64,000 nt of DNA from Pseudomaricurvus alkylphenolicus (GTDB lineage Bacteria > Pseudomonadota > Gammaproteobacteria > Pseudomonadales > Cellvibrionaceae): the NCBI RefSeq assembly GCF_011683955.1, contig NZ_JAAQPI010000002.1:200157-264156 (forward strand). Reading direction: 5' to 3'. Under the pieces are notes generated by a model. It had not been told where the DNA came from. It searched no databases and saw only the letters and a list, made by a program, of their open reading frames with translations. Positions 1 to 64,000 of this stretch are shown here, piece after piece (positions within the stretch are counted from its first letter, which is position 1; each line of letters starts with the position of its first letter). The position numbers were made by a program, and so were the translations under genes.

Positions 1-1
1 G

Positions 2-262
2 GAAGTGACCGAGGCCCAGGCTCGCGAGATCATGGAGGCTACAAAGATGCTGGGGCAGATCCCCGGGGTCAGTGGTCTGCGGGTGGGCAAGGCCGTGCCC
101 AGTGAACGTGCCGTGGTGGACGACAGCTTCAGCTTTGGCATCACCATGGACTTTACCGGGCCGGAAATGATGGATGACTACCTGAAGCACCCGGTCCACG
201 TGGAGTACCTGGACAAGTACATCAAGGGCAAGGCGGCCAGGATCCTGATTTACGATTTCTAG
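2..262 (+). CDS. Dabb (stress-responsive A/B barrel) family protein, 5' truncated by the window
   Basis: The visible part is the last 86 codons of a small Dabb-type protein. Members fold as dimeric ferredoxin-like barrels, and most have no known reaction. The text EVTEAQAREIMEA followed by a GVSGLRVGK strand, a central FSFGITMDF strand and a YLKHPVHVEYLDKYI helix is the usual Dabb order. Complete members are about 95-100 residues and begin with an extra strand of the FKLK type, which is absent here. The GTG at position 5 therefore probably encodes an internal valine, and the true start lies left of the window. It converges on gph with only 5 bp between the stops. No specific role can be assigned. 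Confidence 0.7.
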   Translation, partial: EVTEAQAREIMEATKMLGQIPGVSGLRVGKAVPSERAVVDDSFSFGITMDFTGPEMMDDYLKHPVHVEYLDKYIKGKAARILIYDF

Positions 263-267
263 CAGGG

Positions 268-996
268 CTATGACTTTAGCTGGGCAAACCAGGTATCGAG
301 GTTGTCGCAGACCCAGTCGGGTTGCTCCTCCTCAACAGGACGACCGTGGTTGTAGCCATAGGTTACCGCCAGGCAGGGCACCCCGGCCGCGCGAGCCGCG
401 CGAATATCACTGCTGGAGTCACCCACCATCAGCGTGCGCTCAGGCGATACTCCGGCCTGCTCGATCAACTTCAGCAGTGGCGCCGGATCCGGCTTCTTCT
501 CGGGCAGACAGTCCCCGCCCAGCCAGTTGTGGAAAAACTCACCAATACCGGAGTGCTGCAACACGTAGGGAACAAACTGGCTCGGCTTGTTGGTGGCAAC
601 GCCCATGGCAACCCCGGACCGGGTCAGGCGCTGTAAAGCCTCTATGACTCCCGCATAGAGTGCCGTTTTCTGACCGCTGAGCGCACCGTAATGACGCAAA
701 AAGCTTTGCAATGCCGTCTGGTGCCGCGCTGAATCCACCTCAACGTCATCCACACCAAGCTCATCGGCACCCCCACTCCAGGCCAATGCCCGCCGCACCA
801 AAACCGAAGCGCCATTACCCACCCAGAGCCTGACCCGTTCAATGCCCGCCGGTGGACAATCCAGCTCGGTCAGTAACTCATCAATGGCGGCTGCCAGGTC
901 AGGCACACTGTCAACCAGCGTGCCATCGAGATCAAATATCACCAGCTCAGGCAGAGACTGGGGTAATGGACGTAACTGTGGGTTGTTCAACGGCAA
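268..996 (-). CDS. gph: Phosphoglycolate phosphatase (HAD superfamily)
   Basis: This enzyme dephosphorylates 2-phosphoglycolate, which forms from oxidised DNA ends or oxygenase side reactions. The 242-residue protein has the HAD motif I FDLDGTLVDS near residue 20, a helical cap domain, motif II threonine in VATNKPS, and the motif III/IV region KPDPAPLLKL ... MVGDSSSDIRAARAAG. The length is typical of Gph. The reading starts at a TTG with a weak ribosome site, so the exact start is uncertain by a few codons. It lies 25 bp downstream of rpe on the same strand, the same pairing as in E. coli, so rpe-gph is probably one operon. Other HAD phosphatases look alike, but the rpe neighbour supports Gph. 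Confidence 0.88.
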   Translation of the reverse strand: MPLNNPQLRPLPQSLPELVIFDLDGTLVDSVPDLAAAIDELLTELDCPPAGIERVRLWVGNGASVLVRRALAWSGGADELGVDDVEVDSARHQTALQSFLRHYGALSGQKTALYAGVIEALQRLTRSGVAMGVATNKPSQFVPYVLQHSGIGEFFHNWLGGDCLPEKKPDPAPLLKLIEQAGVSPERTLMVGDSSSDIRAARAAGVPCLAVTYGYNHGRPVEEEQPDWVCDNLDTWFAQLKS

Positions 997-1021
997 ATCG
1001 TCGGCCCCGCGTATTGAGAAT

Positions 1022-1693
1022 TCAGACTAGAGCCAGCTGCTCACGCATGGCTGCAACGGCCGCGGCATAGTCTTCCTTGCCGTAGATAGCTGATCCCGCA
1101 ACAAAGGTATCAGCCCCCGCACGCGCAATTTCCAGAATATTGTCCGCAGTGACGCCGCCGTCAATCTCCAGACGGATAGGCTTTTCCAAAGCGTCAATCG
1201 CCGCGCGCGCCTCACGCAGCTTTTCAAGGGTATAGGGAATGAACTTCTGGCCGCCAAAGCCGGGGTTCACAGACATCAACAGCAACATATCCAGTTGCGG
1301 CAATACGTGTTTGACGGTTTCAAGCGGTGTGGCCGGATTCAGTACCAGCCCGGCCTCACAGCCAGCCTGCTTGATCAGCTGCAGGGAGCGATCCACATGG
1401 CGGGAAGCCTCTGGGTGAAAGGTGATAATGCTGGCGCCGGCGTCGGCAAACTGACCAATCAGGTCGTCGACGGGTTCTACCATCAGGTGTACATCAATCG
1501 GGGCGGTAATACCGTAATTGCGCAGCGCTTTACAGACCATGGGACCAATGGTCAGATTGGGGACATAGTGGTTGTCCATCACATCGAAGTGCACGATATC
1601 AGCGCCGGCATTGAGCACGGCCTCAACTTCTTCTCCCAATCTGGCGAAGTCTGCCGCTAATATAGAGGGAGCGATTTTAAAATCCTGTTGCAT
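1022..1693 (-). CDS. rpe: Ribulose-phosphate 3-epimerase
   Basis: Rpe interconverts D-ribulose 5-phosphate and D-xylulose 5-phosphate in the cytosolic pentose phosphate pathway. The 223-residue TIM barrel starts [17 protein letters not shown] and carries the metal-binding [12 protein letters not shown] segment, the DVHLMV strand, the [12 protein letters not shown] phosphate loop and [10 protein letters not shown] near the C-terminus. These are all canonical and in order. The ATG start gives the family length. It heads the rpe-gph operon. Its start faces the DUF3530 gene 41 bp away, so this short gap must hold divergent promoters. Confidence 0.97.
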
Positions 1694-1734
1694 AGAACAC
1701 CTGTGGTCTGGAAACGCGGTGAAAATAACCGGTT

Positions 1735-2955
1735 ATGTCAAAAACTCAATCTGAACTCACTGAAAGCCACCCGTGGCGGTGGCTGGCGCATTGTACTGAA
1801 TTATTTGCCCTGCTCCCACAGGCATTTGGCGGTCTGTGGGCCAATCTGCCCCGAATCAGCCATGTTGCCCTGTGGTGGGTGCTTGCCCTGGGATATGGCG
1901 CCCAGGCACAGGAGCCATCCCCCGAGGACACATCGCAGGCAGAATCCGCCAAGGAAGCCGTTGCTGAACCCAAGGAACCGGAAGAACCACCTCTGTATCA
2001 GTCTCGCGAACAGCGCGACATGACCCTGTTGTCCAAGCGCCTGGATCCCAGCAGCCTGGTTTGGCAGGAGGTTGAAGGGCGCCAATTTCTTTCCCTCTAC
2101 GAACAAGAGCTCACCGGTGATGCGGTGGGGGCGGTTCTGATTCTGAATGCTGAGGGCCAGCACAGCAGCTGGCCAACCACAGTAGAACGCATTCGCTCCA
2201 GCCTGCCGGAATATGGCTGGAACACTCTATCCAGTGAGTTGCCAGCCCCGGATGGGTTGTCCATCCCCGAACGCACCCTGCCCGTGCGCCCTCTGTCACC
2301 CGCCACGACAACCGAGGGTGCTGACGAACAGGCCGATCCAGCAGATAAGGCCCAGGAAGCCGATAAGCAAGAGCCCCAAAGCGTGGATGCCAGCGATGCC
2401 GATACGGGTGCAGCTGGGGCAGTGGCACCAGCTGCACCCGCTGACACAGAAGCGCCTGAGCCACCAAAGATTACCGCGGAGGAGATGGCGCATCTGCGCA
2501 TTCGCAGTGCCTTTGAATACCTGCACGAGCGGGGTCAGTTTAATGTTGCCGTCATCGGAGCCGGTGTCGGTGCTGTTAGAGCCGCCTGTTATTCACGGGA
2601 TTTGCCCCAGCGCGTGGCGGGACAACCGCGCTTGATTCGGGCCATGGTGTTTATCAATGCCCGCAATCAAATTGAGGGCACGGACATGAATCTGACCGAT
2701 TGCCTGCAGGACCCGGAATTGCCCGTGCTGGATGTGTACCTGGGAGATACCCGGCGCGATCAACTGGAGGCGAATCGCCGACTCAAGCACAGCCGGCGCC
2801 TGAAAATGAGAAACTACCAGCAGCTGCGACTGCCGCAAATGGCCAGCAATACCATGCTGGGAGAGAACCGCCTGGCGCGTCGGGTCCGCGGCTTTCTGGA
2901 GCACAACGCCAAGGGCATCAAGATCGATAACGCCATTATTCGACAACCGCCATAG
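1735..2955 (+). CDS. DUF3530 family alpha/beta-hydrolase-like protein
   Basis: This 406-residue protein resembles the DUF3530 family of gammaproteobacteria, whose function is unknown. Residues 1-58 include a hydrophobic stretch (VALWWVLALGYGAQAQ) that probably acts as a signal peptide with a long N-region. A low-complexity Ala/Glu/Pro/Asp linker lies at about 185-240. The hydrolase-like core has the first strand AVLILNAEGQHSSW and the later VAVIGAGVGAVRA turn. In an active hydrolase that turn would be the GxSxG nucleophile elbow. Here it reads GAGVG, so the serine is missing and a classical esterase reaction is unlikely. It is transcribed away from rpe and converges on murU. A periplasmic location is inferred. 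Confidence 0.7.
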   Translation: MSKTQSELTESHPWRWLAHCTELFALLPQAFGGLWANLPRISHVALWWVLALGYGAQAQEPSPEDTSQAESAKEAVAEPKEPEEPPLYQSREQRDMTLLSKRLDPSSLVWQEVEGRQFLSLYEQELTGDAVGAVLILNAEGQHSSWPTTVERIRSSLPEYGWNTLSSELPAPDGLSIPERTLPVRPLSPATTTEGADEQADPADKAQEADKQEPQSVDASDADTGAAGAVAPAAPADTEAPEPPKITAEEMAHLRIRSAFEYLHERGQFNVAVIGAGVGAVRAACYSRDLPQRVAGQPRLIRAMVFINARNQIEGTDMNLTDCLQDPELPVLDVYLGDTRRDQLEANRRLKHSRRLKMRNYQQLRLPQMASNTMLGENRLARRVRGFLEHNAKGIKIDNAIIRQPP

Positions 2956-2967
2956 CGTCCTAGCGTC

Positions 2968-3645
2968 CTAGCGTAATAAATTGTCCAGTTCGGCAAGCCG
3001 CTCCGGGGTACCGATATCCCACCATTGACCGCGAAATACCTCACCGGCGAGCTGATCGTGAGCGATCGCCTCTTCAAAGGCCTCGCGCAGAGGAAAGCTC
3101 TGTCTGCGCTCCGTATAGGTGCTGATCAGCTGCGGGCGCAGCAGGCTGATGCCACTGAAGGTAAATCCCGCATCCAATTCGGTATTCAGCAGCAGATGAT
3201 CACCATGCAGGGTGAAATCACCACTGAGATTGTGTTCGGGGTTCGGCACCAGTACCAGGTGCCCAAGACATTGCTCTGGCAGCTGGCGATCGAGCAATTG
3301 CTGCAACGGATAATCCGTCCAGATATCGCCGTTGATCAGCAGGAAGGGCTCCGCACCCAGTAAATCCATGGCCTGCAACAGTGCACCGCCGGTTTCCAGA
3401 GGCTCTTCTTCCCGAGACCAGGTGATGTTGACGTCATAATCGGAGCCATCCCCCAGCGCCTCTTCGAGCAGGTGTCCAAGATGGGACACATTGATGATCA
3501 ACTCCGTCACTCCGAGCTGCGCCAGTCGCTCAATGTGATAAACAATCAGCGGTTTGCCACCCACCGTTAACAGCGGCTTTGGCAATCGATCCGTGAGTGG
3601 ACGCATGCGTTTGCCCAGGCCCGCCGCCAATATCATCGCTTTCAT
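2968..3645 (-). CDS. murU: N-acetylmuramate alpha-1-phosphate uridylyltransferase
   Basis: MurU converts MurNAc-1-phosphate and UTP to UDP-MurNAc. With AmgK it forms the anabolic recycling route that bypasses de novo UDP-MurNAc synthesis, and so fosfomycin, in Pseudomonas-type bacteria. The 225-residue nucleotidyltransferase begins MKAMILAAGLGKRMRPLTDR (the GxGxRxxPLT signature), followed by KPLLTVGGKPLIVYHIERL and the metal-binding INGDIWTDY. The ATG at 3645 overlaps the amgK stop by one base (TGATG), a sign of translational coupling, and is preferred over the TTG one codon upstream. Glucose-1-phosphate thymidylyl- or uridylyltransferases look similar, but adjacency to amgK settles the assignment. 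Confidence 0.93.
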   Translation of the reverse strand: MKAMILAAGLGKRMRPLTDRLPKPLLTVGGKPLIVYHIERLAQLGVTELIINVSHLGHLLEEALGDGSDYDVNITWSREEEPLETGGALLQAMDLLGAEPFLLINGDIWTDYPLQQLLDRQLPEQCLGHLVLVPNPEHNLSGDFTLHGDHLLLNTELDAGFTFSGISLLRPQLISTYTERRQSFPLREAFEEAIAHDQLAGEVFRGQWWDIGTPERLAELDNLLR

Positions 3646-4751
3646 CAACCTGCGTCCTCTTCGGCTACCGCTTCACCGGCAACGCTGTAGTCGCTGTACC
3701 AGTCCTGCTCTTCGCACAAGGGCAGTAAACGCTCCTTGAACCAGTAGCTGAAATCCGCAAACTCCGGGTACTCATCGGCGGCTTCCAGCGTGTAGCGCAT
3801 CACCAGGGGCAGGTCACGCAGATAACCGGGTTTACCGTCGCGCAGCCATAAACGGGCGAAAATCCCCAACACCTTGATATGGCGCTGCAGCCCCATCCAG
3901 TCGAACCAACGCAGGAACCCCCGCTGAGTCACCGGTGCCATCAGCCCCACCTCTACGGCCATATCACCGTAAGTAAGTGCCCACTGCTTGATCTTTTCAC
4001 GGGGCCAGCGCACATAGCAATCCTTAAGCAGCGACACCAGGTCATAGGTAATGGGGCCACGAACCGCATCCTGAAAATCAATCACACCCGGCGCCTGACC
4101 ATCGCGGTGAATCAAGTTGCGACTGTGGTAGTCCCGGTGCACCCAGACCTGGGGTTGCTGCAGAGCCGCCGCCTCCAGCTGCAGGTACACATTGTCCAAC
4201 AGACCATACTCATCGTCACTGAGCTGATAACCCAGCAGCTTGGGAATGAACCACTCATGCAACAGCGACATTTCCTCACGCAGCCGCGGTTGGTCGTAGT
4301 TAGGCAGTGTGAGCATGCCATCGCCCTGCGCTGCTGGCATGGTCACCACCGGGCACTGTTGCAGACGCAGCAGGGTCATCATGGCTTCGCCATACAGCTC
4401 ACCGGCACTGTCATTGTTAAGCACATCGCTGTACAGGCAATCACCAAAGTCTTCAATCAGCAGGAAGCCCCGCTCAAAGTCGGCGGCAATCACATCGGGG
4501 GTATGCACCCCCTCATCACGCAAATAGCGTGCAATGGCGACAAAGGCCCGACTGTCTTCGGTCTCCACCGGGGCGTAAACCGCCATCAGCGAAGGGGCCG
4601 TTGGTACCCGAAAATAACGACGGAAACCGGCATCACCACTGAGGGGGTTGAGCTCAAGAGGAGAGGGGCAAGCCCACTGGTGAGCCTGGTATTGCTGCTC
4701 CACCCAGGCGGCCAATGCCTGGATCGTGCGGGGATCTGGTACCGATGACAC
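3645..4751 (-). CDS. amgK: N-acetylmuramate/N-acetylglucosamine anomeric kinase
   Basis: AmgK phosphorylates MurNAc (and GlcNAc) at the anomeric carbon, feeding MurU. The 368-residue protein has the aminoglycoside-phosphotransferase fold: an N-lobe with GDAGFRRYFRV and LLIEDFGDCL, the catalytic loop HRDYHSRNLIH (HxDxxxxN), and the metal-binding IDFQDAVRGPITYDLVSLLKD. The length and the tandem with murU fit the Pseudomonas pair. The start is a GTG. The 192-bp gap to the divergent lptD gene must contain both promoters; this keeps amgK-murU next to the lptD block, as in many gammaproteobacteria. Confidence 0.93.
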   Translation of the reverse strand: MSSVPDPRTIQALAAWVEQQYQAHQWACPSPLELNPLSGDAGFRRYFRVPTAPSLMAVYAPVETEDSRAFVAIARYLRDEGVHTPDVIAADFERGFLLIEDFGDCLYSDVLNNDSAGELYGEAMMTLLRLQQCPVVTMPAAQGDGMLTLPNYDQPRLREEMSLLHEWFIPKLLGYQLSDDEYGLLDNVYLQLEAAALQQPQVWVHRDYHSRNLIHRDGQAPGVIDFQDAVRGPITYDLVSLLKDCYVRWPREKIKQWALTYGDMAVEVGLMAPVTQRGFLRWFDWMGLQRHIKVLGIFARLWLRDGKPGYLRDLPLVMRYTLEAADEYPEFADFSYWFKERLLPLCEEQDWYSDYSVAGEAVAEEDAG

Positions 4752-4943
4752 TCAGGTTTCCTTATTTTGTGCTAAGCCTGTCGTTGCAGGTGGGGATTCT
4801 ACCCGAACGCCGCTGCGGGAGGGCAATCAATTTTGCCAATCTCCCGGAAATACCCTGCGCGGTAGCCTAATGGCGGCATCCCAAGTAGAATCAGCGGCCT
4901 CTTTATCTACAAAAACAACTTTCTGTACAGGAATGTTCCCTTA

Positions 4944-7649
4944 ATGGCCCCAAGGAAAACGCTGTTGCGGCAGCAAATTCGCCAGGTGATGGCGTCTGGT
5001 CTTGCCCCCCGAGCCCCCTGGATTGCCCTGCTCGGCACCCTGGCATCGGCCCAGCCCCTGCACGCCAACGATACTCACGCCCAGTGGAACTGCCAGCCCA
5101 GTGCCGATGGCCAGGCCTGGAGCTGTAACACTGTTCAGGTCGAAGGACCCGCATACAAACGCCCGCAACACGCCCGTGGGCGCAGTGCCACTGTCACCAG
5201 CGCCCCCGTCGCCACCAATAAACCCCGCCATCTGCCGGCAGCGCAGGTGGACTGGGTAGCCCAGGAGCAGCTCAGCAAAGAGCAGGTCAAATCCATGACA
5301 CCGGGCTGCTGCGGCCGCTACATTGAACCGCCTTTGACCCACGAAGACGCCGAGCTGGACCCGGCCAAGGCGCCGCTGCGAGCCTCAGCAGATCGATCCG
5401 AGCTACTGCAGGAGATCACTGCCGTGCTGGAAGGGGATGTGCTCCTGACCCAGGGGCACAGGAAACTCCAGGCCGACCGCATTGAGCTCAACCAGGAAAC
5501 CGATATTGCCACGCTGGAGGGTGACATTCGGCTGCGTGAACCCGGCCTGTTGCTTACCGGCTCACGAGCTGAGCTGAATGTGGACCAGGGCTATGCCCAT
5601 ATCGACAACGCCAGCTACCTGGTGCACGAGCAGGAAATTCGCGGGGATGCCTCCCGCCTGTCCCGCCGCAACGATGAAACTCTGGTACTGGAAGGCGGAA
5701 CCTTTACCCGCTGTGAACCTGACAGCGACACCTGGTACTTGCGCGGTGCCGAGCTGACGCTCGACCCGGTCAATGAGGTGGGCACCGGTCGCCACGTGCG
5801 CCTTGAGGTTAAAGGGGTGCCTGTGCTCTACACGCCCTGGATCAGTTTCGCCACCGGTGACCGGCGTACCTCCGGATTTCTGTTTCCGTCCATCAGCTCC
5901 TCGGACAGCGGCGGTATCGATATCGCCACACCCTACTATTTCAACCTGGCTCCTGACTACGACCTGACGTTAACACCCCGCTTTATCAGTGACCGCGGCG
6001 AAATGCTGGAGGTGGAAACCCGCCATCTGTCGCGCTGGTTTGAGACCAAACTCAGCGGCGCCTACCTGGCCAAAGACGAAGGCGGTGACGATGAGGATCT
6101 GCAGGACCTGATCGACGAAGGCCTGATCAGCGAAGAGGAAGCCCGTCCTTACCTGGATGAAGACCGTTGGCTGGTCGCCGTTGATCACCGTGGTGGCTGG
6201 GACCAGCCCTGGTATTCCCGTGTTGATTACACCCGGGTCAGCGACGAGGACTATTTCCGCGATTTGGATACCGCCAGCCTGGAGGTCAACAGCCAGACTC
6301 ATCTGCGCCAGCAGGGCACCCTCGGTTATCGCTCCGATCACTGGCACGGCCAGCTAAGGGCGGAGGAATACCAGACGCTCTCCAGCACCGCGTCCACTCC
6401 CTACAAGCAGCTGCCGCGCGTGAATGTGGATGGCCTCTACCAGTTCGGCAGCCTGCAGTTGAGTCTGGGTCACGAATACACTTCGTTTGACCACCGCGAC
6501 AAAGACTCGGACCAGATTGTCACCGGTGAGCGGGCACGCCTGGAATATGGCCTGCATTGGGACAAGCAATGGGCCTGGGGCTTCTTCAAACCGGGTGTGA
6601 TGGTCAAGAGCCTCAGTTACGAGCTGGACGATGAGCACCTCGCTGCAGGAGCCAACGATTCCCCCTCTTTCACTGTGCCCCAGGCCAGTGTGGATATGGG
6701 CCTCTTCTTTGAACGTGAAGGCGCACTTTTTGGCGACCACTACGTGCAGACCTTTGAGCCGCGCTTGTACTACTTCTACAGCGAGTTTGAAAATCAGGAC
6801 GAACTGATCGACGCCACCAGCACCGGCGGCGACATCAACTTCGACAGCTCGGATCTGACCTTCACCTACAGCCAGCTGTTCCGCGACAGCCGCTACGCCG
6901 GCGGCGATCGCATCGACGATGATGATCGCCTGTCCGTGGGTCTGACCACCCGCTTCCTGGAACCGGCCAGCGGCCGCGAGATGTTCAGCGCCAGCCTCGG
7001 TCAGATTATCTATTTTGACGACCGTGCCGTGGACCTGCATCTGCGCAGCGAGGACGTGCTGGCCAATGATCAGCTCGACAGCTCCGAATTTGCCGCCCAG
7101 GTATCGGCCCGTATTGGCCAGAACTGGCGCCTCAGCTCTGACGTGATCTGGGACGAGAACAACAGCAACAAGGTGACCCGCGGCAGCGCCAGTCTGCGTT
7201 ACCGGGACGACCAATGGCGTCTGTTTAACCTGAGCTATCGCTATGTGCGCAAAGACCCTGTGATCGACAGCGGCGATGCCGACGGCGATGGAAACATCAG
7301 CGAACTGCTGGACCGCAATATCGAACAGGGGGATATGTCCCTGTCCTGGCCGATCGCGGGCAACTGGAGCATGGTGGCGCGAGCCAATTATGACTTCACC
7401 CACAACCGTGAACTTGAGACACTGTTTGGCGTCGAATACAACAGCTGCTGTTATCGCTGGCGCCTGGTGGCACGCCAATGGCTGGATAATGATCTGGTCG
7501 ATGTCATCGACAGCCTGGACCTGGAGAAAGACCAGGGCATATTCTTTGAATTCCAGCTCAAGGGGCTCGGTGGCATCGGCAATAAAGTAACCGGTATCCT
7601 CGCCGACAGTATCTACGGGTACCGAGAGCGCGAACAAAACATAAAGTAA
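4944..7649 (+). CDS. lptD: LPS-assembly protein LptD
   Basis: LptD is the outer-membrane beta-barrel that, plugged by LptE, inserts lipopolysaccharide into the outer leaflet. The 901-residue protein has an N-terminal signal region ending near ASAQPLHAND. It then has a Cys-containing segment (CQPSADGQAWSC) and a periplasmic LptA-like jellyroll at about 130-270 (LEGDVLLTQGHRKLQADRIE). The large barrel begins near GVPVLYTPWISF, and a CCYRW pair lies near the C-terminus. Cysteines at both ends fit the inter-domain disulfides that control LptD maturation. The ATG at 4944 heads the lptD-surA-pdxA-rsmA-apaG-apaH block, and surA follows after 6 bp. The barrel contains an acidic insert (DEGGDDEDLQDLIDEGL) around residue 375-390. 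Confidence 0.96.
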   Translation: MAPRKTLLRQQIRQVMASGLAPRAPWIALLGTLASAQPLHANDTHAQWNCQPSADGQAWSCNTVQVEGPAYKRPQHARGRSATVTSAPVATNKPRHLPAAQVDWVAQEQLSKEQVKSMTPGCCGRYIEPPLTHEDAELDPAKAPLRASADRSELLQEITAVLEGDVLLTQGHRKLQADRIELNQETDIATLEGDIRLREPGLLLTGSRAELNVDQGYAHIDNASYLVHEQEIRGDASRLSRRNDETLVLEGGTFTRCEPDSDTWYLRGAELTLDPVNEVGTGRHVRLEVKGVPVLYTPWISFATGDRRTSGFLFPSISSSDSGGIDIATPYYFNLAPDYDLTLTPRFISDRGEMLEVETRHLSRWFETKLSGAYLAKDEGGDDEDLQDLIDEGLISEEEARPYLDEDRWLVAVDHRGGWDQPWYSRVDYTRVSDEDYFRDLDTASLEVNSQTHLRQQGTLGYRSDHWHGQLRAEEYQTLSSTASTPYKQLPRVNVDGLYQFGSLQLSLGHEYTSFDHRDKDSDQIVTGERARLEYGLHWDKQWAWGFFKPGVMVKSLSYELDDEHLAAGANDSPSFTVPQASVDMGLFFEREGALFGDHYVQTFEPRLYYFYSEFENQDELIDATSTGGDINFDSSDLTFTYSQLFRDSRYAGGDRIDDDDRLSVGLTTRFLEPASGREMFSASLGQIIYFDDRAVDLHLRSEDVLANDQLDSSEFAAQVSARIGQNWRLSSDVIWDENNSNKVTRGSASLRYRDDQWRLFNLSYRYVRKDPVIDSGDADGDGNISELLDRNIEQGDMSLSWPIAGNWSMVARANYDFTHNRELETLFGVEYNSCCYRWRLVARQWLDNDLVDVIDSLDLEKDQGIFFEFQLKGLGGIGNKVTGILADSIYGYREREQNIK

Positions 7650-7655
7650 TAACCC

Positions 7656-8951
7656 ATGAATAAAAAAACTTTCTTCAAGGGCGCCAAGGCCCTGGGCATT
7701 GCCGCCGCTCTGGTGTGCAGCAACATCACTATGGCGCGCACCGTGGCGCTGGATAAGGTCGTCGCCATTGTCGACAACGACGTGGTCATGGCAAGCGAAC
7801 TCACCCAGCGCATGAGCATGGTGACCGCTCAACTGCAGGCCAACCAGACACAGATGCCTCCGGAGGAAGTGCTGCGGTCGCAAATTCTGGAGCAGCTGGT
7901 GACCGAATCGCTGCAGCTGCAGATAGGCCGCCGCGTTGGCATCGATATCAGCGAAGCCGAACTGGACGCAGCCATTGGTCGCATGAAGCAGGCCAATAAC
8001 CTGACCGACGAACAGTTCGAGCAGCAATTGGCCCAGGATGGGGTCAGCATCAATGGCCTGCGTGAGCAGATTCGCCGCGATATGATCATCGAACAGGTCC
8101 AGCGTGGCAGCGTAAACCGCCGCATCAAGATCACTGACCAGGAAGTGGAAAACTTCCTCAAGTCCAAGCAGGGTAAATTCTGGGCATCACCGGATTACAA
8201 CCTGGGTCATATTCTGGTCTCGCTGCCCTCCACTGCCTCTGCCGAAGAAGCCCGCACCGCTGAATCCAAGGCCGAAGATCTGCACCGCCGCCTGAAAGAC
8301 GGTGCCGACTTCCGTCAACTGGCCGTGGCCGAGTCCCAGGGGCAAAACGCGCTTAAAGGTGGCGACATGGGCTGGCGTAAGTCCGCACAAATGCCCGATC
8401 TGTTTGCCAACGCTATCGAAAATCTGGCAGAAGGCGATGTGACGCCCCCACTGCGCAGCGGCGCCGGTTTCCACCTGCTCAAGCTCTATGGCAAACGCGG
8501 TGCCCAGGAGCAACTGATTGAACAATCCAAGGTCCGTCACATCCTGGTCAAGCCCTCCACGATTCTTACCGATCAAGAGGCCGAGGCAAAGCTGGCCGGC
8601 ATTCGCCAGCAGATTGTCGATGGTGGTGACTTTGCAGCCCTGGCCAAGGAACACTCTGAGGATGTCGGTTCCATGCTCTCTGGTGGAGACTTGGGCTGGT
8701 CTCTGCCCGGCAAGTTTGTCCCCGAGTTCGAACGGACCATTAATAGCACGTCTGTAGGCGATATCAGCGAACCTTTCCGCAGCCAGTTCGGCTGGCATAT
8801 TCTGCAGGTGCAGGAGCGCCGCCAGCAGGACATGAGTGATACGGTTCGCACCAACCAGGCTACTCGCCTGTTGCGCAGCCGCCGCTTTGACGAAGAACGC
8901 CTTAACTGGCTGCGTGAAATCCGCGACGAAGCCTACGTAGAGATCAAATGA
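7656..8951 (+). CDS. surA: Periplasmic chaperone / peptidylprolyl isomerase SurA
   Basis: SurA escorts unfolded outer-membrane proteins, including LptD, through the periplasm. The 431-residue protein has a signal peptide ([17 protein letters not shown]), then the N-terminal chaperone region starting [19 protein letters not shown]. Two parvulin domains follow: [10 protein letters not shown] ... [16 protein letters not shown] and [10 protein letters not shown] ... [19 protein letters not shown]-terminal helix completes the chaperone core. The length equals the E. coli protein. It starts 6 bp after lptD, so the client and its chaperone are co-expressed, and its stop overlaps pdxA by 4 bp. Confidence 0.97.
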
Positions 8952-9946
8952 CGCAACGCCTCGCACTGACTCCCGGCGAACCCGCCGGCATTGGCCCGGA
9001 CCTGGCCATTGCACTGGCCCAGGAGGGCTGCGAAGACGAAATTGTTGTTATTGCCGACCCGGACCTGTTGCGCCAGCGCGCGCAACAATTGGGCCAGCCG
9101 CTGCAATTGCGAGAGCTGAATATCAGCGCCGCTCCGCAACCCCTGGCAAAAGGTGAACTGTGCGTTTATCCACTGCCTCTGGCCACTGCCTGCGAGACCG
9201 GCCAGCTGAATCCCGCCAACGCGGACTATGTGCTGGAGAGCCTGCGCCGTGCCATTGATGGTTGCCTGGATGGTCTCTTCGATGCCTATGTGACGGGCCC
9301 CGTACATAAAGGCGTCATCAATGAAGCCGGCATTGCGTTCAGCGGCCATACTGAATTTCTCGCCGAACGCACTCGCAGTGAGCAGGTGGTTATGATGCTG
9401 GCGACAGAAGGGCTCAGGGTTGCTCTTGCCACCACCCACCTGCCTCTCAAAGAGGTACCTTCAGCGATTACTCAGACCAGTCTGAACAAAGTGATCGAGG
9501 TGTTGCATCAGGATCTTGTGCAGCAGTTTGGTATTAAGCAACCACGAATACTGGTATGCGGGCTTAATCCGCACGCCGGCGAAGGCGGCCACATGGGCCG
9601 CGAAGAAATCGACGTTATAGGGCCCGTACTAAAACAACTGTGCGCTGGCGGCATGGATCTGGTCGGCCCTTTGCCCGCCGACACCCTGTTTACTCCAAAG
9701 CTGCTGGACGACGCCGACGCCGTATTGGCGATGTATCACGATCAGGGGCTGCCCGTGTTAAAATTCAAGGGCTTTGGCCAGGCGGTCAATATCACGCTGG
9801 GGCTGCCCATGATCCGCACCTCGGTTGATCACGGCACGGCGCTGGATCTTGCCGGTAGCGGTAACGCCAACCCCGGCAGCCTGCAGACCGCCATCAGTTA
9901 TGCCCAGGGCATGGTCAAAGCCCGCCATGCCGCTAAAAGAGACTGA
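8948..9946 (+). CDS. pdxA: 4-hydroxythreonine-4-phosphate dehydrogenase
   Basis: PdxA oxidises and decarboxylates 4-phosphooxy-L-threonine during pyridoxal 5-phosphate synthesis. The 332-residue enzyme begins [16 protein letters not shown], has the substrate segment [14 protein letters not shown], and carries the metal-binding histidines in [25 protein letters not shown] and [13 protein letters not shown]. These motifs are complete and in order. It overlaps surA by an ATGA and lies 78 bp upstream of rsmA, so it belongs to the same operon. Confidence 0.97.
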
Positions 9947-10024
9947 GGCTAGCTCCGCAGACTTTTCACGTTATACACAAGCTGCCTTGAGTGAATCCGA
10001 TAAGCAGCTGTTGAAGGAACCCCA

Positions 10025-10873
10025 ATGAACAACGCCAAGCCAGGCATGGAACATCGCGCCCGCAAGCGCTTTGGCCAGAATTTTCTGGAAGACGACAACA
10101 TCATTCGTCGCATCGTAAAATCCATCCGCCCGAAGGCAGCAGACAATCTGGTGGAGATTGGCCCGGGCAAAGGCGCCATTACCGAGCAGTTGCTGTCCAC
10201 CTGCCCAACCCTAAACGTAGTGGAACTGGATCGCGACCTGATTCCCGTGTTACTGGCGCAGTTTATTGCCCGCTATCCCGATTTTAAGATCCACCAGACC
10301 GATGCCCTGAAGTTTGATTTTGCCACGCTGCTGCAAGACAGTGACGGCAACAATCGCGGCCCGCTGAGAATTGTCGGCAACCTGCCCTACAATATTTCCA
10401 CGCCACTGATTTTTCATTTGTTGAGTTACCACAGTCAGGTGACCGACATGCACTTTATGCTGCAAAAGGAAGTGGTGGATCGCATGGCCGCACAACCCGG
10501 CGCAAAGGCTTACGGACGTTTAAGCGTGATGGTGCAGTACTACTGTAAAGTGGAAAACCTGTTTGATGTACCACCCGAGAGCTTTAACCCCAGACCCAAG
10601 GTGGACTCGGCCATCGTTCGCCTGGTTCCGTACACAGAGTTGCCGCATCCGGCCCGTAACGTAAAGCTACTGGAACGGCTGGTAAATACCGCCTTCCAAC
10701 AGCGACGTAAGACACTGCGCAATTCGCTGAAGCAGTTGCTACCGGCAGAGGCCATTGAGTCCCTGAATATCGACACCTCCATTCGTCCTGAAAATATCAC
10801 GCTGGCCGAGTACGTTGCCCTTAGCGATAAGCTTGCCGACACGTTAGGCAAAGACGGTGGAGCGAATAGCTGA
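10025..10873 (+). CDS. rsmA: 16S rRNA (adenine1518/1519-N6)-dimethyltransferase
   Basis: RsmA (KsgA) dimethylates two adjacent adenines in the 3' hairpin of 16S rRNA late in small-subunit assembly. The 282-residue protein has the start motif KRFGQNFLEDDNIIRRIV, the SAM loop VEIGPGKGAITEQLL, the acidic VVELDRDL, and the catalytic NLPYNIST motif IV, followed by the C-terminal helical domain (FQQRRKTLRNSLKQLL). The ATG at 10025 has an upstream AAGGAA ribosome site. It follows pdxA and precedes apaG, as in E. coli. Confidence 0.97.
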   Translation: MNNAKPGMEHRARKRFGQNFLEDDNIIRRIVKSIRPKAADNLVEIGPGKGAITEQLLSTCPTLNVVELDRDLIPVLLAQFIARYPDFKIHQTDALKFDFATLLQDSDGNNRGPLRIVGNLPYNISTPLIFHLLSYHSQVTDMHFMLQKEVVDRMAAQPGAKAYGRLSVMVQYYCKVENLFDVPPESFNPRPKVDSAIVRLVPYTELPHPARNVKLLERLVNTAFQQRRKTLRNSLKQLLPAEAIESLNIDTSIRPENITLAEYVALSDKLADTLGKDGGANS

Positions 10874-10877
10874 CATC

Positions 10878-11273
10878 ATGACTGAATCTCACAACAACCC
10901 AGAAAACCACGGCATTGAAATCAGTGTTAAGCCGGCCTACCTTGCGGATCAGTCGCACCCGGGAAACAATCGCTACGTCTTCAGCTATACGATTACCATC
11001 ACCAATCAGGGTTCGGAAAACGCGAAGTTAATCAGCCGTTACTGGCACATTGTTGACGGCAACGGCAAGGTGCAGGAAGTCCAGGGAGTGGGCGTAGTGG
11101 GGGAACAACCCCACCTGATACCGGGCCAAAGCTACACCTACACCAGCGGCGCCATACTTGAAACCGATACCGGCACCATGGAAGGCCATTACATTATGCA
11201 GCGCGATGACGCCGCCTCCTTCCAGGTTGAGATCCCGGTGTTTGCCCTGGTAACTCCCGCCAAATTGCACTAG
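10878..11273 (+). CDS. apaG: ApaG domain protein (Co2+/Mg2+ efflux associated)
   Basis: ApaG is a small beta-sandwich protein of uncertain biochemical role that has been linked to cobalt resistance and magnesium efflux phenotypes. From the ATG at 10878 it is 131 residues with the conserved core [41 protein letters not shown], and [27 protein letters not shown] at 10857 would extend it into rsmA. The ATG five bases after the rsmA stop is the more natural start and gives the family length of about 125-130. apaH follows after 14 bp. Confidence 0.95.
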
Positions 11274-11287
11274 AGAATTCCTACGCT

Positions 11288-12094
11288 ATGGCCACCTATG
11301 CCGTCGGCGACCTGCAGGGTTGCCTCAAGCCACTCAAATGCCTGCTCAAAGAGGTTAGCTTTAACCCTGGCGAGGACAAACTCTGGCTGGTGGGCGACCT
11401 GATCAATCGAGGCCCGCAGTCGCTGGAGACATTGCGATTTCTCTATGAAATGCGTGGCAGCGTGGTAGCTGTTCTGGGTAATCACGATTTGCATTTGCTG
11501 GCCGTGGCTTATGGTCATCGCCAACCTTCCAAGGGCGATACTCTCGACGAGATTCTGATCGCCGACGATAGCGAAGTGCTGCTGCAATGGCTGCGGCAAC
11601 AACCTCTGTTGCATCACGACGAGCGACTGGGATTTACCATGGTACATGCGGGTATTCCGCCCAATTGGAGCCTGAAAAAAGCCCGCAAACGTGCAAGCGA
11701 ACTGGAAGAAGTCATTCGCGGGCACCTGTTCGACGAATTTCTTGGCAATATGTATGGGAATGAACCGGCCTTTTGGGATAAGCGCCTGGAAGGGACCGAC
11801 CGTTGGCGGGTCATCACCAACTACTTTACCCGTATGCGTTTTTGCAGCGCCGCCGGCCTGTTGGAACTCAGCACCAAGAGCGGCATCGACCAGGCCCCAG
11901 AGGGATATGCCCCCTGGTTTTGCCACCCGGACCGCAAGACCCGTAATGATAAAATCATCTTTGGTCACTGGGCCGCACTCGAAGGTTTTACCGCCACACC
12001 CAATATCTACGCGCTCGATTCCGGCTGTGTTTGGGGTGGAAAGTTAACCATGATGCGGTTGGAAGATGAACGTTATTTTCACTGCGATTGCTAA
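11288..12094 (+). CDS. apaH: Symmetrical diadenosine tetraphosphatase
   Basis: ApaH cleaves Ap4A symmetrically to two ADP, and in some bacteria it also removes Np4 caps from RNA. The 268-residue calcineurin-type phosphatase carries the metal motifs [22 protein letters not shown] and MVHAGIPP, then FGHWAALEG and [12 protein letters not shown] near the end. All are canonical. It is the last gene of the conserved lptD block. The following protease gene starts inside it, overlapping by 29 bp. Confidence 0.96.
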
Positions 12095-12905
12095 ATCCCT
12101 GATCGAAGGTCTGCGAATAAAAGGGCAGGCAATAATTTACCTGCTTGCCGCAACACTTATCCACTCCAAGCCGTTGCAGGCACTGGACACCACCCCGTTA
12201 CCCGAGGGCATGGCGCTACCCCATCAACGTCAGGTCATCAATAATCATCGTCCACCCTGGGTATCTATTGGCAACATCAGTATTAACGGCCGACGCTTCT
12301 GTACCGCTCTATTGATCGCAGATGATGTCGTCGCTACTGCCGCCCATTGCCTGCACAACCCCATTTCAAACGACTGGTACCCGCCAGAGTATGTGAACTT
12401 TCTCGCAGGCTATCGGGCTGGAGATTTTGTTGCCCACCGCCGCGCCCGGCGATTGATTCCGAACCCCCGTTATCGTTTTAGAGAAGATCCAAACCTGGAA
12501 ACCCTGGCCAATGACTGGGCCCTGGTGCAGCTTAGGGAACCATTGGAATTGGAAAGTCTGGTGCTTGCACAAACCGATCGCCGTTCAGAAACAGATCGAG
12601 GCAATATACTTCTCGCGGGTTACCGAGGCGACAGCCGCGAATTACTGACACTGGACAACAGGTGCGGATTGCTCCCCCAGTCAGAATTGCAACTGCAGGG
12701 TCTACTCAGTTCTAGCTGCGATGGTTTTCACGGCGATTCGGGCGGTGCGCTGTTGCGCCAGCTCGGGCCAGAAAACTTCGAGCTACTGGGATTACACGTA
12801 GGCCGGGTAAATACCGGTGCTAACCAAACCCTGTCACTGGCGGTCCCGGCAGCAATACTGGCTGACGCTCTGCAGCGCCTTACGGAAACACCTCGTCCAG
12901 ATTAA
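12066..12905 (+). CDS. Secreted trypsin-like serine protease (S1 family)
   Basis: This is a 279-residue chymotrypsin-fold protease with a complete catalytic triad by motif: His94 in VVATAAHCL, Asp150 in NDWALVQL and Ser225 in GDSGGALL. A hydrophobic segment at about 21-31 ([11 protein letters not shown]) followed by SKPLQALD looks like a signal peptide with a long N-region, so export is expected. Cysteines at 79 and 95 sit where the His-loop disulfide of S1 enzymes forms, and 200/218 could make a second. Its start lies 29 bp inside apaH, which suggests translational coupling, although the pairing with Ap4A hydrolysis has no obvious logic. The end overlaps the convergent gene by 26 bp. The substrate is unknown. 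Confidence 0.85.
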
Positions 12906-13575
12906 AACACTGGTGCACGGGCCCTTCTTCGGCACTGACTTCCACCATCTTGGCAGCCACCTGGTCCCCGCGGATGGGACGATAGGAAGATAATCCGGGC
13001 AACTTGCACAAGCCCGGCAAGACCTGACTGGCCAGCTTTTCTCCAACACGTGAATCACTGCGTTCGCCTAGCAACAGAGAGGGACGGAACAAGCTGATTC
13101 GCTCAAAGGATAAACCCAACACCGCCTGCTCCAGCTCGCCTTTCATCTTCAGGTATGGACTGAAACTGCGGGCGTTGGCGCCGCTGGAAGAAACCAGCAG
13201 GTAGTGTTTCACACCTTGTTCGGCGGCCAGTTGTGCCGCGCTTAGCTGGTAGTCCAGATCCACTAGCCGCTGGGCAGCTATTGAGCCTGCCTGCTTGCGG
13301 GTAGTACCCAGGCAGGAGAAAAGGCAGTCGCCCTGAAAAAGTTCGCGATGTTTGTGCAGCTGTTCAAAGTCCAAAACATGATTGTCGACTTTAACATTGT
13401 CGTGGGAGACAGCCCGTCGAGTCAGGCTAACAACCTTGCCGATGTGATCAGCGGCAGCCAACTGATCAACCAAAGCACGCCCCACGACGCCGGTGGCACC
13501 GATCACGATTGCGGTGACTGGAACAGACTCGCTGTCAGGCTCGGGTGGGGATTGCGCTGTGCTGGTTTCTGACAT
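12880..13575 (-). CDS. NAD(P)-binding Rossmann protein (atypical SDR, HTATIP2/YbjT-like)
   Basis: This 231-residue protein has an N-terminal glycine motif VIGATGVVGRALVDQL at about 27-42, then DNHVLDFEQL, FSCLGTTRKQAGS and a YLLVSSSGANARSFSPYLKMKGELEQAV segment. Such NAD(P)H-binding atypical short-chain dehydrogenases often act as redox sensors or unknown reductases. The YLKMK text occupies the place of the YxxxK catalytic motif. The first 20 residues are a low-complexity Ser/Glu/Pro tail. It converges on the protease with a 26-bp overlap of the coding regions. The reaction is unknown. Confidence 0.8.
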   Translation of the reverse strand: MSETSTAQSPPEPDSESVPVTAIVIGATGVVGRALVDQLAAADHIGKVVSLTRRAVSHDNVKVDNHVLDFEQLHKHRELFQGDCLFSCLGTTRKQAGSIAAQRLVDLDYQLSAAQLAAEQGVKHYLLVSSSGANARSFSPYLKMKGELEQAVLGLSFERISLFRPSLLLGERSDSRVGEKLASQVLPGLCKLPGLSSYRPIRGDQVAAKMVEVSAEEGPVHQCFNLDEVFP

Positions 13576-14075
13576 TGGGCACCTTTAGGACCGTTGTGAG
13601 GCGCCAAGTATCATGGGTGAACGATTGAGAGTCCAGCCATGAATCGACGTGATCCGCTGGAAATTATATTCACCAAATCCACACAATCTCACACAGTTGA
13701 TGACCTGGCAGTCATTCTGAAAAAGCACTACAAAAGCTGCACAGCCGTACAATTCCAACTGAACGCCTAGATTTCCACAAATCCGCTACGAGCAAGAGTT
13801 AGCACTTACACTTGATCGAATTCCTGATTGAGGCCAACCCTGACTATTGGGAGGCAGCAATCGGACAGGCTTGATGGAGCATGGCCAATCGCGACACTTT
13901 ATGTGCAAATGCGTCGAAACATGCCGAATGAGCATAGATTTATCAGTTTCGTTATTGTTTTTTATCAGACAATCCGTAAAGTGTAGCAAAACTACAACAA
14001 TTGATTAGAGAACGAGCGGCCACAAGCTGCGAGTTCATGCCGTGAAGCCTGTAGAGAAGAAAGCTCGGAGGAACA
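13576..14075. other. 500-bp intergenic region, with a doubtful 43-codon ORF at 13639-13770 (+)
   Basis: The region separates the leftward SDR gene from the rightward oxidoreductase operon and must hold promoters for both. An ATG at 13639 opens a 43-codon frame (MNRRDPLEIIFTKSTQSH ...) ending at 13770. It lacks a convincing ribosome site and resembles no family I recognise, so it is not called as a gene. The AT-rich stretch 13900-14010 contains GTAG-CAAAA-CTAC at about 13984 and is the likely promoter zone of the operon. No RNA gene or terminator was seen. Confidence 0.5.
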
Positions 14076-15854
14076 GTGAAACCCACTGATACCGCCAATC
14101 CGGAGTACTACCATAAGGTAGTGGATTGCCAATATGCCTGTCCCGCACACACACCCGTCCCTGAATATATCCGTTTAATTGCAGCCGGTCGTTACGACGA
14201 TGCCTATATGCTCAACTGGGAGTCCAATGTCTTCCCGGGGGTACTGGGCCGCACCTGTGACCGCCCCTGCGAACCGGCTTGCCGCCGCGGACGTGTGGAA
14301 GATGAACCCGTTGCCATTTGCCGCCTCAAGCGCGCCGCTGCCGACAATAAGGATGACACCGCTGTCGCTGCGGCCATGCCCAAAATACCCAAAAAGAAAA
14401 ACGGCAAACGTATCGCCCTGATCGGTGGTGGCCCCGCCTCCCTGACCGTGGCCCGCGACCTGATGCCGCTGGGTTATGAGATCGACCTGTACGACGATCA
14501 GCCCGCCGGCGGTGGCTTTATGCGCAGCCAGATTCCCTCCTTCCGCCTGCCCCACGAGGTACTGGACCAGGAGGTGAACTACATCACCGATATGGGCGTC
14601 ACCACCCATTACAACCACTATGTGGACAGTCTCAAACGAGTGCTGGACGACGGTTATGATGCCGTGTTTGTAGGCACCGGAGCGCCGCGGGGTCGGGATT
14701 TGAAGATTCCCGGCCGTGAAGAGGCTGATGCCAACATTCATCTCGGCATCAACTGGCTCAGTTCCGTGGCGTTTGAGCACACCAGCCGCATCGGTAAGAA
14801 AGTGATCGTCCTGGGTGGTGGTAATACCGCCATGGACTGCTGCCGGACCTCGCTGCGCCTGGGCGCGGATGACGTTAAAGTGGTTGTCCGCAGCCCCCGC
14901 AAGGATATGAAAGCCTCGCCCTGGGAGATCGAAGACTCCGAGCGCGAAGGTGTGGAGATGTACGAGAACCACACGCCGAAAGAGTTTATTGTCGAAAACG
15001 GCAAACTGGTGGGCATGCGTTTTGAACTGGTACGCGCCGAGTACGACGAAAACGGCAAACGCTCCCTGATCCCCACCGGTGAGCCCGATGTGATCATGGA
15101 CTGTGACGACGTCTGCATTGCCGTGGGTCAGGACAACGCCTTCCCCTGGATTGAACGGGATCTGGGTATGGAGTTTGGCAAGTGGGATATGCCGGTGGTG
15201 GACGACGTCACCTTCCAGTCCACTTTGCCGAAAGTCTTCTTTGGTGGTGACGCCGCCTTTGGCCCGGAAAACGTGATCACCGCCGTTGCCCACGGCCACC
15301 AGGCCGCCATCTCTATCGACCTGTTTGTGCGCGGCAAAAAGGTGGCCGAGCGCCCCGCCCCGGGTACCAATCTGGTGAGCCAGAAAATGGGCATCCACGA
15401 GTGGAGCTACGACAGTCCCGTGGTGAACGATGTGCGCTACGTGGTACCCCACGAAGACGTCGGCAAGTCCATCAAGGACCGTAAGCTGGAAGTGGAGCTG
15501 GGTTTTGATGTGGCCACGGCCCTGAACGAAGCCCGCCGCTGCCTGAACTGCGACGCCCAAACGGTATTTGAAGAGGTCAAGTGCATCGAATGCGATGCCT
15601 GTGTGGATATCTGCCCCACCGACTGCCTGACCTTTACCGAAAACGGTAAGGAAGAAGAGTTGCGCCAGCGCCTCAGCGCCCCGGCCAACAACGCTGACCA
15701 GGCCATTTTGGTGTCCGACAAACTGCCCACCCAGCGGGTGATGGTAAAAGATGAGAACGTCTGCCTGCACTGCGGCCTGTGTGCCGAGCGCTGCCCCACC
15801 GCCGCGTGGGACATGCAGAAGTTCACCTACCATGTAACCAAAGCGGGGCAGTAA
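14076..15854 (+). CDS. GltD-like FAD/NAD(P) oxidoreductase with C-terminal 2x[4Fe-4S] ferredoxin domain
   Basis: This 592-residue protein resembles the small subunit of glutamate synthase. An N-terminal Fe-S segment (CQYACPAHTPV, then TCDRPCEPACRR) is followed by an FAD-binding GGGPASLTVARDL near residue 115 and an NAD(P)-binding GGGNTAMDCCRTSLRLGA. A second nucleotide site follows (FFGGDAAFGPENVITAVAHG). The C-terminus adds two ferredoxin clusters, CIECDACVDICPTDC and CLHCGLCAERCP. It is followed after 1 bp by korA-like and then korB-like genes. The inferred role is to move electrons from the 2-oxoacid oxidoreductase to NAD(P)+ in place of a free ferredoxin. The GTG start follows a close GGAGGA site. 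It is not glutamate synthase, because no gltB lies nearby. Confidence 0.85.
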   Translation: MKPTDTANPEYYHKVVDCQYACPAHTPVPEYIRLIAAGRYDDAYMLNWESNVFPGVLGRTCDRPCEPACRRGRVEDEPVAICRLKRAAADNKDDTAVAAAMPKIPKKKNGKRIALIGGGPASLTVARDLMPLGYEIDLYDDQPAGGGFMRSQIPSFRLPHEVLDQEVNYITDMGVTTHYNHYVDSLKRVLDDGYDAVFVGTGAPRGRDLKIPGREEADANIHLGINWLSSVAFEHTSRIGKKVIVLGGGNTAMDCCRTSLRLGADDVKVVVRSPRKDMKASPWEIEDSEREGVEMYENHTPKEFIVENGKLVGMRFELVRAEYDENGKRSLIPTGEPDVIMDCDDVCIAVGQDNAFPWIERDLGMEFGKWDMPVVDDVTFQSTLPKVFFGGDAAFGPENVITAVAHGHQAAISIDLFVRGKKVAERPAPGTNLVSQKMGIHEWSYDSPVVNDVRYVVPHEDVGKSIKDRKLEVELGFDVATALNEARRCLNCDAQTVFEEVKCIECDACVDICPTDCLTFTENGKEEELRQRLSAPANNADQAILVSDKLPTQRVMVKDENVCLHCGLCAERCPTAAWDMQKFTYHVTKAGQ

Positions 15855-15855
15855 C

Positions 15856-17718
15856 ATGAGCAAGAAATTCAATCGCACGCCCCTGGTTAATGACCTGGTG
15901 GTGAAGTTTGCCAACGTCAACGGCACCGGTTCAGCCAGTGCCAACAATATGTTCGCCAAGGCGCTGTTCCGGATGGGTTTGTCCGTCAGCCCCAAGAACA
16001 TCTTTCCGTCCAACATTCAGGGGCTACCCACCTGGTATGAGGTGAGAGTCAACGACAAAGGGTATCTGGGGCGCCGCGATGGCATCGACATTATGGTGTC
16101 GGTCAACCCGCAGAGTATGGCCAAAGACATCCAGGAAGTGGTGCCCGGCGGCTACTTCGTCTATGACAACACCAAGCCTCTGGATCCGCGCCTGATGCGT
16201 GATGACATCGAGTTTATCGGCCTGCCGTTAACCCAGATCTGCCTCGATGAATACAAGGACGCCCGCCAGCGCCAGCTGTTTAAGAACATCATCTACGTGG
16301 GCGCTTTGGCGGCATTGATTAACATCGAGTTTGATGTGCTGACCGGGTTGGTTGCTGACCAGTTCAAGGGCAAGGAAAAACTGATTGCCCCGAACGTGCA
16401 CGCACTGGAACTGGGTTTCCAGTACGCCAAGAACAACTTCAATTGCCCACTGCATCTGACCCTCGAGCGTCGCGAAAGCAATGGCGACAAGATTCTGATC
16501 GACGGCAACGCAGCCTGTGGTTTGGGGGCGGTCTACGGCGGTGCCACCATGGCGGGCTGGTACCCGATCACGCCCTCCACCTCGGTGGTGGAAGCCTTCG
16601 AAAAGTACTGTAACCGCATGCGCATCGATCCCGGCACCGGCAAGAAGAACTTTGCCATTGTGCAGGCCGAAGACGAACTGGCGGCCATAGGTATGGTCAT
16701 CGGCGCCAGCTGGAACGGCGCCCGCGCCTTTACCGCCACCAGTGGTCCCGGCGTATCGCTGATGAGCGAATTTTTGGGGCTGGCATACTTTGCCGAGATT
16801 CCCGCGGTGCTGATCGACGTGCAACGCGCCGGCCCCTCCACCGGGATGCCTACGCGTACCCAGCAGTCCGACGTGCTGGCCTGTGCCTACGCCTCCCACG
16901 GTGATACCAAACATGTATTGGTGATTCCTTCCACACCGAAGGAATGCTTCGATATGACCGCGCAATCGTTTGATCTGGCGGAACAGTTGCAAACTCCAAT
17001 CATCATGCTCACCGATCTGGATCTGGGCATGAACGACAATATGTCCGAACCTTTCGAGTGGGACGATGAGCGCCAATACCAGCGCGGTAAAGTACTGGAT
17101 GCCGATGCGCTGGAAAATATGACCGAACGCTTCGGCCGCTACCTGGATGTGGATGGTGACGGCATTCCATTCCGCACCTACCCCGGTACCCATCCGACCA
17201 AGGGTTCGTTCTTTACCCGTGGCACCTCTCGCGATGAATACGCGGTTTACACCGAGGACGGCAGCGCCTATGTGGACAATATGGAGCGACTGCTGAAGAA
17301 ATTCGAGACTGCCAAGCAGTATGTGCCCGCACCAGAGATTATCAATGCGGAACACGGCAGCAGCGTCGGTATCCTGCATTACGGCACCAGCATGCACGCC
17401 ACATTGGAAGCGGCCGATCTACTCGCCGACGAAGGCCTGGCGGTGGATACCTGCCGTATTCGCGCCTTCCCGTTTGCCAAAGAGATCGAGGAATTTATCG
17501 AACAGCACGACACCGTCTTTATGGTGGAGCAAAACCGCGATGCGCAGATGCGTTCGCTGCTGGTCAATGAGTGTGAAATCGATCCCAAACGCCTTAATAA
17601 AATCCTCGGTTACGACGGTATGCCATTGACCGCGCAGTTTATCGTCAACAAGGTCAAACAAAAAACCGCTGTTACCAGCAATGTTAAACCTTTGCGTCGT
17701 AAGACTGCGGGCAACTAA
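15856..17718 (+). CDS. korA: 2-oxoacid:acceptor oxidoreductase, alpha subunit with fused gamma domain (KorA-type)
   Basis: This subunit works with the next gene to decarboxylate a 2-oxoacid oxidatively to an acyl-CoA. The 620 residues comprise an N-terminal gamma domain at about 15-190 (NVNGTGSASANNMFAKALF ...), then the pyrimidine-binding alpha domain (GNAACGLGAVYGGATMAGWYPITPSTS, VQAEDELAAIGMVIGASWNGARAFTATSGPG). The C-terminal domain contains GTSMHATLEAADLL. The gamma-alpha fusion and length fit the oxygen-tolerant 2-oxoglutarate:ferredoxin oxidoreductase of Mycobacterium (KorA). The substrate is inferred, because pyruvate, branched-chain and indolepyruvate enzymes share the fold. Confidence 0.85.
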   Translation: MSKKFNRTPLVNDLVVKFANVNGTGSASANNMFAKALFRMGLSVSPKNIFPSNIQGLPTWYEVRVNDKGYLGRRDGIDIMVSVNPQSMAKDIQEVVPGGYFVYDNTKPLDPRLMRDDIEFIGLPLTQICLDEYKDARQRQLFKNIIYVGALAALINIEFDVLTGLVADQFKGKEKLIAPNVHALELGFQYAKNNFNCPLHLTLERRESNGDKILIDGNAACGLGAVYGGATMAGWYPITPSTSVVEAFEKYCNRMRIDPGTGKKNFAIVQAEDELAAIGMVIGASWNGARAFTATSGPGVSLMSEFLGLAYFAEIPAVLIDVQRAGPSTGMPTRTQQSDVLACAYASHGDTKHVLVIPSTPKECFDMTAQSFDLAEQLQTPIIMLTDLDLGMNDNMSEPFEWDDERQYQRGKVLDADALENMTERFGRYLDVDGDGIPFRTYPGTHPTKGSFFTRGTSRDEYAVYTEDGSAYVDNMERLLKKFETAKQYVPAPEIINAEHGSSVGILHYGTSMHATLEAADLLADEGLAVDTCRIRAFPFAKEIEEFIEQHDTVFMVEQNRDAQMRSLLVNECEIDPKRLNKILGYDGMPLTAQFIVNKVKQKTAVTSNVKPLRRKTAGN

Positions 17719-17732
17719 GGGAGACTCTCGCG

Positions 17733-18785
17733 ATGACTTATATACGCCCTGAATTCCGTCACCCGGAACTGCCCACCAACGATCTGGGTTACACCAAACA
17801 AAACTACGAGGGTTCCATTTCCACCCTCTGCGCCGGTTGCGGCCACGACTCCATCAGCGGCGCCATTGTGCAGGCCATCTTTGAGATGTCCATTCCTCCG
17901 CACAATATCGCCAAGATGTCCGGTATTGGCTGCTCCTCAAAGACGCCCACTTACTTCCTGGGCAACTCTCACGGATTTAACTCCGTGCACGGCCGTATGC
18001 CATCGGTTGCCACGGGCGCCAATATGGCCAACCGCGACCTGATATACGTGGGTGTTTCCGGCGACGGTGACAGCGCCTCCATCGGCATGGGGCAGTTTGC
18101 CCACGCCGTGCGTCGCAACCTCAACATGATGTATATCGTTATGAACAACGGTTGCTATGGTCTCACCAAAGGCCAGGATTCCGCCACCGCCGATGTGGGC
18201 TCCAAGAGCAAAAAGGGTATCCCCAACCCGTTCGAAGCCATCGACCTGGCGGCGGTGGCCCTGCAACTTGGCGCCACCTTTGTGGCCCGCAGCTTCTCCG
18301 GCGACAAAAAGCAGCTGGTACCGCTGATCAAAGCCGCTATCGCTCACCGTGGTTTTGCCTTTATCGATGTGCTTTCACCTTGTGTGACCTTTAACAATAA
18401 TCCGGGTTCCACCAAAGGTTACGAGTATGTGCGCGACCATCTGGCGGCTACCAACACGGTTGACTTTGTGCCCATGCGCGAAGAGATCACCGCCTGCTAC
18501 CCGAACCAGACCAGCGAGGAAGTGACCTTGCACGATGGCTCGGTGGTTCACCTTTGCAAGATGGACGACAAGCTCAATGTGCACAGCCGCCAGTCCGCGT
18601 TGAACATGATGCAGGAATACAAGGACGATGGTCGTATCCTGACCGGGCTGTTGTATATGGATCCGGATTCTCAGGAGCTACATGAGAATATTGATTCTGC
18701 AAAGAAGCCATTGCGGGGATTGACCGAATCCGATTTGTGCCCCGGCTCCAAGGTACTTGATAATATTAACGAGAGTTTGCGTTAA
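17733..18785 (+). CDS. korB: 2-oxoacid:acceptor oxidoreductase, beta subunit (KorB-type)
   Basis: The beta subunit binds thiamine diphosphate. The 350-residue protein has LCAGCGHDSISGAIV near residue 28, the GIGCSSKTPTYF segment, the TPP-Mg motif GVSGDGDSASIGMGQFAHAVRRN and the following MNNGCYGLTKGQ. The C-terminal extension past residue 290 (LNVHSRQSALNMMQEY ...) matches the long KorB type. It lies 14 bp after korA with a GGGAGA ribosome site, completing a three-gene operon. No separate ferredoxin gene follows, consistent with the Fe-S oxidoreductase at the front of the operon being the acceptor. Confidence 0.87.
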   Translation: MTYIRPEFRHPELPTNDLGYTKQNYEGSISTLCAGCGHDSISGAIVQAIFEMSIPPHNIAKMSGIGCSSKTPTYFLGNSHGFNSVHGRMPSVATGANMANRDLIYVGVSGDGDSASIGMGQFAHAVRRNLNMMYIVMNNGCYGLTKGQDSATADVGSKSKKGIPNPFEAIDLAAVALQLGATFVARSFSGDKKQLVPLIKAAIAHRGFAFIDVLSPCVTFNNNPGSTKGYEYVRDHLAATNTVDFVPMREEITACYPNQTSEEVTLHDGSVVHLCKMDDKLNVHSRQSALNMMQEYKDDGRILTGLLYMDPDSQELHENIDSAKKPLRGLTESDLCPGSKVLDNINESLR

Positions 18786-18797
18786 TCGAGAAACATT

Positions 18798-18940
18798 GTC
18801 GCCCCGCTCTGTGGGCGACAGCGGTCGGCACTTTGTGCCCGATCGGTCGCGGTCAGAGCCCGCTGCTACCGGGCCTGCAAGCATTGCTATAGTGATCTCG
18901 GTCGGGTTGACTTTGTAGCAGCCCGCTCCGAGGGCGACCG
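18798..18940. repeat. Cluster of short inverted repeats, REP-like
   Basis: Four hairpins follow the korB stop. They are GTCGCCC/GGGCGAC (18798-18819), GGCAC-TTT-GTGCC (18827-18839), GCCCG/CGGGC (18858-18874) and GCCC/GGGC inside CGGTCG/CGACCG (18899-18940). The first and last are diverged copies of each other. Read on the minus strand, both give GTCGCCC-NN-GAGCGGG. A related GTCACCACGGGAGCGG occurs at 46194-46209. None is followed by a T-run, so they are better seen as REP-type palindromes than as a simple terminator, although they may stabilise the upstream mRNA end. Confidence 0.45.
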
Positions 18941-19051
18941 GTTTCCAGTATTATTCTCATTCAAGATGGCGCCCACACAAGAGCTTTGTTCGGCAATTTG
19001 GTTTAAGATCCCTATTGTGCAATCTTCTCTCGGCATTGAGGTACCCGCACA

Positions 19052-19849
19052 ATGACGAAGCCACTTTTCCTGCTGCCAGTGCTGGCTCTGTTTGGACTTC
19101 TGGGTACTGCCTTTGGCGTCATCGCCAAGGAACCTCAGCGCATCGCCTTCTATGGCTGGCAGGAACACTATCCACCCTACTTCTACCAACGCAATGGCCA
19201 ACTCACTGGCATTACCGTCGATATACTGAAAAGCGCCTTTGACGAATTGGGCTACGAGGTCGATTTCCGGTTTGTTCCCACCGGAAGGCTCGCCCTGAAC
19301 ATCACCCTGGGTGAGCTGGACTGCGTGATGCAGTATGTGATCAAGGGGCAGCCCCTGACTCGTAATGTAAACACATTTGAAATTTCCTCCGAGCCGTTGT
19401 TCACCACCCAGCTGCAGGTGTTTGCGAGACCGAACAGCGACATAGGTTCGCTAAACCGACAACAACTCGGTAACCACCGTATGGGTATTATCCGCACCCC
19501 GCAGTTTGGTCCCGAGCAATGGGCGCTGATGGGGCTGGAAATGGCCGACAGGCACTATTACAGTGATTTTCAGCAGGTGATCAAAGCACTCTACAGCGAG
19601 AGGGTTGACTTAATCACCATCAATCCTGTGATTATTGAAACCCTGCTTCCTTCCATGGGAATTGCCGCCCGCCCCAAAACCGTACACCCTCTCAACGATG
19701 TCGACTCACATCTGGGATTTTCCAGACGTTCTTCAAATATTGATGCCAAGGCATTGGTAAAGCGTTTTGATCAGGCTCTCATTGCTCTGAAAGCGCGCGG
19801 GGAAGTGAACAGGATTATCCACAGACACTCCCCCTGGTTACGCCGATAG
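19052..19849 (+). CDS. Periplasmic solute-binding protein, SBP family 3 (amino-acid type), solitary
   Basis: This is a 265-residue exported binding protein. The signal peptide is FLLPVLALFGLLGTAFGVIAK. The mature part reads RIAFYGWQEHYPPYFYQRNGQLTGITVDILKSAF, the usual start of bacterial extracellular solute-binding protein family 3 (PBP2 fold), followed by a hinge region and the LGELDCVMQYVIKGQPLTRNV lobe. No permease or ATPase gene adjoins it. It may therefore serve a distant transporter or a sensory system, as many solitary members do in this group. It converges on the first DUF4214 gene with 6 bp between stops. The ligand is unknown. Confidence 0.85.
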   Translation: MTKPLFLLPVLALFGLLGTAFGVIAKEPQRIAFYGWQEHYPPYFYQRNGQLTGITVDILKSAFDELGYEVDFRFVPTGRLALNITLGELDCVMQYVIKGQPLTRNVNTFEISSEPLFTTQLQVFARPNSDIGSLNRQQLGNHRMGIIRTPQFGPEQWALMGLEMADRHYYSDFQQVIKALYSERVDLITINPVIIETLLPSMGIAARPKTVHPLNDVDSHLGFSRRSSNIDAKALVKRFDQALIALKARGEVNRIIHRHSPWLRR

Positions 19850-19855
19850 TGGCTG

Positions 19856-21904
19856 TTAGAAAAAGTCCTCGGCCCCATACACCAGATGCGCTGCCCCGGT
19901 GATATCGATCATCAACATGTCATCAAAGCCGTCGTTGTTGACATCACCGGCAGATTGGATCAATGCTTCAACATCCGTGAATTGGACGGCCTCTTCCTGA
20001 GAGAAATAGGCCAGGTCGACCTGCTCCTCAAAGCCGTCAGATTTCCCAAAGATCAGGTAGGCGTTGCTGCCACCGGCACGATCAGTGGCGGAGAAGTCGT
20101 CAAGGCCGTCACCGTTGACGTCGCCGACCGTCGTGACCGACCAATTGGCATCGGGGTTGCCGCTATCGAAAAAGACACTGCCTCGTTCGCCCAGACTGTC
20201 CAGGGCGATTTCCGGTTCCCAGGTGCCGGTACGGCCGTAAATCAGGTAAAACTGATAATCGCTGGGGTCTGGAACCCCAACATCATAGGGTATCGTTTCA
20301 GGCACGATAAACAGATCCTGAATTCCATCCCCGTTAGGATCTCCCGAGGGAGCATATTCAAACCTGTCTCCATAAAACAGCTCTTCCTGTGAATCCAGGG
20401 TATGCTGCTTCAAAAGAGTTCCCTGTTCGCCATCCAGTTGCGGAAGTACGAAGGCCCCATCTTCAATCTCGACATCACCAAACAACAGATAGAGATGGTT
20501 ACCGTTCGAGAGGCTGCCAAGACCACCATTTTGGTAAGTGTCTTTAATCGAAAAGAACTCATCATACTGAGTCGTTCCGGCGAGATCGATCACGAAGTTG
20601 GAACTGGTAAGGTAGGGGAACACCACCGGAGGTGAAGTAGCATCGATGTCTCCCATCAAGGAGCCATTGTACTGACCCGATGAATCCCGGGGAGCCCAAT
20701 TGGTAATCAGTAAAGTGGCATCGGTTTCCGTGGTGAGTTCGCCGTGCTCATCAAACTGCAGGGTAAAACTTGCCTCTGAAGCATCCTCACCAGGCCCCTT
20801 CGGATTGCCTACGTCATAGCCGTCAATTCTTACAACCAGATTCCAGATATTCAGTGCGGCCTCGGGTGCAGAAGAATCTTCCTGAGCTCTTGTAAAGTAC
20901 AGAGACATCGTGTGCTTGTTCCCAAGACTGTCGAAGATATTCTGATCAATTTGAAAGTTAAACCCATCGGAATCCGTTGGTGCAGATTCCCCGGCATCCA
21001 GGTTTAAGGACACTCGGGAAATTGTCGTCGGATATGGACTCAAGTGGGAACGGGCAATCAAACCGGTATCATCGACACCGTCCCCATTTATGTCTCCCAC
21101 TGATGTCGCTGTGACCACCTGCCAGGGTGGATCAGGATTAAACGAGATATTGCCCACATCGACGGTATCATCTAAGTCCTCTACAACCACCTCGATTTGT
21201 CGCTGCGCAGTTTCCTCATTTTCGTAGATAACCGTTAAATTTAGGCTGACGGATTCTTCGCTCTCGGCATTCAGAAAATGGCCGTCTTTTAACTTAAGTT
21301 GACCTTCAACCACCTCAAAGCGCTCGTCGTCAACGTTGATTTCCTGAACGCTGCTATCCAGCTCTATTACCGTCACGTCACCAACCAGCGCCTTCACCAG
21401 ATTTTCTGGAATACTCAGCCCATCATCGGGAGTATCATCTTCGACAAAAATCATCTCCGCGGTACCACCAACGGTTTCCACGGTTGCGGTTGCCTGATCG
21501 CGGTCGTAATCATTGAAAGCCAAGTAAGTATAGTCTTGGGCAGCAGCCACCTTGGCATCCAGAACTTCACGATCCTCGCTGGATGCGCCATCGATTAACG
21601 CCAACACCAACTGATCCGCATTCACACCGGAGCCACCACCTGATACCCAATAATCCAAACCTTCACTCAGCGGATATCGTGAGAACAGACGCGCGTAGAG
21701 CTCCGCTACTAAATGCAGTCGGTCCAATTGACCCAATCCATTGGTGTATTCGGGTTGTTGGTTGACAATATTGGCACGCAGCTGTTCGAGCGTAAGCAAA
21801 CCTTGCTGGATTTCACTTTCCCAATATGACAGCCCCTCGTAGTCCGCTGCGCGGCCGAGAAGGCCGATGTAAATTTCCTGGATAGAATTTCTGATGTCCG
21901 ACAC
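19856..21904 (-). CDS. DUF4214 / cadherin-like / FG-GAP protein with inserted flagellar hook (FlgE D2-like) domain
   Basis: This large, probably secreted protein has 682 residues. Residues 5-125 form a DUF4214 domain (IYIGLLGRAADYEGLSYW ... LFSRYPLSEGLDYWVSGGG). Residues 165-245 are cadherin-like (FEVVEGQLKLKDG). An FG-GAP calcium loop GDINGDGVDD lies at 270. Residues 296-461 resemble the FlgE D2 domain (SLNLDAGESAP, IFDSLGNKHTMSLYFTRA, NIWNLVVRIDG, STQY-like TTQYDEFF). The interrupted repeat then resumes at LYLLFGDVEI, and three more FG-GAP loops follow (GDPNGDGIQD, GDVNGDGLDD, GDVNNDGFDD). There is no N-terminal signal. The C-terminus is GAEDFF, which could be a type I secretion tail. The start is a GTG with AAGGGAG upstream. 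It is a paralog of the next gene. Function unknown. Confidence 0.75.
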   Translation of the reverse strand: MSDIRNSIQEIYIGLLGRAADYEGLSYWESEIQQGLLTLEQLRANIVNQQPEYTNGLGQLDRLHLVAELYARLFSRYPLSEGLDYWVSGGGSGVNADQLVLALIDGASSEDREVLDAKVAAAQDYTYLAFNDYDRDQATATVETVGGTAEMIFVEDDTPDDGLSIPENLVKALVGDVTVIELDSSVQEINVDDERFEVVEGQLKLKDGHFLNAESEESVSLNLTVIYENEETAQRQIEVVVEDLDDTVDVGNISFNPDPPWQVVTATSVGDINGDGVDDTGLIARSHLSPYPTTISRVSLNLDAGESAPTDSDGFNFQIDQNIFDSLGNKHTMSLYFTRAQEDSSAPEAALNIWNLVVRIDGYDVGNPKGPGEDASEASFTLQFDEHGELTTETDATLLITNWAPRDSSGQYNGSLMGDIDATSPPVVFPYLTSSNFVIDLAGTTQYDEFFSIKDTYQNGGLGSLSNGNHLYLLFGDVEIEDGAFVLPQLDGEQGTLLKQHTLDSQEELFYGDRFEYAPSGDPNGDGIQDLFIVPETIPYDVGVPDPSDYQFYLIYGRTGTWEPEIALDSLGERGSVFFDSGNPDANWSVTTVGDVNGDGLDDFSATDRAGGSNAYLIFGKSDGFEEQVDLAYFSQEEAVQFTDVEALIQSAGDVNNDGFDDMLMIDITGAAHLVYGAEDFF

Positions 21905-22009
21905 GATCGATGACTCCCTTACTGTTGTCGCTAACCAGCCCCCGCAACTTAGCGGGTTCCCTCTGATACTTTATGTCAGATCAAGTACCAGATAACAGAT
22001 TATTTACCT

Positions 22010-24805
22010 TCAAAAGAACTGTTCTGACCCATAAATGATATGAGCCACTCCGAGCACGTCGATGGCTACAATATCATCATAACCATCATTATTTATGTCA
22101 CCTGCTGGGCGCAGGGGTTCGGAAACATGTTCGAACAGAACTCCTTCGCTGGGATGAAGCTGACTGAGTTCCATATGCTCGCCAAGACCATTTTCCTGTC
22201 CGAAGATCAGATAACTTTGCTGATCCACCGACGCCGCAATATCATCGTAGCCGTCCCCGTTGACATCGCCCATGGCGTTTAACTGCCAGAGTTCATCGCT
22301 TAACCAACTCAATGAAAATTCGGTCCCCAAATCTGAAATATCGTCTAGCGACAAGGCGGGATGCCAGCCGTCATCCTGCCCGTAAATCAGATAGAACTGG
22401 TTGTCGTATGTCGCAGACGGTTGAAATGGATTGAAACTCTCTATGGGAGCGATCAGCAGATCGCTGAAGCCGTCTCCATTGACGTCACCGGCATTGGCGA
22501 TGAATAAATTGCTTGGGGAAAGTGGAGTATCGTTGCTGTCTTCTTCGAACTGTCGGATGGTAAACCCGTTGCTTCCGTCCAGATCTTCTGGAGAAAGACT
22601 GGTGACTTCAGTTCCCTCCGAACCAAACAGAACGTAGACTTCGCTGGTGTTGGACTGAAGAGCATCCCCTGCGGGAAAGCCATTCTGTTCGACTGAATAC
22701 TCAATAAACTGACCGCTGAATTGTGTGGAGTCTGAGATTTCTATCACGAAATTCGAAGACGTTGGTATTGGACCGAAGGGTGGAGTGCTCTGGCTGTCGG
22801 GACCCAGCGCACCGTTGGAGTTGCCGTTTTCGTCCAGTGGAGTCCAGTTGGTGATAGCCAGATCATGATCAGACGCTGATAGTAGATGCCCGTCACTTCC
22901 AAATTGAATTTCGAAAACCGCATGTGTTGGATGGGTACCGCCTTGCGCGGGGTTTCCGACATCCTCCCCATCGATCAGTACGTAGAGGTTCCATGTATTA
23001 GCGGACGCTTGAGGGGAAAAGGGGTCTGTTCTATTTTTTGCAAAGTAGAATGACAGCTGATGGGCTTCGCCCAAGCTGTCGAAAATTGTGGTGGACGTTG
23101 CCCAATGATAGGTATCGGGATCATCTGGATTAAAATCAATGCCAGCTACCGGTGTCAGCCCTCCCCAGTAGTCATCACCAGCGGCGATATCAGAGACGGT
23201 AACGCCATCCTCTACTTCTATTCTCAATTCACCGGAATACACATAGTAATCTGTATTCACCATAACTTGCGTGGCAGCGGGAGCCAGAGGCCTCAGTAGA
23301 AAATCGACTCCCAGGGTTAAGGGCTGCACATCACCCACCATACCCGCGAGAAGAATATCCGCTCCAGTATCGGAAACGATCGTGATTTCATTCGTTACAC
23401 TATCGAGTTCAGCGGATAAATTGGACAAGCCCGCATAATTGATGGCATCGACTATTTGCTGTAGATGGCTCGGAACACTTCCCCCAGGGGATTGCAGCGT
23501 AACTTGAACGTTATTTGGAATGGCTGCGGCTTGCTCCCGCACAGATATATCGTAGGTTTCTCCATCTGCCGTGGTGAGAGCGCTTAATCGAACCGCAGTA
23601 TGGCCAGCCGCTAACAGCCCGTAGTTATTGTTCTGTGATTCCTGATTGATGTGCTCTACGACTTGGGCCGCTGGCGCATTGTTAAAACTGGCATCGAAGG
23701 TCAACCTATCTGTCGATATCACCGAGACGATATTCAAGTCTCCCGGCACCGTTACCCCGTTAATTCGGTCCACCAGTGCCGGCCTGGCCGCAACCGTACC
23801 TACTGTCACTTCTAAGGCATCCACACTATAGGTGTTGGCAAACACCAGATTTATGGGCGGCGCCTGACTCGCATCAAGATTAACCGTCAACTGAACCCGC
23901 TCGGTTTGGGTTGTCCTCAACACATCCAAATTGGCAACCACAGCGGTATCGGTCTTACCATCACCATTGATATCCCCAATATTGACGGGCTGCGAATCCA
24001 ACTGCCAGGGATGCTCCACCTCAAAGCTCAATCCACTACCCTGCTCACCGTGCAGAAAGTCGAAATGGTCTTCCTCATTTTCCACCAGGACAGGGACCTC
24101 TGTCTCAACGCTCAAGCCGTCCTCGTCTATTGCGGTCAACGTTAGTTCGATAAGGTATTCCTGATCGGCGTCTATAAACTGGTCGTCTTTCAGTTTTAGT
24201 TGTCCGTCAACGATTTCAAAACGTTCATCGTCGACGGAAAGAACATGTTCCGAACTGTCAATATCCTGAACCGATACGGTTCCCAGCACGGACCCCATTT
24301 GATTTTCGTGCAGAAGCAAGTAAGCATCGGGAGTCTCATCCTCTACCAATACCAACGTGGGCGCTGCACCAATGCTGGCCACCGCGTCTGCAGCTTGCTG
24401 TGGTTGGTATCCGTCACCACTGGTCTGGGTGTACTCCTGCGCAGCCGCCACCTTGCCGTCCAGCGTTTCGCGATCTGCCGGTGAAGCTCCGGCAATCAAA
24501 GCCAATACCAGTTGATCAGCATTGACAGTGGCACCACCGCCCGACACCCAATAATCCAGACCGCTGGCTTCCGGGTGCCGGGAAAACAACTGAACATAAA
24601 GCGCCTCAACCAGTTGCGCTCGGTCCAGCTGCCCCAAACCATTGATATATTCCGGTTGCTCGTTAACAATATTGGCCCGCAGTTGCTCCAGCGTCATTAT
24701 CCCTTGATTGATCTCGGCCTCCCAATATTGCAGCCCCGAAATAGCTGCCGCACGGCCCAGCAGTCCGATATAAATTTCCTGGATCTGATCAGAAATAGAA
24801 ACCAT
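22010..24805 (-). CDS. DUF4214 / cadherin-like / FG-GAP protein with inserted hook-type domains, larger paralog
   Basis: This 931-residue paralog of the preceding gene has the same order: DUF4214 (5-125), a cadherin-like segment (190-245), and an FG-GAP loop GDINGDGKTD (277). A 420-residue insertion follows before the repeat resumes at VYVLFGSEG. The insertion starts LTVNLDASQAPP. It holds two stretches that look like flagellin hook IN motifs (about 375-420 and 445-485, for example IVDAINYAGLSNLSAELD). It ends in a FlgE D2-like part at 555-715 (DTYHWATSTTIFDSLGEAHQ, NTWNLYVLIDGED, STQFSGQF, QNGFPAG). Further FG-GAP loops and a GSEQFF tail follow. The ATG at 24805 has AAGGA eight bases upstream and aligns with the paralog, so it is preferred over the ATG 57 bp further out. 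Confidence 0.75.
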   Translation of the reverse strand: MVSISDQIQEIYIGLLGRAAAISGLQYWEAEINQGIMTLEQLRANIVNEQPEYINGLGQLDRAQLVEALYVQLFSRHPEASGLDYWVSGGGATVNADQLVLALIAGASPADRETLDGKVAAAQEYTQTSGDGYQPQQAADAVASIGAAPTLVLVEDETPDAYLLLHENQMGSVLGTVSVQDIDSSEHVLSVDDERFEIVDGQLKLKDDQFIDADQEYLIELTLTAIDEDGLSVETEVPVLVENEEDHFDFLHGEQGSGLSFEVEHPWQLDSQPVNIGDINGDGKTDTAVVANLDVLRTTQTERVQLTVNLDASQAPPINLVFANTYSVDALEVTVGTVAARPALVDRINGVTVPGDLNIVSVISTDRLTFDASFNNAPAAQVVEHINQESQNNNYGLLAAGHTAVRLSALTTADGETYDISVREQAAAIPNNVQVTLQSPGGSVPSHLQQIVDAINYAGLSNLSAELDSVTNEITIVSDTGADILLAGMVGDVQPLTLGVDFLLRPLAPAATQVMVNTDYYVYSGELRIEVEDGVTVSDIAAGDDYWGGLTPVAGIDFNPDDPDTYHWATSTTIFDSLGEAHQLSFYFAKNRTDPFSPQASANTWNLYVLIDGEDVGNPAQGGTHPTHAVFEIQFGSDGHLLSASDHDLAITNWTPLDENGNSNGALGPDSQSTPPFGPIPTSSNFVIEISDSTQFSGQFIEYSVEQNGFPAGDALQSNTSEVYVLFGSEGTEVTSLSPEDLDGSNGFTIRQFEEDSNDTPLSPSNLFIANAGDVNGDGFSDLLIAPIESFNPFQPSATYDNQFYLIYGQDDGWHPALSLDDISDLGTEFSLSWLSDELWQLNAMGDVNGDGYDDIAASVDQQSYLIFGQENGLGEHMELSQLHPSEGVLFEHVSEPLRPAGDINNDGYDDIVAIDVLGVAHIIYGSEQFF

Positions 24806-25056
24806 AGGTAACGTCCTTGTGAAAGATGATTGGCTACGGAGCATTTTGTGACAGTAGGACACCCGCAGAGGGTTTATCCGCTACAGCACACGGAACTTGA
24901 AGTCCGAAAAGAAACAATTAAAGGGAGGATTGAGTTAAAACTGGAAACCGTCCATGGGGAAAGCGCAAAAAACATGCGGGCCACTCCTTGTGCCTGCGAT
25001 ACCACGTGTATAACGTTGAGTACCGATTCGTCAGTAGAACCGGCACTGTATCAAGT

Positions 25057-25081
25057 CCGGGGCAGGATTGCCATGCCCCGG
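25057..25081 (-). terminator. Hairpin just downstream of the YHYH gene
   Basis: A perfect 8-bp stem CCGGGGCA/TGCCCCGG with a 9-base loop starts 8 bases past the stop of the YHYH-domain gene. There is no T-run on the minus-strand side, so it may be a Rho-assisted or mRNA-protecting stem rather than a full intrinsic terminator. The remaining sequence between 24806 and 25056 holds nothing else that I recognise and presumably carries the promoter of the larger FG-GAP gene. Confidence 0.55.
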
Positions 25082-25089
25082 AATGATGC

Positions 25090-26619
25090 TTACTTGCGGA
25101 AAGACGTATCCACCTCCCCCTTCAGGCACTTGAGCACCCAGGGATAGGTGTCGGTTACGAAGTAACCATACTGACCGTTAACCGTCATGCCGTTGCACTC
25201 GTCCAGATCGCCGGCGTCAGTAAAGATCCAGTCGTCGACATAAGTACCGTCAAAGTCTCCGCCTGGATTAGTGTTAGTTCTGGTGCCGCGACTGCCCGCA
25301 CGCAGGGTATAACCGGATTCCGCTTTGCGCACCATGCCGGTATCCGGATCGAGAAAGTAACTGCCAAAGATTGGAAAACCGTCCGCAGCGAAACCAATCA
25401 CGGGCGATCCTTCGGGCCCAGGATGCTCGTCAAATAACGCCATGGGGTTTCCGTGATAGTGATAAGTACCGTCCGGTTGGGTGTGCGCGTTGTGACTGTC
25501 AGTACCAAAGCCATTGCCCTCAGCCAATGGATCCAGGAGCCAGTCGTCAAGATTGGCATTACAGCCAATGGGGGTATTACCATCCTGATCAGCCATGGGA
25601 TCATTGGGGTTATAACAACCGGCTGAAAGCAGATCCAGCACCACACCATTAAGCATCACGGCATCGTAATATTGTTGGCTGATTTCAGTAGCGGTGTTGG
25701 CAAAGACCGGATCCCGGGGCAGTCGAAAGGTGCGTTGAATCTCCGCAACGTCGGTGGCAAAGCGGGCGCTGGCATCGTTAAAGTCATGATTGGGAATAGA
25801 GTTGGACAGCAACTCGCAGCTATCATCATCGACACTGATACTGACACTCATTTCGAAGCCCAGACTGCGCTGAATATCGAGTACCGATGCCTGGTAGTCG
25901 TTGCTGTAGCTGGCACAATCAGCATTGGTATCGGTGAGTATCACATCGTAGACGTCCACAGGCCCATCCGGCAATTCCCATTCTGCCAGCACCTCATCGA
26001 TAAACTCAGTTGCTGCCAGCACACTGTCGGCGCTGGCTGTTACATCGGCAACAACGGTTTGAGCCACGCTTATAAAATCGCCTTCGCTCACATAGTCCGC
26101 AGCCAAAGACGTAAAGTACTCGGCAACATCCACCTTGTTGCTCAGCACCAGTCGATCTTCCGATACCTGTGATCCTGACGCATCTTCATCTTGCACAGCA
26201 TTGATAATCGCATTAACCATTTGGTCGGCATTGATACGCCCCTCATCCAGCTCCTGGACCCAGTAGGCCAAACCGGCAGCTGCCGGTTCCCGCTCAAGAA
26301 GATTTCGGTATAGCGTTGTAACCAGTTCGGTGTTGCTGAGTGAACCATAGATGCTGACGTATTCCACCTGCTCCGTGAAGGATGCTCGAGTGTTTTCCAG
26401 TGTAAAGGTGCCCTCAAGGATTTGATCGGTCCAATAGTCCAATCCCGTTTGAGCTGCTGCACGCCCCAGAATGCCGATATAGAGTTCTTGAATCTGCCGT
26501 TCCACTTGATCGCGGGTGGCTTGCTCTTGGCCAAAGCTCATTGAACTCGCCAGCGCCACTGCACCCAAAAGGATATAACGGACTGATCGTTTGAAGATAC
26601 CGGGTACATTGGACGTCAT
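25090..26619 (-). CDS. Exported DUF4214 and YHYH domain protein
   Basis: This 509-residue protein starts at ATG 26619, which has AGGAG nine bases upstream; an in-frame ATG 87 bp further out lacks a good site. The signal peptide is SVRYILLGAVALASSMSFGQ. Residues 38-150 are DUF4214 (IQELYIGILGRAAAQTGLDYW, LLEREPAAAGLAYWVQELDEG). The C-terminal half is a YHYH domain: DSHNAHTQPDGTYHYHGNP, then VIGFAADGFPIFGSYF and a SRGTRTNTNPGGDFDGTYVDD segment. YHYH proteins are secreted, of unknown function, and probably bind metal through the His-rich motif. It is the third DUF4214 gene in a row, but unlike the other two it has a Sec signal and no FG-GAP repeats. Confidence 0.8.
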   Translation of the reverse strand: MTSNVPGIFKRSVRYILLGAVALASSMSFGQEQATRDQVERQIQELYIGILGRAAAQTGLDYWTDQILEGTFTLENTRASFTEQVEYVSIYGSLSNTELVTTLYRNLLEREPAAAGLAYWVQELDEGRINADQMVNAIINAVQDEDASGSQVSEDRLVLSNKVDVAEYFTSLAADYVSEGDFISVAQTVVADVTASADSVLAATEFIDEVLAEWELPDGPVDVYDVILTDTNADCASYSNDYQASVLDIQRSLGFEMSVSISVDDDSCELLSNSIPNHDFNDASARFATDVAEIQRTFRLPRDPVFANTATEISQQYYDAVMLNGVVLDLLSAGCYNPNDPMADQDGNTPIGCNANLDDWLLDPLAEGNGFGTDSHNAHTQPDGTYHYHGNPMALFDEHPGPEGSPVIGFAADGFPIFGSYFLDPDTGMVRKAESGYTLRAGSRGTRTNTNPGGDFDGTYVDDWIFTDAGDLDECNGMTVNGQYGYFVTDTYPWVLKCLKGEVDTSFRK

Positions 26620-26648
26620 TGTAGAAAGCTCCTGCGGGTGCCATTGGG

Positions 26649-26686
26649 GTTTGTCAGGGTCGATACTAACAAGATCCCTGACAAAC
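26649..26686. promoter_or_regulatory. 11-bp perfect inverted repeat upstream of the YHYH gene
   Basis: GTTTGTCAGGG and CCCTGACAAAC are separated by 16 bases. The element sits 30 bp upstream of the YHYH-gene start and 32 bp past the hmp stop, both genes reading leftward. It could be the hmp terminator stem or an operator in the YHYH promoter. No T-run follows on the minus strand, which favours an operator or a structured leader. Confidence 0.45.
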
Positions 26687-26688
26687 AA

Positions 26689-26707
26689 TTTGCACAAAAT
26701 GTGCAAA
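26689..26707. promoter_or_regulatory. Perfect 8-bp palindrome TTTGCACA-AAA-TGTGCAAA
   Basis: This compact, AT-rich palindrome lies two bases from the 11-bp repeat and 10 bp past the hmp stop. On the minus strand it is followed by TTGTTTG, so it may contribute to hmp termination. Its 19-bp size and symmetry also fit a dimeric repressor operator for the downstream YHYH gene. The two roles cannot be separated by eye. Confidence 0.4.
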
Positions 26708-26717
26708 CAAATGGCAA

Positions 26718-27911
26718 TCAGGCCGCCACGACGTCTTCCGCCGACTCCAGTTCCTGCAATGGCCCGAAGAACTCATAACGCACTTGCTCAGGCGGAAGTT
26801 TCAGTACTTTCAGGGAGCGGTTGATCGACTGCATAAATGGCTTGGGACCCAGAAAATACAGATCCACATCCCGATGCTCCGGCAACAACTGCTCCAAGAT
26901 GTGCTGATCAAAGAATCCGGTGAGGTGGCTCTCGTCGCCATCGTCAGGCTCGCTATAGCAGTAAGTCACCTGAAGATTCTCGTGTCGATCACTCAACTCA
27001 TCCACCCAGCCTCTAAATGCATGGGTCGCTGAGTTCAGAGCACCGTGGATAAAATGCACAGGTCGACCGGAGTCCAGTGCCGGCTGCAACATGCTGATGG
27101 CCGGTGTGATACCAACCCCGCCCGTGAGCAACACCAACGGGCGCTGATGCTCGTTGAGTATAAACTCACCACAAGGCTGGGTCAGTTGAACCCGGTCGCC
27201 GGCCTGTAACTGATCGTGCATATGGTTGGACACCAGGCCATTTGCCTCGCGCTTAACACTGAGTCGAAAGTAAGGTTCCCCCGGGGAGTTCGACAGCGAA
27301 TAGTTACGGCGAACCTCCTTGCCGTCGATCGACAGCGTGATCGCCGTGTACTGGCCGGGTTTGAACAGAGGCAACTGTGCTCCGTCGGCAGGTTCAAAAT
27401 AAAACGAGGTGATCACCTCACTTTCCCGCTCCTTTTTAACCAAAACAAATTCCCGCTCTCCGCGCCAGCCACCGGACTGGGACTCGTTGGCCCGATAGAC
27501 CTCCTCCTCAGCCCCGATAAGGATATCAGCCAACTGCTGGTAGGCTGCCCCCCAGGCATTAATCACCTCGTCTCCCACGCCGAGTACTTCGCGAATCGCC
27601 TTGAGCAGACATTCCCCGACAATGGGGTAGTGTTCGGGCAGAATATTGAGTGAGGCGTGCTTGTGGATAATGACCGCCAGGGCATCCCCCAGCACTTCAA
27701 GCCTGTCCAGGTTTTCCGCGTAGGCGACCACGGCATTGGCCAGCGCCCGGCGCTGAGTCCCCTCCAGTTGGTGGGCCTCGTTAAAGTAGGCTTTGACTTG
27801 CGGATAGGCCTCAAACATCAGCGGGTAAAATACAGCGGTGATGTCCTCAGCATTGGCTTTGACCACCGGCAGGGTTTGCTTGATAACGTCTTTTACTTCA
27901 TTGGGTAACAT
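26718..27911 (-). CDS. hmp: Nitric oxide dioxygenase (flavohemoglobin)
   Basis: Hmp oxidises NO with O2 to nitrate using NAD(P)H, protecting the cytoplasm. The 397-residue protein has a globin domain (1-140) with the distal Tyr in AVFYPLMFEAYP and the proximal His region VIIHKHASLNILPEHYPIVGECLL. The FAD domain carries RRNYSLSNSP, and the NAD domain carries LLTGGVGITPAISML and the YFLGPKPFMQ segment. The length matches E. coli Hmp (396). It is transcribed divergently from norR, and the 318-bp space holds NorR-type sites and a sigma-54-like promoter pointing at hmp. NO induction through NorR is therefore inferred. Confidence 0.96.
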   Translation of the reverse strand: MLPNEVKDVIKQTLPVVKANAEDITAVFYPLMFEAYPQVKAYFNEAHQLEGTQRRALANAVVAYAENLDRLEVLGDALAVIIHKHASLNILPEHYPIVGECLLKAIREVLGVGDEVINAWGAAYQQLADILIGAEEEVYRANESQSGGWRGEREFVLVKKERESEVITSFYFEPADGAQLPLFKPGQYTAITLSIDGKEVRRNYSLSNSPGEPYFRLSVKREANGLVSNHMHDQLQAGDRVQLTQPCGEFILNEHQRPLVLLTGGVGITPAISMLQPALDSGRPVHFIHGALNSATHAFRGWVDELSDRHENLQVTYCYSEPDDGDESHLTGFFDQHILEQLLPEHRDVDLYFLGPKPFMQSINRSLKVLKLPPEQVRYEFFGPLQELESAEDVVAA

Positions 27912-27993
27912 ACAACTTCCTTTACTTGTTTCGTGCTTAATGAGTCTGTTGGCTATTTCTGATCAGCAGCAACGAGGTAGCCTTCCACCACCT

Positions 27994-28062
27994 TCACTTG
28001 ATCACCGGGATTGCATACAACAGAAGAACTCCCATCAAACCGACACTCAGTTTTTTCATCAT
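27994..28062 (-). CDS. Possible 22-residue hydrophobic peptide in the hmp leader
   Basis: An ATG-ATG start with AAGGGG six bases upstream opens a 22-codon frame: two Met, KK, then a hydrophobic run (LSVGLMGVLLLYAIPV) and IK before TGA. It has the shape of a tiny membrane peptide or an isolated signal sequence. It lies between the NorR/sigma-54 elements and hmp, so it would be co-induced. Another frame over the same bases, stopping at 27953, reads VVCNPGDQVKVVEGYLVAADQK but lacks its own start. A frame change near 28015 would join signal and tail into a small lipoprotein-like product, so either a degraded gene or chance is possible. Confidence 0.3.
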   Translation of the reverse strand: MMKKLSVGLMGVLLLYAIPVIK

Positions 28063-28120
28063 TTTCCCCTTTGGCTTATCGAGTGGGTTAGTCCGGTGAG
28101 GACACCGGCTCCACTCTCAT

Positions 28121-28137
28121 ATCAAACCTTATGCCAA
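28121..28137 (-). promoter_or_regulatory. Sigma-54-like promoter for hmp
   Basis: On the minus strand the sequence is TTGGCATAAGGTTTGAT. The consensus is TTGGCAC-N4-TTGCW, so the -24 TGGCA and the spacing are correct. The -12 element reads TTGA instead of TTGC, one mismatch. It points toward hmp, with three NorR-type sites 26-93 bp upstream. The transcript would start about 200 bp before the hmp ATG and include the small peptide frame. Confidence 0.55.
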
Positions 28138-28162
28138 CCTGTAACCCATTGATTTTATTAGG

Positions 28163-28214
28163 GTTAAAATCACAAGTGTCTTAATAACAACAATCGTGAT
28201 AATGTCTCAATGAC
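28163..28214. promoter_or_regulatory. Three NorR-type enhancer sites (GT-N7-AC)
   Basis: Three GT-N7-AC motifs with AT-rich centres occur in a row: GTTAAAATCAC (28163), GTCTTAATAAC (28178) and GTCTCAATGAC (28204). NorR of E. coli uses three such sites, where a hexamer assembles to activate sigma-54 promoters. Spacings here are 15 and 26 bp between starts. The last site ends 15 bp before the norR ATG, so NorR could also repress its own gene. The combination of cognate regulator, site count and sigma-54 promoter makes the assignment fairly strong. Confidence 0.65.
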
Positions 28215-28229
28215 AACAAAGAGGTTATT

Positions 28230-29774
28230 ATGACAACCACTGCTTTTACCCGGGCCATGGTAGAGATCGTGGCCGATCTGTCCCGCCCGCTGACGGCAAG
28301 CCAACGCTACCAGCGCCTGCTGCAGGCGTTTAAAAGCACTTTTCCCTGCGATGCCACCGGACTGTTACAACTTCAGGGTCAGGGTCTGACTCCGCTCGCG
28401 GTTGAGGGCCTCAGCGACGATACCCTCGGGCGCTGCTTCGATGTGACCCAACACCCCCGTTTGGCCAAAATTCTGCACAGCCGCGAGCCTGTGCGCTTCG
28501 CCACCGATTGCGATTTGCCGGATCCTTATGATGGGCTGGTGGAAGATGCCCCCGGCACTCTGCCTGTACACGACTGCATGGGTGCGGCGCTATATATCGA
28601 TGAACAACCCTGGGGGGTAATCACCTTGGACGCTATGGAGCCCGGGACCTTCGACCGCATCGACCCCCTGGAGCTGCGCGCGTTTATTCATGTCGCGGAG
28701 GCGAGTGTAAAAGTCGCCGGCCAGATCGAGCAGCTGGAATCTAGAATTCAACAGGAACACCAGATCACCAGAGCGGTGCTCAGTGATCAGCAGCAATCCA
28801 TGGTGGGCAACAGTGCCAGCCTCAGGCAGTTGCAGCAGGAGATAGAAACCGTTGCACAATCGGATTTGTCGGTACTGGTTTGCGGTGAAACCGGTGTCGG
28901 TAAAGAACTGGTGGCGCGGCAGATCCACCATCTCTCCGCTCGAAACGAAGCGCCGCTGATCTATGTAAATTGCGCTGCACTGCCGGAAAATCTGGTGGAA
29001 AGCGAGATGTTTGGCCACGTTAAAGGGGCCTTTTCCGGAGCCCACCAGGCCCGCGCGGGCAAATTCGAACTGGCCGATGGCGGTACCTTGTTTCTGGACG
29101 AAGTCGGAGAAATTCCGCTGGTGTTACAGGCGAAATTGCTGCGGGCGCTGCAGAGTGGTGAAATTCAGCGGGTGGGCAGCGACCGCTACCTTCAGGTGGA
29201 TGTACGTATTGTCGCCGCCACCAATCGGGATTTACAGCAGGAAGTCTCGGCCGGCCGATTCCGGGCAGACCTCTACCACCGACTCAGTGTTTACCCCATT
29301 GATGTGCCGCCTTTGCGCCAGCGAGGCAAGGATGTACTGCTGTTGGCGGGCCACTTTATGGAGGCTAACCGTCGCCGACTGGGCCTGCAGAGCGTGCGCC
29401 TGGACCAGGCCGCGAAAAAAGCTCTGCAGGCCTACGGCTGGCCGGGCAACATTCGTGAATTGGAACACAGTATCAACCGGGCTCTGCTCAAGGCGCGTCG
29501 CGACAACCATGGCAGAATCACCACTATTGGCTGTCAGCACCTGGATATTACACCTGCAGAAACGGCGCCCATCGTGATATTGCAGGATTCAGAACGTGAC
29601 AACCCATCGACCGTCGAAGTGGATTTAAAATCCGCCACGGATGATTTTCAACGCCGAATCATCAACCAGACTCTGGAGCGGCACGATGGCAATCAGGCCC
29701 AGGCCGCCAGGGCGCTGGGCGTTGATCGCAGCAACTTTTATCGTCTGTTGAAGCGGCTCGGGCTCAGAGACTGA
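28230..29774 (+). CDS. norR: Nitric oxide-responsive sigma-54 activator NorR
   Basis: NorR senses NO through a mononuclear iron in its GAF domain and then activates RNA polymerase-sigma-54. The 514 residues comprise a GAF domain (1-175), an AAA+ domain with Walker A GETGVGKE at 219, the sigma-54 contact loop GAFSGA at 266-271 and Walker B TLFLDEVGEIP, then arginine-finger and sensor segments. A Fis-type helix-turn-helix follows (NQAQAARALGVDRSNFYRLLKRLGL). The loop is usually GAFTGA; here serine replaces threonine, a conservative change. The start ATG has AAAGAGG seven bases upstream. It is divergent from hmp and converges on mscS. No norVW or norBC genes are present in the window. Confidence 0.93.
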   Translation: MTTTAFTRAMVEIVADLSRPLTASQRYQRLLQAFKSTFPCDATGLLQLQGQGLTPLAVEGLSDDTLGRCFDVTQHPRLAKILHSREPVRFATDCDLPDPYDGLVEDAPGTLPVHDCMGAALYIDEQPWGVITLDAMEPGTFDRIDPLELRAFIHVAEASVKVAGQIEQLESRIQQEHQITRAVLSDQQQSMVGNSASLRQLQQEIETVAQSDLSVLVCGETGVGKELVARQIHHLSARNEAPLIYVNCAALPENLVESEMFGHVKGAFSGAHQARAGKFELADGGTLFLDEVGEIPLVLQAKLLRALQSGEIQRVGSDRYLQVDVRIVAATNRDLQQEVSAGRFRADLYHRLSVYPIDVPPLRQRGKDVLLLAGHFMEANRRRLGLQSVRLDQAAKKALQAYGWPGNIRELEHSINRALLKARRDNHGRITTIGCQHLDITPAETAPIVILQDSERDNPSTVEVDLKSATDDFQRRIINQTLERHDGNQAQAARALGVDRSNFYRLLKRLGLRD

Positions 29775-29784
29775 AGTTTAGAGC

Positions 29785-30609
29785 TCAGTCCGCATCCACA
29801 GCAATCATATGCACATCCCGTTGCGGGAACGGGATAGTGCAGCCGGCGGCTTCCACCGCCGCCTTAAGCGCGGGGCGGGCATCAAAGAAGAAGCTCCAGT
29901 AATCTTCAGTTTTGACAAACCCCCGCACCAGGAAATCCACAGAGCTGGAGCCCAGATCCACAACCGCCACCACATTATCCTGGTCATCGAGGATACGCGG
30001 GTCGTCTGCCAACACCTTTTCCATCGCCACTTTGGCATTGCCCAAATCGTCACTGTAGGAAACGCCAATCGCCACCTCCACCGCGCGGATTTCGCTACGG
30101 GTGTGATTTATGATGCTGCCATTGGCAAGCGGGCCATTGGGCAAAATCAAGGTCCGCTTGTCGAAGGTTTCCAAAGTCGTCACAAAAATACCAATATCCT
30201 TGACGATGCCCTCAAGGCCTTGAGCCTCCACATAGTCGCCGACTTTGATGGGCCGGAAGATCAGAATCATGACGCCGCCGGCAAAGTTGGACAAACTGCC
30301 CTGCAGCGCCAGCCCCACCGCCAAACTCGCTGCACCCAAAACGGCGACAAAGGAGGTGGTTTCGATACCGACCATTGAGGCAACGGTGATGATCAGCAGC
30401 ACCTTGAGCAGAACATCGATGGCGCCGCCGATAAACTGCGCCAAGGTTTCATCCGGGGTATGTTTCAGCAGCGAACCGCTGATCAGCGGGGTCACCTTTT
30501 TGATCAGTTTCAGGCCGATGATCAGCACCACCAGCGCCACTAGCACTTGGGTACCGTACACGGCAATCAGATCCTTGAGTTGGAAGTATTGTTGTTCCAG
30601 TGAGTTCAT
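29785..30609 (-). CDS. mscS: Small-conductance mechanosensitive channel (MscS family)
   Basis: This inner-membrane channel opens under membrane tension to release solutes on hypo-osmotic shock. The 274-residue protein has three predicted membrane segments (about 15-37, 60-85 and 88-115). The pore helix is the Ala/Gly-rich TM3 LGAASLAVGLALQGSLSNFAGGVMILIFRPIKVGDYVE. The beta domain follows (GIVKDIGIFVTTLETFDKRTLILPNG), and then the alpha/beta C-terminal part. The size fits E. coli MscS (286). A perfect 19-bp palindrome lies 43 bp upstream of its start and may regulate it. It converges on norR with 10 bp between stops. Confidence 0.92.
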   Translation of the reverse strand: MNSLEQQYFQLKDLIAVYGTQVLVALVVLIIGLKLIKKVTPLISGSLLKHTPDETLAQFIGGAIDVLLKVLLIITVASMVGIETTSFVAVLGAASLAVGLALQGSLSNFAGGVMILIFRPIKVGDYVEAQGLEGIVKDIGIFVTTLETFDKRTLILPNGPLANGSIINHTRSEIRAVEVAIGVSYSDDLGNAKVAMEKVLADDPRILDDQDNVVAVVDLGSSSVDFLVRGFVKTEDYWSFFFDARPALKAAVEAAGCTIPFPQRDVHMIAVDAD

Positions 30610-30652
30610 ATTGTTTTCCTCGACAGCGTCCGGTTCTGTACAGCACAGGTAT

Positions 30653-30671
30653 TCACTATCAATGATAGTGA
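30653..30671. promoter_or_regulatory. Perfect 19-bp palindrome with a tet-operator core
   Basis: TCACTATCAATGATAGTGA has 9-bp perfect arms around one central base. Its inner 13 bases, CTATCAATGATAG, are the core of the tet operator tetO1 (CTATCATTGATAG read from the other strand); only the outer bases differ. It lies between divergent mscS and the DUF2252 gene, 43 bp before mscS and 99 bp before the other. No tetA/tetR is present. It is probably an operator for a TetR-family protein not yet identified. Confidence 0.6.
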
Positions 30672-30770
30672 GTTAGCGTCCCCCGGCAAGTTCATTTTCG
30701 TGACATTGAAACCGCCAGGACGGCGCTATACCATATTTACCGCATTCTCAGACACGGAGTGAGAGCAGCG

Positions 30771-32087
30771 ATGCAAGCGCGCAAAACGTTTCTGGCCGAA
30801 TTTCTTGCCCGGGTGGATGGAGTCTCGCCCCCCAAGCGCCTTCCCAAGCACGTCAAAATGGCGACCAGCCCGTTCGTGTTCTTCCGCGGATCCTCGCAGC
30901 TGTTTTACAAGGACATCCACTCCGGCCTGATCGATATTCCGCAGTCGCTCTGTGATATTCCCAAAACCACCATCATCGGTGACTGCCACACTTCCAACTT
31001 TGGGTTCCTGACCGAAGAAGGCTCCCACGGCGACTCTGTGATTTTCAGCCCCAATGACTATGACGACGCTTGCATCGGTCATGCCGTATGGGATCTTCTG
31101 CGTTACTGCACCAGTTTGCGCCTGTGCGTATCCCACTGTCGCGGGCGGGTTGAAGGGCGCATCGCCGGTGACAAAGAGGTTGCCGGTAAGCCTGCGGTCG
31201 AAACGGCGCAAGCAGACACCGCTATTACCGCCTTTTTACAGGCTTACCTCGCCACCTGCACAGAGAGCCTGACCGCCGACGAATTTTACCTGCGGGCGAT
31301 TCAATCACTGCCAGACACCCATATCGTCTCCAAGCGCTACCAAAAAGCTCTGCGGCGCGCTGCCGGTGGTGCGGAATTTGACACCGGCAGCTCGCTGGCA
31401 AAAGCCGTGGATCTCAGCAGTCTGCCCCTGCGTTTTCGAGATCGGAAAGATCGCTTTGAAGCCGTCAACGGGCAACTGCGTGAGCAGTTTCGGAGCACCT
31501 TCGCTCCCTATGTGGACGACCAAATCCTTGATCTGGTGGCGCGCCTGAACGCCGGTACCGGCTCGGTAAATCTGGAACGCTACTATCTGCTGGTTGGGCC
31601 TGCGGTTCCTCTGCCCCGCTCCCCGCAGCTCTACCATGTTGTGGAGGTAAAACAACAAAGAGCGGCCGCCCCCCTGTACTTCTTTGATGATCTGTCGCCT
31701 AACAACCGACTCAATCCCGCCCATTTGACCGTCATGTGTCAGCGGCGAATGCAGCGTCGGCCGGATCTCGTCCTGGACGAGGTGGAATGGCAGGGTAAGC
31801 ACTGGTTGGTGCGCTCCCGTCATCACGCCAAGGTGGGTATCGATCCGGAGCATATCGCCATCGGCAAAAAAGCCCGCAAGGGTGGCTTTGAAGACTACGC
31901 CGCCCTCTGTGGTCGGGCTCTGGCCATCGCCCACTGCCGTGGTGATCGTCGTTCGACCTTGTTCGAACAGGCCGTCGTAGAGGTGCTTCCCGACGGGTTC
32001 GACGCGCTGCGGCAACTGAGTGATGACTACGCCCGGCAAGTACAGGCGGACACTGGTCTGCTGCGGGAGCTGCTGGTCGCCGATTAA
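30771..32087 (+). CDS. DUF2252 family protein (kinase-like fold)
   Basis: This 438-residue protein belongs to the DUF2252 family, which is distantly related to aminoglycoside/choline kinases. Seen motifs are FRGSSQLFYKDI, the catalytic-loop-like IIGDCHTSNFGF, and NDYDDACIGHAVWDLLRY in the position of a metal-binding loop. The C-terminal part carries FFDDLSPNNRLNPA and LCGRALAIAHCRGD. A substrate is not known for the family. The ATG at 30771 is chosen. A GTG at 30759 is possible, but the GGAG sequence abuts it directly. The gene is transcribed away from mscS, with a tet-operator-like palindrome in the shared upstream region. Confidence 0.8.
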   Translation: MQARKTFLAEFLARVDGVSPPKRLPKHVKMATSPFVFFRGSSQLFYKDIHSGLIDIPQSLCDIPKTTIIGDCHTSNFGFLTEEGSHGDSVIFSPNDYDDACIGHAVWDLLRYCTSLRLCVSHCRGRVEGRIAGDKEVAGKPAVETAQADTAITAFLQAYLATCTESLTADEFYLRAIQSLPDTHIVSKRYQKALRRAAGGAEFDTGSSLAKAVDLSSLPLRFRDRKDRFEAVNGQLREQFRSTFAPYVDDQILDLVARLNAGTGSVNLERYYLLVGPAVPLPRSPQLYHVVEVKQQRAAAPLYFFDDLSPNNRLNPAHLTVMCQRRMQRRPDLVLDEVEWQGKHWLVRSRHHAKVGIDPEHIAIGKKARKGGFEDYAALCGRALAIAHCRGDRRSTLFEQAVVEVLPDGFDALRQLSDDYARQVQADTGLLRELLVAD

Positions 32088-32147
32088 TCAGAGCAGCGAT
32101 ATTGATGAATTGTTGAGCTTGCGACTGCGGCCCCAATACCCTATTTT

Positions 32148-32164
32148 TTAATCAAAGTGATTAA
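32148..32164. promoter_or_regulatory. Perfect 17-bp palindrome, likely TetR-family autoregulatory operator
   Basis: TTAATCA-AAG-TGATTAA has 7-bp perfect arms and ends 17 bp upstream of the TetR-family start codon. Position and size are typical of an operator through which a TetR-family repressor controls its own efflux operon. It differs from the palindrome at 30653, so that one is not an obvious second target. Confidence 0.6.
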
Positions 32165-32181
32165 TTATCGGGAAATTCGGT

Positions 32182-32844
32182 ATGCCTAGCCAACATCCGC
32201 GCGGTCGGGCCGGGCGCCCCAGGGGTGACTCCGGCGCGCGCCAACAGTTGATCGATGCGGCCCGCAGGCTGTTTACCACACTGCCGTTCAAAAAGGTCTC
32301 CACCCGTATGGTGGCTGAATCCGCTGGTGTTAATGCGGCGCTGATCCATTACTACTTTGGTGACAAAGCCGGTTTGTTTGAGCATATGCTGCGCGAAACC
32401 CTGGCGCCGGTGGCGACTTTTTTTCAGCGTTCGCCCGGCGAGCCCCACCAGAGCCTTGAAGACTTTATGCGCAGCTTTGCCCAAACCATGGCCCCCAACC
32501 CGGATGTACCCAAATTGGCGATGCGGATTATGTCGGAACAGGATGATGACCAGCGCCCCATCATCGAAAAGGTGATGGGGGAAGTGGCCACCAATTTGAG
32601 CGATCAGCTTTTCAACAACCCGGTCACCCTCGCGCAGATGCGCCCCGGTGTTTCCCCTCAAATGGCCCGCCTGACCATCTTCAGCCTGCTGCTGTTCCCG
32701 TTTATTGCGCCGGCAGCAGCTCTGAAGATTCATGGCATAGAGTTGAATGCGGAAAAAGTCCTGCAATTGGTGGAACACAATATTGATGTGCTGAAAAACG
32801 GCCTGTTGAAAAAAGATGACGCAACCGACGAGGCGACTGAATAA
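32182..32844 (+). CDS. TetR-family repressor of the adjacent ABC efflux operon (CecR/YbiH-like)
   Basis: This 220-residue regulator has the N-terminal helix-turn-helix ARRLFTTLPFKKVSTRMVAESAGVNAALIHYYFGDKAGLFEHML and a C-terminal all-helical ligand domain. The gene order TetR - HlyD-type adaptor - ATPase - ABC-2 permease is that of E. coli ybiH(cecR)-ybhGFSR, which affects cephalosporin and chloramphenicol sensitivity. Its stop overlaps the adaptor start by one base (TAATG), so it is the first gene of the operon and probably represses it through the 17-bp palindrome upstream. The ligand is unknown. Confidence 0.85.
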   Translation: MPSQHPRGRAGRPRGDSGARQQLIDAARRLFTTLPFKKVSTRMVAESAGVNAALIHYYFGDKAGLFEHMLRETLAPVATFFQRSPGEPHQSLEDFMRSFAQTMAPNPDVPKLAMRIMSEQDDDQRPIIEKVMGEVATNLSDQLFNNPVTLAQMRPGVSPQMARLTIFSLLLFPFIAPAAALKIHGIELNAEKVLQLVEHNIDVLKNGLLKKDDATDEATE

Positions 32845-33806
32845 TGCCAACATTAGCTCGGATAAAAGTCCTAATAGGGATGGCAATCTGTCTGCTGTTG
32901 CTGGCAGCTTGTAACCAGGATCAACAACAGCAAGCCCTTGGCACGGTCGAACGGGATCGGATTCGCCTGTCGGCCACGGCGGCTGAAGTCATCACCGCCA
33001 TCCATGTCAGCGAGGGCCAGCAGGTCTCCGCAGGCACCCCCCTGTTGCAACTGGATGATCGCCTGCAGCGGGCTAGGGTTCAACAAGCCAAGGCGGAAGT
33101 GGCCAGAGCCCAGGCCTATCTGCTGCAGTTGCAAAATGGTGCTCGCGCCGAAGAACTGGCCTCTGCCCGTGCACGGGTGGATAACGCCGAAGCCCGTCTG
33201 GAAGAGAGCGAAAAAGCCTACCGTCGCACCGTTACCCTGGAAGCGAAAAAGGTCCTGGGGCAGGCAGATCTTGACCGTGCCCTGGCACAAAGGGACGCGG
33301 CTCGGGCTACTCTGGAGGACGCCCGCGAGCAGCTCACGCTGTTGGTCAAAGGCACACGACCGGAACAGCTCGCCCAGGCTGACGCCCAATTGCAGGCCGC
33401 CAACGCCACTCTTGCTCTTGCGCAAGAACAGCTACAAGATCTGACACTGACTGCCACCCGTGATGGCCGCATTGACAGCTTGCCCTGGAAACTGGGGGAA
33501 CGGGTCAACATCGGAGCCAGTCTGGTGATTCTGCTGGCGGAGGGCAATCCCCACATACGAGCCTATGTGCCCGAATCCAAACGTGCCCTGTTGCAAACAG
33601 GCCAAACTCTGAGAGTTTCCGTCGACGGCATAGATCAGGAGTTTCAAGGACAGCTCAAGCGCATTCATCAGCAACCGGCCTTCACACCCTACTACGCCTT
33701 GACGGAGGAAGACCGCTCAAGATTGATGTACCTGGCCGAAATTCAACTTGGCGACGACGCCCGCCACCTACCCAGCGGCGTACCGGCGCAGGTGCACCTG
33801 AAATGA
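32844..33806 (+). CDS. HlyD-family periplasmic adaptor (YbhG-like), lipoprotein
   Basis: This adaptor connects the inner-membrane ABC exporter to an outer-membrane channel. The 320-residue protein has a lipoprotein signal with lipobox LAAC (Cys23), a biotinyl-lipoyl-like half (ITAIHVSEGQQVSAGTPLLQLDD), a long alpha-hairpin at about 80-185, and the second half with ATRDGRIDSLPWKLGERVNIG. Most YbhG proteins have an uncleaved anchor, so the lipobox is a small variation. It is coupled by overlap to the repressor before it and the ATPase after it. Confidence 0.88.
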   Translation: MPTLARIKVLIGMAICLLLLAACNQDQQQQALGTVERDRIRLSATAAEVITAIHVSEGQQVSAGTPLLQLDDRLQRARVQQAKAEVARAQAYLLQLQNGARAEELASARARVDNAEARLEESEKAYRRTVTLEAKKVLGQADLDRALAQRDAARATLEDAREQLTLLVKGTRPEQLAQADAQLQAANATLALAQEQLQDLTLTATRDGRIDSLPWKLGERVNIGASLVILLAEGNPHIRAYVPESKRALLQTGQTLRVSVDGIDQEFQGQLKRIHQQPAFTPYYALTEEDRSRLMYLAEIQLGDDARHLPSGVPAQVHLK

Positions 33807-34753
33807 CATCGCCTGCGATTGTTACCAAGGGTATGAGCCGGTATTTCGGCGACCACAAAGCCGTTGATGGCGTGGATCTGAATATTCCCAGCGGCAGCAT
33901 TTATGGTTTTCTGGGCCCCAACGGCTGTGGCAAATCAACTTCTATTCGTATGCTGACGGGGCTGCTGACGCCGACCCGCGGCAGTGTAAAAGTACTGGGC
34001 TATGAATTGCCGCACCAAGCCGAAGCACTGCGTGTTCGCATTGGCTATATGACCCAGAAATTTTCACTCTACGCGGACCTTACAGTGAGAGAAAACCTCT
34101 ACTTTGTCGGCCGCATCTACAATTTATCCGGCAAGGTACTTCGCGCGCGCGTCGACGAGCTTATGGTGCTTTATCATCTTGAAGCCATCGACAAGCAACT
34201 GGCGGGCAGCCTGAGCGGTGGTCAGAAACAACGCCTGGCCTTGGCCGCAGCCACCATTCACGACCCCGACCTGTTGTTTCTCGACGAGCCCACCTCTGCG
34301 GTTGACCCCGAAAACCGACGCGAGTTTTGGGAACGATTATTTGACTTATGTGGCGAGGGCAAAACCATTCTGGTCTCTACCCATTACATGGATGAAGCGG
34401 AACGATGCCACGGGTTGGCCATTTTGGAAAACGGCATTAAACGCGCAGATGGTTCACCACAGGCATTGATGCAACGAATGGGAGCCAACGTTATCGAAAT
34501 CGATGGCGGCAACAACCAGTTGAGACAACTCAAAAATCAGTTGATCGCACGACCCGAAATAATCTCCGCCGCACAGCTGGGCACGCGTCTTCGCGTACTG
34601 GTAAGTTCGGAGGTGCCACAGCCTCTGATCTATTTGTCCAAACAGTTGGGAAGGGATGAGCAGAAAGCGCAGCGGCGGCTGCAACAGGTACGCCCAAGCC
34701 TCGAAGATGTGTTTGTCACCTGCACCGGTAACCGCAATGAATTTTCACCATAG
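33803..34753 (+). CDS. ABC transporter ATP-binding protein (YbhF-like, single domain)
   Basis: This 316-residue ATPase energises the exporter. It has Walker A GPNGCGKST, the Q-loop YMTQKFSLYADLTVREN, signature LSGGQKQRLAL, Walker B LLFLDEPTSAVDPE and the switch STHYMDEAERC, plus a C-terminal DUF4162-like tail. E. coli YbhF is a double-length tandem, while this protein carries one nucleotide domain and would need to dimerise. The start overlaps the adaptor stop (ATGA). Its 3' end overlaps the permease start by 17 bp. Confidence 0.92.
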   Translation: MTSPAIVTKGMSRYFGDHKAVDGVDLNIPSGSIYGFLGPNGCGKSTSIRMLTGLLTPTRGSVKVLGYELPHQAEALRVRIGYMTQKFSLYADLTVRENLYFVGRIYNLSGKVLRARVDELMVLYHLEAIDKQLAGSLSGGQKQRLALAAATIHDPDLLFLDEPTSAVDPENRREFWERLFDLCGEGKTILVSTHYMDEAERCHGLAILENGIKRADGSPQALMQRMGANVIEIDGGNNQLRQLKNQLIARPEIISAAQLGTRLRVLVSSEVPQPLIYLSKQLGRDEQKAQRRLQQVRPSLEDVFVTCTGNRNEFSP

Positions 34754-35888
34754 AATCGCCGCCATTGTCAGCAAGGAGCTGCATCAACTGGCGCGGGACC
34801 AAATGACATTTGCCATGATTGTCATGATCCCCCTGGTGCAGTTGCTGCTGTTTGGTTACGCCATTAATACCGACGTAAGACACCTGCCCGCAGGACTGGT
34901 CAACCAAAGTCACAGTGCCTATGCCCGCCTGCTGGCCAACTCCGTGGAAGCCACTCAGGTGGTACAGTTTCACCACCACTATACCTCGGTCAAGGCCGCG
35001 GAACAGGCAATTACCCGCGGCGAGGTACGCGCCGTCTTGATTCTGCCCCAAGACTTTACTGAACGCCTGGCACAAGGCAAAACCCTGGGGCGGGAACAGC
35101 CACCCGTTAATGCGATGGATCGGCCGGAACAGCGCCCGGCAGCGCAATGGCTGGTGGATGGGTCAGACACCATGATTACAGCGGCAATTCGCGGGTTACG
35201 CAATATGCCCCTGGACGAACTGGTGGATCGCGAAGTCTATCAACCAGTGCCGAGCTTCGAGATGGTGCCTTACTTCAACCCGGAGCAGCGCAACGTGGTC
35301 AACATTGCACCGGGGCTGGTGGCGGTGATACTGTCGATGACGATGATTATGTTCACCTCCGCATCCCTGGTGCGGGAGCGTGAACAGGGCAATATGGAAT
35401 TTTTGATCACCACCCCGGTGCGTCCGCTGGAGTTGATGATCGGCAAGATCATTCCATTTGTGTTTGTCGGCCTGGTTCAGGCGGGTATCGTCCTGGCGCT
35501 GAGTCACTGGGTGTTTCGCGTGCCCATTAACGGCAGCCTGCTGACCATTGGTATCGCCACCCTGCTGTTTATCATGGCCAGCCTGGTACTGGGGCTGTTA
35601 ATCAGCATTCGTGCGCAGACCCAGCTACAGGCCATGCAAATGACCTTCTTTATTTTGCTGCCGTCGATCCTGCTATCGGGCTTTATGTTTCCCTACGAGG
35701 CCATGCCGGTCGCCGCACAGTGGATCGCGGAAGTACTGCCGGCCACCCACTTTGTCCGCACCATTCGCGGCGTGGTGCTGAGAGATGCGGACCTTGGAGA
35801 TTTGATGCCGGATATCAGCTGGTTAATCGCCTTTGCTCTGTTGGGACTCTTGTTGGCAGCGCTGCGATTCAACAAACGCCTGGATTAG
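34737..35888 (+). CDS. ABC-2 type permease (YbhS/YbhR-like)
   Basis: This 383-residue membrane protein is the transport channel of the efflux system. It has one N-terminal membrane helix (FAMIVMIPLVQLLLFGYAI), a large periplasmic domain (about 50-180), then five helices ending in LIAFALLGLLLAALRF. The sequence VREREQGNMEFLITTPVRPLELMIGKIIPF is the family signature. The ATG at 34737 fits the usual MxxxRIxAIVxKEL beginning. An upstream in-frame ATG at 34656 would lie deep in the ATPase gene and is not favoured. Only one permease gene is seen, so a homodimer is likely, whereas E. coli has two. Confidence 0.9.
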   Translation: MNFHHRIAAIVSKELHQLARDQMTFAMIVMIPLVQLLLFGYAINTDVRHLPAGLVNQSHSAYARLLANSVEATQVVQFHHHYTSVKAAEQAITRGEVRAVLILPQDFTERLAQGKTLGREQPPVNAMDRPEQRPAAQWLVDGSDTMITAAIRGLRNMPLDELVDREVYQPVPSFEMVPYFNPEQRNVVNIAPGLVAVILSMTMIMFTSASLVREREQGNMEFLITTPVRPLELMIGKIIPFVFVGLVQAGIVLALSHWVFRVPINGSLLTIGIATLLFIMASLVLGLLISIRAQTQLQAMQMTFFILLPSILLSGFMFPYEAMPVAAQWIAEVLPATHFVRTIRGVVLRDADLGDLMPDISWLIAFALLGLLLAALRFNKRLD

Positions 35889-36307
35889 TTCCCCAACTCG
35901 ATCTCATTGTCCACACACCAGTGCTTTAAGGCTTCGAGCTGGGCATCTTTTTCGAAGCTATACCACTGATCGATCATCCTGCGTTGCTGCAGTAGCTGTT
36001 TGAAGCGCCCGTAACCACCCCGCCAGCTGAACATGCGAGCGACGTTCTCCTCCTCTTCGGGCAGATAATAGCGGACAAATCGGATCGCCAGACGCTGGCC
36101 CAGGTCAAGCTCATGGGGATGAGGGATACACACATAGGCATCGGCGTCGTCGATATCGTCTGGCAGAGGCTCCAGATCATCGTCAAACTCGGAATGTAGG
36201 AAGAATTTGCCGGTTTTACGGCAAAAGTAGGCTTCATGGGTATAAGCGTCGCCAAAACTGACAAAGTCGAATGCGTCCACAATGTCGTCGAGTTTTACCT
36301 GCAACAT
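35885..36307 (-). CDS. UPF0158 family protein
   Basis: This 140-residue acidic cytosolic protein resembles UPF0158 (PF03682). It contains PDDIDDADAYVCIPHPHELDLGQRLAIRFV, then MFSWRGGYGRFKQLLQQRRMIDQWYSFEKDAQLEALKHWC. The family has no assigned function. The ATG is preceded by GAGGAGG at good spacing. Its end overlaps the permease end by 4 bp (convergent). Upstream, two GTGACATT repeats are spaced 15 bp apart (36336 and 36351) in the promoter area. Confidence 0.8.
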   Translation of the reverse strand: MLQVKLDDIVDAFDFVSFGDAYTHEAYFCRKTGKFFLHSEFDDDLEPLPDDIDDADAYVCIPHPHELDLGQRLAIRFVRYYLPEEEENVARMFSWRGGYGRFKQLLQQRRMIDQWYSFEKDAQLEALKHWCVDNEIELGN

Positions 36308-36471
36308 GGAAACCTCCTCGGTAAAGCGAAACGGAGTGACATTAAGAGGGGTGACATTGGAAAGTGTAGTACCTCCGGCGCAATCCGGCCGTCAATTAGG
36401 GTTAAATCACTTCACATTGAGCTGCCAGACACTTATCATCCGGCATCCTGTTAGATTTGATTGCTTTGGCC

Positions 36472-36834
36472 ATGCCGACAACCGCTCTTAAACCGCTGCT
36501 GATACTGACACTGTTTTTGCTGTGCCAGTTGAGTAACGCTGTGGTGGCGGACGCACATTTGCAGGATGGCTCTCACGGTAACGATTCCCCTCATGTACAT
36601 CTGCCCCTGGATCACGTTCATAAGGTTGATCACGATGGGGAGCACATGGGTGCTTTCGATACCGAGCACCAACAGGAACATGAAGAAACCCATGTGCACC
36701 TGTGCTTCCACTTGCTGCCACTGCAGTTGAGTATATTTGATGCGATTGCGCCGCTGAACCCGCAGCATCCTGCCCTGCGTGAAGACTACCAGGGCCGTCG
36801 CCTGCGGCCCCCGGTTCCGCCACCCACCGCCTGA
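36472..36834 (+). CDS. His-rich exported peptide upstream of czcCBA
   Basis: This 120-residue protein has an N-terminal signal (PLLILTLFLLCQLSNAVVADA) and a mature part with about 14 histidines, many in HxH or acidic-His pairs (SPHVHLPLDHVHKVDHDGEH, EHQQEHEETHVHLCFH). Such composition suggests periplasmic binding of Zn, Co, Cd or Ni. It lies 115 bp before the efflux operon on the same strand, comparable in position to CzcI-like accessory proteins, but I do not recognise the family. The ATG at 36472 is chosen over a TTG 15 bp upstream. Confidence 0.65.
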   Translation: MPTTALKPLLILTLFLLCQLSNAVVADAHLQDGSHGNDSPHVHLPLDHVHKVDHDGEHMGAFDTEHQQEHEETHVHLCFHLLPLQLSIFDAIAPLNPQHPALREDYQGRRLRPPVPPPTA

Positions 36835-36949
36835 CCACTCCTCACAATCCCTTTTTTGATTGACCGGTATCACCTGTCGGCACGTCTGCGCCCGCCCGTA
36901 TTGAAAACAACCGTGGCGTCAGCCGACGGCGGATGCCTATGGAGTTGTT

Positions 36950-38233
36950 ATGCATACAAACAAGTTACTATTGCTGCTCCTGGTGACCCTGGGCAGCGCA
37001 CCTTTTGGAGCGGTATTCAGCGATACCACGGGCAAAGAGCCCGGCACGCTGACTCTGGAACGTGCCCTCCAGCAGACGCTGCAGCACCACCCGCTGTTGC
37101 AAGCCTACCCCTTTCAACAGCGTGCTGCCGAGGCATTGCGCCTGCAGGCCGGTTTACGCCCCACCCCAACAGTGAGTGTCAACCTGGCAAACCTCGCCGG
37201 CAGTGGCGAATTCACGGGTAACGAGCAATCCGAAATCACACTGACTCTAAGCCAGTTGATTGAGTTGGGTGATAAACGCCGGCGTCGGATTCAGCTACAG
37301 GACGCCCGCTGGCAACAGCAACAGGCAGAATATGAGTTGGTCCGACTCGACATACTTGCCCGAACGGGTGACCGCTATTATCGGGTCCTGCGTCTGCAGT
37401 CCTTGATTACCCTGAATCAGGAGCGGATCGAAATGCTGCAACAAGCCCAAGTGGTTATCGAGCAGCGCAGCCGTGCCGGTGCCGGCACAGAAGCCGACGT
37501 GGCCAGATTGCAGCTGGGATTGGCACAGGTCGAAGCTCGTCATCAACAGCTTGATGCGGAGCTGGGCCTTGCCCGCAACAGACTCAGCGCCATGTGGTTG
37601 CAGTCCGCAAACTTTACCAGGGTTGCGGGCGATCTCACCGCCTTGCCGCAACCACCCAAAGCCCAACAGCTACTGGAAAAACTTGAACGGGCACCCATGT
37701 GGATGCAATTGACGGCCAATCTGCGACAGGCGGACGCTCGGGTGGCACTGGCCAACGCCAACGGTCAATCCGATATTAGACTGGGCGTCGGCCTGCGTCA
37801 GCACAATGGCCCGCAAGACCAGGCATTGGTAGTGAATGTTTCCATGCCCTTGGCGCTATCCAACCCCAATCGTGGCCGGATCGCAGCCGCCTACGCGGAA
37901 CGTGATAAAACCGAAGCCGTCAGTCAGCTGCAACGACAGCAGCTGCGCCTCAACTTGCTGGAACTTAGGGCACAACTGGACGCCCACTGGCAGAGAAACC
38001 AGGTGCTGCAGCGGCGACTGTTGCCCGCTGCAAGCAAGCTCCTGAGCGCAACGGAACAGGGCTATCGCCAGGGCCGTTACAGCGTCTTGCAATGGGCCGA
38101 CGCCCAACAACAGCTGTTCAGCCTGAAGCGGGAACAGATCGACACCCAGCACGCCGTATTTCAGCAATTTCTCGAACTTGAACGCCTGACGGGCCAGCCG
38201 ATGAATACCGCTGGCCAGGGAGACAACCCATGA
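36950..38233 (+). CDS. czcC: TolC-family outer-membrane channel of a heavy-metal RND pump (CzcC-like)
   Basis: This subunit forms the outer-membrane exit duct. The 427-residue protein has a signal peptide (LLLLLVTLGSAPFGAVFS), the two TolC repeats with coiled-coil helices (LTLERALQQTLQHHPLLQAYPFQQRAAEALRLQAG and RGRIAAAYAERDKTEAVSQLQRQQ), and PTVSVNLANLAGSGEFTG, which is typical of CzcC. It is the first of three tightly packed genes, and its stop overlaps czcB by 4 bp. Confidence 0.88.
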   Translation: MHTNKLLLLLLVTLGSAPFGAVFSDTTGKEPGTLTLERALQQTLQHHPLLQAYPFQQRAAEALRLQAGLRPTPTVSVNLANLAGSGEFTGNEQSEITLTLSQLIELGDKRRRRIQLQDARWQQQQAEYELVRLDILARTGDRYYRVLRLQSLITLNQERIEMLQQAQVVIEQRSRAGAGTEADVARLQLGLAQVEARHQQLDAELGLARNRLSAMWLQSANFTRVAGDLTALPQPPKAQQLLEKLERAPMWMQLTANLRQADARVALANANGQSDIRLGVGLRQHNGPQDQALVVNVSMPLALSNPNRGRIAAAYAERDKTEAVSQLQRQQLRLNLLELRAQLDAHWQRNQVLQRRLLPAASKLLSATEQGYRQGRYSVLQWADAQQQLFSLKREQIDTQHAVFQQFLELERLTGQPMNTAGQGDNP

Positions 38234-39486
38234 ATTTTTTACGCACAACCCATCCATTAATCACCGCCATGATGTACATCGCACTCGCTTCGGGCCTACT
38301 GCCAGCCAAAGTGCTGGCGGGGGGCGGTCATAGTCATCCGCGCGAGGCCGTCGAGCAGGAAGAGCTCAAAGGGCCTAACGGCGGTAAGCTGCTCAAGAAA
38401 GACGATCTCACCATCGAGGTCACCATCTTCGAACAGGGCATTGACCCGGAAATGCGCCTTTTCGCTTATCTGGCTGGTGAGCTGATCGCTCCAGAACAAT
38501 GGCAGGCCGCAGTCAGGCTCAATCGTCTGGGTGGTGAACGTGACCAACTGAGCTTCCGGGCCGAAAAAAATTATCGCGTCAGTCAACAAATAGTACGCGA
38601 ACCTCACTCCTATGAAGTCGAGGTTCAAGCCGTCGTGAACAATCGGAAGGCCAGCTGGCACTACGACAACTTTGAAGGCCGAACGCAAATCAGTCGCCGG
38701 CAACAGCAGGCCGCCGGTATCGTAGTGGAACCCTTGGGTAGCGGAACCCTGACGTTTACCGATCAACTGTTTGGCGTTATCGCGGCGCCGGAAAACAGCG
38801 TCTTTCACATCAACGCCCCCTACCCCGGCATTGTCGAGCGCATCCATGTGGCCACCGGCGATCACGTCAAGCGCGGCCAAAAGCTACTGACCATTCGCAA
38901 CAGTCGCACCTTGCAAACGTATTCCATCAATAGCCCCGCTGACGGTGAAATCACGGCCCGCGCGGTGAACCAGGGGGACCGGACGGAGAAGGATGGGCTG
39001 CTGGAAATCACAGATCTGTCCCGGGTGTGGGTGGAAATGTCCGCCTTCCCGGAGAGCATCGAAAAACTTCAGCTGGGCCAGGGGGTTAGTGTTCGCGATA
39101 TGCACGGTCATGATCTGGCTCGGGGCGAGGTAACCTATATCTCACCTCAAATGACCGGTGGCCATATCGCCCGCGCCCGCGCATTAATCAATAACCCCGA
39201 TGGTCACTGGCGTCCGGGCATGCACGTGCGAGCGGAAATCGAGCTGGGACAACGCCAAGTACCCATGGCGGTAAAAACTACTGCCATTCAGAGCTTTCGC
39301 GATATGCCCGTGGTATTTGCCCGCTACGGCGATACGTTTGAAGTACGCATGTTGGAGCTGGGAGCAAAAGCCGGTGACCGAGTCGAGGTGCTGGGCGGCA
39401 TCTTACCGGGCACCGAATATGTGACCGAAAACAGCTTTCTACTCAAGGCCGATGTACTGAAAGACGGCGCCAGCCACGACCACTGA
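38230..39486 (+). CDS. czcB: RND efflux periplasmic adaptor (CzcB-like)
   Basis: This membrane-fusion protein links the RND pump and outer channel. The 418 residues comprise a signal region (1-30), a His-containing start (GGGHSHPREAVEQEELKGPNGGKLL) seen in CzcB proteins, an extra N-terminal domain, and the lipoyl-like domain (VIAAPENSVFHINAPYPGIVERIHVATGDHVKRGQKL). A beta-barrel follows, and then a membrane-proximal domain ending ASHDH. The coiled-coil hairpin is short, as in metal-type adaptors. It overlaps czcC and is followed by czcA after 10 bp. Confidence 0.9.
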   Translation: MNFLRTTHPLITAMMYIALASGLLPAKVLAGGGHSHPREAVEQEELKGPNGGKLLKKDDLTIEVTIFEQGIDPEMRLFAYLAGELIAPEQWQAAVRLNRLGGERDQLSFRAEKNYRVSQQIVREPHSYEVEVQAVVNNRKASWHYDNFEGRTQISRRQQQAAGIVVEPLGSGTLTFTDQLFGVIAAPENSVFHINAPYPGIVERIHVATGDHVKRGQKLLTIRNSRTLQTYSINSPADGEITARAVNQGDRTEKDGLLEITDLSRVWVEMSAFPESIEKLQLGQGVSVRDMHGHDLARGEVTYISPQMTGGHIARARALINNPDGHWRPGMHVRAEIELGQRQVPMAVKTTAIQSFRDMPVVFARYGDTFEVRMLELGAKAGDRVEVLGGILPGTEYVTENSFLLKADVLKDGASHDH

Positions 39487-39496
39487 GGATGATCCC

Positions 39497-42400
39497 ATGA
39501 AAACCATTATTGCCTTTGCCGTTGATCGGCGCTGGCTGGTGCTGACGTTGGTGTCGCTGGTGGCGGCGCTGGGTGTGTACAACGCCCTTAAGCTGCCCAT
39601 CGATGCCGTGCCGGATATCACCAACATTCAGGTTCAGATCAATACCGAAGCCGAAGGCTATTCGCCGCTGGAGTCTGAACAACGGGTGACCTTTGCGGTG
39701 GAGAACGCCATGGCCGGTCTGCCCCGGCTGGACTATACCCGATCGCTGTCCCGTTATGGTCTTTCACAGGTCACGGTGATCTTTGAGGAAGGCACCGACA
39801 TCTATTGGGCGCGCCAGCAGGTAACCGAGCGCCTGCAAACCATCCGCAGCCAACTGCCCAATGGTTTGGAGCCCACGCTGGGTCCCATCGCCAGTGGTCT
39901 GGGCGAAATCTTTACCTATGCGGTTAAGGCGCAACCCGATGCTCGAACCGCCAATGGTTTGCCCTACAGTCTCGAAGACCTGCGCACCGTTCAGGACTGG
40001 ATCATTCGGCCGCAATTGGTCAAGGTGCCCGGTGTTACCGAAATCAATAGCGTTGGCGGCTTCGCCCGTGAATATCAGGTGGCACCGGATCCCGGCAAGC
40101 TGTTGGCATTCAAGCTGACACTGGCCGATGTGGTGCGCACACTGGAAAACAATAACCGCAACAGCGGCGCCGGCTACATTGAACGCAATGGCGAGCAGTG
40201 GTTGATTCGTTCCCCCGGCCAGGTGGCCAGCCTGGAAGAAATAGAACAGCTGGTGGTCGCCAAACGCGACGATGCTCCCGTCCGTATTCGCGATATTGCC
40301 AAGGTGCGATACGGTCGCGAGCTGCGTACCGGTGCCGCCACTCTCAACGGCGAAGAAACCGTGCTCGGCACCGCCTTTATGTTATTGGGAGAAAACAGTC
40401 GCACAGTCTCTTCCCTGGTCGCCGAAAAGCTCGTCGCCATCAACGCCAGTTTACCCAGAGGCGTGGTCGCGGAGCCACTCTACGATCGCACCACCCTGGT
40501 GGATAAAACCATTCGCACCGTGCAAACCAATCTGTTCGAAGGCGCCGTACTGGTGATTGCGGTTTTGTTTGCCTTGCTGGGCAACCTCCGTGCGGCATTT
40601 ATTGCAGCCCTGGTGATCCCATTGAGCATGCTGTTCGCTCTGACCGGTATGGCTGCCGGTCGTGTCTCCGGCAACCTGATGAGCCTGGGCGCCATCGATT
40701 TTGGTCTGATTGTCGACGGCGCCGTAATTGTGGTGGAAAACACCCTGCGGCGATTGGCAATAGCGCAGCAACAGAAGCAGCGTCTGCTGACCCTGGTTGA
40801 GCGCTTGGAATCCGTGAAACTCGCCAGTGCCGAAGTGTTCAAACCCGCCGTGTTCGGTGTGCTGGTTATTATGTTGGTATACCTGCCCATTTTTGCTCTC
40901 AGTGGCGTCGAGGGCAAGATGTTCCACCCGATGGCGTTTACGGTGGTGGCGGCCCTGGTTGGGGCTTTGGTATTTTCCGTTACCTTTGTGCCCGCGTTGC
41001 TGGCGATCCTGCTGCGCGATGTGAGCGAAAAGGAAAACCGACTGATGCTGGCAGCACGGCGCTGTTACCAGCCGCTGCTTCAAACTTCGCTGCAACACCC
41101 CGTATTGATGGTCAGCGGCGCATTGCTGATCGTGGCAATCAGTGGCATAACCGCCAGCCGTCTGGGCAGCGAGTTCCTGCCACAACTGGATGAACACGAT
41201 GTTGCCCTGCACGCGCTGCGCATTCCCGGCACGGGTTTGCAGCAGTCGGTACAAATGCAACGCCAGCTGGAGGCCAGTATTGCCGAACTTGCGGAAGTAC
41301 GACAGGTTTTCGCCAAAATCGGTACCCCGGAAATCGCCACCGATCCCATGCCACCCAATGTCGCGGATACCTTTGTGATGCTCAAACCGCGAGAGCAATG
41401 GCCCGATCCCAACAAGAGCAAAGCGCAATTGCTGAACGAGTTGCGCGGCACTGTGTTGGCTGTACCTGGCAACAAGTATGAGGTCACTCAGCCCATTGAG
41501 ATGCGCTTTAACGAACTCATTGCCGGTGTGCGCTCGGATGTAGCCCTGCGCATCTATGGCGACGACCTCGACAGCCTTGCCACCGCCGGCAAGCGTGCCC
41601 GTGAGTTGCTGGCGAAGGTGGCAGGCGCCCGGGATGTACGTATGGAGCAGGCCAAAGGGCTGCCGATGATGTCGGTAGAACCGGAGCGGGATCACTTGGC
41701 ACTGTTGGGATTGTCCATCGCTGATGTGCAACAGGCCCTGCGAGCCGCGGTCAGCGGTGTCGACACGGGATTGATTTACGAAGGTGACCGACGCTTCCGC
41801 CTGGTGGTGCGTATGGACGAAAGCCAGCGCCGCGATCCCGAGGCTCTGGCACGACTGCCCATTGCCCTGCCCTCCGGCAGCAATCCGGATCTGAATTACG
41901 TGCCCCTGGGCGAGGTGGCCACAATCCGTCTGGCGGAAGGCCCCAACCAAATTAATCGTCGCGACGGTAAGCGCTACACTGTGGTCACCGCCAACGTGCA
42001 GGGGCGGGACCTGGGCTCTTTTATTGCCGAAACCCAAACCCTGATGCAGACCCAACTGGTGCTGCCGGCGGGGTATTGGCTGGAATATGGCGGCACCTTC
42101 GAACAATTGCAGTCCGCCAGCGCCCGATTGCAGATCGTCGTACCGCTCACCTTATTACTGATACTGGGCCTGCTGTACAGCAGCTTCGGCTCCCTGCGTG
42201 ACAGCCTGGTGATTTTCACCGGTGTACCTCTGGCCCTCAGCGGCGGCGTGATTGCTCTGCTTGTGCGCGATATGCCATTGTCCATTTCTGCGGCAGTTGG
42301 CTTTATTGCGCTCTCTGGAGTCGCCGTATTAAACGGCGTGGTGATGCTGTCGTTTATTCGACAGTTGCGTGACCGGGGTATGCCCTTGCTTGAGGCCATT

Positions 42401-42655
42401 GGTGATGGCGCCAGCCAACGTCTGCGCCCGGTGTTAATGACTGCCCTGGTGGCGAGCCTGGGCTTTATCCCCATGGCCCTGAATACCGGTACCGGCGCGG
42501 AAGTACAACGACCGCTGGCAACCGTCGTGATTGGCGGTATCGTCTCATCGACGCTGTTAACACTGGTGGTGCTGCCCGCCCTGTATCAGCTGGTGTATCG
42601 ACTGGGAGGCCGGCGGGCAATCTCCATGGATTCCGCACCCGCTGCACCAATGTAA
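39497..42655 (+). CDS. czcA: Heavy-metal efflux RND transporter (CzcA-type, HME)
   Basis: This is the proton-driven inner-membrane pump of the tripartite system. The 1052-residue protein begins IIAFAVDRRWLVLTLVSLVAALGVYNALKLPIDAVPDITN, the standard CusA/CzcA start. TM4 carries DFGLIVDGAVIVVEN (D401, D407, E414), which is the signature of the Zn/Co/Cd (HME1) class at nearly the same positions as in CzcA of Cupriavidus. Ag/Cu pumps of the CusA type have a different TM4. Two sets of six membrane helices flank two large periplasmic loops. Metal preference is therefore inferred as divalent Zn/Co/Cd. A strong terminator follows. Confidence 0.93.
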   Translation: MKTIIAFAVDRRWLVLTLVSLVAALGVYNALKLPIDAVPDITNIQVQINTEAEGYSPLESEQRVTFAVENAMAGLPRLDYTRSLSRYGLSQVTVIFEEGTDIYWARQQVTERLQTIRSQLPNGLEPTLGPIASGLGEIFTYAVKAQPDARTANGLPYSLEDLRTVQDWIIRPQLVKVPGVTEINSVGGFAREYQVAPDPGKLLAFKLTLADVVRTLENNNRNSGAGYIERNGEQWLIRSPGQVASLEEIEQLVVAKRDDAPVRIRDIAKVRYGRELRTGAATLNGEETVLGTAFMLLGENSRTVSSLVAEKLVAINASLPRGVVAEPLYDRTTLVDKTIRTVQTNLFEGAVLVIAVLFALLGNLRAAFIAALVIPLSMLFALTGMAAGRVSGNLMSLGAIDFGLIVDGAVIVVENTLRRLAIAQQQKQRLLTLVERLESVKLASAEVFKPAVFGVLVIMLVYLPIFALSGVEGKMFHPMAFTVVAALVGALVFSVTFVPALLAILLRDVSEKENRLMLAARRCYQPLLQTSLQHPVLMVSGALLIVAISGITASRLGSEFLPQLDEHDVALHALRIPGTGLQQSVQMQRQLEASIAELAEVRQVFAKIGTPEIATDPMPPNVADTFVMLKPREQWPDPNKSKAQLLNELRGTVLAVPGNKYEVTQPIEMRFNELIAGVRSDVALRIYGDDLDSLATAGKRARELLAKVAGARDVRMEQAKGLPMMSVEPERDHLALLGLSIADVQQALRAAVSGVDTGLIYEGDRRFRLVVRMDESQRRDPEALARLPIALPSGSNPDLNYVPLGEVATIRLAEGPNQINRRDGKRYTVVTANVQGRDLGSFIAETQTLMQTQLVLPAGYWLEYGGTFEQLQSASARLQIVVPLTLLLILGLLYSSFGSLRDSLVIFTGVPLALSGGVIALLVRDMPLSISAAVGFIALSGVAVLNGVVMLSFIRQLRDRGMPLLEAIGDGASQRLRPVLMTALVASLGFIPMALNTGTGAEVQRPLATVVIGGIVSSTLLTLVVLPALYQLVYRLGGRRAISMDSAPAAPM

Positions 42656-42669
42656 CCAACCTCTAGCCC

Positions 42670-42703
42670 AGGCTTGCCCGGTATCACCACGGGCAAGCCT
42701 TTC
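42670..42703 (+). terminator. Intrinsic terminator of the czc operon
   Basis: A perfect 11-bp stem AGGCTTGCCCG/CGGGCAAGCCT with a 9-base loop is followed by TTTC, starting 15 bp after the czcA stop. Position and stem strength make this the clearest terminator in the window. The rest of the 218-bp gap leads to the carboxylase gene and presumably contains its promoter. Confidence 0.85.
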
Positions 42704-42873
42704 GGTATACCTGGTCGACCTGGTCTGGTCAATTCCGCGCGAGACCCAACGTTATAGTCCAAAAGCGACAACTTCAGGGTCAGACCAACCGGTCACCCCT
42801 CCTTCATCTTGAGCCCATCTAAGCTTCATGCCACCATGCCTGACATTGCCAAACATCAGGACATACCCCTATT

Positions 42874-45800
42874 ATGAGTTTCAAACGCCTGCTGATCGCC
42901 AACCGGGGCGAGATCGCCATTCGCATTGCCCAGGCGGCCGCCGAGCTGGGCATCACCAGCGTCGCGGTCGCTCCGCAAGATGACTGCCACAGTCTGCACA
43001 CGCAGCGCGCCGACCAATGTCTTGATCTGGACGGCCGGGGTACCACTGCGTATCTGGACGGTGACCAACTGCTGACTCTGGCCCGCAAACACAACTGCGA
43101 TGCTGTGCACCCCGGATACGGATTCCTCAGCGAGAACAGCGGCTTCGCCAGCGCCTGTGAGTCATCGGGAATCGCATTTGTCGGGCCTGACTCCGGCTGT
43201 CTGAGACGCTTTGGCGATAAGGCCGCCGCTCGTGAGCTGGCCCGGCAACAACAGGTGCCACTTCTCGACGGCACCCGGGAGTCCACCACACTGGAACAGG
43301 CTCAAGCCTTTTTCGCATCCCTGCCACCAGGCAGCGGTATGATGATAAAAGCCATAGCCGGCGGCGGTGGACGCGGAATGCGGGCGGTCAACAAGGCTGA
43401 AGATATTGCCGACGCGTTTGAACGTTGCCGCTCAGAGGCGCAAGCGGCCTTTGGGCGCAGAGACGTCTACGTTGAACAACAGGTCGTCAATGCCCGCCAT
43501 ATTGAAATCCAGGTACTGGGCGACGGCAAAGCCGCAGTGCACTTTGGCGAACGCGACTGCAGCTTGCAGCGCCGTCATCAGAAGCTGTTGGAGATCGCGC
43601 CCAGCCCGTCACTCAGTGCAGAGCTGCGACAGCAAATGTGCGACGCCGCCCTGCGCATGGCAGAAGCGACTCGCTACCGTGGTCTGGGCACTTTTGAGTT
43701 TTTGCTCGATGGCGACCGTTTTTATTTTATGGAAGCCAATCCGCGAGTTCAGGTCGAACATACGGTGACTGAAATGGTCTATGGTGTCGACTTGGTGCTG
43801 GCCCAAATACAAGTGGCGGCGGGTTGCTCGCTCGCCGATTTGGGACTCCAACAAGAATGCATCGGCTCTCCCAGAGGGTTTGCGATTCAGACACGTATCA
43901 ATACCGAAACCCTGAGCGAAAATGGCGATGTTGTCAGCGCCGCAGGAACCATCCAGCGCTATGATTTACCCACCGGTCCCGGGGTACGGATTGATAGCTG
44001 TGGCTACCAGGGCTTTCAATCCAGCCCCTATTACGACTCGCTGCTGGCCAAATTAATTGTGCACTCTCCGCAACCAACCTTTGCCCAGGCAGTGGCAAAA
44101 ACCTCTCGTACCATCAAGCAGCTTCGAATAGAAGGCATCGCTACCAACCAATGGTTACATTGCGCTTTGCTGCAACGTCAGGAACTGGTGAGCAACCATA
44201 TCAATACCCGGTTTATCGACGATCATTTACCGGAGCTGTTGGAAGCGGCATCGCAATGGGCATCTCCAACGAGCGATAGCGCCAATCCCACTGCAGCTTC
44301 CTCGACGAAAAAAGCAGCGCCTCGGGACTGCATCAGTATCAAGGCGTCCATGCAAGCGGTGGTGTCTGATATTGCTGTTATGGTCGGCCAACAAGTGCTT
44401 GCGGGTCAGGAGCTGGTGGTCATTGAAGCCATGAAAATGGAACACCAGATCTGCGCTCCGAAAGCCGGCACCGTACGCGAGGTGCTGGTGAACAGCGGCG
44501 ACGGCGTCGCACCCGATACCGCTCTGATCTTTTTGGAACCGGCGGTCGGTGCTAATGCCCAAGCCACCGACGAAGCACACTTTGACCTCGATTGCATTCG
44601 CGCCGATTTAACAGAACTTCAACAGCGACAGCAAAAAACCCTGGACCAAGCGCGACCCGACGCAGTCGCAAAACGCCACGCCAATGGCTTGCGCATGGCA
44701 CGGGAAAACATAGCAGACCTGCTCGACGAAGGCAGCTTCCAGGAATATGGCTCTCTGACTATCGCCGCACAACGGCGTCGCCGCAGCGTGGAAGAACTGA
44801 TCGACATCAGCCCCGCCGACGGCCTGGTCGCCGGTACCGGCAGCGTCAACGGTCATTTGTTTGGCGAGGAACAATCCCGCTGTATGGTGATGTCATACGA
44901 CTACACGGTGTTTGCCGGAACCCAGGGGGCCATGAACCACAAAAAAACCGACCGTATGTTGCGCCTGGCCAATGAACAGAAGATACCGCTGGTGTTTTTT
45001 ACCGAAGGCGGCGGCGGACGTCCCGGGGACACGGACTATCCGGTTGTTGCTGGCTTGGATATTGATACCTGGACTTCCATAGCCACCCTGTCCGGTCAAG
45101 TGCCGATTGTGGGCATCACCGCCGGTCGCTGTTTTGCAGGCAACGCCGCTCTGCTGGGTTGTAGCGACGTTATCATTGCTACCAGAGACGCCAACATTGG
45201 CATGGCTGGTCCTGCCATGATCGAAGGCGGCGGGCTGGGAGTGTTTGATGCCAGCGAGGTCGGCCCCAGCGAGATTCAATCTCATAATGGAGTCATCGAT
45301 ATTCTGGTTGAAAACGAAACTGAAGCCGTTGCCGCAGCAAAAAAATACCTGTCTTATTTTCAGGGCCCAGTCGAACAGTGGCAAGCACCGGATAAGCGGC
45401 ACTTAAGGCACGCTATTCCAGAAAACCGTCTGCGCAGTTACGATATTCACCAAGTCATTGAATCTGTGGCAGACGAAAACTCAGTGCTCGAATTGCGCCC
45501 GTATTTCGGGACAGGCATTGTCACCAGTTTCCTCCGTATCGAAGGTCGACCATTCGGGTTGATTGCCAATAATTCCCGGCATTTGGGTGGCGCCATTGAC
45601 GCTCCGGCGGCGGACAAAGCCAGTCGTTTTATCAAGCTATGTGACGCTTTCGATCTGCCATTGATCAGTCTGTGTGACACGCCTGGTTTTATGGTTGGGC
45701 CGGAGGCGGAGAAGTCGGCGCAGGTTCGCCGCTTCTCGCGCTTATTTGTCGCGGCGGCCAACATGACCACGCCGCTGTTCAGTATCGTACTGCGCAAAGG

Positions 45801-46152
45801 TTACGGACTGGGTGCCATGGCGATGACGGGTGGCAGCTTCCATCGCGGGGTATTCACGGTTGCCTGGCCGACCGGTGAATTTGGCGCGATGGGGCTGGAA
45901 GGTGCTGTTCGATTGGGCTTTAGGAAAGAACTTGAAGCAGTTGAAGATCCTGCGGAAAAACAGGCTCTGTTCGACAAACTGGTGGCGAAGTCCTATGAGC
46001 GTGGCAAGGCTATTAATATGGCCAGCACCTTGGAAATTGATGAAGTGATTGATCCTGCTGATACACGTCTGTGGATAATGCGTGGTTTAAAAACGAGTGC
46101 GCCCGCGTCTCAGCGTGATGGTAAGAAGTTGCGATTTGTTGACACTTGGTAA
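42874..46152 (+). CDS. Single-chain biotin-dependent acyl-CoA carboxylase (BC-BCCP-CT fusion)
   Basis: All parts of an acyl-CoA carboxylase lie on one 1092-residue chain. The biotin carboxylase spans 1-450 (LLIANRGEIAIRIAQAA, GGGGRGMRAVN, FMEANPRVQVEHTVTEMVYG). A biotin carrier has the modified Lys521 in VIEAMKMEHQ. The carboxyltransferase spans about 590-1092 (GSFQEYGSL, FFTEGGGGRPGDTDYPVVAG, GGSFHRGVFTVAWPTGEFGAMGLEGAV). This order matches the long-chain acyl-CoA carboxylase type described from Mycobacterium, which also accepts short acyl-CoAs. It is unlike housekeeping AccABCD. It faces the steroid cluster and may carboxylate propionyl-CoA or another acyl-CoA from it; that is inference. 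Confidence 0.88.
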   Translation: MSFKRLLIANRGEIAIRIAQAAAELGITSVAVAPQDDCHSLHTQRADQCLDLDGRGTTAYLDGDQLLTLARKHNCDAVHPGYGFLSENSGFASACESSGIAFVGPDSGCLRRFGDKAAARELARQQQVPLLDGTRESTTLEQAQAFFASLPPGSGMMIKAIAGGGGRGMRAVNKAEDIADAFERCRSEAQAAFGRRDVYVEQQVVNARHIEIQVLGDGKAAVHFGERDCSLQRRHQKLLEIAPSPSLSAELRQQMCDAALRMAEATRYRGLGTFEFLLDGDRFYFMEANPRVQVEHTVTEMVYGVDLVLAQIQVAAGCSLADLGLQQECIGSPRGFAIQTRINTETLSENGDVVSAAGTIQRYDLPTGPGVRIDSCGYQGFQSSPYYDSLLAKLIVHSPQPTFAQAVAKTSRTIKQLRIEGIATNQWLHCALLQRQELVSNHINTRFIDDHLPELLEAASQWASPTSDSANPTAASSTKKAAPRDCISIKASMQAVVSDIAVMVGQQVLAGQELVVIEAMKMEHQICAPKAGTVREVLVNSGDGVAPDTALIFLEPAVGANAQATDEAHFDLDCIRADLTELQQRQQKTLDQARPDAVAKRHANGLRMARENIADLLDEGSFQEYGSLTIAAQRRRRSVEELIDISPADGLVAGTGSVNGHLFGEEQSRCMVMSYDYTVFAGTQGAMNHKKTDRMLRLANEQKIPLVFFTEGGGGRPGDTDYPVVAGLDIDTWTSIATLSGQVPIVGITAGRCFAGNAALLGCSDVIIATRDANIGMAGPAMIEGGGLGVFDASEVGPSEIQSHNGVIDILVENETEAVAAAKKYLSYFQGPVEQWQAPDKRHLRHAIPENRLRSYDIHQVIESVADENSVLELRPYFGTGIVTSFLRIEGRPFGLIANNSRHLGGAIDAPAADKASRFIKLCDAFDLPLISLCDTPGFMVGPEAEKSAQVRRFSRLFVAAANMTTPLFSIVLRKGYGLGAMAMTGGSFHRGVFTVAWPTGEFGAMGLEGAVRLGFRKELEAVEDPAEKQALFDKLVAKSYERGKAINMASTLEIDEVIDPADTRLWIMRGLKTSAPASQRDGKKLRFVDTW

Positions 46153-46193
46153 GGGCGTTTGGAATCGGGAGTTGTCAGTCGTTTGAATCTGCA

Positions 46194-46209
46194 GTCACCA
46201 CGGGAGCGG
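46194..46209 (+). repeat. REP-like motif copy
   Basis: GTCACCACGGGAGCGG matches the GTCGCCC-NN-GAGCGGG core of the palindromes at 18802-18819 and 18922-18938 (minus strand). It stands next to a long hairpin in the convergent gap between the carboxylase and a thiolase. Intergenic location and recurrence are the only evidence. Confidence 0.35.
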
Positions 46210-46220
46210 CGCTTGTGCCG

Positions 46221-46274
46221 GGCTTTTCGGGACTGAGGGCGGTCCGTAGGACCAACCGACAGTTCCAAAAAGCC
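46221..46274. terminator. Long imperfect hairpin between convergent genes
   Basis: The outer arms GGCTTTTCGGGACT and AGTTCCAAAAAGCC are almost complementary and share a centre with the inner GGTCC-GTA-GGACC. The result is a stem of roughly 25 bp with a few mismatches. It sits between two convergent genes, with T- or A-rich arms on both sides, so it may act as a bidirectional terminator. Confidence 0.5.
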
Positions 46275-46305
46275 TGATTGCCGCTTGTAGCAAAAAATTG
46301 AGGAA

Positions 46306-47508
46306 TCAATAAACTTCAAATAATCCGGCAGCACCCATACCACCGCCGATACACATAGTCACCACCACATACTTAACACCACGGCGCTGCCCTTCCAGCA
46401 ACGCATGGCCCACCATGCGGGCACCGCTCATACCAAAGGGATGACCAATGGAAATTGCACCACCGTTAACATTCATCAGCTCATTATCAATATCGAGCTT
46501 GTCGCGACAATAAATCACCTGAGACGCAAACGCCTCATTCAACTCCCAAAGACCGATATCCCCAACCGACAACCCATGACGATCCAGCAACTTCGGAATG
46601 GCGAACACCGGCCCAATACCCATCTCATCGGCCTTACAGCCGGCAACCGCCAAACCACGATAAGCCCCCAGTGGCTTTAGCCCCTGTTGCTCCGCCAATT
46701 TAGAATCCATTAACACGCAAGCGGACGCACCATCGGACAACTGCGAGGCATTACCCGCCGTAATGAATTTACCCTCTGGAACCCACTTACCGTCCTTCCA
46801 GACCGGCTCAAGTCCCTGCAGACTCTGCAGCGTTGTTGACGGACGATTACACTCATCCCGAGCTATGGTCACCTCCTCGTAAGTGGTCTCCTTAGTCTCG
46901 CGATTGAACAAGGCCTTGGTCGTCGACATCGGCACAATCTCATTCTCAAACAGACCCGCCTCTTGCGCCGCCGCCGTACGCATCTGGCTCTGCAGCGCGT
47001 ACTCATCCTGTGCATCACGGGAAATACCGTAGCGCTCAGCCACAATCTCCGCCGTTTCAATCATCGGAATATAAGCCGTGGGATCCACCTCCAACACGGC
47101 TTTGGACACATTTCGATACGTATTTTTGTGCTTATTCTGAGTCAAAGAAATCGACTCAACACCACCGGCCACCGCCACATCATACTCATTACACATGATG
47201 CTCTTGGCAGCCGTGGCTATGGTCATCAGACCGGAGGAACACTGACGCTCCATCGCCATCCCGGAAGTCGACTCCGGCAATCCACCCGCCAGCGCACACA
47301 AGCGGCCCAGATTATAAGCCTGGGTGCCCTGCTGTGCCGCCGCGCCCATAACACAGTCATCCACCAGATTGGGATCGATACCCGCCCGCGCTACCGCCGC
47401 ACGAACGGCATGTCCACCCATGGCCGGCGCTTCGGTATCATTGAATGCACCACGAAAAGACTTGCCCAGTGCTGTACGGGCGGTTGCTACAATTACGGCT
47501 TCGCGCAT
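46306..47508 (-). CDS. Acetyl-CoA C-acyltransferase (thiolase)
   Basis: This enzyme cleaves a 3-oxoacyl-CoA with CoA. The 400-residue protein has the nucleophile Cys90 in MERQCSSGL, the NEAFASQ segment, the His in [11 protein letters not shown] and the second Cys in [13 protein letters not shown]. It is not the FadA6 type, which is encoded at 52134, so the cluster carries two thiolases. It is the last gene of the leftward steroid arm, 30 bp after the MaoC gene, and would act on side-chain or late ring products. The ATG has AAGG eight bases upstream. Confidence 0.9.
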
Positions 47509-47538
47509 AATAATTACCTTAAGAAATCTGTCTGAAAA

Positions 47539-47991
47539 TCAGTAATAACGAGAGATGGTATCTACTACACAAGCGGGGCGATCATTGCCCTCAATCTCAA
47601 CCGTTACCCGTATGGTGGCCTGCACGCCCCCCTTGACCTCTTCCACCTTGATTAACTCACCGACACCCCGCACACGGGAATTGACGGTAACCGGCGATGG
47701 GAAACGGATTTTTTCGCAACCGTAGTTCACGCCCATGGAAATTCCCTGCACATCAACAATCTGTGGCAAGAACAGATTTACCAAAGACAGCGTCAAATAG
47801 CCGTGGGCAATGGTCGCCTTGAAAGGGCCGTCTTTAGCGCGTTCAGGGTCCACATGAATCCACTGGTGATCCCCTGTGGCCTCGGCAAACAAATTGATAC
47901 GCTCCTGATCAATCTCAAGCCAGTCGCTTTCACCCAGGCGATTACCCACGGCATTGCTTAATTCAGAGGGTGTTTTAAAAACCGTTGTCAT
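47539..47991 (-). CDS. MaoC-family (R)-specific enoyl-CoA hydratase
   Basis: This 150-residue hot-dog-fold hydratase has the catalytic loop IDQERINLFAEATGDHQWIHVDPERAKDGPFKATIAHGYLTLSL, containing the conserved Asp and His, followed by GVNYGCEKIRFPSPV. It would hydrate an enoyl-CoA intermediate. In actinobacterial steroid clusters, MaoC-like proteins act in side-chain oxidation; which step this one serves is unknown. It lies between the thiolase and ipdF genes with short gaps, all on the same strand. Confidence 0.9.
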   Translation of the reverse strand: MTTVFKTPSELSNAVGNRLGESDWLEIDQERINLFAEATGDHQWIHVDPERAKDGPFKATIAHGYLTLSLVNLFLPQIVDVQGISMGVNYGCEKIRFPSPVTVNSRVRGVGELIKVEEVKGGVQATIRVTVEIEGNDRPACVVDTISRYY

Positions 47992-48011
47992 AGAACTTCT
48001 CCGTCGTTACT

Positions 48012-48815
48012 TCAGCTGCGCTGACTGGAACAGGAAATGATTTCACCGGTGAGGTAGCTGGAATAATCGGAAGCGAGGAATACCATAATATTGGCCACTT
48101 CCCAGACTTCGGCGCCCCGACCATAGGCTTCTTTGCCTTCCAGCTCCGCCAACAGCTCAGGCGGAGCGGACTTCTTCAACATGGGATGAACCGCCAGAGA
48201 CGGCGAAACCGCGTTGATACGTACACCAAACTCCGCTGCTTCCAGCGCAGCGCAGCGCGTTAGCGCCATGACACCGGCTTTTGCCGCAGCGTAGTGGGAC
48301 TGCTCTTTTTGCGCCCGCCAGCCCAGCACAGAAGCATTGTTGACGATCACTCCGCCCCCCTTGCCGGATTCATAACGAGTCTTCATCACTTTCATCATGT
48401 GACGGGTCATGCGCATGGTGCCATTCAGGGTTACGTCGATGACCTTCATCCACTCCGGATCTTCCATTTCGATCAGAGCTTTGGTTGTACCCAAACCGGC
48501 GTTGTTGATGAGTACATCGGTGCCGGCGAGCTTGTCTTCGGCAAATGCGATCAAGGCCTGAACCTGCTCTTCATCCGCCACATTGCAGACTTTGCCATAG
48601 ACCTGCTCCAGACCGGTTTCTTCCTGCAGTTTTTTTACCGATTCCTGCAGACGACCATCGTGAATATCGCTGATCACAATAGCGCGACAGCCTTCTTCCA
48701 CGCACTTTTTCGCTGCCGCAAAACCAATGCCCGCACCTGCTGCCGCAGTGATCAGGACGGAGCGGTGTTTGAGTAAACCGTGACCGGACACGTATGTGGG
48801 ATTGTGAATATCCAT
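48012..48815 (-). CDS. ipdF: IpdF-type short-chain dehydrogenase (steroid ring C/D degradation)
   Basis: IpdF of actinobacteria oxidoreduces the 5-hydroxyl/oxo group of methylhexahydroindane-propanoate-derived CoA esters. The 267-residue SDR has the cofactor motif TAAAGAGIGFAAAKK. Its catalytic region VNNASVLGWRAQKEQSHYAAAKAGVMALTRCAALEAAEFGVRINAVSPSLA is, as I recall, nearly identical to actinobacterial IpdF, and so is the ending SDYSSYLTGEIIS. That level of match, together with EchA20, IpdC and IpdAB in the same cluster, supports the assignment. The start ATG has GGAG six bases upstream. Confidence 0.85.
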   Translation of the reverse strand: MDIHNPTYVSGHGLLKHRSVLITAAAGAGIGFAAAKKCVEEGCRAIVISDIHDGRLQESVKKLQEETGLEQVYGKVCNVADEEQVQALIAFAEDKLAGTDVLINNAGLGTTKALIEMEDPEWMKVIDVTLNGTMRMTRHMMKVMKTRYESGKGGGVIVNNASVLGWRAQKEQSHYAAAKAGVMALTRCAALEAAEFGVRINAVSPSLAVHPMLKKSAPPELLAELEGKEAYGRGAEVWEVANIMVFLASDYSSYLTGEIISCSSQRS

Positions 48816-48828
48816 AGGGAACTCCGCG

Positions 48829-50031
48829 TTATTTTGCTGCTACGCGAGGTTCCTTGGGCATACCCAAACCCCGCTCGGCAATAATGTTCTTTTGTATTTC
48901 GTTGGTGCCGCCGTAAATCGTGTCGGATCTGACAAACAGATACATGGCTTGCAGACGACTGAGTTCGTAGGGGCCACCCTCAAGAACCTGACTTTCCGGT
49001 CCGAGCACATCCATCGCCAACTCGCCCATGGTGCGGTGCCAGGTCGCCCAGAACAGCTTATAGATCAGCGCTTCTTTCTGCAGGCTGCCATCGCTGCCCC
49101 CCTGGCCGGATAACATGCGCATGGAGTTGTAGCGCATGATCTTCAGTTCCGTGTGCGCCTTTGCCAGACGTTGGCGAATAGCGGGGTTCTTGGCGGCCCC
49201 ATTACGCCTGGCGATTTCAATCACCTGATTGAGCTCATTTTGGAACTGCATCTGCTGGCCCAGCGTCGACACACCACGCTCAAAGCCCAGCAACCCCATG
49301 GCGACCTTCCAGCCGTCACCCGGTGCCCCAACGATGTCACCGGCGTCGCACTCGGCATCGTCAAAGAACACTTCGTTGAATTCACAGGTGCCTGTGATTT
49401 GCTCGATACCACGAACGTCAATGCCGGGCTGATCCATTTTCATCAGGAAAAAACCCAGACCTTTGTGTGCCACCGAATCAGGATCGGTACGAGCAATCAC
49501 AAAAATATAGTCAGACTCATGGGCTAAAGAAGTCCACACTTTCTGGCCATTGATAATCCATTTGCCCTTTTCTTCGTCGAAGCGGGCACGGGTTTTCACG
49601 TTGGCCAAATCGGAACCGGCGCCGGGTTCGGAGTAACCCTGGCACCAGAGCTCGGTACCGGCAACAATGCCGGGCAGGTACTTCTGTTTTTGCTCCTCGG
49701 AACCAAAGGCAATAATGGTGGGACCGGCCAGGCCCTCACCAATATGACCGACATGGCCCGGAGCACCTGCGCGTGCATACTCCTCGTTAAAGATCACCTG
49801 CTGCTCAATACTGCAGCCGCGACCACCGTATTCGGTTGGCCAGCCGATACAGGTCCAGCCACCTTCAGCCAGCTTTTGCTCCCAGCGTTTGCGCTCCTCG
49901 GGATACATGTGCTCGTCGCCGGGGCCGCCGCGAAACCTGAGCTTGGCGAATTCCCCGGTCAGGTTTTGCTGCAACCAGGTGGCAACTTCCTGGCGAAACT
50001 GTTCGTCTTCGGCACTAAAACTGAGTTTCAT
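48829..50031 (-). CDS. fadE30: Acyl-CoA dehydrogenase, FadE30-like (catalytic type)
   Basis: This 400-residue flavoprotein oxidises a steroid-derived acyl-CoA. Seen features are CQGYSEPGAGSDLANVKTRA, NGQKVWTSLAHESDYIFVIARTD, the catalytic glutamate E251 in LLGFERGVSTLGQQ, and DTIYGGTNEIQKNIIAERGLG at the end. The glutamate position matches that of FadE26, isovaleryl- and long-chain dehydrogenases. The wording is very close to mycobacterial FadE30, which acts on 5-OH-HIP-CoA. The next gene upstream encodes a smaller dehydrogenase lacking this glutamate, so the two may form an alpha2beta2 enzyme. Confidence 0.82.
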   Translation of the reverse strand: MKLSFSAEDEQFRQEVATWLQQNLTGEFAKLRFRGGPGDEHMYPEERKRWEQKLAEGGWTCIGWPTEYGGRGCSIEQQVIFNEEYARAGAPGHVGHIGEGLAGPTIIAFGSEEQKQKYLPGIVAGTELWCQGYSEPGAGSDLANVKTRARFDEEKGKWIINGQKVWTSLAHESDYIFVIARTDPDSVAHKGLGFFLMKMDQPGIDVRGIEQITGTCEFNEVFFDDAECDAGDIVGAPGDGWKVAMGLLGFERGVSTLGQQMQFQNELNQVIEIARRNGAAKNPAIRQRLAKAHTELKIMRYNSMRMLSGQGGSDGSLQKEALIYKLFWATWHRTMGELAMDVLGPESQVLEGGPYELSRLQAMYLFVRSDTIYGGTNEIQKNIIAERGLGMPKEPRVAAK

Positions 50032-50048
50032 GTCATTTACCTCTGCCG

Positions 50049-51230
50049 TTACGCCACTTCGCCGTCGAGCAGCATCGCTGCCAGACGTTCACGATGATAG
50101 TCACCGTTACCCAGCAGATGCTCACTGGCCTTGGCGCGCTTGAAGTACAGATGTACGTCGTATTCCCAGGTAAAGCCGACACCACCATGCATCTGGATGG
50201 CTTCTCCGGCATTGCTGAAATACACATCGGAGCAGTAGGACTTGGCGACGCTGGCGGCCTCGTTCAATTCGCCGGCCAGTTCACCGCCAGTCAGAGCTTC
50301 CTGAGCGACACAAGCCGCGTAGTAGACACCGGAGCGAGCCACTTCGACCTGGGTCATCATGTCGGCAGCCTTGTGTTTGATCGCCTGAAAACTGGCGATG
50401 GGGCGATTAAACTGGGTGCGTTCCTTGGTATATTCAACCGTGATATCCATCACCTGTTGGGCACCGCCCATTTGCTCCGCCGCCAACGCGACTGTGGCCA
50501 GGTTAATGATGGTCTGCAGTTGCGGCCAGGCTTGTCCCGGCTCACCCATCAAAGCGGTGGGCGGCACTCGAACCCGATCCAGAGAAATATTGGCCAGCTT
50601 GCGCGTTTGGTCCATGGTCGGCAAAATTTGACGATTGATTCCGAGAGTATCTGCCGGAACGACAAACAAACTGATACCATCTGTGCCGCAGCTGCCGGGT
50701 TCCCTCGCAGCAACAATCAGCAACTCTGCACTGCCACCATCGACCACGTAGCGCAATTCACCGCTGAGCATATAGTCATCGCCATCACGGGTAACGGTGG
50801 CTTCTACCGCCTCCGCGTGCCACTGCCCACCAAACTGACCGGCGGCTGCACCCGTGTGGGCCAGGGTTGCCGTCATGCCTTCGCAGATACGGGGCAGGTA
50901 ACGGGTTTTCTGTTCTTCAGTCCCGGCAACCAGCAACGCATTGGTTGCCAGACACACGGTGGAAAAGAAAGGCGAGCACAACAGAAACCGCCCCATCTGC
51001 TCCACCATGGCGACCAATTCCACGTAGCCCAATCCCATACCCCCGTATTGTTCGGGAATATGAATCGCCTGCCAGTACATGTCGGCACAGATCCGTTGCC
51101 ACAGCTCCGCATCGAAGCCATGTTCACTGACCATGGCCGCCCGCACCGCGGCGCTGTCCGATACTTCGGCCAGAAATGCTTGCGCGGTGTCGCGTATCAT
51201 CAACTGCTCATCGGTAAACGCGAAGTCCAT
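50049..51230 (-). CDS. Acyl-CoA dehydrogenase-like subunit without the catalytic glutamate
   Basis: This 393-residue protein has the acyl-CoA dehydrogenase fold (FTDEQLMIRDTAQAFLAE, IPEQYGGMGLGYVEL, RTQFNRPIASFQAIKHKAADM, IQMHGGVGFTWEYDVHLYFKRA). The helix that normally carries the FER glutamate reads INLATVALAAEQ, and no YEGT-type base is present either. Steroid degraders use such chains as partners of catalytic ones in alpha2beta2 enzymes. It lies 17 bp upstream of the catalytic FadE30-like gene, consistent with a pair. Its own active-site role may be limited to FAD or CoA binding. Confidence 0.82.
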   Translation of the reverse strand: MDFAFTDEQLMIRDTAQAFLAEVSDSAAVRAAMVSEHGFDAELWQRICADMYWQAIHIPEQYGGMGLGYVELVAMVEQMGRFLLCSPFFSTVCLATNALLVAGTEEQKTRYLPRICEGMTATLAHTGAAAGQFGGQWHAEAVEATVTRDGDDYMLSGELRYVVDGGSAELLIVAAREPGSCGTDGISLFVVPADTLGINRQILPTMDQTRKLANISLDRVRVPPTALMGEPGQAWPQLQTIINLATVALAAEQMGGAQQVMDITVEYTKERTQFNRPIASFQAIKHKAADMMTQVEVARSGVYYAACVAQEALTGGELAGELNEAASVAKSYCSDVYFSNAGEAIQMHGGVGFTWEYDVHLYFKRAKASEHLLGNGDYHRERLAAMLLDGEVA

Positions 51231-51232
51231 CG

Positions 51233-52117
51233 TCAGCTACCGTAGACTTTTTGGGCGGGGACTTCTTTGGCCAGCAGTTGGTCAATAGCAGAGCCAACTT
51301 CAGCGGGCTCCCAGCGGGCGCCCTTATCCACCCCTTCGGTGGTGCGCCAACCGTCGGCGATGGAAATCCTGCCACCTTCGGCTTCAAAAATTCGACCGGT
51401 GATGGCTTTGGAATCTTCTGCTGCCAACCAGGCCAACAGGGAAGACACATTTTCCGGTGCCCAGTAATCAAAACTGCCGTCTTCGGGTTTGGCCATGCGG
51501 GTGGCCATTTCTTCCACGGCCGTGGTCATTCCGGTACGAGCAGCGGGAGCGATGGCATTTGCGGTAACACCGTAACGCGCCAGCTCCACCGCCTGGTTCA
51601 AGGTCAAGGCAGCAATACCGGCTTTGGCAGCTGCGTAGTTAGACTGTCCGACCGAACCCTGCAAACCTGCACCCGAAGTGGTATTGATGATTCGTGCATC
51701 CACCTCGCGCCCTTCTTTCGACAAACCGCGCCAGTAATGCACGGCGTGAGAGGTGATGCAGAAGTGGCCCTTCAGATGCACACTCATAATCGCATCCCAA
51801 TCGGCTTCGCTCATAGACGCAAACATGCGATCGCGATTGATGCCTGCGTTGTTCAACACAGCGTGCAGATCACCGAAGGCGTCAATAGCCTGCTTGACGG
51901 CATTGGCACTGTCGTCGTAGTTGGTGATGTCAGAGGTATTTACCACCGCTTTGCCACCGGCCTGTGTGATTTCGTCAACGACAGCGCTGGCGGCCGCTTC
52001 GTTGATGTCATTGACAACAACGCAAGCACCTTCGGCAGCAAAAACTTTCGCATGAGCAGCACCCAGACCACCGCCGGCCCCGGTGATGATGACAACTCGG
52101 TTATTCAGAATTCCCAT
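51233..52117 (-). CDS. Short-chain dehydrogenase of the steroid cluster (Rv3548c-like)
   Basis: This 294-residue SDR has the cofactor motif ITGAGGGLGAAHAKVFAAEGACVVVNDI, the NNAG motif in LNNAGINRDRM, and the catalytic TTSGAGLQGSVGQSNYAAAKAGIAALT with Tyr and Lys. It resembles the hydroxyacyl-CoA dehydrogenase half of 17-beta-HSD4 proteins and an SDR in the mycobacterial KstR2 regulon. A 3-hydroxyacyl-CoA or hydroxysteroid substrate is inferred. The ATG at 52117 is chosen because it begins the Rossmann fold; a longer frame to 52219 overlaps the thiolase gene. Confidence 0.82.
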   Translation of the reverse strand: MGILNNRVVIITGAGGGLGAAHAKVFAAEGACVVVNDINEAAASAVVDEITQAGGKAVVNTSDITNYDDSANAVKQAIDAFGDLHAVLNNAGINRDRMFASMSEADWDAIMSVHLKGHFCITSHAVHYWRGLSKEGREVDARIINTTSGAGLQGSVGQSNYAAAKAGIAALTLNQAVELARYGVTANAIAPAARTGMTTAVEEMATRMAKPEDGSFDYWAPENVSSLLAWLAAEDSKAITGRIFEAEGGRISIADGWRTTEGVDKGARWEPAEVGSAIDQLLAKEVPAQKVYGS

Positions 52118-52133
52118 AATATGTTCTGCCTTT

Positions 52134-53282
52134 TTACAGTCTTTCGATAATGGTGACGTTGGCCTGACCACCACCTTCGCACATGGTTTGCAAACCAAAG
52201 CGACCGTTGCTTCTTTCAAGCTCGTGCAACAGAGTCGTCATCAGTTTTGTGCCGGTTGCCCCCAGTGGGTGACCCAAGGCAATAGCACCACCGTTAACGT
52301 TGGTTTTGGCGTGGTCATAACCGGTTTCTTTAAGCCAGGCCATGGCGACCGAGGCAAAGGCCTCGTTAATTTCCACCAAATCGATATCCGCCAGGCTCAT
52401 ACCGGATTTCTTTAACGCGTGCTCAGTAGCGGGGATGGGCGCGGTCAGCATCCAGATAGGATCATCTGCGCGTACACTCATATGATGTATGCGCGCACGC
52501 GGTGTCAGCTGGTAGCGTTTTAGCGCCGCCTCGGACACCAGCAACAGGGCAGAAGCCGCGTCGCAGGTTTGCGAAGCCACCCCTGCGGTCACCTTGTCAC
52601 AACCGAAAATACCTTCCAGTTCTGCCATTTTTTCCAGGCTGGACTGGCGCGGAGTTTCATCCATGGAAACACCGGCGATCGGCACAATCTCACGATCAAA
52701 GCGGCCTTCTTCAATGGCCTTGAGGGCGCGGTTGTGTGACTCCAGGGAGTAGACTTCCAACTCTTGGCGTTCGAGCCCCCACTTGTCGGCAATCATTTGC
52801 GCCGAGTTAAATTGCGTCGGCGGTACGTCACCATAGCGTTTGACCCAACCCTCAGAACCGGTGAACGGATTGGTGAATCCCATGGGTTCGGCGGCGATCA
52901 TGGCCGAAGAAATCGGGATCTGGGTCATGGTCTGAACACCACCGGCCACTACGACATCCTGAGTACCCGACATGATGGCCTGGGCGGCAAAGTGCACTGC
53001 CTGCTGGGAAGAGCCACACTGGCGGTCTACCGTGGTGCCGGGCACCGCCTGATCCAGACCCGCCGCCAGCCAACAGGTGCGGGCGATATCGCCGGCCAGG
53101 GGACCGATGGTGTCGACACAGCCGAAGATCACGTCGTCATAATCCGCATCGGGAACGCCATTGCGCTCTACCAGTGCCTTGAGGACATGCCCTCCCAGGT
53201 CGGCGGCATGGATACCGGCAAGTCCGCCTTTACGGCGGCCGGTGGGGGTACGAATGGCATCAACAATATAGGCTTCCGCCAT
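52134..53282 (-). CDS. fadA6: Steroid ring degradation thiolase FadA6
   Basis: FadA6 thiolyses the opened C-ring acyl-CoA late in HIP degradation. The 382-residue protein has AYIVDAIRTPTGRRKGGLAGIHAADLG, nucleophile Cys89 in TTVDRQCGSSQQA, VEINEAFASVAMAWLKE, the active His in GGAIALGHPLGATG, and MCEGGGQANVTIIERL. From memory it follows mycobacterial FadA6 along the whole length, including ARIHHMSVRADDP. The ATG has AGGAG eight bases upstream. It has its own 150-bp leader containing a small palindrome, and precedes the SDR by 16 bp. Confidence 0.85.
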   Translation of the reverse strand: MAEAYIVDAIRTPTGRRKGGLAGIHAADLGGHVLKALVERNGVPDADYDDVIFGCVDTIGPLAGDIARTCWLAAGLDQAVPGTTVDRQCGSSQQAVHFAAQAIMSGTQDVVVAGGVQTMTQIPISSAMIAAEPMGFTNPFTGSEGWVKRYGDVPPTQFNSAQMIADKWGLERQELEVYSLESHNRALKAIEEGRFDREIVPIAGVSMDETPRQSSLEKMAELEGIFGCDKVTAGVASQTCDAASALLLVSEAALKRYQLTPRARIHHMSVRADDPIWMLTAPIPATEHALKKSGMSLADIDLVEINEAFASVAMAWLKETGYDHAKTNVNGGAIALGHPLGATGTKLMTTLLHELERSNGRFGLQTMCEGGGQANVTIIERL

Positions 53283-53308
53283 GATTGAGCTCCTGCTAAG
53301 AGAATTCG

Positions 53309-53322
53309 ATAGTATTTACTAT
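53309..53322. promoter_or_regulatory. Palindrome ATAGTA-TT-TACTAT in the fadA6 leader
   Basis: A perfect 6-bp-arm palindrome lies 27 bp upstream of the fadA6 start, in the 149-bp gap between two steroid genes. A GGCTCAG/CTGAGCC pair with a 27-base loop follows at about 53334-53374. Either could be an internal operator or an attenuator. The short arms keep confidence low. Confidence 0.3.
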
Positions 53323-53431
53323 GGAGAAATTGAGGCTCAGCGGCATCGGCCGATTGAACTAGGGTGACTGAGCCAAAAGGCTGCGCCCGGTGGCGAAAAT
53401 AACCGTACCGCTACCGGGTGCTCAGGCAGTG

Positions 53432-54496
53432 TTACCCCTGCTCTCCAAATGTCTTGTCCGCGCCGATCTTGGCGGTTGGCTTCAGCAGCCAGTGGTGCAA
53501 TCGGTTCTTATGGAATCCGGCATGCCCCCAGAACTTATCCAATGCCCAGGCCCGTTTCATCCAGATGTGCAGGTCACATTCCCAGGTGTAGCCCATGGCC
53601 CCATGGGACTGAATACTGTTTTTGGCTGCCAACAGAGCGGCTTCACCGGCCACCACCTTGGCGTGGGAGACAGCAAAATCGGCATGCTCGGGTCGCGTGG
53701 CCAAGGTGTAAGCGGCCCGGTAGAGAGGCGCTTTGGCGAATTCGGATTTCACCGCGCAATCAGCCATGTGGTGTTTGAGGGCCTGATTGGTACCGATGGC
53801 CTTGCCAAACTGCTGGCGGTCCGTGGTGTATTGCACGGATATTTGAACCATTGCCTCTGCCAGTCCCACCAGCTGTGCCGCGGCTCCCAGGGCACCGCGG
53901 TTCAGCGTTGCCGCCAGCAGCGCCACGCCTTCTGCGCCGCGTGCCAGACAGGTTTCGTCGCTGCCCTGCCACTCTACATCGAACAGCTTGCGGGAGGGAT
54001 CAACACTGTCCTGGGCAATCAGGCTAACCTGATCTCGCGCCAGCAGATGGATCTGATCTCCCTGTGGCAGCAGCAGCCAATCCGCAATATGGGCGTCTGC
54101 GACCAGCGCGTTCACCGAGTGTTGTACCGCCACCCGGGCCTCACCGGTAGCGATTTTTTCCAGCAGACTCGCGCAGCGTGGGTCCTTCTGCGCCAGACTC
54201 GCCAACAATGGTGTCGCCACCATAGCGGTTTCCACCAATGGCTCAGGCAACGCCACGCGACCGGACTCAACCGCCAGCAGGACAAAGTCCAATTCGTTCA
54301 TGCCGAGGCCACCATAGGCTTCAGGCACCAACATGGCTGTGAGCCCCAGCTCAACCATCTGCTGCCACAAGGCGTCGCTGCGGCCGCTCTCGGTGTCCCA
54401 CAGGTTGCGTACGGTCTCTGCCGTCACCTCGCCCTGCAAAAAGTCCTTAACGCTGTCACGGAATAACAGTTGATCTTCGGTAAAGGTAAAGTCCAT
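53432..54496 (-). CDS. Acyl-CoA dehydrogenase-like subunit without the catalytic glutamate (FadE32/33-like)
   Basis: This 354-residue protein has the dehydrogenase fold (FTEDQLLFRDSVKDFLQGE, VPEAYGGLGMNELDFV, RQQFGKAIGTNQALKHHMADCAVK, QSHGAMGYTWECDLHIWMKRAW). The helix of the usual base reads ATLNRGALGAAAQ, so the glutamate is absent, as in the beta subunits of steroid-type dehydrogenases. Its immediate upstream neighbour (9 bp) is a catalytic chain with the FER motif, so they probably form one heterotetramer. The length is closer to FadE32/FadE33 than to ordinary dehydrogenases. The ATG has GGAG upstream. Confidence 0.8.
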   Translation of the reverse strand: MDFTFTEDQLLFRDSVKDFLQGEVTAETVRNLWDTESGRSDALWQQMVELGLTAMLVPEAYGGLGMNELDFVLLAVESGRVALPEPLVETAMVATPLLASLAQKDPRCASLLEKIATGEARVAVQHSVNALVADAHIADWLLLPQGDQIHLLARDQVSLIAQDSVDPSRKLFDVEWQGSDETCLARGAEGVALLAATLNRGALGAAAQLVGLAEAMVQISVQYTTDRQQFGKAIGTNQALKHHMADCAVKSEFAKAPLYRAAYTLATRPEHADFAVSHAKVVAGEAALLAAKNSIQSHGAMGYTWECDLHIWMKRAWALDKFWGHAGFHKNRLHHWLLKPTAKIGADKTFGEQG

Positions 54497-54505
54497 GGCG
54501 ATCTC

Positions 54506-55669
54506 CTACTTCCGCGGCATGCCCAGCAAACGCTCGGCGATAATATTGCGTTGAATCTCGTTGGTACCCGCATAGATGGGACCGGACTGAGCGAACAGGA
54601 AACCATCCAGCCAGTTACCTACATCACCGGCGGCAGCGGAATGCGGCAAGAGTTCGGCTCTCGCACCGAGAATACCCATAGCGGTTTCGTGCATCTTCTG
54701 ATCCAGCTCGGACCAGAAAATTTTGTTTAACGACGCCTCTGCGCCAATCTTGCCTCCCTTGATCAAGCGGGAGGCGGTTTGGTAAGTGCTCAGCGCGTAG
54801 GCCTCGGCATCCAGGAATGATTTCACCACCGCGTCTTCGATGGACAGATCCAGAATATCGTTCTGGTGATCGCGATAGAGTTCCACCAGTCGCTTTGCCG
54901 TCTGTTGGAAACGGGCCGGGCTGCGAAGCATCAAACCGCGCTCGAAACCCGCCGTGGCCATGGCGATGTGCCAGCCTTGTCCTTCATCGCCAAGGCGGTT
55001 TTGCACCGGAACACGAACATCATCGAAAAAGATTTCAGCAAAGCCTGGCAGACCGTCCAGTTGCGGAATCGGCCTTACCGTCACCCCCGGTGCATCCAGT
55101 GGCACAAAAATAAAGGACAAGCCGTGATGTCTTTCGGATTCGGGATCGGTACGGAAAATACAGAATACCCAATCGGCAAACACCGCTCGGGTTGACCAGA
55201 CTTTTTGGCCATTGATCACGTACTCATCACCATCGCGAATGGCCTTGGAGCGAATTGCGGCCATATCACTGCCCGCACCGGGCTCGGACCAACCCTGGGC
55301 CCACATTTCCTCACCGCTGGCCATCTTGGTGATAAAACGCTGCTTTTGCTCGTCAGTGCCATACTCCATCAGGGTAGGCCCCAACAAGAAAATCCCGTTC
55401 TGATTGACCCGCAGCGGCGCCTTTGCGCGATAATATTCTTCTTCAAAAATCAACCATTCGATCAGGTTGCAACCGCGGCCACCGTATTCCTTGGGCCAGG
55501 TCACCATACCCCAGTTGCCCTCCGCCAGGGTTTTCTCCCACTGGCGGTGTTGCTCGAAGCCTTCGGCGGTGTCAAACGATTTCAGTGGTTCCGCAGGTAC
55601 ATGCTCAGCCAACCACTGGCGAACCTCTTGGCGAAACGCCAGCTGTTCAGGTGTATAGTTCAGATCCAT
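54506..55669 (-). CDS. Acyl-CoA dehydrogenase, FadE31-like (catalytic type)
   Basis: This 387-residue catalytic chain has QGWSEPGAGSDMAAIRSKA, NGQKVWSTRAVFADWVFCIFRTD, the catalytic E243 in AGFERGLMLRSPARF, and YAGTNEIQRNIIAERLLGMPR. The start (LKSFDTAEGFEQHRQWEKTL) and the RSPARF segment recall mycobacterial FadE31. It pairs with the following non-catalytic chain. The substrate is inferred to be a ring C/D-derived CoA ester. It lies 12 bp after echA20 in the same direction. Confidence 0.8.
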   Translation of the reverse strand: MDLNYTPEQLAFRQEVRQWLAEHVPAEPLKSFDTAEGFEQHRQWEKTLAEGNWGMVTWPKEYGGRGCNLIEWLIFEEEYYRAKAPLRVNQNGIFLLGPTLMEYGTDEQKQRFITKMASGEEMWAQGWSEPGAGSDMAAIRSKAIRDGDEYVINGQKVWSTRAVFADWVFCIFRTDPESERHHGLSFIFVPLDAPGVTVRPIPQLDGLPGFAEIFFDDVRVPVQNRLGDEGQGWHIAMATAGFERGLMLRSPARFQQTAKRLVELYRDHQNDILDLSIEDAVVKSFLDAEAYALSTYQTASRLIKGGKIGAEASLNKIFWSELDQKMHETAMGILGARAELLPHSAAAGDVGNWLDGFLFAQSGPIYAGTNEIQRNIIAERLLGMPRK

Positions 55670-55681
55670 GGGTCTGCACCT

Positions 55682-56437
55682 CTATTGTTCGGAGAAGTTG
55701 GCATCGCGTTTTTCGACAAACGCATCACGGGCTTCCTGAGAGTCGCCTTCGGTGTAGGCCTGCAGGGTAAAGCCCTGCTCCCAGCGGTATTTGTCTTCGA
55801 GGTTGCCATCCTCAATACCGGTCAGTGCCTCTTTGGCCAGCTGAATCATTGGCGAGCTTTTTTCGGCAATCTTTGCAGCCATTGCCAATGCTGTGGATCG
55901 CAGTTCATCTTTGGCCACCACTCGTTCCACCGCGCCCAGACGATAAGCTTCCTGAGCATCGATAAATTCGCCGGTGTAATACATGTAGCGGACTTTCTGT
56001 ACCGGGAACATACGCTGCAGGTGCGCGCCGCCACCCATAGCACCGCGGTCTACTTCCGGTACACCGAAGCGGGCGCATTCGGAGGCGACGATAATATCCG
56101 CCGCACCGGAAATGCCGATGCCGCCGCCCAGCACAAACCCGTGCAGGGCAACAATGACGGGTTTGGGATTTAAGTGAATAGCGGCAAAGGTGTCATAGTT
56201 GCCCTTGTTAACGGCAACGATTCTGGTACTGTCTGCTGCCAGCTCTTTGATGTCCACGCCGGCGCAGAAGCCTTTTCCCTCTGCACGGATGACGATCACT
56301 TTGACACTGTCGTCTTTACCCAGAGTTGTAAGATGTTCAGCGATAGAGAACCAACCCTTACTGTCAAACGCATTGACCGGTGGATTGTTAAACACCACTT
56401 CGGCAATGCCATTTTGAATATCTGTTTCGTAAACCAT
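55682..56437 (-). CDS. echA20: Steroid D-ring hydrolase of the crotonase family, EchA20
   Basis: EchA20 hydrolytically opens ring D of the bicyclic CoA ester, giving COCHEA-CoA. The 251-residue protein has FNNPPVNAFDSKGWFSIAEHL, the oxyanion segment GKGFCAGVDIKEL, and LHGFVLGGGIGISGAADIIVASECARFGVPEVDRGAMGGGAHLQRMFP, followed by YRWEQGFT near the end. Long stretches agree with my recollection of mycobacterial EchA20. Ordinary crotonases have a different glutamate arrangement around the GVPEVDRG region. The ATG has AGGAG at good spacing, and the gene sits next to ipdC and ipdAB. Confidence 0.83.
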   Translation of the reverse strand: MVYETDIQNGIAEVVFNNPPVNAFDSKGWFSIAEHLTTLGKDDSVKVIVIRAEGKGFCAGVDIKELAADSTRIVAVNKGNYDTFAAIHLNPKPVIVALHGFVLGGGIGISGAADIIVASECARFGVPEVDRGAMGGGAHLQRMFPVQKVRYMYYTGEFIDAQEAYRLGAVERVVAKDELRSTALAMAAKIAEKSSPMIQLAKEALTGIEDGNLEDKYRWEQGFTLQAYTEGDSQEARDAFVEKRDANFSEQ

Positions 56438-56453
56438 GAAAAACTCCTGGCAT

Positions 56454-57512
56454 TTACATCAATGTGGATAAGTTGTTTAAAGTCGCTTGTGCTTCGTCGA
56501 TGATAGACTGCATCAATTCAGCACCGGTCGGCAGGTCGGTAATCGCACCGGCCACCTGTCCGCTTGGCAGTATCCCTTTGTCAGGGTGCCCCTTCACCAT
56601 TGCTTCCTGAATCATCATGGGTGCGTTGGCTGCCATTAGCGTTTGCCCGAAGCTGAGGCCATTGGACTGCTTCATTTGCCATCCGGAACGCAGCATATCC
56701 ACCAGAGAACCGCCGGTGATTTTGGTAAACGCCAAACCGTTTTTGACAGCCAACAACAACATTCCCAATGCCGAGGTCTGTTGCAGTTCTCGCAGGCAGG
56801 GGTTATTGATCATTCGCTGGGGCATGCCGTCGAGTTTTTTGCTGACAATGATTTGCTCAGTCGGAGCCTTGACATAGTGCTGTTTGGTCTGTGTCGGCAC
56901 GGGGCTTTCCTGGGTCATCAGAAAACGGGTGCCCATGGCGATACCGGCGGCCCCATAGGACAAGGCCGCCACCAAACCGCGTCCGTCCTTGAAGCCTCCC
57001 GCCGCAACCACGGGTACCTCCAAGGCATCGACAACCTGAGGCAACAAAATGCTGCTGGACACAGAACCCGTGTGACCACCGCCCTCTCCGCCTTGGACCA
57101 CAACAGCATCGGCTCCCATTTCGACGGCCTTGACGGCATGTTTGAGCGCCCCCACGGTGGGGATACAAACAATGCCGGCATCTTTGAGCTTCTGAATCAT
57201 GGCTTTTGATGGCGATCGGCTATAGCTCACCGCTTTGACACCGTGAAAGATACAGGTATCGATAATATCGTTGGCACCCGGTGTATACATATGAAAGTTC
57301 ACACCAAAGGGCTTATTGGTCTTTTCCTTAATGGCGATAATACCCTGCTCGACTTCCTGCGGAGTCATCACAGCACCGGCAAGAAAACCAAAGCCACCTG
57401 CATTACAGGTGGCGGCGACCAAATTGGGATCAGCCACCCAGCCCATTGCCGTTTGAATAACCGGGTATTCACAGCCCAATAGTTGAGTTAAAGGTGTTTG
57501 TAAAACGGACAT
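56454..57512 (-). CDS. ipdC: IpdC-type flavin-dependent oxidoreductase (nitronate monooxygenase fold)
   Basis: IpdC introduces a ring double bond in the 5-hydroxy-methylhexahydroindanone CoA ester before D-ring opening. The 352-residue TIM barrel binds FMN and has CEYPVIQTAMGWVADPNLVAATCNAGGFGFLAG, then VVQGGEGGGHTGSVSSSILLPQVVDAL, VVAAGGFKDGRGLVAALSYGAAGIAMGTRFL and the C-terminal segment. Nitronate monooxygenases share the fold, but the length and steroid context favour IpdC. The ATG at 57512 is used; a TTG one codon upstream is in frame. Confidence 0.82.
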   Translation of the reverse strand: MSVLQTPLTQLLGCEYPVIQTAMGWVADPNLVAATCNAGGFGFLAGAVMTPQEVEQGIIAIKEKTNKPFGVNFHMYTPGANDIIDTCIFHGVKAVSYSRSPSKAMIQKLKDAGIVCIPTVGALKHAVKAVEMGADAVVVQGGEGGGHTGSVSSSILLPQVVDALEVPVVAAGGFKDGRGLVAALSYGAAGIAMGTRFLMTQESPVPTQTKQHYVKAPTEQIIVSKKLDGMPQRMINNPCLRELQQTSALGMLLLAVKNGLAFTKITGGSLVDMLRSGWQMKQSNGLSFGQTLMAANAPMMIQEAMVKGHPDKGILPSGQVAGAITDLPTGAELMQSIIDEAQATLNNLSTLM

Positions 57513-57574
57513 CAATGCGCACTCAATCTCAACCGCAATGGTGCGGCTTTCTATTAGAAAATCGTTAACGAGAG

Positions 57575-57594
57575 CGACCGGAACAATCCGGTCG
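57575..57594 (-). terminator. Hairpin between the hydratase gene and ipdC
   Basis: CGACCGG-AACAAT-CCGGTCG forms a perfect 7-bp GC stem just past the stop of the upstream hydratase gene. On the minus strand there is no strong T-run directly after it, only TTTTC some 15 bases on. It may attenuate transcription between the ipdA-ipdB-hydratase and ipdC-echA20 parts of the cluster. Confidence 0.45.
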
Positions 57595-57607
57595 TTGGAA
57601 AAAAGCG

Positions 57608-58495
57608 TTACGCTTCTTCGGAGGCCTGCGCCTTGTTTTCCCGCGCCATGGCCTTGGCATCGTAGCCACCCAACTTATCCCCGGACATAATGTCGTTGTG
57701 AGTGTGAGCAAAGTGGTGCCAGGCAAAGGCCGCTTCCATACCGGTACGTTTGCCCTGCAGATCTTCAACATGATTGATTGCCTGCTTGGTCAACGCCAAT
57801 CCCATGCGAGGCATGGCGGCAACTTTCTCAGCCAGCTTTTGCACATCAGCAGCCAGGGTTTCACGACTGGACACCTGATTTACCATGCCCATTTGATAAG
57901 CTCGGTCGGCGGACATGCGGTCGCCGGTAAAGAGGAACTCTTTGGCAATGCGAGGATTTAATTCGAACGGGTGAGCAAAGTACTCGACACCCGGAATGCC
58001 CATGCGCACCACGGGATCGGAAAAGAAGGCATCGTCAGTGGCGACAATCAGGTCGCACACCCACGCCAACATCAGACCGCCGGCGATACAGGCGCCCTGC
58101 ACGGCTGCGATGGTAGGCTTGGGAATATCCCGCCAGCGTCGGCACATGCCCAGATACGCCTCCGCCTCGCGCACGTAGAGAAATTCACCGCCTTCTTTGT
58201 TGGCGTGGTCGTACCACATTGAGGTACGTTCCTGGCTTAGGTGAATATCGCGCCCGGGTGTACCGATATCGTGACCGGCAGAAAAATGCTTGCCTTCTCC
58301 CTTGAGTACAATGACCTTGACTTCGTCGTCGGCGACTGCACGCTTAAAAGCGTCGTCCAACTCATAGGTCATGCGACCGTTCTGCGCGTTATTGTACTTG
58401 GGACGATTCATGGTAATCGTCGCGATACCATTCTCTGCCGAGTAGAGAACAATATCTTTTTCCATTTCAGCTGCCGCGTTAGTTTCTTCACTCAT
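57608..58495 (-). CDS. Enoyl-CoA hydratase/isomerase family protein
   Basis: This is a 295-residue crotonase. It shows ITMNRPKYNNAQNGRMTYEL, GEGKHFSAGHDIGTPG (oxyanion hole), an insertion ERTSMWYDHANKEGGEFLYVREAEAYL, and GACIAGGLMLAWVCDLIVATDDAFFSDPVVRMGIPGVEYFAHPFEL. The insertion and length of about 295 resemble a mycobacterial hydratase type of unknown substrate. Co-location between ipdB and ipdC suggests a role in steroid or side-chain oxidation. The start ATG follows GGTGA at a close distance. Confidence 0.8.
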   Translation of the reverse strand: MSEETNAAAEMEKDIVLYSAENGIATITMNRPKYNNAQNGRMTYELDDAFKRAVADDEVKVIVLKGEGKHFSAGHDIGTPGRDIHLSQERTSMWYDHANKEGGEFLYVREAEAYLGMCRRWRDIPKPTIAAVQGACIAGGLMLAWVCDLIVATDDAFFSDPVVRMGIPGVEYFAHPFELNPRIAKEFLFTGDRMSADRAYQMGMVNQVSSRETLAADVQKLAEKVAAMPRMGLALTKQAINHVEDLQGKRTGMEAAFAWHHFAHTHNDIMSGDKLGGYDAKAMARENKAQASEEA

Positions 58496-58544
58496 GTCGT
58501 CACCGCTAAAAATGTGTTTGTTAAGTGTATGTTGTTAATGGCGA

Positions 58545-59348
58545 TCAGCGTCGATCGCCAGGAGGATTATCTTTCAGTTGTTTCGCTCGCCAGTTTTCCG
58601 GATCCAGCTGACGAATAATTTCCAACTGCTGCGCGGTTGGCGCCGGGGTCACAGGTACCTCATTCGGTACATGAATTTCAAAACCGGTATTGGCGAGTAC
58701 CTGCTCCACATCGATACCCGGATGCAGACTGCGCAGTTGCAACATGTGGTTGGGACCGTTCCAGTCCATCACGCACAAATCGGTGACCACCAGGCGAATA
58801 TCGATATCCTCCAGCGAATAACCCTTCGGCAAACGCTCCGGGTTGTAGCCAATGGAACCGACCATGTCGCACTCGCCATCCACAAACACACGGATATTGT
58901 GGGCGGGAACAAAAAACGAGTTGGCGTGGTTGATGGAGTTGCCAGGAAAACCGCGAACACCAAGCATCTGCACTTTTGGTTGCTCATAAGTACCACCCAG
59001 AGCGGAGATATTGGCCTGACCGTAGCGGTCAATCTGGGTCGGCCCTACCATCGCGTGGCGCTTGCCACTCCACACATTGTCAAAAATGCGCGAGAAACCC
59101 ATCCAGGTTTCCTGCTTCTGGCCTTCGTGGCTGGAGCGGCCACTAACGGGGTTGGGCTCACTCAACATCCAGGCCTCCGAGTCCGTCATCATCAACTCGG
59201 CATTAAAAGTCTTCATGGCCAGGCTGGCGGCCAGGCGGGGAATCAGTCCGATACCCGTGGCCAACACTTCACCGTCGTTTCGGAACGCTTCGGCTCCGGC
59301 GACAATCATCAATTCTGCCAGGCTGTAATCGGTTGCAGGCGTTGTCAT
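58545..59348 (-). CDS. ipdB: IpdB: beta subunit of the COCHEA-CoA ring-opening hydrolase
   Basis: IpdAB opens the last carbocycle of steroids, hydrolysing COCHEA-CoA by a retro-Claisen-like reaction while having a CoA-transferase fold. This 267-residue subunit has YSLAELMIVAGAEAFRNDGEVLATGIGLIPRLAASLA, GRSSHEGQKQETWMGFSRIFDNVWSGKRHAMVGPTQIDRYGQANISALG, and GFPGNSINHANSFFVPAHN. The ATG at 59348 is preferred; a TTG at 59384 would overlap ipdA. It lies 32 bp after ipdA. General CoA-transferase subunits look similar, but the cluster supports IpdB. Confidence 0.83.
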   Translation of the reverse strand: MTTPATDYSLAELMIVAGAEAFRNDGEVLATGIGLIPRLAASLAMKTFNAELMMTDSEAWMLSEPNPVSGRSSHEGQKQETWMGFSRIFDNVWSGKRHAMVGPTQIDRYGQANISALGGTYEQPKVQMLGVRGFPGNSINHANSFFVPAHNIRVFVDGECDMVGSIGYNPERLPKGYSLEDIDIRLVVTDLCVMDWNGPNHMLQLRSLHPGIDVEQVLANTGFEIHVPNEVPVTPAPTAQQLEIIRQLDPENWRAKQLKDNPPGDRR

Positions 59349-59380
59349 AACTCTCAGTCCTTCAAACTTGGTTGGCAGAA

Positions 59381-60256
59381 TCAATAAACCGGCAGCGACA
59401 GCTGACGAATAGCGTCCAGACCACCCACGGCCTGCTGATATTCCTCTTCCGTCTTACCGGCAATAAACTGGTTAAAATAACCTTCGAAACCGCCGTCTTT
59501 GGCGGAGGCGTTGTAAGCCTTGAAGTGCGCTACATCAAATCCGTAGAGCGGCGTACAAGAAGTGGGGTGAGCACCACCGGGAACATGCACCACCGACTGA
59601 GTCTGGCTGCGCTCCCAATGCACAGAACGGGCTTCATCGCCCTGGGCAAAGGTTTCGGTAGCCACCAATTCATCGCAGCTGACAATCGTGGTTTCCGCGG
59701 CACGGGCAAACCAATCATCCATATACAAATCCGGGCCTTTGATCTGGCAAACCCCGCGCTCATCGGCACGATCGGCATGGATCAAAGCCACATCCAGCTT
59801 CAGTGCCGGCATCGCCACCCACTCCTTGTCATCGTAAGGGCTATCGATCACCTTAAGGCCCGGATTGACCTTAACCACATCCGTACCCAGCCCGAGGCTG
59901 GTGGGGATATAGGGAATTCGCCAGGCGGCGGCGCGCAACCCCAACAGCATCATCCCCTCATCAATCTCCATCGTCTCGATGACGCCGCTTTGACGGGCCT
60001 GGCGGAAATAGGGTTCCAAAGGAATAAAGTCCAGCGAAACAAACGCGAAAACCACCTTCTTGACCTTACCGGACGCACACAACATCCCCACATCCGCACC
60101 ACCGTAGGCAACCACGGTCAGATCTTTAACATCCGAGCGCAACAACTCACGCACCAGCGCCATCGGCTTGCGGCGGGGACCCCAACCCCCGATACCGATG
60201 GTCATGCCATCTTCGATTCGGGCGATAGCCTGGGCGGCCGTCTGCAGTTTACTCAT
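59381..60256 (-). CDS. ipdA: IpdA: alpha subunit of the COCHEA-CoA ring-opening hydrolase
   Basis: This 291-residue partner of IpdB has IARIEDGMTIGIGGWGPRRKPMALVREL, DLTVVAYGGADVGMLCASGKVKKVVFAFVS, IDEGMMLLGLRAAAWRIPYIPTSLGLGTDV, and KLDVALIHADRADERGVCQIKGPDLYMDDWFARAAETTIVSCDEL. These fit the CoA-transferase family I alpha fold and, from memory, actinobacterial IpdA. It is the first gene of the leftward arm; its ATG has AGAGG seven bases upstream, and its promoter lies in the 60257-60517 region shared with the rightward hsaB gene. Confidence 0.84.
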   Translation of the reverse strand: MSKLQTAAQAIARIEDGMTIGIGGWGPRRKPMALVRELLRSDVKDLTVVAYGGADVGMLCASGKVKKVVFAFVSLDFIPLEPYFRQARQSGVIETMEIDEGMMLLGLRAAAWRIPYIPTSLGLGTDVVKVNPGLKVIDSPYDDKEWVAMPALKLDVALIHADRADERGVCQIKGPDLYMDDWFARAAETTIVSCDELVATETFAQGDEARSVHWERSQTQSVVHVPGGAHPTSCTPLYGFDVAHFKAYNASAKDGGFEGYFNQFIAGKTEEEYQQAVGGLDAIRQLSLPVY

Positions 60257-60517
60257 GCCATACCTCTGTTAACCGGTAAATTGGACCCAGGCCACGGCTG
60301 CTCTGGCGCCGGCGCAGGCTTGGGTCAGATTGAAGCCTATTATGGCGAGCAGGTCAGAACAGCGAATCGTCCATCGGGACTAAGGATGAGGAGCGAAAAG
60401 ACGGTTGCAAAAGCCCCTTGACGACTAATGCATTTGCAGTATGTCAGCGGCAGGCGGCTTTGACACTATATCCCTCACTCAGAAAGTGCCTGCATGGCTT
60501 ATACAGTGGGAGACACC
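60257..60517. promoter_or_regulatory. Divergent control region between ipdA and hsaB
   Basis: This 261-bp gap separates the two arms of the steroid cluster and must hold both promoters. It contains TTAACCGGTAAA (60269-60280), a near-palindrome beside the ipdA ribosome site. It also has an inverted pair GACCCAGGCC/GGCTTGGGTC (60284-60326) and a weak -35-like TTGACG at 60418 directed at hsaB, with TATGTC 16 bases on. None matches the actinobacterial KstR or KstR2 site as I remember it, and no regulator gene is adjacent in the window. Confidence 0.4.
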
Positions 60518-61015
60518 ATGGACATGCCCGTAATCGACCCGAAACAGTTTCGCAACGCCCTTGGGGCATTTCCAACCGGTGTCACGGTAGTGACCACCCT
60601 GGATCGCGATGGCAACAAAGTGGGTATGACTGCCAACAGTTTTAACTCCGTTTCCCTGGACCCCATGCTGGTGCTTTGGAGTGTCGCTAAAAGCGCTAAC
60701 GCATTCGATGCCTTTAACTCCGCCGAACACTTCGCCATACACATCCTCAGCGAATCTCAGCAGGCGCTATCAAGCCAGTTTGCCAGCAAAGGCGTAGATC
60801 GATTTGCAGGAGTCGGACACAGTCTCGGCCATGGTGGTGTTCCCGTATTGGACGACTACTGTGCCCGCTTTGAATGCGATATTGAACACCGCTACGAAGG
60901 CGGCGATCACATCATCCTGGTCGGGCGCGTGCAGGCGTTCGATCAACAAGACAAAGCACCGTTGGTATTCCATGCCGGTCGATACGCAGAACTGGCCAAA
61001 TTGGAAACCGCTTGA
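60518..61015 (+). CDS. hsaB: Flavin reductase component of the steroid A-ring monooxygenase, HsaB
   Basis: HsaB supplies reduced flavin to HsaA. The 165-residue protein has FRNALGAFPTGVTVVTTLDRDGNKVGMTANSFNSVSLDPMLVLWSVAKSA and the C-terminal HIILVGRVQAFDQ segment of the flavin reductase (FMN-binding split barrel) family. The ATG at 60518 is preceded by GGGAG at good spacing; an ATG eight codons earlier lacks a site. Similar reductases serve other two-component monooxygenases, but the next gene is HsaA-like and the rest of the hsa pathway follows. Confidence 0.82.
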   Translation: MDMPVIDPKQFRNALGAFPTGVTVVTTLDRDGNKVGMTANSFNSVSLDPMLVLWSVAKSANAFDAFNSAEHFAIHILSESQQALSSQFASKGVDRFAGVGHSLGHGGVPVLDDYCARFECDIEHRYEGGDHIILVGRVQAFDQQDKAPLVFHAGRYAELAKLETA

Positions 61016-61044
61016 ATTTTCAGACAACCAAGAGTGAGATCACC

Positions 61045-62247
61045 ATGACCGTGCAGGAAACAAGTATCCCTCAGGAAATCAACCGTGAAGTACTGGTACA
61101 ACGTGCTCGCGATATGGTCCCCTATCTGGCCGAACAGGCGCCACGCGCTCAGGCCGAACGCAAAGTCCCCGAAGAAACCGTGGCCAAAATGCACGAGGCC
61201 GGCTTCTTTCGTGTCTTGCAACCCAAGCGTTGGGGCGGCTATGAAATGGACCCGCAGGTATTTTTCGACATTCAAATGACACTGGCCGAAGGCTGCATGT
61301 CCACCGCCTGGATTTACGGGGTTATCGCTGTCCACAACTGGCAAATTGCGCTGTTTGACCTGAAGGCGCAGGAAGACGTCTGGAAGGATAACACCAGTGT
61401 CTTGATTGCCTCTTCGTATATGCCTGTGGGCAAAGTAACCCCGGTAGAAGGCGGCTTTAAGTTCAGTGGCCGCTGGGCCTTTTCCAGTGGCTGTGATCAC
61501 TGTGATTGGGTATTCCTGGGTGGCGTGGTGCCTCCAACAGCGGACAACCCCAATCCTGACTATCGAACCTTCCTGGTGCCTCGCTCTGACTTTGAAGTAT
61601 TGGATACCTGGCATACCTTTGGTCTGCAGGGTACCGGCAGTAACGACATCGTTGTAGAAGACGCTTTTGTTCCCGATCATCGGACCCACAGTTCGCTGGA
61701 TGGGTTTAACGGTACCAATCCAGGCATCGATTCGCACAACATTCCACTGTACAAGATTCCGTTTGGTCAGCTTTTCCCTCGTGCGGTTTCCGGCTCCACC
61801 ATTGGCGCCACTCAGGGAGCAATCAACGCTTACCTGAAAGTTGCGTCCAAGCGCGTTGGCACCAACGATGGATCCAAAACAGCAGAGGATCCCTATGCTC
61901 AGATGGCCGTCGCCCGTGCACAGGCTCTGGTGGATCAGTTGAAGATGAAGCTGTACAGCAATATGGACCAGCTGATGAGTGATGCCGTTGAAGGCAAAGA
62001 CACTGAGATGCAAACCCGCATTCAGTATCGTTACGAATCCGCGGCCGTTCCGGAAGCCTGTCTGAACGAAGTGCTTGAGCTGCAGAAAATGTGTGGCGGT
62101 CGTGCCATTTTTACCGACAGCCCACTGCAACGCTTCGTATTGGATATACTCGCCGGGCGGGCACATGTGGCCAACAACCCATATAAGTTTGGACAGAACT
62201 ATGGCGGTGTTCAGCTGGGTCTGGAAAGCACCGACACCTTCCTTTAA
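61045..62247 (+). CDS. hsaA: Oxygenase component of the 3-HSA 4-hydroxylase, HsaA
   Basis: HsaA hydroxylates the phenolic A-ring of 9,10-seco-steroid 3-HSA to the catechol 3,4-DHSA using flavin from HsaB. The 400-residue protein has the acyl-CoA-dehydrogenase-like fold of group D flavin monooxygenases (HEAGFFRVLQPKRWGGYEMDPQVFFDIQMTLAEGCMSTAWIYGV, GGFKFSGRWAFSSGCDHCDWVFLGG, VLDTWHTFGLQGTGSNDIVVEDAFVPDHRT). The length fits the family (about 394). The ATG at 61045 is used. Location 30 bp after hsaB and next to hsaD supports this over other phenol monooxygenases. Confidence 0.83.
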   Translation: MTVQETSIPQEINREVLVQRARDMVPYLAEQAPRAQAERKVPEETVAKMHEAGFFRVLQPKRWGGYEMDPQVFFDIQMTLAEGCMSTAWIYGVIAVHNWQIALFDLKAQEDVWKDNTSVLIASSYMPVGKVTPVEGGFKFSGRWAFSSGCDHCDWVFLGGVVPPTADNPNPDYRTFLVPRSDFEVLDTWHTFGLQGTGSNDIVVEDAFVPDHRTHSSLDGFNGTNPGIDSHNIPLYKIPFGQLFPRAVSGSTIGATQGAINAYLKVASKRVGTNDGSKTAEDPYAQMAVARAQALVDQLKMKLYSNMDQLMSDAVEGKDTEMQTRIQYRYESAAVPEACLNEVLELQKMCGGRAIFTDSPLQRFVLDILAGRAHVANNPYKFGQNYGGVQLGLESTDTFL

Positions 62248-62280
62248 AGCCAACCAGCAAAACACAGCAGAGTGCCAACT

Positions 62281-63111
62281 ATGAGCGTTCCAACAAAACC
62301 TGTAAGCCAAAAAATCGAACTCGCCGATGGACTACAGATCGACTTTACGCGTATGGGCAAAGGCGAGCCTGTCGTCTTTCTGCAAGGCAGTGGTCCCGGC
62401 GCCAGCGGTTGGATGAACTTCCGCTACAACGCCCAGCATTTTGTCGACCAGGGGTTTGAGGTCATTATCCCTGATCTGCCGGGCTTCGGCGACAGCGACA
62501 AACCCGATACCGACTACACACTGGACTTTTTTGTGGAGTCGGTCGTAGGTTTTCTCGATCAGTTGGATCTCAACAGCGTCTCATTGGTGGGCAACTCTCT
62601 GGGCGGCGCGGTCAGCCTCGGCGTCGCACTCGCGCACCCACAGCGAGTGGAAAAATTGATTCTGATGGGTTGCGGCGGCCTTGAAGATGTGGAGGTTTAC
62701 TTCCAGACTATGGAAGGTATTCAGGCAATGACCAAGATTCCGCTCGGATCTCCCGAGTTTACGCCTGAATACCTGAAGGAAGTGCTGAAACTGATCGTGT
62801 TTGATCCAAAACACATTACCGACGAATTGATTGAAGAGCGTTACCGAATTCTCAAAACACAGAATGCGAGCGTCTTCGGGCGCATGCGTATTCCCAATAT
62901 TTCTTCGCGCTTAAACGAAATCAAAGTACCCGTGCTCGGCTTTTGGGGGGCTCAAGATCGCTTCTGTCCTATCAGTGGCGCGGAGAAAATTGTCCGCAGT
63001 TGCGATAACGCCAAAATGATCACACTGAGCCAGTGTGGTCACTGGGTGATGATTGAATACGCCGAACTGTTTAATCGCGAGTGCACAAACTTCCTCAGAG
63101 AAAATTCATGA
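62281..63111 (+). CDS. hsaD: Meta-cleavage product hydrolase HsaD (TesD)
   Basis: HsaD hydrolyses the ring-opened product 4,9-DSHA into 2-hydroxyhexa-2,4-dienoate and the C/D-ring acid. The 276-residue alpha/beta hydrolase has the oxyanion motif GSGPGASGWMNFRYN, nucleophile Ser106 in VGNSLGGAVSLG, Asp226 in WGAQDRFCP and His254 in CGHWVM. This triad and the GSGPGA loop mark the C-C bond hydrolases. A GTG nine bases upstream is in frame. It overlaps the hsaE start by 4 bp. The expected dioxygenase HsaC, which makes its substrate, is not beside it. Confidence 0.87.
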   Translation: MSVPTKPVSQKIELADGLQIDFTRMGKGEPVVFLQGSGPGASGWMNFRYNAQHFVDQGFEVIIPDLPGFGDSDKPDTDYTLDFFVESVVGFLDQLDLNSVSLVGNSLGGAVSLGVALAHPQRVEKLILMGCGGLEDVEVYFQTMEGIQAMTKIPLGSPEFTPEYLKEVLKLIVFDPKHITDELIEERYRILKTQNASVFGRMRIPNISSRLNEIKVPVLGFWGAQDRFCPISGAEKIVRSCDNAKMITLSQCGHWVMIEYAELFNRECTNFLRENS

Positions 63112-63902
63112 GCCTGACAGAACAGCAGCACCGGCAACTGGGTCGGGAGCTATACGACGCCCTGCGTGGCGGCGAAACCCTGACGCCATTCAGCGATCGC
63201 TTTGAGAGCATCGAAATTGAAGATGCTTACCGTATTTCCGAACAGATGCTGGCACTTCGCCTGGAACTGGACGGAGAGAAGGTGGTTGGCAAAAAAATTG
63301 GCGTGACATCCGCAGCGGTACAGGAAATGCTCGGTGTTTTTCAACCTGACTTTGGCTTTTTGACTGATGCCATGGAAGTGACCAATCGCGACAGCGTCAC
63401 CATTGCCGGCAATCTGATTGCGCCCCGCGCAGAAGCGGAGATCGCCTTTTTACTAAAGCAGGATTTGCAGGGACCGGGCGTTACTGAAGCCGATGTACTG
63501 GAAGCGACAGAGTGCATTATGCCCTGTTTCGAAATTGTCGATTCCCGTATTCGGGATTGGAAGATCCGCATTCAGGATACCGTTGCCGATAACGCCTCCT
63601 GCGGTGTCTATGTGATCGGAGAAGAACGTCTGAACCCCCGCCAACTCAATCTGCCGGAACTTGAAGTCAAAGTCTTTAAAAACGGCAATCACATCAGCAG
63701 CGGAAAAGGTTCGGCCGTTCAAGGTAACCCGTTGACTGCTGTCGCCTGGCTGGCCAACACCCTGGGCGAATTTGGCATTCCATTTAATGCCGGAGAGGTG
63801 ATTCTTTCCGGATCGCTGGTTCCTCTCGAACCCGTGGTTGCGGGAGACCGCATGCATATGGAGCTGGTGGGGCTGGGTAGCGCCAGCATTGATTTTGCTT
63901 AA
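63108..63902 (+). CDS. hsaE: 2-hydroxyhexa-2,4-dienoate hydratase HsaE (TesE)
   Basis: HsaE hydrates the dienoate to 4-hydroxy-2-oxohexanoate. The 264-residue member of the 2-keto-4-pentenoate hydratase family has VVGKKIGVTSAAVQEMLGVFQPDFGFLTD, the metal-binding APRAEAEIAFLLKQDL, ECIMPCFEIVDSRIRDW, DNASCGVYVIG and EVILSGSLVPLEPVVAGD. The ATG at 63108 overlaps the hsaD stop (ATGA), a translational coupling. A few oxo-hydroxy decarboxylases share the fold, but the order hsaD-hsaE is characteristic. Confidence 0.87.
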   Translation: MSLTEQQHRQLGRELYDALRGGETLTPFSDRFESIEIEDAYRISEQMLALRLELDGEKVVGKKIGVTSAAVQEMLGVFQPDFGFLTDAMEVTNRDSVTIAGNLIAPRAEAEIAFLLKQDLQGPGVTEADVLEATECIMPCFEIVDSRIRDWKIRIQDTVADNASCGVYVIGEERLNPRQLNLPELEVKVFKNGNHISSGKGSAVQGNPLTAVAWLANTLGEFGIPFNAGEVILSGSLVPLEPVVAGDRMHMELVGLGSASIDFA

Positions 63903-63983
63903 TCAACGATGATTGATCGACTGTGATTGAAGGGCAATTTTTAGAAGCCCCTGAACAACTGAACTCAAGACAGGACAAAGGTA

Positions 63984-64000
63984 ATGTCTAAGAAATTCAA
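63984..64000 (+). CDS. Start of the next gene, probably acylating aldehyde dehydrogenase HsaG (TesF)
   Basis: Only the first codons (MSKKF) are in the window, preceded by AAAGG close to the ATG at 63984. In tes and hsa clusters the gene after the dienoate hydratase is the CoA-acylating propanal/acetaldehyde dehydrogenase. The identity rests on that order alone, since six codons cannot prove it. Confidence 0.35.

Follow-up and report, generated by a model that had tools for sequence, protein, structure and literature searches.

A steroid degradation cluster of Pseudomaricurvus alkylphenolicus with a divided hsa operon and a conserved palindrome in its control region

The steroid mega-cluster of Comamonas testosteroni TA441 is described in the available text of PMC13101464 as tesB-scdL1L2-...-scdJ-tesR, together with tesG-scdA, and an excerpt of PMC6678751 presents the Comamonas regulator TeiR as a polar membrane kinase. 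Steroid clusters have also been published for gammaproteobacteria, including Cellvibrionales isolates that grow on cholesterol (PMC4810484 and PMC5790920, in excerpt). We analyzed a 64,000-nucleotide stretch of the P. alkylphenolicus genome (the window). Homology and gene order make it almost certain that the pathway represented here is the aerobic 9,10-seco route of steroid degradation in its Comamonas/TesR form, for which the window holds the C/D-ring (HIP-CoA) operon and the larger part of the A/B-ring operon. The host is Cellvibrionaceae-like, and the steroid cluster itself is of an ordinary, published kind; what goes beyond it are a divided hsa operon and a conserved site in the control region. 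We hold with considerable confidence that the pathway, a TesR-type site and the divided operon together form the best explanation of the locus.

Gene content of the two operons

Two gene sets diverge from a 237-bp control region, the ipd operon on the minus strand (46306-60256) and hsaB-A-D-E on the plus strand (60494-63902). The original prediction had described this arrangement and listed IpdF, FadE30-like and FadE31-like proteins, FadA6, EchA20, IpdC, IpdA, IpdB and HsaB-A-D-E; the frame list and profile searches recovered every one as an intact open frame at the positions given below. Four operon genes were absent from that list, encoding a ScdJ-type thiolase, a ScdD-type MaoC protein, a ScdE-type SDR and a ScdN-type crotonase.

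The 14 genes of the ipd operon are collinear with the Comamonas scdL1-to-scdJ operon (order checked on Comamonas suwonensis; percentages below refer to the Comamonas counterpart). IpdA/ScdL1 (59381-60256; 6con_A, E 3.4e-68) and IpdB/ScdL2 (58545-59384; aligned with 6co6_B and 6con_B) correspond to the alpha and beta subunits of the C-ring hydrolase, and their best solved-structure matches, 6con and 6co6, relate the pair to solved steroid enzymes. They are followed by a ScdN-type crotonase (57608-58495; NF006140, 447.8 bits, over the cut-off; 67%), the flavin oxidoreductase IpdC/ScdK (56454-57515; FabK-type TIGR03151, 238 bits, below the cut-off; 51%) and an EchA20/ScdY-type crotonase (55682-56437; NF005925, 379 bits, cut-off 260) that by homology would open the D ring. 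Four acyl-CoA dehydrogenases form two pairs. The first (53432-55669) comprises an IpdE1/ScdM-type protein found by profile search (54506-55669; 64%) and an IpdE2/ScdM-type protein (53432-54496; NF050027 IpdE2, 150 bits, below the cut-off of 450), while the second (48829-51230) is a ScdC-type pair of subunits at 50049-51230 (pimD 209.7 and IpdE2 208.5 bits, under cut-off; 38%) and 48829-50031 (pimC_large 253.5 bits, under cut-off; 53%). Between them lie the thiolase FadA6/ScdF (52134-53282; NF005865, 696 bits, cut-off 591) and the open frame of a ScdE-type SDR (51233-52219; NF005861, 423 bits, over the cut-off), whose true start is probably near 52117 since the family match begins at residue 35. 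The operon continues with an IpdF/ScdG-type SDR (48012-48815; NF005880, 429 bits, cut-off 336; 67%), so that ipdF, ipdC, echA20 and fadA6 are all present, and a ScdD-type, MaoC-family hydratase (47539-47991; PF01575, 87.8 bits; 62%). Its last gene encodes the ScdJ-type thiolase (46306-47508; TIGR01930, 413.7 bits), 69% identical to the product of the C. suwonensis gene that precedes a LuxR gene.

On the plus strand, the HsaB-type flavin reductase (60494-61015) scores 146.3 bits against NF045630 (cut-off 230) and 202 bits against NF045919 (cut-off 340), the HsaA-type oxygenase (61012-62247) 405.8 bits against NF045629 (cut-off 450), the HsaD-type C-C hydrolase (62272-63111) 184.6 against NF045632 (cut-off 400) and 189.6 bits against BphD, both below cut-off, and the HsaE-type hydratase (63081-63902) 374 bits against TIGR03220 (DmpE; cut-off 408.8). 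None of the four therefore reaches its curated NCBIfam equivalog cut-off, which lowers the claim that they are strict HsaA/B/D/E equivalogs but not the pathway claim; despite its score, the best solved structure for HsaA is itself an HsaA (2rfq, E 5.9e-94). The first bases of hsaG (63984-64000, plus strand) close the window, and the gene continues beyond it, followed by hsaF and a TonB receptor (L010 frames 141-1037, 1003-2073 and 2252-4435). The scan of the cluster proteins found no HsaC, and the window contains neither an Rfam family at gathering score nor a detectable tRNA.

The HsaC, KshA and KstD that the A/B-ring part requires are all encoded elsewhere in the genome. HsaC (76%) lies on contig C1 with fadD3 adjoining, six KshA_C proteins exceed the profile cut-off, and KstD-type proteins are found on contigs C2 (60% to a protein of locus L211) and C45 (533.5 bits against a cut-off of 788). 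Together with the two operons, these genes support the proposed capacity of a gammaproteobacterium to degrade the steroid nucleus, which may extend to mineralization. The missed Hsa cut-offs, several further HsaC-like ring-cleavage enzymes in the same genome and a near relative named hydrocarbonica could instead point to another ring CoA-ester pathway with a non-steroid substrate, which would make the steroid label wrong. That reading is very improbable: the 14 C/D-ring genes all follow the order of the steroid operon of Comamonas, a control element is common to a relative's KshA- and KstD-type genes, and IpdB resembles the steroid enzyme. The Ser of its TDSEA motif aligns with Gly57 of RHA1 IpdB, at the position of the catalytic Glu of type I CoA-transferases; an excerpt of PMC5380842 treats the role of Gly57 in RHA1 IpdB, a steroid enzyme without the CoA-transferase Glu.

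A suggested closeness to mycobacterial proteins does not hold for IpdA, whose nearest relatives are gammaproteobacterial. The best 80 of at least 559 loci are 69-85% identical, Pandoraea, Comamonas and Collimonas proteins 72-75%, and that of Tsukamurella 53%; these identities rule out a recent transfer from actinobacteria. Full-length IpdA relatives of at least 54% occur in 14 of the 58 genomes searched, its own included.

A conserved palindrome before ipdA and other steroid genes

The 17-base palindrome TAGTCCCGATGGACGAT (60366-60382, minus strand) is an exact match to the pattern TAGTCC-N4-GGACGAT and is kept in relatives. It faces ipdA at a fixed distance from CATAAT (60339-60344, minus strand; offset 38-43 from the palindrome start), the -10-like element of the ipd promoter. 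The site is centered near -42 with no -35 consensus, and this predicted geometry matches a class II activator site. Toward hsaB, the window site has no -10 element at the fixed offset. The original prediction had also called the cluster KstR2-type. In the regulatory sense this fails: between 58755 and 61221 there is no palindrome within two mismatches of what we take to be the KstR2 motif, and the scanned proteins encoded from 46306 to minD gave no TetR match. With the palindrome absent and no KstR2 among those proteins, we reject KstR2 control.

The site precedes ipdA in all 20 divergent loci with 0-3 mismatches, this being the set from which it was defined, and precedes hsaC/tesB in 17 of 18 hsaC-ipdA loci with 0-2 mismatches, Comamonas and Vibrio included (L052 and L135, a single contig, both count among the 18). 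Its orientation is identical in all sites of both sets. Among shuffled regions (20 per region), two or fewer mismatches were never reached for the divergent set and were reached in 0.9% of cases for the hsaC set. In a third gene order, FadD3-to-ipdA, none of the 35 scored loci (36 rows, L081 being unscorable) carries the site ahead of the upstream ligase gene; the best result was two mismatches, once. Duplicates (L123, L124, L125 and L127) and loci outside the three gene orders were omitted from scoring. Outside the defining set, at least four of the five bases of ATAAT are found at offset 38 in 14 of 43 matches, among which three perfect palindromes are counted on both strands, compared with 0-5 of 43 (mean 0.9) at 25 other offsets.

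Genome scans extend the site to further steroid genes. Exact matches number 26 strand matches at 23 places in 11 genomes, versus 4 for a reversed-pattern control, and 33 versus 0 in 10 genomes or records; the genomes were chosen as carriers, so that about one site in each (8 and 9 exact) is there by choice. Scans allowing one mismatch fell below the reversed control (5 versus 9 and 51 versus 96), and exact scans alone were therefore used for significance; a two-mismatch scan of the window did no better than chance (2 matches against a shuffle mean of 0.8). Among the subset of exact sites whose neighborhoods were examined (G061:C128 and G059:C63, for example, lie outside it) and related matches, the site precedes KshA (one mismatch), a KstD-type gene, another FAD_binding_2 gene and a side-chain-type dehydrogenase in other genomes, as well as the ipdC-echA20 pair of P. 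alcaniphilus, which has been relocated outside its operon. In Comamonas it lies before tesB, before an SDR upstream of tesB and in the tesA1/tesA2-type gap, and three of the four exact matches in C. suwonensis are at steroid operons. Some exact sites are away from recognized steroid genes (G062:C38 and Comamonas C6). The P. alkylphenolicus genome has two exact sites and one with a single mismatch in total, with no exact site near its KshA or KstD genes. Its copies on C1 and C45 occupy the fadD3 upstream gap, their better orientation pointing away from that gene, so among these sites only that of the window faces a known steroid gene; the C1 site is counted solely for its place, and a weaker palindrome between LuxR and KshA genes on C55 (three mismatches) is not counted.

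From this conservation, the site is very probably a genuine regulatory element for steroid genes, and the literature searched yielded no description of it. The locus might still be an ordinary steroid cluster whose missing hsaC and fadD3 reflect plain rearrangement and whose site represents a promoter inherited in common. The published gammaproteobacterial clusters (PMC4810484 and PMC5790920, as excerpted) and the commonness of this operon's ipdA, confirmed in at least 559 stretches, agree with that explanation, but it is unlikely: inheritance of a single promoter does not account for the further sites ahead of non-homologous genes (kshA, kstD, the relocated ipdC and the tesA1/tesA2 gap), and four genes on C1 drawn from three ancestral places remain in order.

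The best candidate for the protein that binds the site is of the TesR type, and we infer that it probably does so. A LuxR-type activator of the TesR/TeiR family, responsive to a steroid or an intermediate, would bind the palindrome at about -42 and bring RNA polymerase to the promoters of ipd and other steroid genes. A LuxR-type protein is encoded in all 11 site-bearing genomes, P. alkylphenolicus among them, and in six of the site-bearing genomes its gene follows hsaF in the same direction; in P. alkylphenolicus, LuxR-type genes adjoin KstD on C2 and KshA on C55 and not the window cluster. Because LuxR relatives also occur in all 12 tested genomes that lack an exact site in the examined ipd locus (11-21 kb), possession of such a gene does not by itself tell the two groups apart. 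Most listed proteins from site-bearing genomes share the recognition helix NT-V/A/G-RAHLR, and eight Halieaceae-type proteins have HTARAQLK. The helix is suggestive at most, because NTARAHLR is also found in Zhongshania, where the examined ipd locus lacks a site, and three G001 and G002 proteins carry NT-A/V-RAQLR.

Palindromes suit TetR dimers, and a nearby TetR-type repressor or AraC-type regulator might occupy the site in place of TesR. In Aestuariicella a TetR gene neighbors a kstD that has a perfect palindrome, and on C2 of P. alkylphenolicus another lies beside KstD and LuxR, while AraC genes adjoin sites in four genomes. As general regulators these neighbors are less likely, and we consider their role doubtful, given a patchy distribution (TetR in 7 and close AraC orthologs in 4 of the 11 site-bearing genomes, versus 11 of 11 for LuxR). 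Repressor sites usually overlap the core promoter, whereas a center near -42 with no -35 consensus is activator geometry. Returning to the TesR-type protein, the palindrome may be the docking site of the steroid switch of related bacteria. We lean slightly towards TAGTCY-N4-GGAYGAT, centered near -42 with NATAAT following at a fixed distance, as an undescribed site for LuxR activators of the TesR/TeiR family that defines one steroid regulon across beta- and gammaproteobacteria, persisting through operon rearrangement. If so, TesR would be an ordinary DNA-binding class II activator and not solely a membrane kinase.

An hsa operon divided between two loci

The cluster had been read correctly in outline, but the absence of hsaC and fadD3 from their usual place was not visible to that reading. 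In close relatives, hsaC and the HIP-CoA ligase gene fadD3 are located between hsaB and ipdA, and the closest have a single operon, fadD3-hsaC-hsaB-hsaA-SDR-hsaD-hsaE-hsaG-hsaF; some absences in the gene-content rows across relatives may reflect overlap filtering. Both genes are missing from the window and are found on contig C1 with an SDR and a NUDIX gene, all four of them part of the hsa operon in relatives. In the ancestral operon they occupied three separate places, and their order is kept. The hsa operon is thus split between two loci without overlap of gene content, and a copy of the site is present at both. In addition to the two-part operon there is a third, decaying copy.

A second hsa copy of partly different ancestry would have been gained, and complementary gene loss would then have left the operon divided, an account that we moderately favor. 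The C1 block and the C23 block differ in position in one unrooted tree, with SH-aLRT/ultrafast bootstrap supports of 97.6/95 and 82/63. This difference, together with an assembly contamination given as 2.1%, would also fit an assembly or binning artefact in which C1 belongs to another organism. We regard that as quite unlikely, since C1 is 370 kb long and carries the sole close HsaC (76%; next best 42%) of a genome rated 99.6% complete; without C1, the pathway would be left without a close HsaC. The divided operon, along with the third decaying copy, offers a case of an operon split into two complementary parts.

Comparison with described steroid systems

A conserved promoter element tied to a TesR gene would allow the regulons of marine and wastewater bacteria to be predicted and could aid steroid biosensors. 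With the TA441-type cluster the locus has all 14 C/D-ring genes and their order in common, as verified on C. suwonensis, which also has the palindrome upstream of tesB and within the tesA1/tesA2-type gap, and a LuxR gene at the operon end. Unlike in TA441, the window operon neither begins with tesB (hsaC) nor closes with tesR, and its hsa genes lie divergently beside the ipd operon, with hsaC and fadD3 on another contig. The KstR2 regulon of Mycobacterium and Rhodococcus has homologous IpdA, IpdB, IpdC, IpdF, EchA20 and FadA6, but no KstR2 was found among the scanned cluster proteins, and the control region has no KstR2-like palindrome and carries an activator-like site instead. As with Comamonas TeiR/TesR, a positive LuxR-type regulator, a LuxR-type protein is linked to the steroid operon in relatives and the site has the geometry expected of a positive regulator; no TesR DNA site appears in the excerpts of the literature searched, whereas one is proposed here for beta- and gammaproteobacteria. 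The clusters of Aestuariicella hydrocarbonica and other Cellvibrionaceae-like genomes share the divergent ipd/hsa arrangement, the same palindrome and, in the closest, an IpdA of 77-85% identity. The closest of them have one undivided hsa operon, whereas the genome of the window has two loci.

Gene content and relatives of the steroid cluster

The genome of Pseudomaricurvus alkylphenolicus (8.88 Mb, rated 99.6% complete), which has Aestuariicella hydrocarbonica and Pseudomaricurvus alcaniphilus among its same-genus relatives, carries in the window (contig C23, 200157–264156) a C/D-ring (ipd) operon of 14 minus-strand genes that begins with ipdA (60256) and ends with a thiolase gene (46306). 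A gap of only 237 bp separates ipdA from the divergent hsaB, which is followed on the plus strand by hsaA, hsaD, and hsaE and, beyond the window, by hsaG, hsaF, a TonB receptor gene, minC, and minD. The best solved structures for IpdA and IpdB are entries 6con and 6co6, and HsaA is best matched by the 3-HSA hydroxylase 2rfq. IpdB aligns a serine with the catalytic glutamate of CoA-transferases, whose counterpart in RHA1 IpdB is Gly57 (PMC5380842). In the profile search, none of HsaA, HsaB, HsaD, and HsaE reaches its curated cut-off. Family and structure matches, together with collinearity with the Comamonas steroid operon, uphold the original prediction's assignment of these genes to steroid ring degradation, and add the ScdN, ScdE, ScdD, and ScdJ types to its list. 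Clusters of this kind are already known. The genome as a whole encodes six KshA_C oxygenases and yields seven strong matches to HsaC-like extradiol dioxygenases and eight to TesR-like LuxR proteins.

Full-length IpdA of at least 54% identity occurs in 14 of the 58 genomes searched, including this one. In public genomes, the best 80 IpdA loci among the matches listed are 69–85% identical and mostly gammaproteobacterial, with a few betaproteobacteria (Pandoraea, Comamonas, and Collimonas among them). Plasmid-borne IpdA reaches 74–75% in Vibrio alfacsensis, up to 57% in Novosphingobium, and 53% in Tsukamurella. Because the nearest relatives are proteobacterial, the cluster is of proteobacterial lineage; there is no sign of a late acquisition from mycobacteria, given 69–85% for the best loci versus 53% for Tsukamurella. 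Steroid degradation by marine gammaproteobacteria, including Cellvibrionales isolates growing on cholesterol, is already on record in surveys (PMC4810484, PMC5790920).

Adjoining the steroid operon, a 1092-residue frame (window 42874–46152, +) combines biotin carboxylase, biotin carrier, and carboxyltransferase in one chain. It reaches no cut-off among the 25 NCBIfam models shown, and propionyl-CoA from steroids could be its substrate. The region at 32844–42655 (+) encodes HlyD, an ABC ATPase, and ABC-2 membrane proteins, then an outer-membrane efflux protein and a CusA/CzcA-type RND pump.

Division of the hsa operon between two loci

In close relatives (loci L043, L044, L045, L046, L051, L065, and L092), the interval between ipdA and hsaB contains fadD3 and hsaC, and an SDR gene separates hsaA from hsaD; L045 also has a NUDIX gene after hsaF. 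The window lacks fadD3, hsaC, SDR, and NUDIX genes at these places. The best HsaC of the genome (76%; next best 42%) is encoded on another contig, C1, where it adjoins fadD3; the SDR and NUDIX genes of the relatives' operon and a SnoaL gene follow, with the ancestral order kept. In a permissive search, C1 showed no trace of hsaB, A, D, E, G, or F, and the window's contig, C23, showed none of fadD3, hsaC, SDR, NUDIX, or SnoaL beyond weak cross-matches among SDR paralogs.

A third, decaying hsa copy is located on contig C45 (L169, C45:37000–56999; 8538–12540), where fadD3 and hsaD are long open frames and hsaA and hsaE are present only as pieces, near a weak IS240-transposase match (25.4 bits; cut-off 27). 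This copy groups with genome G030 (supports of 100/98 for FadD3 and 97/95 for HsaD). In concatenated trees, genome G003 is the partner of the C23 genes (hsa 87.3/84, ipd 99.2/97), whereas branches of 97.6/95 and 82/63 separate it from the C1 genes. We therefore consider it more likely, with moderate confidence, that a second copy of different ancestry was gained and complementary genes were then lost than that part of the operon simply moved. A clean split of this sort, without overlap between the two loci, would surprise a specialist. IpdF-like (51%) and IpdC-like (43%) genes near the C45 copy hint at a second C/D-ring set.

A palindrome as probable control site, and its candidate regulator

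First seen by eye in the 170 bases before ipdA across all loci, a palindrome, TAGTCC-N4-GGACGAT, lies at window 60366–60382 (-) between ipdA and hsaB. Scoring covered every locus that has one of three gene orders. The 20 divergent ipd/hsa loci, window included, which define the site, have a best match with 0, 1, 2, and 3 mismatches in 9, 7, 2, and 2 cases. The corresponding counts for the 18 hsaC-to-ipdA loci, scored before hsaC and hence outside the site definition, are 2, 13, 2, and 1. All matches in both sets face the gene, and shuffles (20 per region) give two or fewer mismatches never in the divergent set and in 0.9% of the hsaC-to-ipdA set. Among FadD3-to-ipdA loci (Halieaceae, Spongiibacteraceae, and others; 36, of which 35 were scored), one has two mismatches and none has fewer; the site is therefore not universal. 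In Halieaceae-type loci (e.g., L059, L071, and L080), a co-directional CoA ligase gene precedes the ipd operon, and the site is absent there.

Across 35 aligned sites with up to two mismatches, a NATAAT-like element occurs at offset 38–43 from the site start, with no visible -35 consensus. Were transcription to start 6–7 bases past this element, the palindrome would be centered near -42, where class II activators of the LuxR and CRP types sit. In 43 matches kept out of the motif definition (three perfect palindromes being counted on both strands), at least four of the five bases of ATAAT are found at offset 38 in 14, compared with 0–5 (mean 0.9) for the remaining 25 offsets between 20 and 45. 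In a literature search that reached few subscription papers, we found no description of the site. A control site with fixed promoter geometry common to beta- and gammaproteobacteria would be unexpected to a specialist, and it gives a direct way into an open question of regulation.

Across 11 genomes, exact TMGTCCNNNNGGACGAT occurs at 23 places (26 strand matches), whereas the reversed pattern gives 4 matches; exact TAGTCYNNNNGGAYGAT has 33 matches in 10 genomes or records, and its control has 0. Since the scanned genomes were chosen as carriers, 8 and 9 of these matches, respectively, represent the ipd operons' own sites; an excess is still seen once they are taken out. One-mismatch genome scans give no signal above control (5 versus 9; 51 versus 96). 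Among the site neighborhoods examined, those in Aestuariicella have the site before KshA (one mismatch), a KstD-type gene, and another FAD_binding_2 gene, and in P. alcaniphilus (L212, 3926–5921) an ipdC-echA20-type pair outside the ipd operon, elsewhere on the contig, stands behind an exact site. HdN1 and four relatives have the site at a dehydrogenase gene with CoA-ligase, P450, or AraC neighbors. Comamonas sites fall at an SDR pair upstream of tesB, presumably the place of the steABCD genes, at tesB, and between the hsaB- and hsaA-type genes (the tesA1/tesA2 gap). Sites without steroid context comprise one inside an unrelated frame (L204) and one on Comamonas contig C6, with no recognized steroid genes. 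The P. alkylphenolicus genome has one exact site besides the window's, located on C45 in the gap before fadD3. On C1, a third site, with one mismatch, lies 78 bases ahead of fadD3. Both point away from fadD3 in their better orientation, as they do in relatives, and whatever they faced has been lost there; the window's site is thus the only one directed at a known steroid gene.

A LuxR-type protein of about 380 residues with a GerE domain is encoded in all 11 site-bearing genomes, this one included. In six (G001, G030, G059, G060, G061, and G062), its gene is located downstream of hsaF and codirectional with it, and in the Comamonas operon it comes last (27% identity); the Vibrio plasmid has a single match of this type. 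In P. alkylphenolicus, such genes lie beside KstD and TetR genes on contig C2 and beside KshA on C55, away from the window cluster. Published work presents TesR/TeiR as a positive regulator (PMC13101464, PMC8700777) and also as a membrane kinase (PMC6678751). Relatives of the LuxR-type protein are likewise present in 12 genomes that show no exact site within the 11–21 kb of ipd locus covered, and the argument is therefore one of linkage, not presence. TetR and AraC candidates are patchier across the site-bearing genomes. In eight Halieaceae-type genomes, the LuxR recognition helix reads HTARAQLK in place of NTxRAHLR.

Collinearity with known steroid operons

The fish-associated Vibrio alfacsensis carries on plasmid NZ_CP140104.1 (L042, 13958–23654) hsaC and the first nine C/D-ring operon genes in the same order; three exact control sites and a TesR-like LuxR gene are also found on this plasmid. 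In Comamonas suwonensis (L323 and L324), hsaC is followed by ipdA, ipdB, crotonase, ipdC, crotonase, two dehydrogenase, fadA6, SDR, two dehydrogenase, ipdF, MaoC, thiolase, and LuxR genes, with counterparts 38–75% identical to the 14 window proteins. The order printed for strain TA441 is scdL1L2, N, K, Y, M1M2, F, E, C1C2, G, D, J (PMC13101464). The C. suwonensis order is that of TA441, and because the order matches, we give the window genes scd names, which rest on collinearity. In TA441, tesB and the positive regulator gene tesR are part of the same cluster as the scd genes (PMC13101464).
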